A DNA stretch of 33,611 bases, taken from the NCBI GenBank assembly GCA_949287365.1, contig CASEGC010000036.1, positions 1 through 33,611 on the forward strand. Reading direction: 5' to 3'. The notes under the pieces are model-generated. The model was not told the origin of the DNA, did no database searches, and saw only the letters and a list, made by a program, of their open reading frames with translations. Source of the DNA: an uncultured Parabacteroides sp. Its GTDB lineage: Bacteria; Bacteroidota; Bacteroidia; Bacteroidales; Tannerellaceae. Of this stretch, positions 1 to 33,611 are shown one piece after another; position 1 is the first letter of the stretch, and each line of letters opens with the position of its first letter. The translations under genes were made by a program, and so were the position numbers.

Positions 1-1139
1 ACCGACACCTGCTTTTTCTCTAACCGTACGATGCGGCTCACCACCTGCCTCGCTAAAGACAAATCTATCCGCCTATTCAAGGATGTCGAATGAGCCAACA
101 ACGAGAGTACGATTCCCTCTACATCACGTACATTCTCTGTCACGTTACTAGCTATGAAATTAAATACATCTTCTGGAATCTCCACACCATCTTGACCTAT
201 TTTATATTTCAAGATTTTCTTGCGCAAATCCAGGTCCGGACGTTCCAATTCCGCCGTCAAACCCCATTTCAAGCGCGTGATCAGACGTTCCTCCATGCCT
301 TGCAAATCGACAGGAGCCTTATCGGATGTCAATATCAATTGTTTACCTAACAAATGCAAGTGATTGAAAATATGGAAGAACGTATTCTGGGTTTTATCTT
401 TACCTATCAACTCTTGAATATCATCCAAGATCAATACATCCACGCCCTGATAGAAATACATGAAATCATTAGTCGTATTCTTCCGGATAGCGTCTGTATA
501 TTGAATCGTGAAAAGATGAGCGGAAATATACAAGACTTTCTTTTCCGGATGCACTTCCTGAATCCGGTTACCTATCGCATGGCACAAATGAGTCTTCCCT
601 ACGCCAGACGGACCAAATATAAACATAGGGTTGAATGTCTTTCCCGGATTCTGAGCGATCGCCTCGCTTGAAGAACGCACCAACCGATTGCTAATCCCCT
701 CGAAATAATTATCGAAATTATAGACCGGATTCAAGTAAGAATTCCAATCTTGACGAACGGTAGAGTCAAACAAGGTTGGGATTTTCCTCTCATCTTTCAC
801 CGCGGCACGGGACTCGCCTCCGGAAGGCAACATCACCTTCCCATCATCCGGAGTTTTCTTATTATCCTTACCTTCAACCACGTTAACGATATAACGCAAC
901 TCCGTCCCTGGTCCAAAGACCCTATATATGGTTTTTTGCAATACGTTAATATAATGCGTCTCCAAATACTCAAAAAAGAATTGGCTTGGCACTTGGATAA
1001 CAAAGCACTTCTTCCCCTCCGACTCTCCATATGAATACGGTTTAATCGGCGAGAACCACGTATCAAAAGGAGCCTCGGCTACGATATCCTTAATCACCGC
1101 AAGGCATTCCTCCCACAATTTTCGATAATCAGTCTGCAT
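1..1139 (-). CDS. dnaA: Chromosomal replication initiator DnaA (partial, C-terminus off the left edge)
   Basis: DnaA is the AAA+ ATPase that binds the replication origin and opens it. The reading frame is open from the ATG at 1139 to the window edge, about 379 codons of a family that is usually about 450-470 residues. Domain I is at about residues 1-85 (MQTDYRKLWEECL start). A linker follows to about 125. The AAA+ core has Walker A GPSGVGKT at about 176-183 and Walker B VLILDD at about 235-240. The start of the DNA-binding domain IV is visible, but its signature helix is cut off. The next gene upstream on the same strand (MCE) ends 366 bp away, so dnaA probably has its own promoter. No DnaA-box cluster (TTATCCACA) is visible in that gap, so the origin is not obviously here. 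Confidence 0.97.
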   Translation of the reverse strand, partial: MQTDYRKLWEECLAVIKDIVAEAPFDTWFSPIKPYSYGESEGKKCFVIQVPSQFFFEYLETHYINVLQKTIYRVFGPGTELRYIVNVVEGKDNKKTPDDGKVMLPSGGESRAAVKDERKIPTLFDSTVRQDWNSYLNPVYNFDNYFEGISNRLVRSSSEAIAQNPGKTFNPMFIFGPSGVGKTHLCHAIGNRIQEVHPEKKVLYISAHLFTIQYTDAIRKNTTNDFMYFYQGVDVLILDDIQELIGKDKTQNTFFHIFNHLHLLGKQLILTSDKAPVDLQGMEERLITRLKWGLTAELERPDLDLRKKILKYKIGQDGVEIPEDVFNFIASNVTENVRDVEGIVLSLLAHSTSLNRRIDLSLARQVVSRIVRLEKKQVS

Positions 1140-1179
1140 ATTTTCTGCTTTCCCACTAATACTTTTCACTTCCGGAGTA

Positions 1180-1188
1180 CAAAGTTTA
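1180..1188 (-). promoter_or_regulatory. Weak candidate -7 element for dnaA
   Basis: On the minus strand TAAACTTTG lies about 41 bp upstream of the dnaA ATG. It resembles the Bacteroidetes -7 element TAnnTTTG but has one extra base. A T-rich tract occupies the -33 area. The assignment rests on the near-match and its position only. Confidence 0.3.
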
Positions 1189-1357
1189 GAAATTAAATCC
1201 GAAAAAAAAAGTACGATTTTATTTGGTATTTTTGATTTTTCAATATCCCTTTTAAAGTCAGATAGTTATATATAACATATTGATTTATTTGATTTTAAGG
1301 ATAAGCATAAAGAAAAAGGACCGAATTTCACAATCTTTTTGGACATCCGTACAGAAC

Positions 1358-1461
1358 ATCCCGATGACACCGTAAGGTCTTAGGAAGCGTCTATCTCACT
1401 TTACCTAAAGACCTTACACCTACACCATCCGCCAGCCCTCCGGCTTTTTGGATCATCGGAT
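1358..1461 (-). other. Nested inverted repeats in the dnaA-MCE intergenic gap (possible structured RNA)
   Basis: The 366-bp gap 1140-1505 has no convincing gene. Inside it, an outer pair (ATCCCGATGA at 1358-1367 and TCATCGGAT at 1453-1461) encloses a strong stem: GTAAGGTCTTAGG at 1372-1384 against CCTAAAGACCTTAC at 1404-1417, with one bulge. A small AGCC/GGCT hairpin also fits inside. CTTTTTGGA occurs at 1335-1343 and again at 1444-1452 as a direct repeat. There is no T-tract typical of an intrinsic terminator. It could be the 3' end of the MCE transcript, part of a dnaA leader, or a small non-coding RNA. The strand shown is only the direction of both flanking genes. Confidence 0.4.
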
Positions 1462-1505
1462 ACGATTTTAAATTCTATACTTCCCGATATATATTTTTAA
1501 CACAT

Positions 1506-2390
1506 TCAGAAAACAGAGAAATGAACATACCTTTTCGGATTCTCACGCAGGTCCAATAACAATTTAGAGGCGTTGTCCATAGTGCTGTTCAAGTTATCGT
1601 ATAACCCTTTATCGTTGAGCAATAAGCCAATACTATTATCGGTGGAGTTCAGTTTGTCAGTCGTCAATTTCAAGTTCGCCAACGTCGCATTGATAGAATT
1701 GACCGTCGAGGCCAAATCCAATCCTTTCAAGTTCTCGCTCACCGTGGAGAAATTGTCTGTCACGGTCTTGAGATTGTCCACGATACCAGGCACGTCCTCA
1801 CTCATGACCTGATTTAATTGCCGGGTAGACACTTCCAGGTTACGGGTCGTCTTCTCGATATGGTCCAACGATTGAGCCAAAGCGGGATGAGCGATCAATG
1901 CCTGCAAACTCCCCAAGATAGAGTCTATCTTCGGCAATATATTTTCCACGGTCGGCAAAATGTTCTCCTGTACGGATTGCATCATCTCTTCCTCCATCCG
2001 CCCCTCGATTGTCGCACCCGGTTTCAAGAACTCATCCACGAAAGTATTCAAGTGTATATGCAATTCGGCTCCACCCAGAAAACTATTGAATACCGTGATA
2101 TAACTGCCTTTATTCAACCTCATCTTATCCTCTAAGCTGATTTCGACGGTAATCTTTCCTGTCGTATCATAATCATAAACGATGTCGCGGACCAATCCTA
2201 CCTTAAACCCCTCTACATAAACCGGACTAGAGATTGTCACGCCCTTCACGTTATTGAAAGCGACGTAATAATGATTCACCGGTTTAAAAAGATTAATTCC
2301 TTTCAGGTAATTGATCCCCACATACAATAAAATCAAGCTGATAATCGACACCAACCCGATCTTCGCCTCTTTCGTAAATACACTCTTCAT
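1506..2390 (-). CDS. MCE/MlaD-domain protein (lipid transport)
   Basis: MCE proteins sit in the periplasm, anchored in the inner membrane, and form rings or tubes that carry lipids between the membranes. The protein is 294 residues. It has one N-terminal membrane helix (about residues 9-29). An MCE domain follows at about 38-115 (YYVAFNNVKGVTISSPVYV onward, with GFKVGLV). The rest is a long helical, low-complexity tail rich in N, L, T and S. This layout matches the single-MCE proteins of Bacteroidetes. It starts 36 bp after the amidase gene on the same strand, so the two are probably cotranscribed. No MlaE or MlaF gene is in the window, so the rest of the transporter must be elsewhere. The exact lipid is unknown. 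Confidence 0.9.
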   Translation of the reverse strand: MKSVFTKEAKIGLVSIISLILLYVGINYLKGINLFKPVNHYYVAFNNVKGVTISSPVYVEGFKVGLVRDIVYDYDTTGKITVEISLEDKMRLNKGSYITVFNSFLGGAELHIHLNTFVDEFLKPGATIEGRMEEEMMQSVQENILPTVENILPKIDSILGSLQALIAHPALAQSLDHIEKTTRNLEVSTRQLNQVMSEDVPGIVDNLKTVTDNFSTVSENLKGLDLASTVNSINATLANLKLTTDKLNSTDNSIGLLLNDKGLYDNLNSTMDNASKLLLDLRENPKRYVHFSVF

Positions 2391-2426
2391 CTCTTTTATC
2401 TTCTAAAATGTAATTATCCTATTTCA

Positions 2427-3548
2427 TTACTTTACCTTTTCCCCGTTCTTGAAAGCCACGATAAAGGCATCCTTGAAATCCTTCAACAAGCTTTTCCGGA
2501 TTTTCCGAATCGCGTTGAAATCCGTCGTCTCTCCATATGTGTATTTATAGATGCCTTTCTCCACGTAATAATCCACGTTCTTGTAACCTTTCAATAAACG
2601 AGAATTGGCGGCAAGCTTCTTATCGGATGTCAGTATCTGAACCTTGTAAATGACTTTTCCTTCCGTATTTTCATGCGGCCCGTTCTTCTTTGAAAGGATA
2701 TCCGCCTCGCTTCCCGTTGGAGGAGATGCCGTTCGTCGCCTTTCCGTTACGGAAGAAACCACCCCACCCTGACGCTGGTCATATTTCCGTTTATAGGTAG
2801 AGAACGCCTCATATAACGCCCCCGCCAACTTGTCCTGCCCCGCTGCCGACCGCATAAACCGTTCTTCTTGGCGGTTAGATATATATCCCAACTCCACCAA
2901 AACGCTTGGCATGCCGGTCTTCCTTAACACGAGGAAACCGGCCTGTCTCACCCCGCGATCCACCCGCTTGCTCGCCTTAAACGCTTTCTGTATCTCGGAG
3001 GCAAGATTAACGCTCTGTTCCATGTGTTTATTTTGCATAAACTCAAAGATAATGTAAGATTCCGAGGAGTTCGGGTCAAATCCCTCGTAACGCTGTTGAT
3101 AGTTGTCCTCCAACAAAATCGCCGAGTTCTCGCTCATCGCCACCTCCAGATTCTCCTGACCACGGGCCAAACCCAACGTGTAGGTCTCCGTACCTTGCAC
3201 CGAGCTTCCACGTTTCACGGCATTGGTATGAATCGACATGAAAAGATCCGCCTTCTCGCGATTCGCTATATTCGCCCGCTCATCCAATTCCACGAAACGA
3301 TCGTCCTTCCGGGTATAAACCACTCGCACATCCTTATGGTTCGCCTCTATCAAACGCCCCAACCTCAATGCCACGGCCAGATTTATTGTCTTCTCGGTGA
3401 CGTTGGTGCCTTTCGCTCCCGGATCTTTCCCGCCATGCCCGGCATCGATCACGACAGTAAAACTCTTTCCTTCAGCCGACACGTAGACCGGTCCCAAAAG
3501 AAACGATAAGAATAACAAGTTTATATATAGAAAGGACTTTTTATCCAC
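2427..3548 (-). CDS. N-acetylmuramoyl-L-alanine amidase (Amidase_3) with SPOR-like C-terminus
   Basis: This exported zinc enzyme cuts the bond between MurNAc and the stem peptide of peptidoglycan, usually to separate daughter cells. The 373-residue protein has a signal peptide (about residues 1-25, cleavage near VSA-EG). The Amidase_3 domain spans about 30-255, with likely zinc ligands His38 (DAGHGG), Glu52 (TEKT) and His107 (SIHTNA), and catalytic Glu219 (VELGYISN). After a Ser/Pro-rich linker, residues about 298-370 (IYKVQIL to DAFIVAFKNG) look like a divergent SPOR domain, which would target septal glycan; this part is less certain. It leads the amidase-MCE pair and has its own candidate promoter 29 bp upstream. 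Confidence 0.95.
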   Translation of the reverse strand: MDKKSFLYINLLFLSFLLGPVYVSAEGKSFTVVIDAGHGGKDPGAKGTNVTEKTINLAVALRLGRLIEANHKDVRVVYTRKDDRFVELDERANIANREKADLFMSIHTNAVKRGSSVQGTETYTLGLARGQENLEVAMSENSAILLEDNYQQRYEGFDPNSSESYIIFEFMQNKHMEQSVNLASEIQKAFKASKRVDRGVRQAGFLVLRKTGMPSVLVELGYISNRQEERFMRSAAGQDKLAGALYEAFSTYKRKYDQRQGGVVSSVTERRRTASPPTGSEADILSKKNGPHENTEGKVIYKVQILTSDKKLAANSRLLKGYKNVDYYVEKGIYKYTYGETTDFNAIRKIRKSLLKDFKDAFIVAFKNGEKVK

Positions 3549-3576
3549 CGTTCAGGAACTATTACGAATTCAAGGA

Positions 3577-3606
3577 CAAATGTAGTGTTTTTTACGGACC
3601 GGCAAA
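3577..3606 (-). promoter_or_regulatory. Candidate promoter of the amidase-MCE operon
   Basis: On the minus strand TACATTTG (3577-3584) matches the Bacteroidetes -7 consensus TAnnTTTG. TTTG (3603-3606) lies 18 bp upstream, slightly shorter than the usual 19-21 bp. The -7 element is 29 bp before the amidase ATG. Confidence 0.55.
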
Positions 3607-3621
3607 TCTCTTTTTTGATAA

Positions 3622-3658
3622 TTAAAACAAAAAGAGAGAGCGATAACACCGCTCTCTC
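3622..3658 (-). terminator. Intrinsic terminator after rplI
   Basis: A 9-bp perfect stem (GAGAGAGCG and CGCTCTCTC, 3634-3642 and 3650-3658) with a 7-nt loop is followed on the minus strand by TTTTTGTTTT. It lies 53 bp past the rplI stop and ends the rpsF-rpsR-rplI operon. Confidence 0.9.
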
Positions 3659-3710
3659 CCCTATTCTTCTATGCTACTTCTCTCTCATGAGAGAACGAAG
3701 ATTTTTTCCA

Positions 3711-4157
3711 TTACTCAGAAACCACTTCGAACGGAATCTCCACGGAAACCTCCTTATGGAGTTTCAACGTAGCCTTATAATTACCGACCTCTTTCACGGC
3801 CTCCTTGAGCGTAATGATCTTACGGTCGATATTCTCGAAACCTGCCTTAGCCAAGGCATCCGCGATTTGGATATTCGTGACGGAACCGAAAATCGTGCCG
3901 GTAGAGCTTGTCTTCGCACCAATGGTCAAAGACACGCCTTCCAACTTAGCGGCCAACGCCAAAGCGTCTTCCTTGATTTTCGCCAACTTGTGAGCACGTT
4001 GTCTCAAATTCTCGGCCAACACTTTCTTAGCGCCTTCCGAAGCGATTACCGCCTTACCCTGGGGGATTAGAAAGTTACGTCCGTAACCGTCTTTTACCGT
4101 TACGATATCGTCCTTGTAGCCTAAGTTCGCTACATCTTCTTTCAAAATAACTTGCAT
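3711..4157 (-). CDS. rplI: 50S ribosomal protein bL9
   Basis: bL9 is a structural protein of the large ribosomal subunit that reaches out from the L1 stalk base. The 148 residues match the family length. The N-terminal domain shows the family pattern ([32 protein letters not shown] without gaps), and the helical linker (about 40-75) joins the C-terminal RNA-binding domain, which ends in IPFEVVSE. It is the last gene of the operon, 23 bp after rpsR. Confidence 0.98.
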
Positions 4158-4180
4158 ATTCTGTCTCCTCTCAATAATTA

Positions 4181-4450
4181 TTATTTCAACAAATCGGTTA
4201 CGTAAGGCAGCAAAGCCAAGTGACGAGCGCGTTTTACGGCTTGAGCCACACGACGCTGGAACTTCAAGGAAGTACCCGTGATACGACGGGGAAGGATTTT
4301 TCCTTGCTCGTTCAAGAATTTCTTCAAGAACTCAGGATCCTTGTAATCGATATACTTGATACCGTTCTTCTTGAAACGGCAATATTTCTTTCTCTTAACG
4401 TCTACCGTAGGCGGGGTTAAATATCTAATTTCTGATTGAGTTGTTGCCAT
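4181..4450 (-). CDS. rpsR: 30S ribosomal protein bS18
   Basis: bS18 pairs with bS6 on the platform of the small subunit. The protein has 89 residues and carries the family core: KKYCRFKK, then [22 protein letters not shown] and the basic helix [20 protein letters not shown]. It starts 2 bp after the rpsF stop codon, which suggests translational coupling with its binding partner. Confidence 0.98.
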
Positions 4451-4452
4451 GA

Positions 4453-4806
4453 TTAATTCTCCTTTACTGTTTCTTTAGATGCTTTCAGATTTCTTCTCTT
4501 AACGGCATATTCGGCCGCGTACTTGTCTTGACGGAAAGTCAGGAACCGGATCACACGCTCGTCACGACGGAAATTCACTTCCAACGTCGCGATTACGCTC
4601 GGTTCGGCCTTGAACTCGATCAATTGATAAAAGCCTGTCGACTTTTTGGCGATAGGATAGGCCAACTTACGTAAGCCCCAGTTTTCCTCGTTCACGATTT
4701 CCGCTCCTAATGATTTCAAGAGCCCCGTGAATTTCTCTACCGCTTCCTTCATCTGGACATCAGACAAAACGGGAGTCAAAATGAAAACGGTTTCGTAATT
4801 ATTCAT
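4453..4806 (-). CDS. rpsF: 30S ribosomal protein bS6
   Basis: bS6 binds bS18 and 16S rRNA in the central domain of the small subunit. The 117-residue protein begins [15 protein letters not shown] and contains the typical [10 protein letters not shown] and FYQLIEFKA segments, with [12 protein letters not shown] near the end. It is the first gene of rpsF-rpsR-rplI. Many bacteria carry ssb between rpsF and rpsR; here it is absent, which is usual for Bacteroidetes. Confidence 0.98.
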
Positions 4807-4846
4807 AAAAACGCTGTTTAAAAATGATTAATATATTTTTGCGCCG

Positions 4847-4878
4847 CAAAGGTAGACATTCTTTCCGAATCCGCCAAA
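4847..4878 (-). promoter_or_regulatory. Promoter of the rpsF-rpsR-rplI operon
   Basis: On the minus strand TACCTTTG (4847-4854) is an exact TAnnTTTG -7 element and TTTG (4875-4878) lies 20 bp upstream, the standard Bacteroidetes sigma-ABfr spacing. The -7 element is about 40 bp before the rpsF ATG. Confidence 0.85.
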
Positions 4879-4954
4879 TAAACCTTGTGTTAATTATGAC
4901 TCACGGATTACAGAGACTTCGACAGAGACTTCGCGATAGCTCGCAACTCGTAAT

Positions 4955-5785
4955 TCACAATCTCACCTTCTCCGGCACATGTTCCAAATCATAATACTCG
5001 GAGACAATCCGGTCCGGATAGACCTTAACGATTCGGAAACCCACCTTGTCCTCTCCCAAAGGCACGCAGACCGAACTGGTCACCGTCGTCTTGAAATCCT
5101 TATAGGAATTGGTCAGGTTATAATGCAAATGGCCCGCGAACATATCGCTTACCCGATACTTGTCCGCCAAATCCAGATAAGCCTGTCGCCTCTCCGCGGG
5201 AAGGTTTTGGTAACGGGTCTCCTCCTCCGGCTCTTCCAAGAAGAAAGGATAATGCCCGAACAGCACGCGACGCTCGCACGACATGGCCTCCTTCAAGGTC
5301 TTCTCCAGCCATACCCGCTGCGCCGCCTCCCTCTCCGGTCCGCCCGCCACGATTAGCGAAGTGTTCAGTCCTATAAAGCAGACGTTATTCATCCGAAAAG
5401 CGAAATGGTCATACCCATATTCCCCGATATAGGAGTCGACAATCTCGTCTGTGGGCTGGGGAAGCAAATCATGGTTACCGGGCAACAGGTAAACGGGAAT
5501 CTCTTTCCTCATCAATCCCATGACGCGCTTGAACTCATCGAGCTGCGCACGATTCCTGCCATCGTTCACCAAATCGCCAGTCATGACGACAAACGCCGGC
5601 TCCAACCGGTTCACCGCGGCGACGGCCCGCTCCATCAGAGCTGTCTCTTGGGTGAAGCTCTCGTTATTCTCCAGCATCCCGAATTGGGGATCCGTGATTT
5701 GGATAAAATAAAACGGTTTCGACTGGGCATGACACCACGCCAACGAAACGATAAAGGCCAACCAACCTATCCACAATCTTCTCAT
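4955..5785 (-). CDS. Exported calcineurin-like metallophosphoesterase
   Basis: The protein is 276 residues with a signal peptide (about 1-20, ending WCHA). It carries the full set of metallophosphoesterase motifs: Asp32 and Gln34 in ITDPQFG (Gln where many members have His), Asp71 in TGDLVND, Asn104-His105 in PGNHD, His178 in FGHYP, and His219 and His221 in GHLH. The two-metal centre therefore looks intact. The general shape resembles CPPED1-type enzymes, but the substrate cannot be read from sequence. It starts 18 bp after the fecR-like gene on the same strand, so it is probably the third gene of the sigma-antisigma operon and may act on the ligand taken up by the neighbouring SusC/SusD. Confidence 0.9.
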   Translation of the reverse strand: MRRLWIGWLAFIVSLAWCHAQSKPFYFIQITDPQFGMLENNESFTQETALMERAVAAVNRLEPAFVVMTGDLVNDGRNRAQLDEFKRVMGLMRKEIPVYLLPGNHDLLPQPTDEIVDSYIGEYGYDHFAFRMNNVCFIGLNTSLIVAGGPEREAAQRVWLEKTLKEAMSCERRVLFGHYPFFLEEPEEETRYQNLPAERRQAYLDLADKYRVSDMFAGHLHYNLTNSYKDFKTTVTSSVCVPLGEDKVGFRIVKVYPDRIVSEYYDLEHVPEKVRL

Positions 5786-5803
5786 ATCACATCTCTTATT
5801 ACA

Positions 5804-6799
5804 TTATTCTATATACACCTTCTTTCCCTCTACATGATAATCCATAGCGGGAATCATCACTTTAATCAGCGCGAGCACGTTCTCCAACGACTCGTTCTTG
5901 TTCAGATGCATCGTCAGCCGGTTGGCGTGATACGCGGAAGTACGCAAATGGATTTCCACGCCATAAACGTGCTCCAAAGTCTTCAGGATATACTCTAACG
6001 AGTCGTTGTTGAAGAGCAAGCCCCCCTCTTTCCAACTCGAATAATTCGAGGCGACCACTTTCCGCAAGCTCATCTCCTTCAAGGCCGGGGCATATTCCAA
6101 CTGCTCGTTAGGTGTCAATACATGCGACTCCACGGAGGGGTCGTCCGGCAACACCCTCAACGAGCCTTCCGCCAAGGTCGTGGTAATCTTCTCCATACCC
6201 GGATAGGCGGACACGTTGAACGACGTGCCCAACACCTCTATCCGCATCGACCTCATACGCACCACGAAGGGTCGCTCCGGACGCTTGGCCACCTTGAAAT
6301 AGGCCTCTCCTATCAAGTAAACCTCCCGCCGGTCGCCCGTGAACTCGGAAGGATAAATCAATGAGGTACCGGCGTTCAACCATATCTCGCTGCTGTCCGG
6401 CAGGACAAGCCGGTCGCGTTGGCCAGCCGGCACGGAACGTTCCATCCAAGCGAAAGTCTCCTTCGGGGCGACTGCGGGGACATCCCTCCCGCCAATCACC
6501 CGGCCGTAAAGATAAATCGAGATACCCAAAGAGAGCAACGGGATGAACCAGATGGCGGCGCGCGCCCACGTGGGAATAAGGAAACGCCTCCAGCCCAGCC
6601 GTTCCTTGACCCGCCGCAAAGAGGCCTCGCTCCGTCTATCGGCCCCCGGAAGGCCTATCTCGTCCCATAACTCACGCAACGCCTCCTCACACTCGCGCTC
6701 GTCTCCCGGCTCGATTAAACGTCGCTGCACCCGCTCCACCATCTTGTCAGAGAACCGATGGTGAAAATAATAACGCAATATCTTTTTTATCCGACTCAT
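5804..6799 (-). CDS. FecR-type anti-sigma factor
   Basis: This inner-membrane regulator holds the ECF sigma factor inactive until it is signalled by the STN domain of a TonB-dependent receptor. Of 331 residues, the first 79 are the cytoplasmic sigma-binding part, one membrane helix lies at about 80-99 (ending ISIYLYG), a FecR domain follows at about 120-215 (DSSEIWLNAGTSLIYP and GEAYFKV), and a DUF4974-type domain closes the protein (about 260-331, LLFNNDSLEYILKTLE). The periplasmic part should meet SusC. It lies 82 bp downstream of the sigma gene on the same strand. Confidence 0.95.
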   Translation of the reverse strand: MSRIKKILRYYFHHRFSDKMVERVQRRLIEPGDERECEEALRELWDEIGLPGADRRSEASLRRVKERLGWRRFLIPTWARAAIWFIPLLSLGISIYLYGRVIGGRDVPAVAPKETFAWMERSVPAGQRDRLVLPDSSEIWLNAGTSLIYPSEFTGDRREVYLIGEAYFKVAKRPERPFVVRMRSMRIEVLGTSFNVSAYPGMEKITTTLAEGSLRVLPDDPSVESHVLTPNEQLEYAPALKEMSLRKVVASNYSSWKEGGLLFNNDSLEYILKTLEHVYGVEIHLRTSAYHANRLTMHLNKNESLENVLALIKVMIPAMDYHVEGKKVYIE

Positions 6800-6881
6800 T
6801 CCTTAACCCATATAATCGCGACTCGCGACCCGACAAAAAATCCTCTTTATAAATGAAAGAACGCTTTCCCGACGTTTGCCC

Positions 6882-7445
6882 CTAAAACATTAACAAAACA
6901 TAACAAACGGCGAGAAGAAACATCGCGTTTCTCAACTCCTTCAAGGCCAAATTCAAGTGATTCTCCACCGTCCTTTTCGAGAGCCCCAGCCTTTCCGCTA
7001 TCTCGGCGTTCGTCAGGCCCTCGCTCCGGCTCATCCTGAAGACGCTCTTCCGCTGCGGCGGCATCGCGTCCACTATCATATCGATCATTAATCGCAAATC
7101 TTTTGCGATTAATACCTCATGAGGTATTTCCTCTTTTCCACTCTCCACGTTCCTCGCCGCATCCAACTCCTCCAAATCCACCCGCCGCGCCTCGATATGG
7201 TTCAACACCGTGTACTTGGCCAGCACGTAAAGATAGGAGCCGAAGACCTTCACCTCCGCGAAGCGGGAACGGTTCGTCCACACCTTCAGGAAAATGTCTT
7301 GCGTCAAATCTTCCGCCTCCGCCTCCGATTTGACCAAGCCCAACACGAAATAATAGACCTTTTGGTGATAACGAAGGAACAATCGCTCGAAAGCGTCATG
7401 GCTGCCCGCGGCGAATCGCTCTATGAGGGATTTCTCATCAAACAT
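6882..7445 (-). CDS. ECF-family RNA polymerase sigma factor
   Basis: The protein is 187 residues. Region 2 lies at about 10-80 (AFERLFLRYHQKVYYF and AEDLTQDIFLKVW) and region 4 at about 120-172, with the helix-turn-helix LTNAEIAERLGLSKRTVENH. This is the Bacteroidales PUL-type ECF sigma factor. A strong Shine-Dalgarno (AAGGAG) precedes the ATG at 7445. The divergent susC gene starts 435 bp away, so the likely regulon is this locus. The C-terminal tail ends in a hydrophobic stretch (MFLLAVCYVLLMF), which is common in this subgroup. Two perfect palindromes interrupt the gene at 7088-7128 in the region 2-4 linker. Confidence 0.95.
   Translation of the reverse strand: MFDEKSLIERFAAGSHDAFERLFLRYHQKVYYFVLGLVKSEAEAEDLTQDIFLKVWTNRSRFAEVKVFGSYLYVLAKYTVLNHIEARRVDLEELDAARNVESGKEEIPHEVLIAKDLRLMIDMIVDAMPPQRKSVFRMSRSEGLTNAEIAERLGLSKRTVENHLNLALKELRNAMFLLAVCYVLLMF
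7088..7128. repeat. Two adjacent perfect palindromes inside the sigma gene
   Basis: TTAATCGCAAA (7088-7098) and TTTGCGATTAA (7102-7112) form an 11-bp perfect inverted repeat with a 3-nt loop. Directly next to it, overlapping by two bases, AATACCTCATGAGGTATT (7111-7128) is an 18-bp perfect palindrome. Both are AT-rich within a GC-rich gene and encode the linker IPHEVLIAKDLRL. Confidence 0.85.
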
Positions 7446-7552
7446 CTCGGTCTTCTCCTTACAACGGGCAAAAAAAAGGAATAAAACGCGAAAGGCCGCT
7501 TTTCTTTTTTATTAATAAATACAAATACCCGACACGTTTCGGTTCCCTTCCC

Positions 7553-7690
7553 GTTTCCATGGAAGGGAACTTTCGTTTCCTTATAAGGGAACGTCCGTTT
7601 CCTCGGTAGGAAACGCCGGTTTCCTTAGCGGGAAACAACAGTTTCCTCGCATGGAAACTTGAGTTTCCTAACAAGGAAATTTAAGGAAAC
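7553..7690. repeat. Array A: six hairpin units of exactly 22 bp (GTTTCC type)
   Basis: Units start at 7553, 7575, 7597, 7619, 7641 and 7663, exactly 22 bp apart, with a partial seventh (GGAAAC at 7685). Each unit is GTTTCC, six variable bases, GGAAAC or GGGAAC, then four variable bases, so each can fold into a 6-bp hairpin. The arms are conserved while loops and spacers vary. The array lies in the 435-bp gap 7446-7880 between the divergent sigma gene and susC; the gap also holds a GC-rich hairpin (7734-7777) and no gene. Confidence 0.9.
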
Positions 7691-7733
7691 TATAAATATC
7701 TGATTTCGTTTAACATAGCGTAAGGCGAGAAAC

Positions 7734-7777
7734 CGGCTACGCTCGCTCCGCGGAAGCGCGGCCCGAAAGCGTAGCCG
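7734..7777. promoter_or_regulatory. GC-rich two-tier hairpin upstream of susC
   Basis: CGGCTACGCT (7734-7743) and AGCGTAGCCG (7768-7777) are perfect 10-bp arms. Within the loop CCGCG (7748-7752) and CGCGG (7757-7761) form a second perfect stem with a GAAG loop. It lies 104 bp before the susC ATG in otherwise AT-rich DNA. It may be a leader structure controlling susC, or a regulator-binding site. There is no T-tract after it. Confidence 0.55.
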
Positions 7778-7880
7778 ACTCATCCCGCGAGCCAGCCGTT
7801 TACCTAATTTAACATTACCCGATTAAGTAAGAAAAACAAAAATATTGTCCTTAATGTAAATTGTCGAACCTTCTAATAAC

Positions 7881-10800
7881 ATGACACGCATGAAAAAGAA
7901 ATTCTATCGAGTGTCTATTCTCTGCTTAGGAGCATTGATGGCGGCCACTTATTTGCACGCCAGCGCGCAGAAAATCACCCTACGGGAGAATAACATCTCC
8001 TTGAAGCAAGCTTTCGAGCTGCTCGAGGATGCCTCACAGTACAAGATCGCGTACAACGAGAGTAAATTGGATGTCTCACGGAACGTCTCCATCCATGCCG
8101 AGAACCAAGAGGTGACGGAAGTGTTGGAGAATCTGCTCGCCCAAACGGGATACACGTTCAAGGTAAAAGACAACTACCTCGTAATCGTCCCGGCCAACCA
8201 ACAACAGAAGAAAGTAATCAAGGGAACGGTGTTTGACGAGAGCGGAGCGCCCATTATCGGGGCCAACGTCATCGAGAAGGGAACCACGAACGGGACCATC
8301 ACCGACCTGAACGGTGGTTTTCGTCTGGAGATATCGGACAACGCCTCCCTCCAGATTTCCTACATCGGTTACGTCAACCATGAGGTCAAGGTGAGGCCGG
8401 ACATGACCTCGCTATCCGTCACCTTGCGGGAAGACACCGAGCGGCTGGACGAGGTGGTGGTGGTAGGTTACGGCACGCAGAAAAAGGTGAACCTGACCGG
8501 TTCGGTACAGAGCGTATCCAGCGGCGACTTGGTCAAACGAAACCTTTACAGCTCCTCGCAAGCGTTGCAAGGATTGGTGCCGGGCATGATAGTGACCCAA
8601 AGCTCCGGTGCTCCGGGCGCTACCGCCTCCATCCAAATACGCGGTACGGGCTCCATCAACTCCAATACCTCACCTTTGGTATTAATTGATGGTGCCGAGG
8701 GTGACATGGATTCTATCGACCCGAATGCGATAGAGTCCATCTCCGTCCTGAAAGACGCGGCCTCCGCCTCCATCTACGGTTCGCGAGCCTCCAACGGTGT
8801 CATCCTCGTCACCACCAAACGGGCGAAAGAGAACAAGCTGTCCGTATCTTACAACGGTTGGGTAGGTTTCCGCACGCCGACCGAATTGCCGACCCCGGTC
8901 GACGCAGTCACTTACATGGAAGCTATCAACCAAGCGAGCCTCAATAATAACCAGGCTATCCAATACTCCGAGGATATCATAAATATGTATAAGACGACAG
9001 GTCCCGATAACGTACATTACTTCGATACCGACTGGAGAGATCTCGTGTTCGATAACGTGACGCTGACACACAACCACTCCTTGAGCGTTAGTGGTGGCAG
9101 CGACGTGTTAAGGACTTTCGTCAACGCTTCTTACAACTATGAAGATGGTTTGATACCGAACAATACTTCCACACGTACCGCCATCCGCTCGAATACCGAT
9201 GCGAAAATTACCGACTGGTTGCGCGCGGGCCTGAACTTGAATATCCGCAGGACCGTGCAAAAGAATCCAACCTATGGAACGAATAGTATCATCAATAGCG
9301 TATTACGGTTCACTCCGCTTTTCGCCGCGGTCAACCAAGACGGGACATGGGGTAACGGACAAAACGGTAACAACCCGTTAGCGATGTCGACAACAGGAGG
9401 AGCCTCGACCAGCGATAACAACGACATCGACGTGAAAGGAACTATCGCCTTAACTCCATTCAAAGGGTTTGAGGTTTTGGCAAGCTACGCCAGCCGTCAT
9501 TACGAGAACAAGACGGACAGTTTCCAAAATACGTATGATACTTATGAGGATGGTAACTTCATGATGACCTACCCGACTCGAAAATCAAGGTCCGAATCAT
9601 GGAGCCGACTGATAAAGAACCAGTTCAATGCGCAAATCACCTACGAGAACACCTTCAACGAGAAGCACTATTTCAAGGGATTAATCGGTTTCCAGACCGA
9701 CGAGTTGAAGAACAAAAGCCTCAGCGGAGGACGGAACGGTTTCTACTACGACGGCTATGAGGAGATGATGCATGGCGACGCGTCCTCGTCTTCCATCACG
9801 GGCAGCAGCTCCGAGTTGGCGATGATGTCTTACTTCGCCCGTTTTAACTACACCTTCGCGGATAAATACCTGATTGAGCTGACCGGACGTTACGACGGTT
9901 CTTCCCGTTTCACGCCCGACAACCGTTGGGGATTCTTCCCGTCAGCGTCCGTAGGATGGCGAATCTCCGAAGAGAATTTCTTCAGCCCCCTGAGAAAAAC
10001 CATCGACAACCTGAAGATTCGCGCCTCTTACGGCTCTTTGGGTAATCAAGATATCAGCGGATATTATCCGTATGCCGCGAGTTTAGCTTCCGGAGCCTCT
10101 TATTGGTTCGGCGACGCGAAGAACTATACGACAGGTATCTACGCGTCCGCTCTATCCAATCCGCTTATCACTTGGGAAAAATCCGAACAATTCGACGTTG
10201 GTTTGGACTTGACGGCGTTCGACTCTCGTTTGGACGTAACGTTCGATTATTACGTACGTAACGTGAGCGATATGTTGCAACAATTTCCGGTCACCTTCGC
10301 GGTGGGTCTTTCCTCCGCCTGGGAAAACGCCGGAGACATGCGGAACAAAGGTTGGGATTTGAGCGTGACGTGGCGCGACCAAATCGGGAAAGTGAAGTAT
10401 AACGTGACCGCCATGCTCTCCGACGTGAAGAACGAGGTGACGAACCTGTACGGCAACGAGTACATCAACGCGAACAATACGACACAAGAGGGTTATCCGA
10501 TTTACTCTTGGTACGGATACGTAGCCGACGGGTTCTTCCAATCGCGTGAGGAAATCGAGGCGAACCCCGTTTACGGCAACAATAAGGACAACGTGAAACC
10601 AGGATACATCAAGTACAAGGATATCAGCGGACCGGACGGCGTACCCGACGGACAAATCACGGACGCGGACCGGACGATTATCGGCGACCCGCAGGCTCGT
10701 TACTCTTTCAGCTTGAACTTGGGAGCGGAATGGAACAATTTCGACTTTAACGTATTCCTGCAAGGCATCGGCAAACGGGATATCTTCTTCGATGGAGCTG

Positions 10801-11171
10801 GAGCCAGACCATTCTACGTGGGTGGTACCATCTACGAATACCAATTGGACACATGGACAGAGAATAATCGCGACGCAGCATATCCTCTGTTGCTAATCGA
10901 AGGTAATGCTGGCGGAAACATGAACAACATTCCTTCCTCTTTCTGGGTAAAGAGTGGAGCGTACATGCGTTTGAAAAACGTGAGCATCGGATACTCCTTG
11001 CCGAAAAAACTCTTGGCGAAAACGAAACTGGGTAATGTCCGCTTTTACATAAGTGGCCAAAACCTGTTCACGATATCGAACGCTTATGAGGGATACGACC
11101 CGGAAGGTGATATCGCGAATTACTATCCGGTCATGCAAGTTTATACATTTGGAGTTGACATAAGATTTTAA
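7881..11171 (+). CDS. SusC/RagA-family TonB-dependent outer-membrane transporter with STN signalling domain
   Basis: SusC-type proteins are 22-strand outer-membrane barrels that import a ligand captured by SusD, driven by TonB. The 1096-residue protein has a signal peptide (about 1-29), an STN domain (about 31-103, ITLRENNISLKQAF), a CarboxypepD_reg-like domain (about 112-183, IKGTVFDESGAPIIGANV), a TonB-box-like segment DEVVVVGYG (about 190-198), a plug (about 200-315, with VPGMIVTQSSGAPGATASI) and then the barrel, ending in aromatic residue F after VDIR. The STN domain marks it as a transducer that talks to FecR and the ECF sigma factor encoded divergently. A second ATG three codons in is an equally good start. 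SusD follows after 12 bp. Confidence 0.97.
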   Translation: MTRMKKKFYRVSILCLGALMAATYLHASAQKITLRENNISLKQAFELLEDASQYKIAYNESKLDVSRNVSIHAENQEVTEVLENLLAQTGYTFKVKDNYLVIVPANQQQKKVIKGTVFDESGAPIIGANVIEKGTTNGTITDLNGGFRLEISDNASLQISYIGYVNHEVKVRPDMTSLSVTLREDTERLDEVVVVGYGTQKKVNLTGSVQSVSSGDLVKRNLYSSSQALQGLVPGMIVTQSSGAPGATASIQIRGTGSINSNTSPLVLIDGAEGDMDSIDPNAIESISVLKDAASASIYGSRASNGVILVTTKRAKENKLSVSYNGWVGFRTPTELPTPVDAVTYMEAINQASLNNNQAIQYSEDIINMYKTTGPDNVHYFDTDWRDLVFDNVTLTHNHSLSVSGGSDVLRTFVNASYNYEDGLIPNNTSTRTAIRSNTDAKITDWLRAGLNLNIRRTVQKNPTYGTNSIINSVLRFTPLFAAVNQDGTWGNGQNGNNPLAMSTTGGASTSDNNDIDVKGTIALTPFKGFEVLASYASRHYENKTDSFQNTYDTYEDGNFMMTYPTRKSRSESWSRLIKNQFNAQITYENTFNEKHYFKGLIGFQTDELKNKSLSGGRNGFYYDGYEEMMHGDASSSSITGSSSELAMMSYFARFNYTFADKYLIELTGRYDGSSRFTPDNRWGFFPSASVGWRISEENFFSPLRKTIDNLKIRASYGSLGNQDISGYYPYAASLASGASYWFGDAKNYTTGIYASALSNPLITWEKSEQFDVGLDLTAFDSRLDVTFDYYVRNVSDMLQQFPVTFAVGLSSAWENAGDMRNKGWDLSVTWRDQIGKVKYNVTAMLSDVKNEVTNLYGNEYINANNTTQEGYPIYSWYGYVADGFFQSREEIEANPVYGNNKDNVKPGYIKYKDISGPDGVPDGQITDADRTIIGDPQARYSFSLNLGAEWNNFDFNVFLQGIGKRDIFFDGAGARPFYVGGTIYEYQLDTWTENNRDAAYPLLLIEGNAGGNMNNIPSSFWVKSGAYMRLKNVSIGYSLPKKLLAKTKLGNVRFYISGQNLFTISNAYEGYDPEGDIANYYPVMQVYTFGVDIRF

Positions 11172-11183
11172 AACGAGATTATC

Positions 11184-12959
11184 ATGAAACAGTTTAAATA
11201 TATTCCATATTTATATATGTGCGCTTTAATGTTCACCGGAATTTCCTGTAGCGATTTTTTGGACAGGGAAGACACGAACACGGCGTACACGAGCGAGGGA
11301 TTCTTTACCAGCGAGGCCGCCATTAAAGAAGGGGCTACCGGGTGTTACGCGAACCTTTATATGGAGATAGAGGGCAGTATCGCACACTCCACCATATTTG
11401 ATTTCTATACGGGACTGGCCTGTGAAAGAACCGAGAATACGACCATTGGAGCGGGAGGCGCATTAAATGCGGACAACGCCACGATTCAAAGCCTTTGGTC
11501 GAATCTATACACAAACGTCGCAAGAGCGAATTCTTTCCTTTCGGGCGTAGAACCCAATTTAGCCACATTGAACGAAACTTGCCTGCGATACGTGGCGGAA
11601 GTGCGCATCTTAAGAGCTTATAACTATTATCTATTAATCGCGTTGTGGGGTGACGTGCCTTTCTATACGACACCACCTACACCGGAAGAATACGAGGTAG
11701 CGAAAACCTCCAAAGTGGAGATTTTGGATTTCATCATCAAGGAATGTACCGAAGCGGCGGAATATCTGGATTGGACAGCGGAAGAGCGAGGACGTGTGGA
11801 TAAACCGTTCGCGTTAGGCATGATTAATCGTGCGGGTTTATTGGGTGGTAGCCTGGATTACGGAGGCAAAGGACAAGAATATTTCCGGACCGCCGCCGAC
11901 GCGGCTTCCCAAGTGATAGGGAAACGAGCTTTGGCAAACAATTACGAAGATTTGTTCTATGTGGCAGGACAAGCGAAATCCGATGTCCGCAACGAGATGA
12001 TTTTTGAATTAATGTATACGGTTAACGGAACAAACGTACATCGGAATTGGACCGGTTTCGGATTTGTATCCCGCATGCAAGGACAAACTTCCCGTCATCC
12101 GACCATGATGTTGGCGGATACTTACGAGTGTATCGACGGAAAGCGTATCGACGAATCACCGCTTTACGACCCTCATCATCCGCAATTGAACCGCGACCCG
12201 CGCTTCAAAGCGACCTTATGGATGCATGGCGATACCGCCACCTGCAATATAGGCTCAATGAGTTCCGTCATCATCAACGCATATGATATAGAAACGCAGC
12301 AGTATAACTATACGACCGGTCTGTGGGAAGTACGGAATAACGACGACGTGAACAGCGCGGCGGCTTGGGCGAGTTTCACCAACGCTGGGTGCGGTTATAT
12401 AGCGGCCAAGTATGCGAAAGAGACCTCCGAAAATATCAATTACACGGGGCAGAACGTACCTATCATGCGTTACGCCGAAATCTTGTTAGGTTACGCCGAG
12501 GCGAAAATCGAATTGGGCGAGTTGGACCAAAGCGTATATGACGCGATCAACCAAGTAAGGAACCGTGTGGGAATGCCAAACGTTTCCAACGATAGAATAG
12601 GCAATATCGACAAGATGCGCCAATTGGTCCGTAGGGAACGTAAGGTAGAATTCGCTTTAGAAGGCTTGCACATAGTGGATATGCGGAGATGGGGTATCGG
12701 TGATTTGGAAAACGAAGGCCCGCTTTATGGAAGGCCTAATGAGGATATCCGTTACGAAGGTTTGGCGGATACCGATATACCGAACTTCAAGAAGACGGAA
12801 CGTCATGACTTGAACGATATAGCGACTTACGACGCATATAAAGATAAACTAAAAATGCGTGACGCGAACCGCTATTGGGAACCGAAGTTCGCCTTATGGC
12901 CGATTCCACAACAAGAGTTAGACCGTAACCCGAATCTGGTACAGAACGATGGGTATTAA
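11184..12959 (+). CDS. SusD/RagB-family ligand-binding outer-membrane lipoprotein
   Basis: SusD is the surface lid of the SusC barrel and binds the ligand through a TPR-like helical fold. The 591-residue protein has a lipoprotein signal with lipobox TGISC (Cys22) followed by SDFLDRED, as usual for SusD. Typical family segments are visible: EVRILRAYNYYLLIALWGDVP (about 140-160), MRYAEILLGYAEAKIELG, and the C-terminal RKVEFALEGLHIVDMRRW, with FALWPIPQQELDRNPNLVQN at the end. The surface binding residues cannot be tied to a given sugar. It is in one operon with susC. Confidence 0.96.
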   Translation: MKQFKYIPYLYMCALMFTGISCSDFLDREDTNTAYTSEGFFTSEAAIKEGATGCYANLYMEIEGSIAHSTIFDFYTGLACERTENTTIGAGGALNADNATIQSLWSNLYTNVARANSFLSGVEPNLATLNETCLRYVAEVRILRAYNYYLLIALWGDVPFYTTPPTPEEYEVAKTSKVEILDFIIKECTEAAEYLDWTAEERGRVDKPFALGMINRAGLLGGSLDYGGKGQEYFRTAADAASQVIGKRALANNYEDLFYVAGQAKSDVRNEMIFELMYTVNGTNVHRNWTGFGFVSRMQGQTSRHPTMMLADTYECIDGKRIDESPLYDPHHPQLNRDPRFKATLWMHGDTATCNIGSMSSVIINAYDIETQQYNYTTGLWEVRNNDDVNSAAAWASFTNAGCGYIAAKYAKETSENINYTGQNVPIMRYAEILLGYAEAKIELGELDQSVYDAINQVRNRVGMPNVSNDRIGNIDKMRQLVRRERKVEFALEGLHIVDMRRWGIGDLENEGPLYGRPNEDIRYEGLADTDIPNFKKTERHDLNDIATYDAYKDKLKMRDANRYWEPKFALWPIPQQELDRNPNLVQNDGY

Positions 12960-12966
12960 TTTTTAG

Positions 12967-13039
12967 TTCCGGATTTATAAGTTTTTTGATTTCTTGAATT
13001 TATCTTTGGGAAGAAAATCAGAAATTTACAAACCCGGAA
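12967..13039 (+). other. Long imperfect hairpin between susD and the oxidoreductase gene
   Basis: Segments 12967-12995 (starting TTCCGG) and 13011-13039 (ending CCGGAA) can pair over 29 positions with about 22 matches around a 15-nt loop. It fills most of the 107-bp gap after susD. It could stabilise the susC-susD message or reduce transcription into the downstream genes. No T-tract follows. Confidence 0.4.
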
Positions 13040-13066
13040 ATTTAAAAACAAAGAAACTCCAATAAC

Positions 13067-14794
13067 ATGAAACGAAGAGACTTTTTGACTTATAGTATGT
13101 TAGCGGGAGGAAGCTCGTTACTGCTTCCTTTAGCGAGCGCTTGCCAGCAAAGTGGGAAAACGTCCATGTCTTCCCCTATTGGCGGCAAAGGAAAAACAAG
13201 TGAGCTCCAAGCGGACCTCGCCATCATCGGAGCCGGTTTTGGCGGTTGCGCCGCGGCATTGGCGGCTTGCCGGAACGGAATGAATGTCATACTGACCGAG
13301 GAAACGGATTGGATTGGCGGACAAGCTACCCAACAAGGCGTACCGCCCGATGAGCATCCTTGGATAGAGACACATGGGGCCAACGCCTCCTATCGCATGT
13401 ATCGAAACAAGACGCGAGAATATTATCGACGGAATTATCCGCTTACGGACGAGGCACGTGCCAACATGAACCTGAATCCCGGAAACGGAACAGTCTCCCG
13501 AATCTGCCACGAGCCCGCCGTAACGGTAGCGGTGCTGATGGAGATGCTGATGCCTTACATCGGTATGGGACGGTTATTGCTTTTACTGAATCACAAAGCG
13601 ACAAAGGCGGAGACGCGAGGCGACGAGGTCTTGTCTGTCACCTTGCGAGATTCGCTCAGCGGAGATGATGTCACGCTGGTCGCTCCCTACTTCGTGGACG
13701 CTACGGAACGTGGAGACCTTTTGCCATTGACGAAAACCGAATACGTTACCGGAGCGGAATCGAAAGAAGAGACCAAAGAGCTGCATGGAGCGGACAAGGC
13801 GGACCCGACCAACAATCAGGCGTTCACGGTCTGCTTTACCGTGGAATACGTGGCCGGAGAGGACTGGACCATCGACAAACCCGCCAATTACGCCTTTTGG
13901 CATGACTATGTTCCCAACTTGATCCCCGCATGGACCGGCAAGCTACTGGACCTCACTTATCCTACTCCATCCACGCTGAAGCCGAACCACGCCACCTGCG
14001 TGCCGGACGGCTCACAAACCAAGGCGTTCAACTTCTGGACTTACCGGCGAATCATCGACCCAAGTAACTTCATGCCCGGAACCTATAAAGGGAGCACGTC
14101 TCTCATTAATTGGCCGCAAAACGATTATTTGTTGGGCAATATCATCGATGTTTCCGAAGAGGAGTTTCAAAAACACGTGAACGCGGCGAAAGAATTGAAC
14201 CTCTCGTTACTCTATTGGCTTCAGACAGAAGCGCCCCGCCCCGACGGAGGAAGCGGATGGAAAGGTTTACGGCTGCATAAAGGTCTGCTCGGCACGCAAG
14301 ATGGCATGGCCAAATATCCCTATGTCAGGGAAGCTCGCCGAATCAAGGCGGAATTCACGGTCTTGGAAGAACACGTGGGCAAGGAAAACCGAAAGCTCGT
14401 CTCCGGAGAGGAAAGGGCCGCATGGTTCGAGGATAGCGTAGGCGTAGGTTTCTACAACATCGACCTGCATCCCACTTGTGGAGGGAATAATTATATCGAC
14501 TTCAGGGCATTACCATTCCAAGTACCTTTAGGAGCGTTATTGCCTCAACGGGTGAATAACCTGCTCCCCGCTTGTAAGAACATCGGGACAACCCATATCA
14601 CGAACGGTTGTTATCGTGTCCATCCGGCGGAATGGGGAATCGGTGAGGCGGTAGGTTTGTTGGCTACATTTGCCAAAAACAAGAAACAACCGCTCCGTGC
14701 CATTCGCGCCAACAAGCGATTATTGGCGGACTTCCAACAATGGATTCAACAGCAAGGCGTGGAAATCGCCTGGCCTAAAGACTCTATCTTATAA
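13067..14794 (+). CDS. Exported FAD-dependent oxidoreductase (FAD_oxidored family)
   Basis: The 575-residue protein starts with RRDFL followed by a hydrophobic stretch and LASAC (Cys26), which reads as a Tat-like or lipoprotein signal, so it is probably outside the cytoplasm. A Rossmann motif for FAD binding is at about 50-80 (LAIIGAGFGGCAAALAA, with Glu79 ending the beta strand). Other family marks are GGQATQQGV, YFVDATERGDLLPL, and the C-terminal ITNGCYRVHPAEWGIGEAVG. Such genes are often labelled xanthan lyase in Bacteroidales, but the sequence supports a flavin oxidoreductase and not a lyase. It follows susD in the same direction, so it likely oxidises the imported ligand or a product. 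The substrate is unknown. Confidence 0.85.
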   Translation: MKRRDFLTYSMLAGGSSLLLPLASACQQSGKTSMSSPIGGKGKTSELQADLAIIGAGFGGCAAALAACRNGMNVILTEETDWIGGQATQQGVPPDEHPWIETHGANASYRMYRNKTREYYRRNYPLTDEARANMNLNPGNGTVSRICHEPAVTVAVLMEMLMPYIGMGRLLLLLNHKATKAETRGDEVLSVTLRDSLSGDDVTLVAPYFVDATERGDLLPLTKTEYVTGAESKEETKELHGADKADPTNNQAFTVCFTVEYVAGEDWTIDKPANYAFWHDYVPNLIPAWTGKLLDLTYPTPSTLKPNHATCVPDGSQTKAFNFWTYRRIIDPSNFMPGTYKGSTSLINWPQNDYLLGNIIDVSEEEFQKHVNAAKELNLSLLYWLQTEAPRPDGGSGWKGLRLHKGLLGTQDGMAKYPYVREARRIKAEFTVLEEHVGKENRKLVSGEERAAWFEDSVGVGFYNIDLHPTCGGNNYIDFRALPFQVPLGALLPQRVNNLLPACKNIGTTHITNGCYRVHPAEWGIGEAVGLLATFAKNKKQPLRAIRANKRLLADFQQWIQQQGVEIAWPKDSIL

Positions 14795-14826
14795 AAATGA
14801 AACGACGTGATTCTTTGATACTCATC

Positions 14827-14870
14827 ACATTGGCGAAAGGATTCATAAAGAGACCTCCTTTCGCCAATGT
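14827..14870 (+). terminator. Perfect 15-bp inverted repeat after the oxidoreductase gene
   Basis: ACATTGGCGAAAGGA (14827-14841) and TCCTTTCGCCAATGT (14856-14870) pair perfectly around a 14-nt loop, starting 33 bp past the stop codon. No T-run follows, so it may be a partial terminator, an RNA-processing barrier or an mRNA-stabilising hairpin. It separates the oxidoreductase gene from the SGNH gene. Confidence 0.5.
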
Positions 14871-14963
14871 CCATTCCGACAATAATCTAGCCACTTTCTT
14901 TTTCGCTAGTACAAACGAGCAAAAAACAGATAGATAAAAGGAATCATTTAAGCTTAAAGAATT

Positions 14964-16040
14964 ATGAATAAAGTGATTTTTATGTTCTTAATCCTGCTGT
15001 TTAATACTAATATTTACACACAGGAATCAAATATTCGTTATATAAATGCGGATATTTTTCCCGTATTAGGAAAAGCGACAGAAAACACGCTTACACGGTA
15101 TGAGCGACTCCCTGACTCGCTACAACAAATGATTAGTCCAATATTGTGGAATCTGGGATGTAATAGTGCCGGATTAGCCGTACGCTTTCGAAGCAATTCC
15201 AGCACGATCGCCGCCAAATGGGAAGTACGTGAAGACGTAACCTTAAATATAATGACATCTACCGCCATTAAAGGTCTCGACCTTTATTGTTTGAACGAGG
15301 ATGGCAAATGGCTATTCGCAGGGAGTGGCCATCCACAAGGCAAATCCAACCAGGCAATACTCGCAACAGATATGCTTCCTAAAGAACGAGAGTTTATGCT
15401 ATATCTATCCTTATACGATGGAATAACCTCGCTGGCTATCGGCATAGATTCTTTAGCGTCGATTAAACAACCACAAATAGACTCTCCGAAACAAACTAAA
15501 CCTATTGTTTTTTATGGAACCAGCATTATGCAAGGAGGTTGCGCTTCTCGTCCCGGTATGGCACATACTAATATTTTAGAACGATGGTTCAACCGGGAAT
15601 GTATTAATTTGGGATTCCGCGGGAATGGATTGCTTGATCCTGAAATAGCGGAAGTGATGGCCGGAGTGGACGCCTCTCTATTTATCCTAGACTTTCTGCC
15701 AAACGCTACAGCGAAACATGTGAAAGAACGGGCCGACTTATTTTATTCCATCATTCGTTCCAAACATCCCGATGTCCCTATCTTATTTACAGAAACGATT
15801 TTTGTCCGCTCCACATTCAATGAGCAATGGAAAAAAGAAATACAAGAAAGAAATAAGGCCTTACAGTCTTTTTTCAACTCATTAAAACGACGGAACGAGA
15901 AAAACATTTACTATCTCTCCGCCAAAGATATCATCGGCCATGACGGAGAAGCCACGGTAGATGGTGTACATTTCACTGACCTCGGTTTCATGCGATACGC
16001 AGAAGTCCTCTATCCGATATTAAAAAAACTCATAGAATGA
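14964..16040 (+). CDS. Secreted SGNH/GDSL-type esterase with N-terminal jelly-roll-like domain
   Basis: The 358-residue protein has a signal peptide (about 1-20, ending IYTQ). The N-terminal part (about 21-170) fits the SGNH_hydro N-terminal beta domain, and the C-terminal part (about 178-357) is the hydrolase. Catalytic residues read as Ser187 in YGTSIMQGG, Gly220-Asn221 in FRGNG, Asn247 in DFLPN, and Asp333 and His336 in DGVHFTD. Family members remove acyl groups, often acetyl groups from sugars, so a deacetylase for the imported ligand is a reasonable guess. The gene is visibly more AT-rich than susC, susD and the oxidoreductase gene, and it follows a strong hairpin, so it may be a later addition or have its own promoter. 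Confidence 0.85.
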   Translation: MNKVIFMFLILLFNTNIYTQESNIRYINADIFPVLGKATENTLTRYERLPDSLQQMISPILWNLGCNSAGLAVRFRSNSSTIAAKWEVREDVTLNIMTSTAIKGLDLYCLNEDGKWLFAGSGHPQGKSNQAILATDMLPKEREFMLYLSLYDGITSLAIGIDSLASIKQPQIDSPKQTKPIVFYGTSIMQGGCASRPGMAHTNILERWFNRECINLGFRGNGLLDPEIAEVMAGVDASLFILDFLPNATAKHVKERADLFYSIIRSKHPDVPILFTETIFVRSTFNEQWKKEIQERNKALQSFFNSLKRRNEKNIYYLSAKDIIGHDGEATVDGVHFTDLGFMRYAEVLYPILKKLIE

Positions 16041-16089
16041 AAACCGATACCGATTATCCCCCATTTAATCCCGTACCGACAAGACCGCG

Positions 16090-16155
16090 GTCCTGAGCTA
16101 TTAGGACTGGAGTCCTGACGCTAAAGGACAGCAGTCCTGACAGCACGGGACTCGC
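16090..16155. repeat. Array B: three hairpin units of exactly 22 bp (GTCCT type)
   Basis: Units start at 16090, 16112 and 16134. Each begins GTCCTGA and carries AGGAC or GGGAC 13 bases later, giving 4-5 bp hairpin arms. The palindrome GACCGCGGTC (16083-16092) overlaps its left end. It lies in the 251-bp gap between the convergent SGNH and DUF3256 genes. Confidence 0.85.
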
Positions 16156-16235
16156 CATGCGATTAACCCTTGACGCAGCCGGCAAAGCGACCGGTCGCCT
16201 CATTTCTATATAGCTTGGGATTCGCGGATATTCAT

Positions 16236-16269
16236 AAAAAAGCTATGCCTTCTTACCCAGCATAGCTTT
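16236..16269 (-). terminator. Intrinsic terminator after the DUF3256 gene
   Basis: AAAGCTATGC and GCATAGCTTT (16239-16248 and 16260-16269) form a 10-bp perfect stem, followed on the minus strand by a run of six T. It lies 22 bp past the DUF3256 stop codon and ends the truA operon. Confidence 0.85.
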
Positions 16270-16291
16270 ATCGTTCGTCATCCGATTTACT

Positions 16292-16924
16292 TTACTCAAA
16301 ATGGAACCTTTTCCATTTATAAACCCGAGGTTCGCTCAAATAAGGCTGGAGCTTTTCCCGTTCCTCTTTACCTAAGTATAGCGGTGTCGTATAAGTAGCC
16401 GTCAAAGTCAAATCCTCCGGACTTAACTCATACCGCACCAAGTCCATATCCAAACGAGAGACCGCCTCTTGGAAAGCGTCATCACGCCGGTCTACACCTT
16501 CTTTTATATACCAAGCGCCTTCCGGACGCGCGAATAAATCCGAGGTCGATAAAGGTGTCCATTCCGTCGTGAAAAAACTGATTCGGCTATCCGGAACCGG
16601 CCCGTTCACGGTAGAGACCAAACAAACCACATAGGTCTTATTGACCAACGGCAACAACTTCATCTCCACCGTACTGCGTTCCGTGGCCTGCAACAGTAAG
16701 TAATCCGCGGTCAATTCCTTCAAACAAGAATATCCGTTCATCGTATTTTTCAAACGAGCCTCTTTTCCCGAATTATACAGGTCGACCAAATCTTTCCGCC
16801 AAGCGTGCTCCAATTGCGGAATATATTGGTCCGGCATCGAAGTAAACACCGCGGTCATATCTTGAGCGTCCATGCCAATCGCGCAAGCGCACGAAACAAA
16901 ACACGCTATCATCAATCTTCTCAT
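16292..16924 (-). CDS. DUF3256 family exported protein
   Basis: The 210-residue protein begins with a signal peptide (about 1-20, MRRLMIACFVSCACAIGMDA). The mature part reads as the Bacteroidales family DUF3256, with VFTSMPDQYIPQLEHAWRKD near the start. No catalytic motif is visible and no function is known. It is the last gene of the run after the EamA transporter (15-bp gap). Confidence 0.8.
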   Translation of the reverse strand: MRRLMIACFVSCACAIGMDAQDMTAVFTSMPDQYIPQLEHAWRKDLVDLYNSGKEARLKNTMNGYSCLKELTADYLLLQATERSTVEMKLLPLVNKTYVVCLVSTVNGPVPDSRISFFTTEWTPLSTSDLFARPEGAWYIKEGVDRRDDAFQEAVSRLDMDLVRYELSPEDLTLTATYTTPLYLGKEEREKLQPYLSEPRVYKWKRFHFE

Positions 16925-16939
16925 CGTTCAAATCCTCTT

Positions 16940-17842
16940 TTATTTTGTCCCCAAATATAGAAATATCATTCCTAACAACACAAGAAATAAATCGATAGCC
17001 TTGTTCTTTAAGTTTTTTTCATGGAAGAAAATCGCTCCCGCCGCGAATGTCACCAGCACGTTGCTCCGTCGCACCATTGAGACAATCGAGATCATGGAAT
17101 CGGGGAATGTCAACGCATAAAAATAAACCCAATCCGCCACGCATAAAAAGACCGAGATGAAAATAATATTCCAACGCCATTGGAAAAGCGTGCTTTTCCG
17201 CCTACGCGGATACCACAAAAGCATCAGGATTACTCCCATGATAACACATTGATAAATATTGAACCAAACTTGCACGGTCATCACGTCCATGGTCCGCATC
17301 AAATACTTGTCATACAAACCGCTCAAAGCTCCTGTCACGATAGATAATACCGTCAGTAAAATCCATTTATTATGTTTGAAATCTATACCTTCCTTTTTCC
17401 CGGAAGAGGAAAGCAAATAAAACGAAGCTACGGACAACAATACGCCAATCCATTGATAGAGATTCAGTCGCTCGCCAAAAATCAAAAGCGCACCCAGCAA
17501 AGTAAGCACTGGCTGAGTAGCCTTGATTGGTCCGGTAATCGTCAAGGGAAGATGTTTTAAAGCGAAATAACCCGAAATCCACGATGACAATACGATCAAG
17601 GCTTTCAACAAGACCCTTAAATGCTCCTCCAGCGAGACACGAGGCACGTACATCATCGTCCCGTCCAATACATCCGTACAAAAGGAGAGCAAAATGAACG
17701 GAACGAAGAGCAAACTACTGAATAACGTATTCAAAAACAAGACCGGGATTACGGCATTCCCGGTCAACGACATTTTCTTGTTTACCTCATAACAACCCAG
17801 CAAGAAAGCGGATAAAAACGCTAACGCCAACCACATAATCAA
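16940..17842 (-). CDS. EamA/DMT-superfamily transporter
   Basis: The 300-residue protein is almost entirely hydrophobic, with about ten membrane helices in two repeated halves (about 1-135 and 155-298), as in the drug/metabolite transporter superfamily. The first half starts WLALAFLSAFLLGCYEVNKK and the repeat unit ends with GVLLSVASFYLL, typical of EamA. The substrate cannot be told. It starts 4 bp after the truA stop codon, so the two are translated from one message. Confidence 0.85.
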   Translation of the reverse strand: MIMWLALAFLSAFLLGCYEVNKKMSLTGNAVIPVLFLNTLFSSLLFVPFILLSFCTDVLDGTMMYVPRVSLEEHLRVLLKALIVLSSWISGYFALKHLPLTITGPIKATQPVLTLLGALLIFGERLNLYQWIGVLLSVASFYLLSSSGKKEGIDFKHNKWILLTVLSIVTGALSGLYDKYLMRTMDVMTVQVWFNIYQCVIMGVILMLLWYPRRRKSTLFQWRWNIIFISVFLCVADWVYFYALTFPDSMISIVSMVRRSNVLVTFAAGAIFFHEKNLKNKAIDLFLVLLGMIFLYLGTK

Positions 17843-17846
17843 TCCC

Positions 17847-18599
17847 TTATACTTTAAACAAATGCTCCGGATAGGCGATATCCTCTAAAAAAAGAGCGTG
17901 TCCGGGAACGGACATACCCGCCTTACAACGGTTCTTCGCCTCGATTACCTTCCGGAAGCCCGCTATTGTCAACCGGCCACGTCCAACTTCCAGCAAAGTT
18001 CCCACGATAGCGCGCACCATATTCCGCAAAAAACGATCCGCACGGATAGTAAATACCCAAATGTCCTCTTCTCGTTCCCATCTCGCGTACTGAATCCGAC
18101 AATTATTCGTCTTCACGTCCGTATGCAACTTACTGAAACTCGTAAAATCGATGTATTCAAACAGAACCTCGCACGCCGCGTTCATCGCCTCGAAGTCCAA
18201 ATGGGCGGGAACCCAATAAACCCACGCATAATTAAACGGATCCTTTCGAGAACTCACATAATATCTATAAGTTCTTGATAACGCGTCAAACCGAGCATGC
18301 GCGTCAGCTACGACCGGCACGATCTTGTAAATGGCGATATCCTTAGGCAAAAGACGATTCAATTTCTCGACGAGAAACGCTAAATCACCAATCGGCTCCT
18401 CCCAATCGAAATGAGCGACCACCAAACGAGCGTGAACTCCCGCGTCCGTACGTCCCGCACCAACAATCTGGACCGGCTTACGTGTCAATACGCTCAACGC
18501 TTCCTCTATGGAACCTTGGACGGTCACGCCATTCGGTTGAACCTGCCATCCACAAAAATTTCGTCCGTCGTATCCCAAATAAATAAAATAACGTCTCAC
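17847..18599 (-). CDS. truA: tRNA pseudouridine(38-40) synthase
   Basis: TruA converts uridines 38-40 in the anticodon arm of many tRNAs to pseudouridine. The 250-residue protein has the N-terminal [15 protein letters not shown], the catalytic Asp52 in [11 protein letters not shown], and the conserved [18 protein letters not shown]-type segment near residue 200 (here [16 protein letters not shown]). It belongs to a four-gene run with the DUF4923 gene upstream (37-bp gap). Confidence 0.97.
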
Positions 18600-18636
18600 T
18601 TTACCTTCATTCTCTTCGCCTCATTCGACCTTAACG

Positions 18637-19263
18637 CTATTTCCTCAACTCGAATCCCACCATCAAGCCGTCATACTCGCTCGCCAACTTATTAACGGCT
18701 TGTAATGTCGTACTACCAGAAATAGAAGCGACCGTTCCTAAAAAACTCAATAACTTATCGGCGTTAAAAAGCAATGTCAACTCATCACCGGCTAAAACGG
18801 CATGGGCAGTCAACGTGGTAATCGATTTTCCCGCGACCGTATAACGCAACTCCAATGTTTTCTCCTTCTCATCGATGGAATAGGTACCTTTCAAGCTTCC
18901 TTTCCTCAACGCGCTCGTGAAAGTATTATCAGCGTTAAACACGAAATTGAACACACCTTCCACGATTCCAACTTTCTCACAATATTCTTTCAGCGTTTTC
19001 TCTATTTCCGATGTCGCCAAACTACCCGCCACATTCTTCAAGGTATTATCGCCCTCCAATTGTACCGCCGGAGTTTGGTAAACCCATGTCCCACGTACGC
19101 TCTCATTGGTCACCGCCTCGCCTCCGGTCACGGAAGTCACGGCATTTTTCACCGCGGACGAATTCAAAATATCTTTCAAGGATTGCCCTCTCATATCGCG
19201 AGGAACTAACAACAAGCCACATAAGGCTATCCACATACAAATTAACTTTTTCATTGTCCTCAT
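18637..19263 (-). CDS. DUF4923 family exported lipocalin-like protein
   Basis: The 208-residue protein has a signal peptide (about 1-26, ending DMRGQ). The rest is a beta-rich domain (GTWVYQTPAVQLEG, then FNFVFNADNTFTSALRKG and ELRYTVAG), matching the Bacteroidales DUF4923 pattern. The fold suggests a small barrel that could bind a hydrophobic ligand, but the function is unknown. A second start at 19254 (MKKLICMW) would give a more usual signal peptide. It is the first gene of the DUF4923-truA-EamA-DUF3256 run. Confidence 0.78.
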   Translation of the reverse strand: MRTMKKLICMWIALCGLLLVPRDMRGQSLKDILNSSAVKNAVTSVTGGEAVTNESVRGTWVYQTPAVQLEGDNTLKNVAGSLATSEIEKTLKEYCEKVGIVEGVFNFVFNADNTFTSALRKGSLKGTYSIDEKEKTLELRYTVAGKSITTLTAHAVLAGDELTLLFNADKLLSFLGTVASISGSTTLQAVNKLASEYDGLMVGFELRK

Positions 19264-19285
19264 GTTCTCAATATTAATATCGCAA

Positions 19286-19293
19286 CAAAATTA
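19286..19293 (-). promoter_or_regulatory. Candidate -7 element of the DUF4923-truA operon
   Basis: On the minus strand TAATTTTG fits TAnnTTTG and lies 22 bp before the first ATG. No matching -33 element was found at the right spacing, so support is limited to the -7 match. Confidence 0.45.
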
Positions 19294-19305
19294 ACTTTTC
19301 CCACC

Positions 19306-19341
19306 AAACAAAAAAGGAGTCACTTTATTAAGTAACTCCTT
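19306..19341 (-). terminator. Intrinsic terminator after tRNA-Pro
   Basis: On the minus strand AAGGAGTTACTT and AAGTGACTCCTT form a 12-bp stem (one G-T pair) with an AATA loop, followed by TTTTTT, G and TTT. It lies 12 bp past the tRNA 3' end. Confidence 0.9.
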
Positions 19342-19353
19342 GACTCTCAATAG

Positions 19354-19428
19354 TCGGGGTACCAAGATTCGAACTTGGGACCCCCTGCTCCCAAAGCAGG
19401 TGCGCTAACCGGACTGCGCTACACCCCG
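19354..19428 (-). tRNA. tRNA-Pro (anticodon UGG)
   Basis: The 75-nt sequence folds as a cloverleaf: a 7-bp acceptor stem (CGGGGTG with TACCCCG), discriminator A, a D-arm with GTTAGCGC, an anticodon arm CTGCT-TTTGGGA-AGCAG with anticodon TGG, and a T-arm with GTTCGAATC. CCA is not encoded. It has its own promoter and terminator. Confidence 0.95.
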
Positions 19429-19460
19429 TCTTTCCAAATAACGATTCCTTAATCGTGGCG

Positions 19461-19490
19461 CAAAGGTAAGCATTTATTTTCTAACGCCAA
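19461..19490 (-). promoter_or_regulatory. Promoter of tRNA-Pro
   Basis: On the minus strand TACCTTTG (19461-19468) is an exact -7 element, with TTG (19488-19490) 19 bp upstream. The tRNA 5' end is 33 bp downstream. A small inverted repeat (ACGATT and AATCGT, 19441-19456) lies in the leader. Confidence 0.7.
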
Positions 19491-19584
19491 GCGTTTCGTT
19501 CATTTTTTTTCATGAACGACATCAAATTCTTTCACAAATTCTTTCACGGATGTAGGTCCGATAGACACGAATATATCGTATGAT

Positions 19585-20076
19585 TCAGGATAAACCACGC
19601 AACAAATCCAATAACATCCCTAAAGCCGCCTCCGCGGATAACTGGATGTTCTCCTCACGAGTGTTTTTACCGAAATAATAACATCTCGAATATATCTTCT
19701 CCTTATAAACGGCGGCTATCCATACGGTTCCCACCGGTTTGTCCGGACTACCACCTCCCGGCCCGGCGATACCAGAGGTCGCCACGGCACAATCGCACCC
19801 AAACGCACGCACTGCCCCTCGTGCCATCTGTTCCACGACCGGCTGGCTAACGGCTCCATAAGCCTTCAGGTCCTCTTCGGAAACGCCAAGCATTCCATGT
19901 TTCACCTCATTACAATAAGCGACAACGCCACCCTTGAAATACTCCGAGCTACCCGCCACCGAGGTGATCAAAGACGCTATCTTCCCCCCCGTGCAACTTT
20001 CCGCCGTCCCCATAAGCAAATGCCTTGATTTAAGCGCTTCGCCAATCTCTATTTCTATCAAGCCATCTCCTCTCAT
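19585..20076 (-). CDS. CinA-family nicotinamide-nucleotide amidohydrolase (stand-alone PncC type)
   Basis: This family hydrolyses nicotinamide mononucleotide to nicotinic acid mononucleotide and ammonia, recycling NAD breakdown products. From the ATG at 20076 the protein has 163 residues, the length of the C-terminal CinA domain alone, so the N-terminal molybdopterin-binding part of full CinA is absent. Motifs: GTAESCTGGKIASLIT with the catalytic Ser, FKGGVVAYCNEVK, and ATSGIAGPGGGSPDKPVGTVW. An upstream ATG at 20142 would overlap tsaD by 43 bp, adds residues unlike the family, and lacks support; GGAGA lies 13 bp before the chosen start. It follows tsaD by 23 bp. Confidence 0.92.
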   Translation of the reverse strand: MRGDGLIEIEIGEALKSRHLLMGTAESCTGGKIASLITSVAGSSEYFKGGVVAYCNEVKHGMLGVSEEDLKAYGAVSQPVVEQMARGAVRAFGCDCAVATSGIAGPGGGSPDKPVGTVWIAAVYKEKIYSRCYYFGKNTREENIQLSAEAALGMLLDLLRGLS

Positions 20077-20099
20077 CCTATTCGTTCTCCCTATCGCTT

Positions 20100-21119
20100 T
20101 TATATCACGACCCTTGAGAAAGGAGCCGCGTCTATCGGACAAAAATCCTTATCCATGTATTTATAATAGCCGGTAATCGCCACCATGGCCGCATTATCCG
20201 TGGTGAAAGAGAATTTAGGAATATAGACCTTCCACCCGTAACGTTCGGCGTGATCAAGGAAAGCGTCGCGCAACCCTGAATTGGCGGAAACGCCACCCGC
20301 CACGGCCACCTCTTTAATCCGCAAGTCCTTCACCGCCTTACGCAACTTATTCATCAAGATATCAATAACCGTCGCTTGCAACGAGGCGCAAAGGTCCCTC
20401 TTGTTTTTCTCTATGAAATCCGGGTCCTCTCTCAAACGATCGCGCAAAGTATACAAGAAAGAGGTCTTCAAGCCGCTGAAGCTATAGTCATATCCCGGGA
20501 TATGCGGCTTACTGAAGGCGAAGGCCTTCGGATCGCCCTCGTTGGCCAAGCGATTTACGACCGGTCCGCCTGGATATCCCAAGCCCATCACCTTGGCGCA
20601 TTTGTCGAACGCCTCCCCCGCGGCATCGTCGATAGTCTGGCCAATCACCTCCATATCATCGTATGCGTTCACCTTAATGATTTGCGAGTTTCCGCCGGAG
20701 ACCAGCAAACAAAGGAACGGGAACGAAGGCGAATGCTCGTCTTCTGGCGTCTCCTTGATGAAATGAGCTAGCACATGCGCCTGCAGGTGATTGACCTCTA
20801 TCATCGGAATCCCCAACGAGAGAGCCAAACCCTTCGCGAAGGAGGTCCCGACCAATAAAGACCCCATCAAGCCCGGTCCCCGAGTGAACGCGACCGCGCT
20901 CAACTCGGACTTGTCGATACCTGCCCGCTTAATCGCCTCGGACACGACGGGAATAATATTTTGCTGATGCGCCCGCGAGGCCAATTCCGGGACTACTCCT
21001 CCATAAGCCTCATGAACGACTTGCCCGGCGATCACGTTGGACAACATCACGCCATCGCGAATCACGGATGCGGAAGTATCGTCGCACGAGGACTCTATTC
21101 CTAATATCGTCACGCTCAT
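20100..21119 (-). CDS. tsaD: tRNA N6-adenosine threonylcarbamoyltransferase
   Basis: TsaD transfers the threonylcarbamoyl group to A37 of ANN-decoding tRNAs, working with TsaB and TsaE. The 339-residue protein has the ASKHA start VTILGIESSCDDTSASVI, the iron-binding His111 and His115 in NHLQAH, LVSGGNSQI, and ATP-binding AVAGGVSANSGLR near residue 275. It lies head-to-head with the tamB-like gene (116-bp gap). Confidence 0.97.
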   Translation of the reverse strand: MSVTILGIESSCDDTSASVIRDGVMLSNVIAGQVVHEAYGGVVPELASRAHQQNIIPVVSEAIKRAGIDKSELSAVAFTRGPGLMGSLLVGTSFAKGLALSLGIPMIEVNHLQAHVLAHFIKETPEDEHSPSFPFLCLLVSGGNSQIIKVNAYDDMEVIGQTIDDAAGEAFDKCAKVMGLGYPGGPVVNRLANEGDPKAFAFSKPHIPGYDYSFSGLKTSFLYTLRDRLREDPDFIEKNKRDLCASLQATVIDILMNKLRKAVKDLRIKEVAVAGGVSANSGLRDAFLDHAERYGWKVYIPKFSFTTDNAAMVAITGYYKYMDKDFCPIDAAPFSRVVI

Positions 21120-21166
21120 ATTCTCTTTTTTCCCGCAAATTAACGAAAACTATCGCAATAATATCG

Positions 21167-21174
21167 TAGATTCG
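21167..21174 (+). promoter_or_regulatory. Weak candidate -7 element for the tamB-like gene
   Basis: TAGATTCG is one base from TAnnTTTG and sits 18 bp before the ATA codon and 62 bp before the TTG start. No -33 element is visible, so this is a weak call. Confidence 0.25.
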
Positions 21175-21184
21175 CGCTAAATAA

Positions 21185-24100
21185 ATAGAAAAAGATATCA
21201 GAGGATTAAAATACATAATCATCACCCTGCTTTCATTGTTCTGGATATTCTATGCGTTGCCGAGTCTATCGCTAAGAGTTCCCTTCGTTCAAGCTAAGGT
21301 ATCGGAAATAGCGACGGCCCGATTATCCGAATATCTTGGCGTGCCCGTGAAAATCGAACGTATCGGTATCGAATGGTTGAACAAGGTCGTATTGGAAGGC
21401 CTTTACCTAGAGGACCAGGAAGGGAAAGCCTTGTTGGAGGCGAACCACGTGACGGCGGGTTTCGAGGTCATGCCCCTGTTCGAGAAGAAAATCGTCTTCA
21501 ATACGGTACGTCTATTCGGATTCTCCCTTAACTTAAGGAAAAAGACCCCGGGCAGCCCATTGAACCTACGATTCGTCATAGATGCTTTCGCCCGGAAAGA
21601 CACAGTCAAAAGGGAGAGGGACATCGACCTCCGTTTCAACTCGATATTGCTCCGAAGAGGAAATGTTAGCTATCACGTGGCAAGCGAGGAACTAACCCCC
21701 GGGAAATTCAACGCGAAGCATATCGATATCCAAAACCTCAGTGCGAAGATATCGCTCAAGGCTCTTACCAAAGATAGCCTGAACGCTTACGTCAAGAAAA
21801 TGAGCTTCGACGAAGCCTCCGGATTTTCTTTAAGGAAATTATCGCTAAGCGTCATAAGCAATAGGGACAGCGCCAATCTCCAGGATTTCGAGGTCCACCT
21901 GCCTCAAACCGACCTTTACATAGGCTCGGCTCACATCGACCTGACTAAGGTAAGGGACATACCCTCTTTCTTGAACCACGCCGCGATCGGATTAAACATC
22001 GCCCCTTCGCGGATATACCTGAAAGACTTGTCCCCGTTCGTACCCACGCTGAAGAACTTCACCGATTCCATCGAGTTCTCCGCCGAGGTGGACGGCTTCA
22101 TCAACCATTTCAACACGCAGCGCATAACGCTGAAATATAGTGACAAGATGCTGTTTGTCGGACAGATGGAGCTAAAGAATATCACTCATCCCAAGGAAGC
22201 ATACATCTTCGGTAAAGTCAACAAGATGTATCTCTCCACGGATGGCATCGCCGATCTGGTCCATAACCTCAACAATCGGTCGATACGCCTTCCCGAGCCG
22301 GTCGCCCGTCTGGGGACCATCAATTTCACGGGAGAGATATCCGGCTTTCCCGACAATCTCGTGGCGTTTGGCAAGTTCTCGTCCACGATTGGTTCCATAC
22401 AAGCCGACTTGATATTCGGCCACGACAAGGAGAGGAATATCGCGGCGTATTTGCGCGGGCACGTCTCTTCCGACAACTTACGGATTCACGAGCTTTTCGA
22501 GAAAAACAATCCTTTCGGAAAAGCCTTGTTCGACATCGATATCGATGCCCACCGTCCCATAAACGGGAATTTCGGGGGAAACATCCAAGCCAGGATAAAA
22601 GAGTTCGATTACAAATCGTACAAATATAAAGACATCGGTCTGTCCGGGAATTTCAAGAAAAACAGTTTCGATGGGACCATACGAATAAACGACCCGAACG
22701 GCGACCTGTATGCCAAGGGATTTTTCCGGCATCAGGGACAAAACTCCCTGTTCAATTTCACCGCCCGGCTCGACCATTTCCGGCCGGACCGGTTGCACTT
22801 GACGGACAAATACGAACGACCGGATATCTCGTTCGCTTTGAACGCAGACTTCACCGGCGACAATATCGACAATCTGGAAGGCTCCATCCGGATGGACAGC
22901 CTCTCGTTCAATACCGCCCCCGATAGCTTCTTCCTCAAACGGTTGGAAATCGTGGCGTCCGGACATCATCTCGACAGACGGCTGGCAATCCATTCCGACA
23001 TCCTGAACGGAGAGGTGACCGGAGCCTACTCGTTCCGGACATTGACGCAAAGCTTGATAAGTACATTCGGGGAATATGTGCCCGCCTTGGCGCGTACGCT
23101 TCCCGAAAAGCGGGCCGACACGGAAAACAACTTCGCACTTTTGCTGACCATCGGGAACACGGAAGCGCTCTCCTCCACCTTAAAACTACCTTTCACGATG
23201 GTCCAGCCAGGACGCGTCGCAGGGCATTACAACAATATCTACGACAAGTTCAGGATAGAAGCTTGGCTCCCGAAATTCAAGTTGGGTAAATCCACGTTCG
23301 ACTCCGGCCATCTGCTCTGCGAGAACCCAGGCGATAAGGTTGACCTGCGGTTAAAGGCAACCCACTACAACCGGAAAGGATTACGTAATTACCTCGACCT
23401 GAAAGCGGACGCCAAGGACAATAGGGTGAACACAGCGATCGAATGGGCCACGAACAAGGAACGGCTTTTCAAGGCGGACATCACCGCCTCCACCCGTTTC
23501 GTTGAGGAGGAGACGGAATATGGTGCCCGTCCGCATGCGGAGATGACACTCAACGAAAGCCCGCTCATCATCAACGACACGACCTGGCGAATCAACCCGG
23601 CCCACATCACCCTTCGAGACGGGAAGATCGATATCCGTAACTTCCGAATAGAACGAGAGAACCAACACCTCACGATGGACGGCTTGATATCGAGAGACCC
23701 AGCGGATAGTCTGTTGGTAGACCTGCGCCAAATCGAGCTGAGCTACGTGTTCGATATCCTGAATATCCCCGTGCTTCAATTCGGGGGGAAAGCGACCGGA
23801 CGCTTCTATGTGAACGACCTCTATAACAGTCGGCGTTTGGACACGAACCTTGAGATACGGGACTTCTCCTTCAACGATGTCACCTTCGGCCGCCTGAACC
23901 TATTCAGCGCATGGGACGACAAGCGGAAAGGAATCCTCATGCGAGGTAATATCTACAAGAACGACAGCACTTGGACCTACGTGGACGGCTATGTCTTCCC
24001 CGTAGGGCCCAAGGCGGGGCTATCGCTTTATTTCGACGCGAACGACATCGACCTCGCCTTCTTGCGCCCCTTCGTCGACAAGGTGGTGAAAGACTTGAGC

Positions 24101-25702
24101 GGACGGGGCTTCGGTAGCGTGCATCTTCACGGGCCTTTCAAGAATTTGACGGTAGAGGGCGACGCTTTCGTGGCGGACGGAAGCCTTGGGGTCGATTTCC
24201 TGAACACCTATTATACCTTCTCGGATTCCGTGCATCTGGATTCCACGTCGGTCAACTTGCGAAACGTCACGCTACGGGACAAGTTCGGGAACACAGGCAA
24301 TGTCAACCTCAAGTTCAACCATCGCCACTTCAAGGACTACAGTTTCCAAGTCGATTTGCGGGGGCAAGACTTACTCATGTACGACGCGGACCAAAAGAAG
24401 AACCCGCTCATCTACGGCACCGTATTCGCCAGCGGGACCGCCCGCATACAAGGGAACAGGCGGCTGGTGGATTTCGACATCAACTTGCGGAACGAGCCGA
24501 ACACCTCGGTGTACCTGGACTTCATCAACAACAACCGGGCCACCGATTACGATTTCATCACCTTCGTGGACAAGAGCGAGCTACCGCACGCCACCGACTC
24601 GGCAGCTTTCTCCCCGCCCGATTTGGCGGACCAGCCGGAAGAGGGAGCGGAACTGCGGATGAACTTCTCGCTAGACATCACGCCCGACGCAAACATCGAA
24701 CTGATCATGGACCCCGTGGCGGGCGACCGCATCAAGGGGAACGCCAGCGGAAGCCTGCAAATCCAATACGGGACCCGAAGCGACCTCAAGATGTATGGCG
24801 ACGTGAATATCGTAGAGGGCGATTACAACTTCAGCCTCCAGCAAATCATCCGGAAAGACTTCAAGATAAGGGACGGGAGCACCATCAGTTTCCAAGGCGA
24901 CCCGTTCAACGCAAACATGCACATCGACGCGATCTATAGCCTGACCGCCAATATCGGCGACCTAGACCAAAGTCTCCTGAACGAGAGCGTGCGGACCAGC
25001 GTGCCGGTCAATTGCGTCTTGAACCTCGACGGGGCGTTGCGAAGCCCGACCTTCTCGTTCGACCTTGAGTTCCCCAACTCCAACGAGGAGCTGGAACGGC
25101 AAGTGCGCGCCTTTGTCGACACCGAGGACATGATGACGCGGCAAATCGTCTATCTTTTAGTGCTGAACAAGTTCTACACGCCGGAGTACGCCCGAACGGA
25201 ATACCAGTCGAGCGAGCTGAACGCCGTAGCCTCGTCCGCCATCTCCACGCAACTCTCCGGCATATTGAACAGCCTCACGGACAAAGTGCAGATAGGCACG
25301 AACATACGCGCCGGGCAAGACGGATTCAAGGACGACACGGAATATGAGATGCTGCTATCCAGCCAATTACTGGACAACCGCCTCCTGATAAACGGCAACT
25401 TCGGTATGCGGAACACCATCAACACGGGCAAGAACAACACCTTCATCGGAGAGTTCGACCTCGAATACAAGCTCACGCCATCCGGCGAGATTCGCCTGAA
25501 GGCCTATAACCACGCCCGCGACATGTATTTCGGCTTGAAGCAAGCGTTGACCATCCAAGGCGTGGGCATCATGTACCGGAAAGATTTCACTCACCTCTCC
25601 GAGATATTCCGGCGGAAAAAGAGGACGCTCATCCCATCGTCCGCCGACAGTACGGGCCTCTCACCCGCCAAGAAAGACTCCACAGGGATAACGAATCCAT
25701 AG
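21185..25702 (+). CDS. tamB: TamB-like AsmA-family envelope protein (start codon uncertain)
   Basis: TamB-type proteins bridge inner and outer membranes as a long beta-groove and take part in outer-membrane protein assembly or lipid transport. About 1488-1505 residues are almost all repetitive beta structure. The C-terminal DUF490/TamB domain (about 1180-1470) includes NFSLDITPDANIELIMDP, then VAGDRIKGNASGSLQIQYG. The first standard start is TTG at 21236, but that would cut the N-terminal membrane anchor, which is encoded upstream in the same frame (LKYIIITLLSL just before). The frame is open back to a stop at 21182-21184 with no ATG, GTG or TTG before 21236; ATA at 21185 and ATC, ATA and CTG codons between 21215 and 21229 are the only options. 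The range given includes this extension. Confidence 0.9.
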   Translation: MEKDIRGLKYIIITLLSLFWIFYALPSLSLRVPFVQAKVSEIATARLSEYLGVPVKIERIGIEWLNKVVLEGLYLEDQEGKALLEANHVTAGFEVMPLFEKKIVFNTVRLFGFSLNLRKKTPGSPLNLRFVIDAFARKDTVKRERDIDLRFNSILLRRGNVSYHVASEELTPGKFNAKHIDIQNLSAKISLKALTKDSLNAYVKKMSFDEASGFSLRKLSLSVISNRDSANLQDFEVHLPQTDLYIGSAHIDLTKVRDIPSFLNHAAIGLNIAPSRIYLKDLSPFVPTLKNFTDSIEFSAEVDGFINHFNTQRITLKYSDKMLFVGQMELKNITHPKEAYIFGKVNKMYLSTDGIADLVHNLNNRSIRLPEPVARLGTINFTGEISGFPDNLVAFGKFSSTIGSIQADLIFGHDKERNIAAYLRGHVSSDNLRIHELFEKNNPFGKALFDIDIDAHRPINGNFGGNIQARIKEFDYKSYKYKDIGLSGNFKKNSFDGTIRINDPNGDLYAKGFFRHQGQNSLFNFTARLDHFRPDRLHLTDKYERPDISFALNADFTGDNIDNLEGSIRMDSLSFNTAPDSFFLKRLEIVASGHHLDRRLAIHSDILNGEVTGAYSFRTLTQSLISTFGEYVPALARTLPEKRADTENNFALLLTIGNTEALSSTLKLPFTMVQPGRVAGHYNNIYDKFRIEAWLPKFKLGKSTFDSGHLLCENPGDKVDLRLKATHYNRKGLRNYLDLKADAKDNRVNTAIEWATNKERLFKADITASTRFVEEETEYGARPHAEMTLNESPLIINDTTWRINPAHITLRDGKIDIRNFRIERENQHLTMDGLISRDPADSLLVDLRQIELSYVFDILNIPVLQFGGKATGRFYVNDLYNSRRLDTNLEIRDFSFNDVTFGRLNLFSAWDDKRKGILMRGNIYKNDSTWTYVDGYVFPVGPKAGLSLYFDANDIDLAFLRPFVDKVVKDLSGRGFGSVHLHGPFKNLTVEGDAFVADGSLGVDFLNTYYTFSDSVHLDSTSVNLRNVTLRDKFGNTGNVNLKFNHRHFKDYSFQVDLRGQDLLMYDADQKKNPLIYGTVFASGTARIQGNRRLVDFDINLRNEPNTSVYLDFINNNRATDYDFITFVDKSELPHATDSAAFSPPDLADQPEEGAELRMNFSLDITPDANIELIMDPVAGDRIKGNASGSLQIQYGTRSDLKMYGDVNIVEGDYNFSLQQIIRKDFKIRDGSTISFQGDPFNANMHIDAIYSLTANIGDLDQSLLNESVRTSVPVNCVLNLDGALRSPTFSFDLEFPNSNEELERQVRAFVDTEDMMTRQIVYLLVLNKFYTPEYARTEYQSSELNAVASSAISTQLSGILNSLTDKVQIGTNIRAGQDGFKDDTEYEMLLSSQLLDNRLLINGNFGMRNTINTGKNNTFIGEFDLEYKLTPSGEIRLKAYNHARDMYFGLKQALTIQGVGIMYRKDFTHLSEIFRRKKRTLIPSSADSTGLSPAKKDSTGITNP

Positions 25703-25851
25703 TCAAAATCAGGTATTGGCACGCGAGATAGACGTGGAAAGCAGACTCTATGACTTCGCGGGCAAATAGCCAAATACGTGGAAATAAATATCGCCCATCC
25801 GTCATGGAAGGGAATAACTATGCCCATCCGTGTTTGAATAAAAACGGATAG

Positions 25852-26008
25852 GGGAAAAAAGTTCCATAACCGGGAGGAAAACTTGTAAATCCGGCGGGAA
25901 AAATCGGGAACTCCACGAAGAAAAGTCTATCTTTAGCTTAAAGATATGCATCTTTAGGCTGCAGATATATATCTTTAGGCTTGCGATATGTATCTTTAGG
26001 CTAAAGAT
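25852..26008. repeat. Array C: degenerate 22-bp units leading into four 21-bp hairpin units
   Basis: In the 407-bp gap 25703-26109, which has no gene, ATCTTTAG starts at 25929, 25950, 25971 and 25992, exactly 21 bp apart. The first and last units are good hairpins (ATCTTT and AAAGAT; ATCTTTA, GGC, TAAAGAT); the middle two are weaker. Upstream, purine-rich G/A starts recur at 25852, 25874, 25896 and 25918, 22 bp apart, each with about 10 purines. CCCATCCG also recurs at 25794 and 25823. The gap separates the convergent tamB-like and glycosyltransferase genes. Confidence 0.75.
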
Positions 26009-26109
26009 AGAGATTTCCCCGTTATGCGACGGACTTTTTCCTATAGGGTTCGAGGTTTTTTCTCCCTTCTTTTCCTTTTTTCTCTCCTATCGAATCTATC
26101 GGACTCACG

Positions 26110-27264
26110 TTAATATAAACGAGATTTATCGGATTGTTTTTTATCTTTCATGGCGGATTCATAGACTTTCGATACCTCGTTAGCGATTTTGTCCCAATCA
26201 TACTTCCGCATATCGTAATCGACGTGCCTCAGCGGCTCATCCATGATATATCTTAACTTTTCCGCGAGCGTGTCTACGTTTCCCACAGGGAAATAATCGT
26301 TCTTGTCGAGTCCTACCTCCAAGTTGGCGGGGATATCGCTCACTAATACTCTCACGCCGTAACTCATCGCCTCCAGCAAGGCTATCGGCAATCCCTCATG
26401 GCTCGATGGCAGGCAATAGCAGCGGCAATTCGTGAATAAAGATTGTAGTTTCCGTCCTTTGACGAATCCGGTCAATATCACGCCATTCTCTCGCACGGTC
26501 CGCTTCAATTCGCGCGAATAATCGTCCTCGAAATCGGTGTCTCCGGCCAATACCAGCTTGATATCATCCGCGAGATTCCCGTCATGTCTCTCTCCAAGCC
26601 GGCTCTTGGCACGGACAAAGGCCTCGATGAGGTGGTGCAGGTTCTTTTCCGGGACGAAGCGGCATACGCCTAAGATATATTTTCCTTTCTCGATGCCCAA
26701 CTCTTGGAAATATTCCGGATAATCGCGTTTCTCAGGCTTCGGCACGCCGTTATAAATCAGATGGACGTGTTCCGTCCGGCCGTATTTACATTTGATTAAC
26801 CGCCTGATGACATCCGATATGACGATAACCTCGTCCGCAAACAGGCATCCCAGCCTCTCTCCCAGCCTCAACATCGCCTTGGCCAGCTTGCCCCATTTGT
26901 CCCGGTCATAGTCCGGCCCGTGATGGGTGAACACCAACCTCATCCCCAACAGCTTCGCGTAAGGAGCGAGCAAGGCGGGCCCTATCGCATGGATATGCAC
27001 CACGTCGGCACCAATCTTTCTCGCCCTCGTTATCGCTCGGAACGTGTGTACTATCGCCTCGAATGATTTCTTTTTGGGAGATTTGATGTCGATAAGCCTC
27101 ACGCCTTTCCACTCCGTAAGATTATCCTTCACATAGCTTTCGCGGCGTATCAGCGTGACATCGAAACCACGCACCGCCAGCCTTGGGAACAACTCCTCGC
27201 AATGCGTCTCCACCCCACCCAATATATCGGGGATTCCGCGCGTGCCTGTCACAACGATTTTCAT
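26110..27264 (-). CDS. GT4-family glycosyltransferase
   Basis: The 384-residue protein has the GT-B two-domain shape. The N-terminal half starts MKIVVTGTRGIPDILGGVET, the DUF1972-like pattern seen in rhamnosyl- and related transferases of exopolysaccharide loci. The C-terminal nucleotide-sugar domain (about 190-370) carries GVCRFVPEKNLHHLIEAF and the EX7E motif in SSHEGLPIALLEAM. It would move a sugar from an activated donor to a lipid- or polymer-linked acceptor at the inner membrane. The sugar is not predictable. It is the last gene of the exopolysaccharide run, 30 bp after the other transferase. Confidence 0.92.
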   Translation of the reverse strand: MKIVVTGTRGIPDILGGVETHCEELFPRLAVRGFDVTLIRRESYVKDNLTEWKGVRLIDIKSPKKKSFEAIVHTFRAITRARKIGADVVHIHAIGPALLAPYAKLLGMRLVFTHHGPDYDRDKWGKLAKAMLRLGERLGCLFADEVIVISDVIRRLIKCKYGRTEHVHLIYNGVPKPEKRDYPEYFQELGIEKGKYILGVCRFVPEKNLHHLIEAFVRAKSRLGERHDGNLADDIKLVLAGDTDFEDDYSRELKRTVRENGVILTGFVKGRKLQSLFTNCRCYCLPSSHEGLPIALLEAMSYGVRVLVSDIPANLEVGLDKNDYFPVGNVDTLAEKLRYIMDEPLRHVDYDMRKYDWDKIANEVSKVYESAMKDKKQSDKSRLY

Positions 27265-27294
27265 GTGTTATCGGATTAAAGCGTTAAAAAAATA

Positions 27295-28302
27295 TCAAGC
27301 GATACGGCCTATGTTTTTCCCCAGCGCGTAAATCGAATAGCGTTCCTTGAATGTTTCCGTCTCCGCACCCGACATCCTGTCGTACAACTCGGTATCGCCA
27401 TACAGAAGATTCAGCTTCTCAAGCAAATCCTCCCTCTTGTTCTCTATGATGAAGCCCGTTTCCCCGTTTTCCACATAATCGTAAACACCCTTGTTGTTCG
27501 TGACAATCAAAGGCTTCCCCATGCGCATGGCTTGCAATATCACCAATTGCCCAGACGATATCTCCAAGTCTTTCAAGGGTATTACCACCAACTTGCTGTT
27601 ATACATGTATTCCAGCATCTTTTGGTCGTGCGTCCCGTGAAGTATCTCGATGTTCCCCTCATGCCCGATATCCAGGCCGTCGCAAGCTATCTTCACGTTG
27701 AACCTCGTCCCTTTCAAGGATGAGACGAGAAATTCATAATCCCTGTTGCTTCTCCCCGCCGTAAAGATATAATCCCGATTCCTCAAGCTATCGTCCGGCC
27801 TCGGCATCTCCTGAGTAACGGCTATGCCCAAAGGGAAAAACTTGAACTTCTCTTTATGCTCTGGGAAACAGGAAGCGTAAAAATCGACTTCGTTGCGAGA
27901 ATAGACAATCACGTTCCTCAAGTTCGGACTGCCTAACGCATAATTGATAAAAGCTTTATACAACTTTCCGAGAAATCCACGACGTTCCTTATAGATAAAA
28001 GTCATCGCCGTCACACGGACAGTGCGGTTCATCCTGAAAATACGGTTGTAAAACACGTACATCAGTCCATAGAATTGCTGCCAAGCCACGATTTTATCCG
28101 CCCTTTTCCGAAGGAGAACGGAAAGGGGGAACCCGATGTAATTAAGAATTCTTTTGTATCTGGGAACGGACAATCTTCCTTCCCTATACAAGATGTTCCA
28201 TTTTTCCCCGGAAGTCACCTCTATACCTTTCCACAAGCCCCAATCCGCGTCCACGGGCATATCCACCAATATGAGATTCCTGCTATCCATCCGTTGTCCC
28301 AA
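27295..28302 (-). CDS. GT-B-fold glycosyltransferase (exopolysaccharide)
   Basis: The 335-residue protein has a Rossmann-like C-terminal domain (about 170-330) with FTAGRSNRDYEFLVS, the nucleotide-sugar region VVIPLKDLEISSGQLVILQAM and GKPLIVTN, and GVYDYVENGETGFI, as in GT4-like enzymes. The N-terminal acceptor domain is less recognisable. A start at residue 5 (MDSRNL) is also possible. It follows the chain-length gene by 31 bp. Confidence 0.85.
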   Translation of the reverse strand: MGQRMDSRNLILVDMPVDADWGLWKGIEVTSGEKWNILYREGRLSVPRYKRILNYIGFPLSVLLRKRADKIVAWQQFYGLMYVFYNRIFRMNRTVRVTAMTFIYKERRGFLGKLYKAFINYALGSPNLRNVIVYSRNEVDFYASCFPEHKEKFKFFPLGIAVTQEMPRPDDSLRNRDYIFTAGRSNRDYEFLVSSLKGTRFNVKIACDGLDIGHEGNIEILHGTHDQKMLEYMYNSKLVVIPLKDLEISSGQLVILQAMRMGKPLIVTNNKGVYDYVENGETGFIIENKREDLLEKLNLLYGDTELYDRMSGAETETFKERYSIYALGKNIGRIA

Positions 28303-28333
28303 AAGATTCTTTTCTTTACCGAATCATCTCGGC

Positions 28334-29929
28334 TCACCCCCTTTGCCGCTTATATTCTTCCCAAAGCTGGACGGATTGCTTCCTGACGAATAGATAGCAT
28401 ACCGGAACCACCAGCGTCAGGGCCAGCATACCAATAGCGGCATATAATTTACGAGGACCTATGGGCTGGCTCTTCACGTAAGCGGGGTCGATGATTTTCG
28501 CCTTATCGCGGTTATTGCCCAAGATAAGCGCAGTCTCTTCCCGCTTCTGCAAAAGCAACAGATAAACCCCTTGGATAATCTCCTGCTGGCGCTTCAATTC
28601 CACATATTGGCGTTCCGCCACGGGATAACCAGTCATCTTATCGTATATCTGTTTCTCTTTCGCTTTTATCTCCGCGATCGTGGCTTGGATGGCCTTCCGC
28701 GCGTTACCGATTGTCTCCACCACGCTCCCGCGCAACTCGTCCGCCTGTTTGGTCAATGTCGTAACCAACGGGTTACTCATACTTGAATTCTGGATAACAC
28801 GGGCGCGCTCCAACAAGATTTCGTTATACGTGGTCAACGCGCTTCCTTTCTCACCCTCTTGCGCGTTCAGCAAAACGGGGACCAAGTTGTATTTGTTCGC
28901 GGGATCTTTCACGAAAGCGTCCATCATATCGATTACGTCCGCTTGCGCCGACGACTCAATCAGTTTCAACTGGAGTTCCTGCATTTGCTCCACATAGAAT
29001 TGCACGTCATGCTCCAAATCCATCAATTGGTATTTGCTTTTGTATGCCTCGATTTGATTCTCCACTTCGGCGAGCTCGGTCACAAGATTCCCTATCCTGC
29101 CATCGAAAAAGACCAAGGCTTTACGCGCCTCCTCTTTCTTATAATCTTCCGCTTCCCGGTTATAAATGGCTATCAAGGTGTCCAACATCTCCGTACCCCG
29201 TAGCTTCTCATAATCCGTGCAGCTCAACTCAATCACGTTGGAGGTCTTGGAATTCTCCTCTATCGTGAATTCCTCCTCCAACACCTCGGCCATCCATCCC
29301 GCCGGACGATAAGTGATATTCAACCGGACGGAAGCGGGTGTCTCCATTCCCGCCTTGTCCAACGTGAAATTACCTACCGGCAACTCGAGCTTAGCGGGCA
29401 ACGAGGCGAAAGTGAAATTCTTCTTCTTCATATTGATGGATTTCGCCGAGACATGAATCTCATTATTCTTCATGGAGACCTCAAACGTCACCTCTTCGGC
29501 CAAACGAGCGTTCGTGACGGAATCGGCGGTCATCACCAGCGGGGTCTCCTCATACATCCGATAAAAGGAGAAAGGTTTCTTGTAATCCACGTTCACGCCC
29601 AAGCGCAAGGCCATCTCCCGCAACATCTTATTGGAAGTCAGCGCCATCAACTCATCCTCTATATTCACTACACCTCCAGATACGCTTCCCAACCCGAAAG
29701 ATTTCATCAAGCCGGCCGCCTCGCCCAAACCGAAACTGCCGCCACCCAAATTCTTGTCTTCCTGAATCTGGATACGAGCCGCTATCTCGTAAGTACGGGG
29801 ATAGAGAACCAAATACAGGACAGCGGGTATTATCGAGAAGATGAATACGCCTAAGAACAATTTCCAATGCAATAAATATCCGGCGATGATGCTTTTAAGC
29901 CCAATCGTTTCGTTGTCTTTTATTTCCAT
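28334..29929 (-). CDS. Wzz/GumC-type polysaccharide chain-length regulator
   Basis: The protein sets polymer length and couples synthesis to export across the inner membrane. It has 531 residues with two membrane helices: about 25-45 (LFLGVFIFSIIPAVLYLVL) and about 497-517 (IGMLALTLVVPVCYLFV). Between them lies a Wzz domain (about 15-110) and a long helical coiled-coil periplasmic part, with a GNVR-like stretch near MTGYPVAERQYVELKRQQEI before the second helix. No tyrosine kinase domain follows, so it is the kinase-free form. It follows wza by 10 bp. Confidence 0.92.
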   Translation of the reverse strand: MEIKDNETIGLKSIIAGYLLHWKLFLGVFIFSIIPAVLYLVLYPRTYEIAARIQIQEDKNLGGGSFGLGEAAGLMKSFGLGSVSGGVVNIEDELMALTSNKMLREMALRLGVNVDYKKPFSFYRMYEETPLVMTADSVTNARLAEEVTFEVSMKNNEIHVSAKSINMKKKNFTFASLPAKLELPVGNFTLDKAGMETPASVRLNITYRPAGWMAEVLEEEFTIEENSKTSNVIELSCTDYEKLRGTEMLDTLIAIYNREAEDYKKEEARKALVFFDGRIGNLVTELAEVENQIEAYKSKYQLMDLEHDVQFYVEQMQELQLKLIESSAQADVIDMMDAFVKDPANKYNLVPVLLNAQEGEKGSALTTYNEILLERARVIQNSSMSNPLVTTLTKQADELRGSVVETIGNARKAIQATIAEIKAKEKQIYDKMTGYPVAERQYVELKRQQEIIQGVYLLLLQKREETALILGNNRDKAKIIDPAYVKSQPIGPRKLYAAIGMLALTLVVPVCYLFVRKQSVQLWEEYKRQRG

Positions 29930-29939
29930 TTTCCAAAAA

Positions 29940-30746
29940 TTATCTACTTGTAATTGCCAATATAACGGTCGTTATCACGGAAATCGCACTCAAGATAGAC
30001 GAGAACACGGTAATGCTATATTGTTGCGCCTGGCTGTAACGGGCATTCCGCTTCTTCGCGTCGTTCGGCTCCACGTACACCACGTCGTTCTGGCGCATAT
30101 AATAATATGGAGAGGCGAAAATATCCGGCGAAGTCAAGTCGAGACGCACGAACTCTTTCTCCCCGTTAGTATCCCGTATCAACAGTATATTTTTCCGGTT
30201 CGCGTTAATCGTCAAATCCCCGGCCCGTCCCAAAGCGTCCAAGATAGAAATCCTGTCGTTGGAAACGGTGACCACGCCCGGCCGAGCGACCTCTCCCAAT
30301 ATCATGAGCTTGTAATTCACGATTTGTATGTTCACGATCGCGTCGCTCACGTAGGCGTGAATCTTACTCTCCAACTCCTCGCTCAGTTGCTGCTTTGACA
30401 ATCCCGCCGCACGGACTTTCCCGAGCACCGGAAAATTGATATATCCCTCCTTGTCCACCAAATAGGTCTGCAATTGCGTAGTGGTCGACGTGGAAATTTC
30501 CCCTTGCGTCGCGTAAGAATAGGCCGGCGGATTGAACGGGGTGACTACCGTCGGATCCCAAGCCGTAACCGTAATCGAAAGCAGATCATCCGGATAAATT
30601 TGAGACTGGTAAGGTTGCGTCATGCGCTCCACCTGCTCTTTCGTCAAATCGTCCACTCCCTGAAAATAAACCACGTCCTTGGGCACGGAGCAGGCTCCCA
30701 CCAACAAGGCCAGCCCTATCACCACCGCTGCTACATTTAATTTCAT
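29940..30746 (-). CDS. wza: Wza-type polysaccharide export outer-membrane lipoprotein
   Basis: Wza-type proteins form the outer-membrane channel for capsule or exopolysaccharide. From the ATG at 30746 the protein has 268 residues. The lipobox VGACS sets the mature N-terminus. A Poly_export domain (about 40-150, PDDLLSITVTAW) and SLBB-like domain (about 155-230, IMLGEVARPGVV-like run around LMILGEVARPG) follow, with a C-terminal membrane helix (ITVFSSILSAISVITTVI). An ATG at 30800 would add 18 residues before the signal peptide and would overlap the -7 element, so it was not chosen. Confidence 0.93.
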   Translation of the reverse strand: MKLNVAAVVIGLALLVGACSVPKDVVYFQGVDDLTKEQVERMTQPYQSQIYPDDLLSITVTAWDPTVVTPFNPPAYSYATQGEISTSTTTQLQTYLVDKEGYINFPVLGKVRAAGLSKQQLSEELESKIHAYVSDAIVNIQIVNYKLMILGEVARPGVVTVSNDRISILDALGRAGDLTINANRKNILLIRDTNGEKEFVRLDLTSPDIFASPYYYMRQNDVVYVEPNDAKKRNARYSQAQQYSITVFSSILSAISVITTVILAITSR

Positions 30747-30773
30747 AATCTCGTCTTTCTTCAAATAAGGGTG

Positions 30774-30805
30774 CAAATATACAACATTATTAAATACCAC
30801 CGAAA
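30774..30805 (-). promoter_or_regulatory. Promoter of the wza-wzz-glycosyltransferase operon
   Basis: On the minus strand TATATTTG (30774-30781) fits TAnnTTTG, and TTTC (30802-30805) sits exactly 20 bp upstream, one base from the TTTG -33 element. The -7 element is 28 bp before the chosen wza ATG. Confidence 0.65.
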
Positions 30806-30917
30806 CACCACCAAGCCTAATCGCGGCCGCGATGATGCTTTAATAACGACGCGAAAGCCCGATTATTGCTGCATGCCCTCGCAAAAAAAGTCAGTTCCAA
30901 AGCCTTTAAGAAAACAT

Positions 30918-31005
30918 GCGCATGTTCCGGGAAAAAGACGTACATCTCCTTGGGAGAACACGTACATGTCATTAGAAAAAGACGTACGTGTTTTTCCCAA
31001 GCTCT
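30918..31005. repeat. Array D: four units of exactly 22 bp (GTAC type)
   Basis: Units start at 30918, 30940, 30962 and 30984. Units 2-4 begin GTAC and units 1 and 3 end in AAAAAGAC. Hairpins include the palindrome AACATGCGCATGTT (30914-30927), TCTCC-TTG-GGAGA in unit 2, and GAAAAAGACGT with ACGTGTTTTTC (30976-30997). It lies in the 371-bp gap between the divergent wza and rubrerythrin genes; that gap otherwise holds only the two promoters. Confidence 0.8.
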
Positions 31006-31081
31006 TCATCCCATAATTTTCATCGATTACCGCATAAAATAAATCTATCGGCGAAATGAATGAGATATCGGATACTTTCAC

Positions 31082-31089
31082 TACCTTTG
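31082..31089 (+). promoter_or_regulatory. -7 element of the rubrerythrin gene
   Basis: TACCTTTG is an exact TAnnTTTG match 28 bp before the ATG. No convincing -33 element is visible at 19-21 bp upstream. Confidence 0.55.
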
Positions 31090-31117
31090 TCTCAACAACC
31101 AATAAAAATTACACGAT

Positions 31118-31669
31118 ATGAAAAAGAAATGGATTTGCACGGTATGTGGATATGTACACGAAGGAGATGAGGCTCCCGATTTTTGCCCTCAATGTAAACA
31201 ACCGAAAAGTAAGTTCAAGGAATTGGTAGAGACCGAAGGCGCTTTGCAATTCGCGGACGAGCACGTGTTGGGCGTAGCTAAGGGTGTAGACCCTGTAATC
31301 CTGGAAGGATTGAACGCGCATTTCATGGGCGAGTGCACCGAGGTGGGCATGTATCTGGCGATGAGCCGTCAAGCGGATCGCGAGGGATATCCCGAGGTGG
31401 CCGAGGCGTTCAAGCGTTACGCATGGGAAGAGGCAGAGCACGCCGCTAAGTTCGCAGAGTTGCTGGGTGATGTCGTTTGGGATACGAAGACAAACTTGAA
31501 GAAACGTATGGAGGCTGAGTCTGGCGCTTGCGAGGATAAGAAACGCATCGCTACCTTGGCTAAGCAACAGAATCTGGACGCTATCCATGACACCGTTCAC
31601 GAGATGGCCAAGGACGAGGCTCGCCACGGTAAAGGATTCGAGGGATTATACAATCGTTATTTCAAATAA
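31118..31669 (+). CDS. Reverse-type rubrerythrin (rubredoxin domain first)
   Basis: Rubrerythrins reduce hydrogen peroxide with a di-iron centre and protect anaerobes from oxygen. The 183-residue protein begins with the rubredoxin iron site (Cys7, Cys10, Cys23, Cys26 in ICTVCGY and DFCPQCK) and then has a ferritin-like domain with the Glu/His ligand pattern [19 protein letters not shown] and [10 protein letters not shown]. In classical rubrerythrin the rubredoxin domain is at the C-terminus; this order is the reverse form found in many anaerobes. It is monocistronic, with its own -7 element and terminator. Confidence 0.95.
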
Positions 31670-31694
31670 GACGGGTATTTGTCCCTATGATATG

Positions 31695-31730
31695 GAGGGC
31701 GTTCTGACAGGACACCCTCTTTTATTGTTT
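31695..31730 (+). terminator. Intrinsic terminator after rubrerythrin
   Basis: A stem of GAGGG with CCCTC continues inward after one mismatch (GTTCT with AGGAC), ending in a GAC loop (31695-31719), and TTTTATTGTTT follows. It is 25 bp past the stop codon. Confidence 0.85.
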
Positions 31731-31780
31731 AAAAAATAAAATTTAGGCCGCCAAAAGAGATAACGTAACCATATTTTATA

Positions 31781-31788
31781 TACTTTTG
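31781..31788 (+). promoter_or_regulatory. Candidate -7 element of tRNA-Ser
   Basis: TACTTTTG fits TAnnTTTG and lies 14 bp before the tRNA 5' end. No clear -33 element was found. Confidence 0.5.
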
Positions 31789-31802
31789 TGCCGCTGTTGA
31801 AA

Positions 31803-31889
31803 GGAAAGATGCCGGAGTGGTCGATCGGGCCGCACTCGAAATGCGGTGAACGGGCAACTGTTCCCAGGGTTCGAATCCCTGTCTTTCCG
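31803..31889 (+). tRNA. tRNA-Ser (anticodon CGA)
   Basis: The 87-nt sequence folds as a class II tRNA: acceptor stem GGAAAGA with TCTTTCC, discriminator G, anticodon arm CCGCA-CTCGAAA-TGCGG with anticodon CGA, a long variable arm (TGAACGGGCAACTGTTC), and a T-arm with GGTTCGAATCC. CCA is not encoded. Confidence 0.95.
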
Positions 31890-31891
31890 CT

Positions 31892-31926
31892 AAAGCCTAC
31901 TGATAATCGGTAGGCTTTTCTTTTTT
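31892..31926 (+). terminator. Intrinsic terminator after tRNA-Ser
   Basis: AAAGCCTAC (31892-31900) and GTAGGCTTT (31910-31918) form a 9-bp perfect stem, followed by TCTTTTTT. It starts 3 bp after the tRNA. Confidence 0.9.
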
Positions 31927-32002
31927 CACGGACTCCCTTAAAAAGTCAAGCCTCTTTCCGCGGTGGTCAGCGGATTTTTCCGGTCAAACGCACGAACCGC
32001 CT

Positions 32003-32053
32003 AAAAACAACTTAGGCTGCAACGTCTGAAAAAACAGTCCATTACAGCCTAAA
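32003..32053 (-). terminator. Probable intrinsic terminator after ppdK
   Basis: On the minus strand TTAGGCTG and CAGCCTAA (32045-32052 and 32012-32019) enclose further partial pairing, and GTTGTTTTTAG follows. It lies 23 bp past the stop codon. Confidence 0.75.
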
Positions 32054-32075
32054 TCAAGTATTATCCCTACATTGC

Positions 32076-33611
32076 TTACGCTTCCTCAATAGCCGCCTGC
32101 GCCGCTGCGATACGAGCGATAGGCACACGGAACGGGGAGCAAGATACATAGTTCAAGCCGACCTTGTGACAGAACTTCACGGACGAAGGCTCACCGCCAT
32201 GCTCGCCACAAATACCGCACTTCAAATCCGGACGGATCGCACGACCTTTCTCGGTAGCCATACGGATTAACTGACCGACACCGTTTTGGTCGAGCACCTG
32301 GAACGGATCCACTTTCAAGATCTTCTTCTCCAAGTAAGCCGGCAAGAAAGAAGCGATATCATCGCGCGAGTAACCGAATGTCATCTGCGTCAAGTCGTTC
32401 GTACCGAACGAGAAGAACTCGGCGGCGGAAGCGATGCGATCGGCGGTCAACGCGGCGCGCGGCACCTCGATCATCGTTCCTACCTTATACTCGATGCTGT
32501 CGCCTCTCTCCGCGAACAAGGCCTCGGCGGTACGGCGGATGACTTTCTCTTGCTCCTTGAACTCGTACAAGATACCGATCAGCGGCACCATAATCTCCGG
32601 CTTCACGACAACACCCTCTTTCTTCAAATCCAAGGCGGCGCCCAAGATCGCACGCGTCTGCATCTCGGTGATTTCCGGATAGGTGTTGCCCAAACGGCAC
32701 CCGCGGTGACCCAGCATCGGGTTGTGCTCGCAAAGCGCCTCCACGCGTTGCTGGATATATTTCACGGATACGCCCATAGCCTCGGCCATCTCCTCTTGTC
32801 CCTTCAGGTCGTGCGGCACGAACTCATGCAAAGGAGGATCGAGCAGGCGCACCGTCACCGGGCAGCCGTCCATCACCTTGAAAATGCCCTTGAAGTCGTT
32901 TGTCTGGTAGGGCAAGATCTTATCCAAGGCTTTCTTGCGGCCCTCGGCGTCCTCTGCGAGAATCATCTCGCGCATCGCCTTGATTTTCTCGCCCTCGAAG
33001 AACATGTGCTCCGTACGGCACAATCCGATACCCGCCGCGCCAAAGCTACGCGCGATGGAGGCGTCGTGAGGCGTATCGGCGTTCGTACGTACCTGCAATT
33101 TCGTATATTTGTCGGCCAACGCCATCAACTCGGCGAAATCGCCAGACAACTCGGCGGCCTTCGTCTCCACTTGCCCCACGTAAACGACACCCGTCGTACC
33201 GTTGATGGAGATGAAATCGCCCTCATGGAGTGTCACGCCATCCACGCTGACGGTCTTCGCCTTGTAATCAATCTCCAAAGCGCCCGCGCCCGATACGCAG
33301 CACTTACCCATACCGCGAGCCACCACGGCGGCGTGCGACGTCATACCACCACGAGCCGTCAGGATTCCTTCCGCCACGGTCATACCCGCCAAATCCTCCG
33401 GAGAGGTCTCGATACGGACCATGACGACCTTCTTGCCATCGGCGTGCCACTTGGCCGCGTCGTCGGCAAAGAAGACAATCTGTCCCGTAGCGGCGCCCGG
33501 AGAAGCGGGCAAACCTCTTACCAGAATCTTCGCCTGCTGCTCGGCCACCTTGTCGAATACGGGGTGAAGCAACTCGTCCAGCTTATTCGGCTCGATACGC
33601 GCCAACGCCGT
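32076..33611 (-). CDS. ppdK: Pyruvate, phosphate dikinase (partial, N-terminal part off the right edge)
   Basis: PPDK interconverts pyruvate, ATP and phosphate with phosphoenolpyruvate, AMP and pyrophosphate, a central step of sugar metabolism in anaerobes. The frame is open to the window edge; about 511 C-terminal residues of the roughly 900 usual for the family are present. Visible are the swivelling phosphohistidine site in [15 protein letters not shown], the barrel segments [10 protein letters not shown] and [17 protein letters not shown], and the active-site Cys in CGICGEHGG. The TTG near 33605 should not be taken as a start, since the family continues without a break beyond it (TALARIEP). 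The nucleotide-binding domain is in the neighbouring sequence. Confidence 0.97.

Follow-up and report, generated by a model that had tools for sequence, protein, structure and literature searches.

The window, a stretch of 33,611 nucleotides from an uncultured Parabacteroides sp. (contig CASEGC010000036.1 of assembly GCA_949287365.1), contains four intergenic tandem arrays, A to D. They exist where a preliminary description of this DNA had placed them: at its coordinates the best lags are 22, 22, 21, and 22, with 61-69% matches, and 2000 mononucleotide shuffles (lags 10-44) never gave as high a match. The cores that it named, GTTTCC, GTCCT, ATCTTTA, and GTAC, respectively, are correct. The ORFs on either side diverge at A and D and converge at B and C. 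TRF calls array A at 7551-7628, B at 16083-16141, and D at 30931-30991, all with period 22, and the core of C at 25928-26009 with period 21. C had been delimited at 25852-26008; its core was confirmed, whereas the first ~75 bp are a left flank of GGGAAAA-type units, which differ from the core and keep the same pitch. An Rfam search of the window returned two tRNAs above the gathering score and no other RNA family. The features are the following:

7551..7690, unstranded: array A, six 22-bp units GTTTCC-N6-GGRAAY-N4 and one partial unit (TRF, unit table, shuffles, own-genome copies).
16083..16155, unstranded: array B, three 22-bp units GTCCT-N8-RGGAC-N4 (TRF, unit table, shuffles, own-genome copies).
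16156..16210, unstranded: flank of B; copies L018, L019, and L023 have a non-repeated flank that is homologous to it by eye (outer limit approximate).
25852..25927, unstranded: left flank of element C, with a GGGAAAA-type module every 21-22 bp, phased with the core (low-threshold TRF, A-tract positions).
25928..26009, plus strand: core of element C, four 21-bp units around TATCTTTAGGCTAAAGATA (TRF, copies, unit table).
26010..26085, unstranded: right flank of element C, with a TTTTTCC-type module every 21-22 bp (C copies, A-tract positions); outer limit approximate.
26095..26110, minus strand: right terminal inverted repeat (TIR) of the C-carrying MITE, TCTATCGGACTCACGT, within 4 mismatches of the TIR.
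30909..30996, unstranded: array D, four 22-bp units around ACGTACATGT or ACGTACGTGT, the first unit diverged (TRF, unit table, shuffles, own-genome relatives).

Each of the four cores has further copies in the own genome, where array A is a dispersed family, and some copies of C lie in a MITE, so the earlier statement that this is not a spreading element does not hold. Element C was matched at all 40 scored places, the window included, out of the 116 first-look candidates on which its copy number rests. A location between opposing transcription units, which had also been proposed, is not general: 17 of 32 C rows (one site being entered twice) are tandem, 11 divergent, and 4 convergent, and every gene orientation is represented. 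Three arrays (L053) lie in a stretch that occurs just once in the genome, and low-copy or unique cores therefore exist too. C is plentiful in the same-genus genomes G019 and G026. It has no match in G005, the closest relative tested, and the C system is therefore dispensable. Array positions are mostly not conserved between species. Among conserved gene pairs (36 with G005 and 17 with G019), four spacers hold an array in just one of the two genomes compared, two more rows with weak two-copy TRF calls being left out of this count; one orthologous spacer, beyond the 900-bp cut of the comparison, holds C in both the own genome and G019. At the C site downstream of TamB, no empty site was readable in 15 of 30 fetched loci, the own one included, gene order or strand differing.

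The core of C measures 82 bp in most of the listed copies, and 113 of 120 of its unit steps are 21 bp. For the flanks, A-tract positions were collected from 30 own copies and from 22 copies of G019 and G026. In the own copies, AAAA is found 3, 24-25, 46-47, and 67-69 bp from the core; the right flank is approximately the reverse complement of the left, with TTTT at 3, 25, 46-47, and 67-69 bp. Off-phase tracts are present in these flanks at 60-61 and 83-84. The copies of G019 and G026 (n=22) exhibit similar A-tract phasing, of ~21 bp, with far flanks that are unrelated by eye; the 45-bp peak is missing from their left flank, and off-phase tracts occur at 16 bp in 6 of the 22 on each side.

The MITE ends seen at no fewer than 18 C sites of the own genome are also those of an IS982-type element. 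The TIR, at no more than one mismatch, is found 26 times there, once in G019 (beside a C array, L292), and in neither G026 nor G005. Twenty of the 26 ends, at 18 sites, have C units ~90-105 bp inward, and TA precedes 19 of the 26, as judged by eye in a check for target-site duplication. Ten C sites have both ends, spaced 274-283 bp at eight, 213 bp at one, and 312 bp at one; pairs 278-283 bp apart account for 5 rows and 4 distinct sites, one site being listed twice. At these sites, C of the own genome is thus short, non-coding, multi-copy, and bounded by TIRs at both ends, as expected of a MITE, and most of the ~116 candidates have no TIR at this stringency. In the window, the right TIR shares one base with the stop codon of a glycosyltransferase-like ORF (26110-27264), and no left TIR is found at a 4-mismatch tolerance. 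An IS end with the TIR of C is present: at three contig edges (L303, L312, and L318), a sequence common to them begins with this TIR, and its DNA corresponds to a plasmid-record region with an IS982 transposase annotation; no complete IS, bounded at both ends, was seen. At up to one mismatch, the C copies of G019 and G026 lack the terminal inverted repeats of own C, the single match beside L292 aside. One TIR for all families was considered and rejected, as pairs surround only C in the own genome, at those 4 sites; G005 has one loose pair (L250), 251 bp apart, but the DNA between its ends is coding-like with heptamer repeats, and the pair is probably fortuitous.

The genome scan suggested in the preliminary description had a positive outcome on a sample. 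In 429 kb, spacer autocorrelation peaks at lags 21, 22, 42, and 44 (z of 14.6, 11.7, 14.0, and 8.5, respectively); there is also signal at the very short lags of 1, 2, 4, and 6, lags 41 and 43 form shoulders, and coding DNA shows chiefly 3-periodicity. As per-locus autocorrelation over 80 named loci was noisy, arrays were pooled instead, in groups assigned from record titles. The own genome has 69 of 74 spacer tandem arrays at periods of 20-24 or 40-48 bp (shuffle mean 0.8, 46 kb of sampled spacers); its stretches come in part from contigs already known to hold C, and 33 of 37 arrays away from C are in the two classes. The same-genus genomes obey the same rule: 44 of 47 arrays in G019 (shuffle mean 0.4), including 25 of 28 away from C, and, without any C, 71 of 102 in G005 (shuffle mean 1.8), whose stretches were picked blind to content except for two TamB-contig stretches and the continuations of four contigs already seen. 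E. coli yielded a single array in 200 kb, with period 32. A plasmid and phage check on three 50-kb stretches gave four arrays in a P. distasonis plasmid (periods 32, 32, 56, 23), one in a B. finegoldii record (period 15), and three in crAss001 (periods 14, 21, 23), numbers too small to decide. False ORFs can cover arrays, and the ORF mask counted several C arrays as coding.

The 184 in-class arrays form 79 sequence clusters, among which family 3, and probably also 24 and 57 (from their units), are C flanks. Families 5, 6, and 16 come from G005 and consist of AT-rich, heptamer-like arrays; ten arrays of period 21 in that genome belong to families of this kind. A shared period without common sequence, claimed for the window, is thus seen again across the sampled genome and the genus. 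Outside C, 170 of 242 steps are 21-24 bp and 46 are 42-46 bp. Of 64 non-C arrays, 32 have equal steps and 8 more have equal or multiple steps; steps vary in the other 24, in many cases by 1-2 bp or within AT-rich, heptamer-like arrays, and array A is among these with a last step of 32. Palindromic units are found in 51 of 69 in-class own-genome arrays, and 62 in-class arrays fail the palindrome filter. Pitch hardly follows palindrome length (r = -0.19; sd of 3.2 for length and 0.8 for pitch; n=104 arrays, chosen at period 20-24). With periods 40-41 left out, loops and linkers diverge by 27% and arms by 11.5%, in agreement with the claim that arms are kept and loops vary, but the low arm divergence is partly built in by the method because the arms served to find the units. 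Arm changes come singly, with no excess of compensatory changes in 79 non-C arrays (38 compensated doubles vs 39.1 in shuffles). The strand-wobble results are mixed: T.G pairs outnumber A.C pairs overall (251 vs 180), most strongly in divergent spacers (60 vs 28), and arrays are mildly one-sided (p 0.016), while tandem contexts (107 T.G vs 119 A.C) show no sense-strand G-U bias.

CRISPR arrays are characterized by cas genes nearby, longer identical repeats, and unique spacers. The closest known systems are the 22-, 23-, and 41-nt repeats of Porphyromonas gingivalis (BrickBuilt, MITEPgRS), as presented in the available part of PMC4596501; since two kinds of these repeats lie in named MITEs, the claim that no named family behaves this way is right only in part. 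According to that text, BrickBuilt is an intergenic MITE with 19 dispersed copies, in which 23-nt tandem units are flanked by a leader and a tail with terminal inverted repeats; it has one core sequence in 1 to 22.8 repeats, said to have no spacers between them; at the DNA level it is matched in P. gingivalis only, and P. gulae has homologues. Compared by description, C is similar in being intergenic, dispersed, tandem, and TIR-bounded, in a host of the same bacterial order, and differs in its 21-bp palindromic units, usually four, its other TIRs, and its A-tract modules. The same text reports 22-, 23-, and 41-nt tandem repeats in strain W83 and 41-nt repeats in MITEPgRS/464, the 23- and 41-nt units being mutually non-homologous; by description, these lengths fit both of the present classes (21-24 and 40-42 bp). 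The available part of the paper does not describe a pitch rule that spans many cores. The first 16 bases of the printed left TIR of MITE239 (PMC4596501, Table 2) are those of the own-genome C TIR. The available text mentions no tandem array for MITE239 and files ISPg3 under IS5, whereas the own IS region matches an annotated IS982 transposase. The phased A-tracts of curved DNA, as covered in the available part of PMC3940949, resemble C, whose A-tracts are helix-phased beside the core; C differs in its two-turn step and its coupling to a palindromic core. In the literature, mostly non-subscription papers, we recognized no work describing a pitch rule of 21-22 bp for Parabacteroides or Bacteroides.

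The reading that we prefer, and which we hold tentatively as somewhat short of probable, is that the arrays are helically phased rows of sequence-specific protein sites. A to D would be members of a large intergenic class of the genus Parabacteroides, phased dyad arrays, whose tandem, often palindromic units recur every 21-24 bp or every 40-42 bp, roughly two and four turns of the helix. Each core would be a recognition dyad for a dimeric DNA-binding protein, and the step would put successive dimers on one helix face, which could allow cooperative assembly and bend or wrap the spacer. The observed divergence pattern suggests that half-site sequence and pitch are held by selection, with loops and linkers drifting. 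Element C would be the clearest case, with four core dyads and A-tract modules about every 21 bp on both sides, in a ~230-bp structure that appears roughly dyad-symmetric. Cores probably spread as whole arrays, in the case of own C partly via a ~278-bp MITE with IS982-type ends. Several observations stand against phased dyads: 79 clusters need many proteins or one very relaxed protein, 10.5 does not divide pitches of 22-24 or 41 exactly, C is dispensable, steps vary, off-phase tracts occur, and positions are mostly unconserved. Fixed-length duplication could likewise yield few indels.

The arrays could also be ordinary minisatellites borne by MITEs, as BrickBuilt is in P. gingivalis, roleless and with an incidental pitch. 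The C units inward of 20 of the 26 own TIR ends, the ten sites with both ends, the TA before 19 ends (by eye), and the IS end with an identical TIR and a match to an annotated IS982 transposase region all agree with such an origin. So do, from the available part of PMC4596501, the P. gingivalis MITE239 TIR, identical over at least 16 bases, and the 23- and 41-nt repeats held by two other P. gingivalis MITE types. Yet C is abundant in G019 and G026, where the TIR is found once and not at all, and a neutral origin hardly accounts for a single pitch over so many cores or for phased A-tracts within otherwise unlike flanks, which makes this explanation unlikely. A copying or repair mechanism, in which structure-guided duplication adds about two turns and the helix-quantised units then drift and spread, is in our view improbable too. 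It would account for one pitch over many cores, and it is consistent with the equal or multiple steps of 40 of 64 non-C arrays, with the periods 42/44/46, which suggest block duplication, and with arrays that have no second copy. Alone, it leaves the palindromic units (51 of 69 in the own genome) and the lower arm divergence unexplained, and we know of no enzyme that duplicates DNA in helix-quantised units.

RNA hairpin arrays, acting as tandem terminators, mRNA stabilisers, or small RNAs, would fit the many palindromic units, the overall T.G surplus, chiefly in divergent spacers, and the one-sidedness of the arrays; BrickBuilt repeats are also predicted stem loops, with segments that have promoter activity (PMC4596501, available part). 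We regard them as quite unlikely: arm covariation is absent, tandem contexts lack a sense-strand G-U bias, C sites occur in all gene orientations, and palindrome length and pitch are independent. The lack of a compensatory excess and the mixed wobble favour sequence-specific, helically phased DNA sites over RNA hairpins. REP/BIME elements with RAYT are dispersed intergenic palindromes in arrays, and the window arrays share these traits; a system of this type, in which IS200/IS605-like Y1 transposases move palindromes, would suit G019 and G026, whose intergenic palindromes lie in arrays without recognized TIRs. The present arrays differ in their helical pitch and many cores, and the Y1_Tnp profile (PF01797) has no match in three array-rich genomes, G000, G005, and G019 (completeness of 76% for the own genome and 99% for G005 and G019). 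The profile is found in 8 of 38 same-genus genomes, including G026 (1 match). Barring a Y1 enzyme too divergent for the profile, this search largely refutes such a system, which is very improbable.

The best reading is still the one of the preliminary description, in which the arrays reflect either a phased protein that binds DNA or some shared process acting on the DNA; the earlier interpretation as a whole is partly supported. It is possible, although we advance it with reserve, that Bacteroidaceae and Tannerellaceae have an undescribed class of intergenic DNA in which helical pitch and dyad symmetry, and not sequence, are conserved and selected. One machinery would let new cores keep arising and spreading and would shape most spacer repeats: either phased DNA-binding proteins that have diversified into a family, or a duplication enzyme that measures the helix. 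Pitch selection, if true, would supply a reason for the P. gingivalis repeat lengths of 22, 23, and 41 nt. Element C, with dozens of copies per genome, makes the question of the binding protein testable, and arrays that can be hidden under false ORFs are relevant to annotation. If pitch is selected independently of sequence, the spacers of common gut bacteria carry a layer of chromosome organisation or regulation to which similarity searches would be blind, because many arrays look unique.

The window corresponds to contig C36 in a 2.54 Mb draft genome (144 contigs, 76% complete). Its rubrerythrin shares 97% identity with the Parabacteroides faecis protein, so the organism is Parabacteroides-like. 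The four arrays with 21-22 bp periods reported in the preliminary description are real, and the pattern is wider than was claimed. The periods below were obtained with TRF, and the observed period signal of each array was above all 2000 shuffles. The only Rfam matches in the window are two tRNAs.

7551-7690: array A, period 22 bp
16083-16155: array B, period 22 bp
25928-26009: core of array C, period 21 bp
26095-26110: right terminal inverted repeat (TIR) of the MITE carrying this copy of C, sharing one base with the stop codon of the next ORF
30909-30996: array D, period 22 bp

A pitch in the helical range is the rule over the sampled spacers. The preliminary description had proposed a scan for spacer autocorrelation at 21-22 bp; in 429 kb of the host genome (20 stretches and the window), peaks were found at lags 21, 22, 42 and 44, plus very short lags. 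TRF arrays in spacers with at least 2.4 copies were counted against dinucleotide shuffles, and 46 of 74 had periods of 20-24 bp and 23 periods of 40-48 bp (shuffles 0.6 and 0.2); about half of the arrays in these two classes are C and its flanks, and 33 of the 37 arrays away from any C unit also fall in them. Among the same-genus genomes, G005 carries the closest TamB-like fragment (92%). In 974 kb of it, 55 and 16 of 102 arrays fell in the respective classes (shuffles 1.8 and 0.0), the period-21 count being inflated by AT-rich heptamer-like families of period 21, to which ten in-class arrays belong; 15 arrays outside both classes are heptamers (period 7). The heptamer-like arrays (ATTGACA and ATTTCAA types, e.g. 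L244:5193-5300 and L267:0-526) are AT-rich and represent a different kind of spacer repeat. A second relative, G019, had 26 and 18 of 47 arrays in the two classes (shuffles 0.2 and 0.2); of its 28 arrays away from C, 25 were in-class. Nineteen stretches of further same-genus genomes, three of them without usable spacer, gave 19 of 25 in-class arrays, with additional cores. The share was lower in 80 named Bacteroidales loci (33 of 71 arrays with periods between 10 and 60 bp); with groups assigned from record titles, it was 10 of 13 in Bacteroides, 6 of 8 in Bacteroidaceae, 4 of 7 in Parabacteroides, 2 of 2 in Phocaeicola and 6 of 25 in unclassified Bacteroidales. In 200 kb of E. coli K-12 there was a single array, of period 32.

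As the preliminary description had proposed, the period is shared without shared sequence. Clustering of 184 arrays from three genomes by blastn gave 79 clusters, including 60 singletons that may have copies elsewhere, as the samples are part of each genome. With all C arrays masked, the host spacers still peak at 22, 42, 44 and 21, and G005, which has no C at all, peaks at 21-23. A host stretch holding three arrays matched itself alone in a search of the entire host genome. The flank of family B in L018 and L019 reads ...GTGATGAGTCCCGTGC..., which by eye we take to resemble a hammerhead ribozyme core; Rfam gave no match for the window copy of family B, the one copy searched.

The step falls in a narrow range that the palindrome does not dictate: among 104 arrays at period 20-24, palindrome length had a standard deviation of 3.2 versus 0.8 for the pitch (r = -0.19). 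Centre-to-centre steps are 21 bp in 113 of 120 cases in C, and in the other families 21-24 bp in 170 and 42-46 bp in 46 of 242. Of the non-C arrays, 64 had three or more detected units: in 32 of them all steps are equal, 8 have equal or multiple steps, and 24 have varying steps, which in several cases differ by 1-2 bp; several of the varying arrays are heptamer-like. For array A, the unit detector recorded a single 32-bp step besides four of 22 bp. The share of sites that deviate from the array consensus is 27% for loops and linkers and 11.5% for arms, a gap partly built in, as units were found through their arms.

Element C has an 82-bp core of four units in 28 of 31 listed host copies, and in 23 of 25 listed copies of G019 and G026. 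In the inner units, one half-site tends to be conserved while the other drifts, on a consistent side; deviations numbered 16 versus 146 in the host (88 halves each), 15 versus 93 in G019 (49 halves) and 13 versus 31 in G026 (21 halves), with some built-in bias since sides were ranked per copy. Host left flanks carry AAAA at 3, 24-25, 46-47 and 67-69 bp from the core, and right flanks TTTT at 3, 25, 46-47 and 67-69 bp. The 22 copies from G019 and G026 have right-flank peaks at 3-4, 24, 45 and 66 bp and left-flank peaks at 3-4, 24 and 66 bp, with an off-phase tract at 16 bp in 6 of 22 on both sides. As the flank tracts are phased and the consensus of one flank is nearly the reverse complement of the other, C forms a dyad-symmetric element about 230 bp long, in which modules recur roughly every 21 bp.

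The arrays had been described as not belonging to a spreading element and as lying between opposing transcription units; neither statement holds in general. All four match elsewhere in the host genome: A at six further places, B at five, C at 39 (40 of 116 candidates scored) and D with 13 weak matches. Among 32 rows of gene context, C lies in 17 tandem, 11 divergent and 4 convergent spacers, which does not suggest terminators. On host contig C15 (157 kb), known C sites lie at 1.6, 15, 37, 52, 70, 82, 86, 97 and 108 kb, every 4-22 kb in a possibly incomplete list. Four orthologous spacers, compared between the host and G005 or G019, hold an array in one genome and lack it in the other; a separate spacer has C in both the host and G019, and two more C sites are on the opposite side of the same genes. 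C was matched in the host, G019 and G026 and in none of the 56 other genomes in the search of relatives; its distribution is therefore patchy.

In the host, part of the dispersal of C probably involves a MITE. Allowing at most one mismatch, the TIR ACGTGAGTYCGATATAA occurs 26 times in the host and once in G019, with none in G005 or G026. At twenty of the host ends, representing 18 sites, C units lie some 90-105 bp further in; one of these has just one unit and another is truncated by a contig end. At the ten C sites with both ends, these are 274-283 bp apart in eight cases, 213 in one and 312 in one. Three of the six ends without C lead into one common sequence at contig edges:

L303, L312:1501-1638 and L318:1501-1638 (host contig ends C1, C57 and C137): sequence sharing the TIR of the C MITE, which looks like an insertion-sequence end

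Recurrence at three contig edges is what a multi-copy IS that breaks the assembly would give, and at the DNA level the sequence matches an annotated IS982 transposase region, on the strand opposite to the query peptide. In L297 (host C84:16412-16428), a TIR lacks C units on its inner side, and a loosely matching opposite TIR follows 597 bp away; this may be a lone end or mark other cargo. For the MITE, a role as one vehicle of C is more likely than one as its origin, since C in G019 and G026 almost always lacks these TIRs. A Y1-transposase (REP/RAYT) system was not supported.

Likely relatives in kind are the 22-, 23- and 41-nt repeats of P. gingivalis W83, whose unit lengths fall in the same two classes as the arrays described here; the 23-nt repeats occur in the BrickBuilt MITE and the 41-nt repeats in MITEPgRS (PMC4596501). 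Over at least 16 bases, the TIR of the host C MITE is identical to the left TIR printed for P. gingivalis MITE239 (PMC4596501). A 41-bp array in G026 (L285, spacer 7268-7792; 9.5 copies, 93% matches) has the unit length of the P. gingivalis 41-nt repeats and looks much younger than the 22-bp arrays. Two period-32 arrays on the P. distasonis plasmid NZ_CP120354.1 (L321:5760-6454 and 20798-21627) have cores that resemble each other (TTAGTTGTGTANAAGTGTCC-like), in 5.6-5.7 copies per array. A paper that surveyed 7006 prokaryotic genomes for periodic repeats ranks heptamers first among intergenic tandem repeats; 'Bacteroid-', 'Porphyromonas', '21 bp' and '22 bp' are absent from its main text (PMC6344855). 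No account of a common pitch was recognised in our literature search.

If the units acted as RNA hairpins, their arms would covary and G-U pairs would be favoured on the transcribed strand. Arm covariation was not seen in 79 non-C arrays, with 38 compensated double changes versus 39.1 in shuffles. On the sense strand in tandem contexts, T.G pairs number 107 versus 119 for A.C, but over all contexts T.G prevails (251 to 180), mainly in divergent spacers (60 to 28), and the arrays show a mild one-sidedness (p = 0.016); related copies such as C may be responsible. The arms thus seem conserved in sequence more than in pairing, pointing to sequence-specific DNA recognition by a putative protein. 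The main alternative concerns the origin of the arrays, which would lie in a fixed-length copying process. The best reading is that these spacers hold arrays of helically phased, sequence-specific putative DNA sites, partly dispersed by MITEs.
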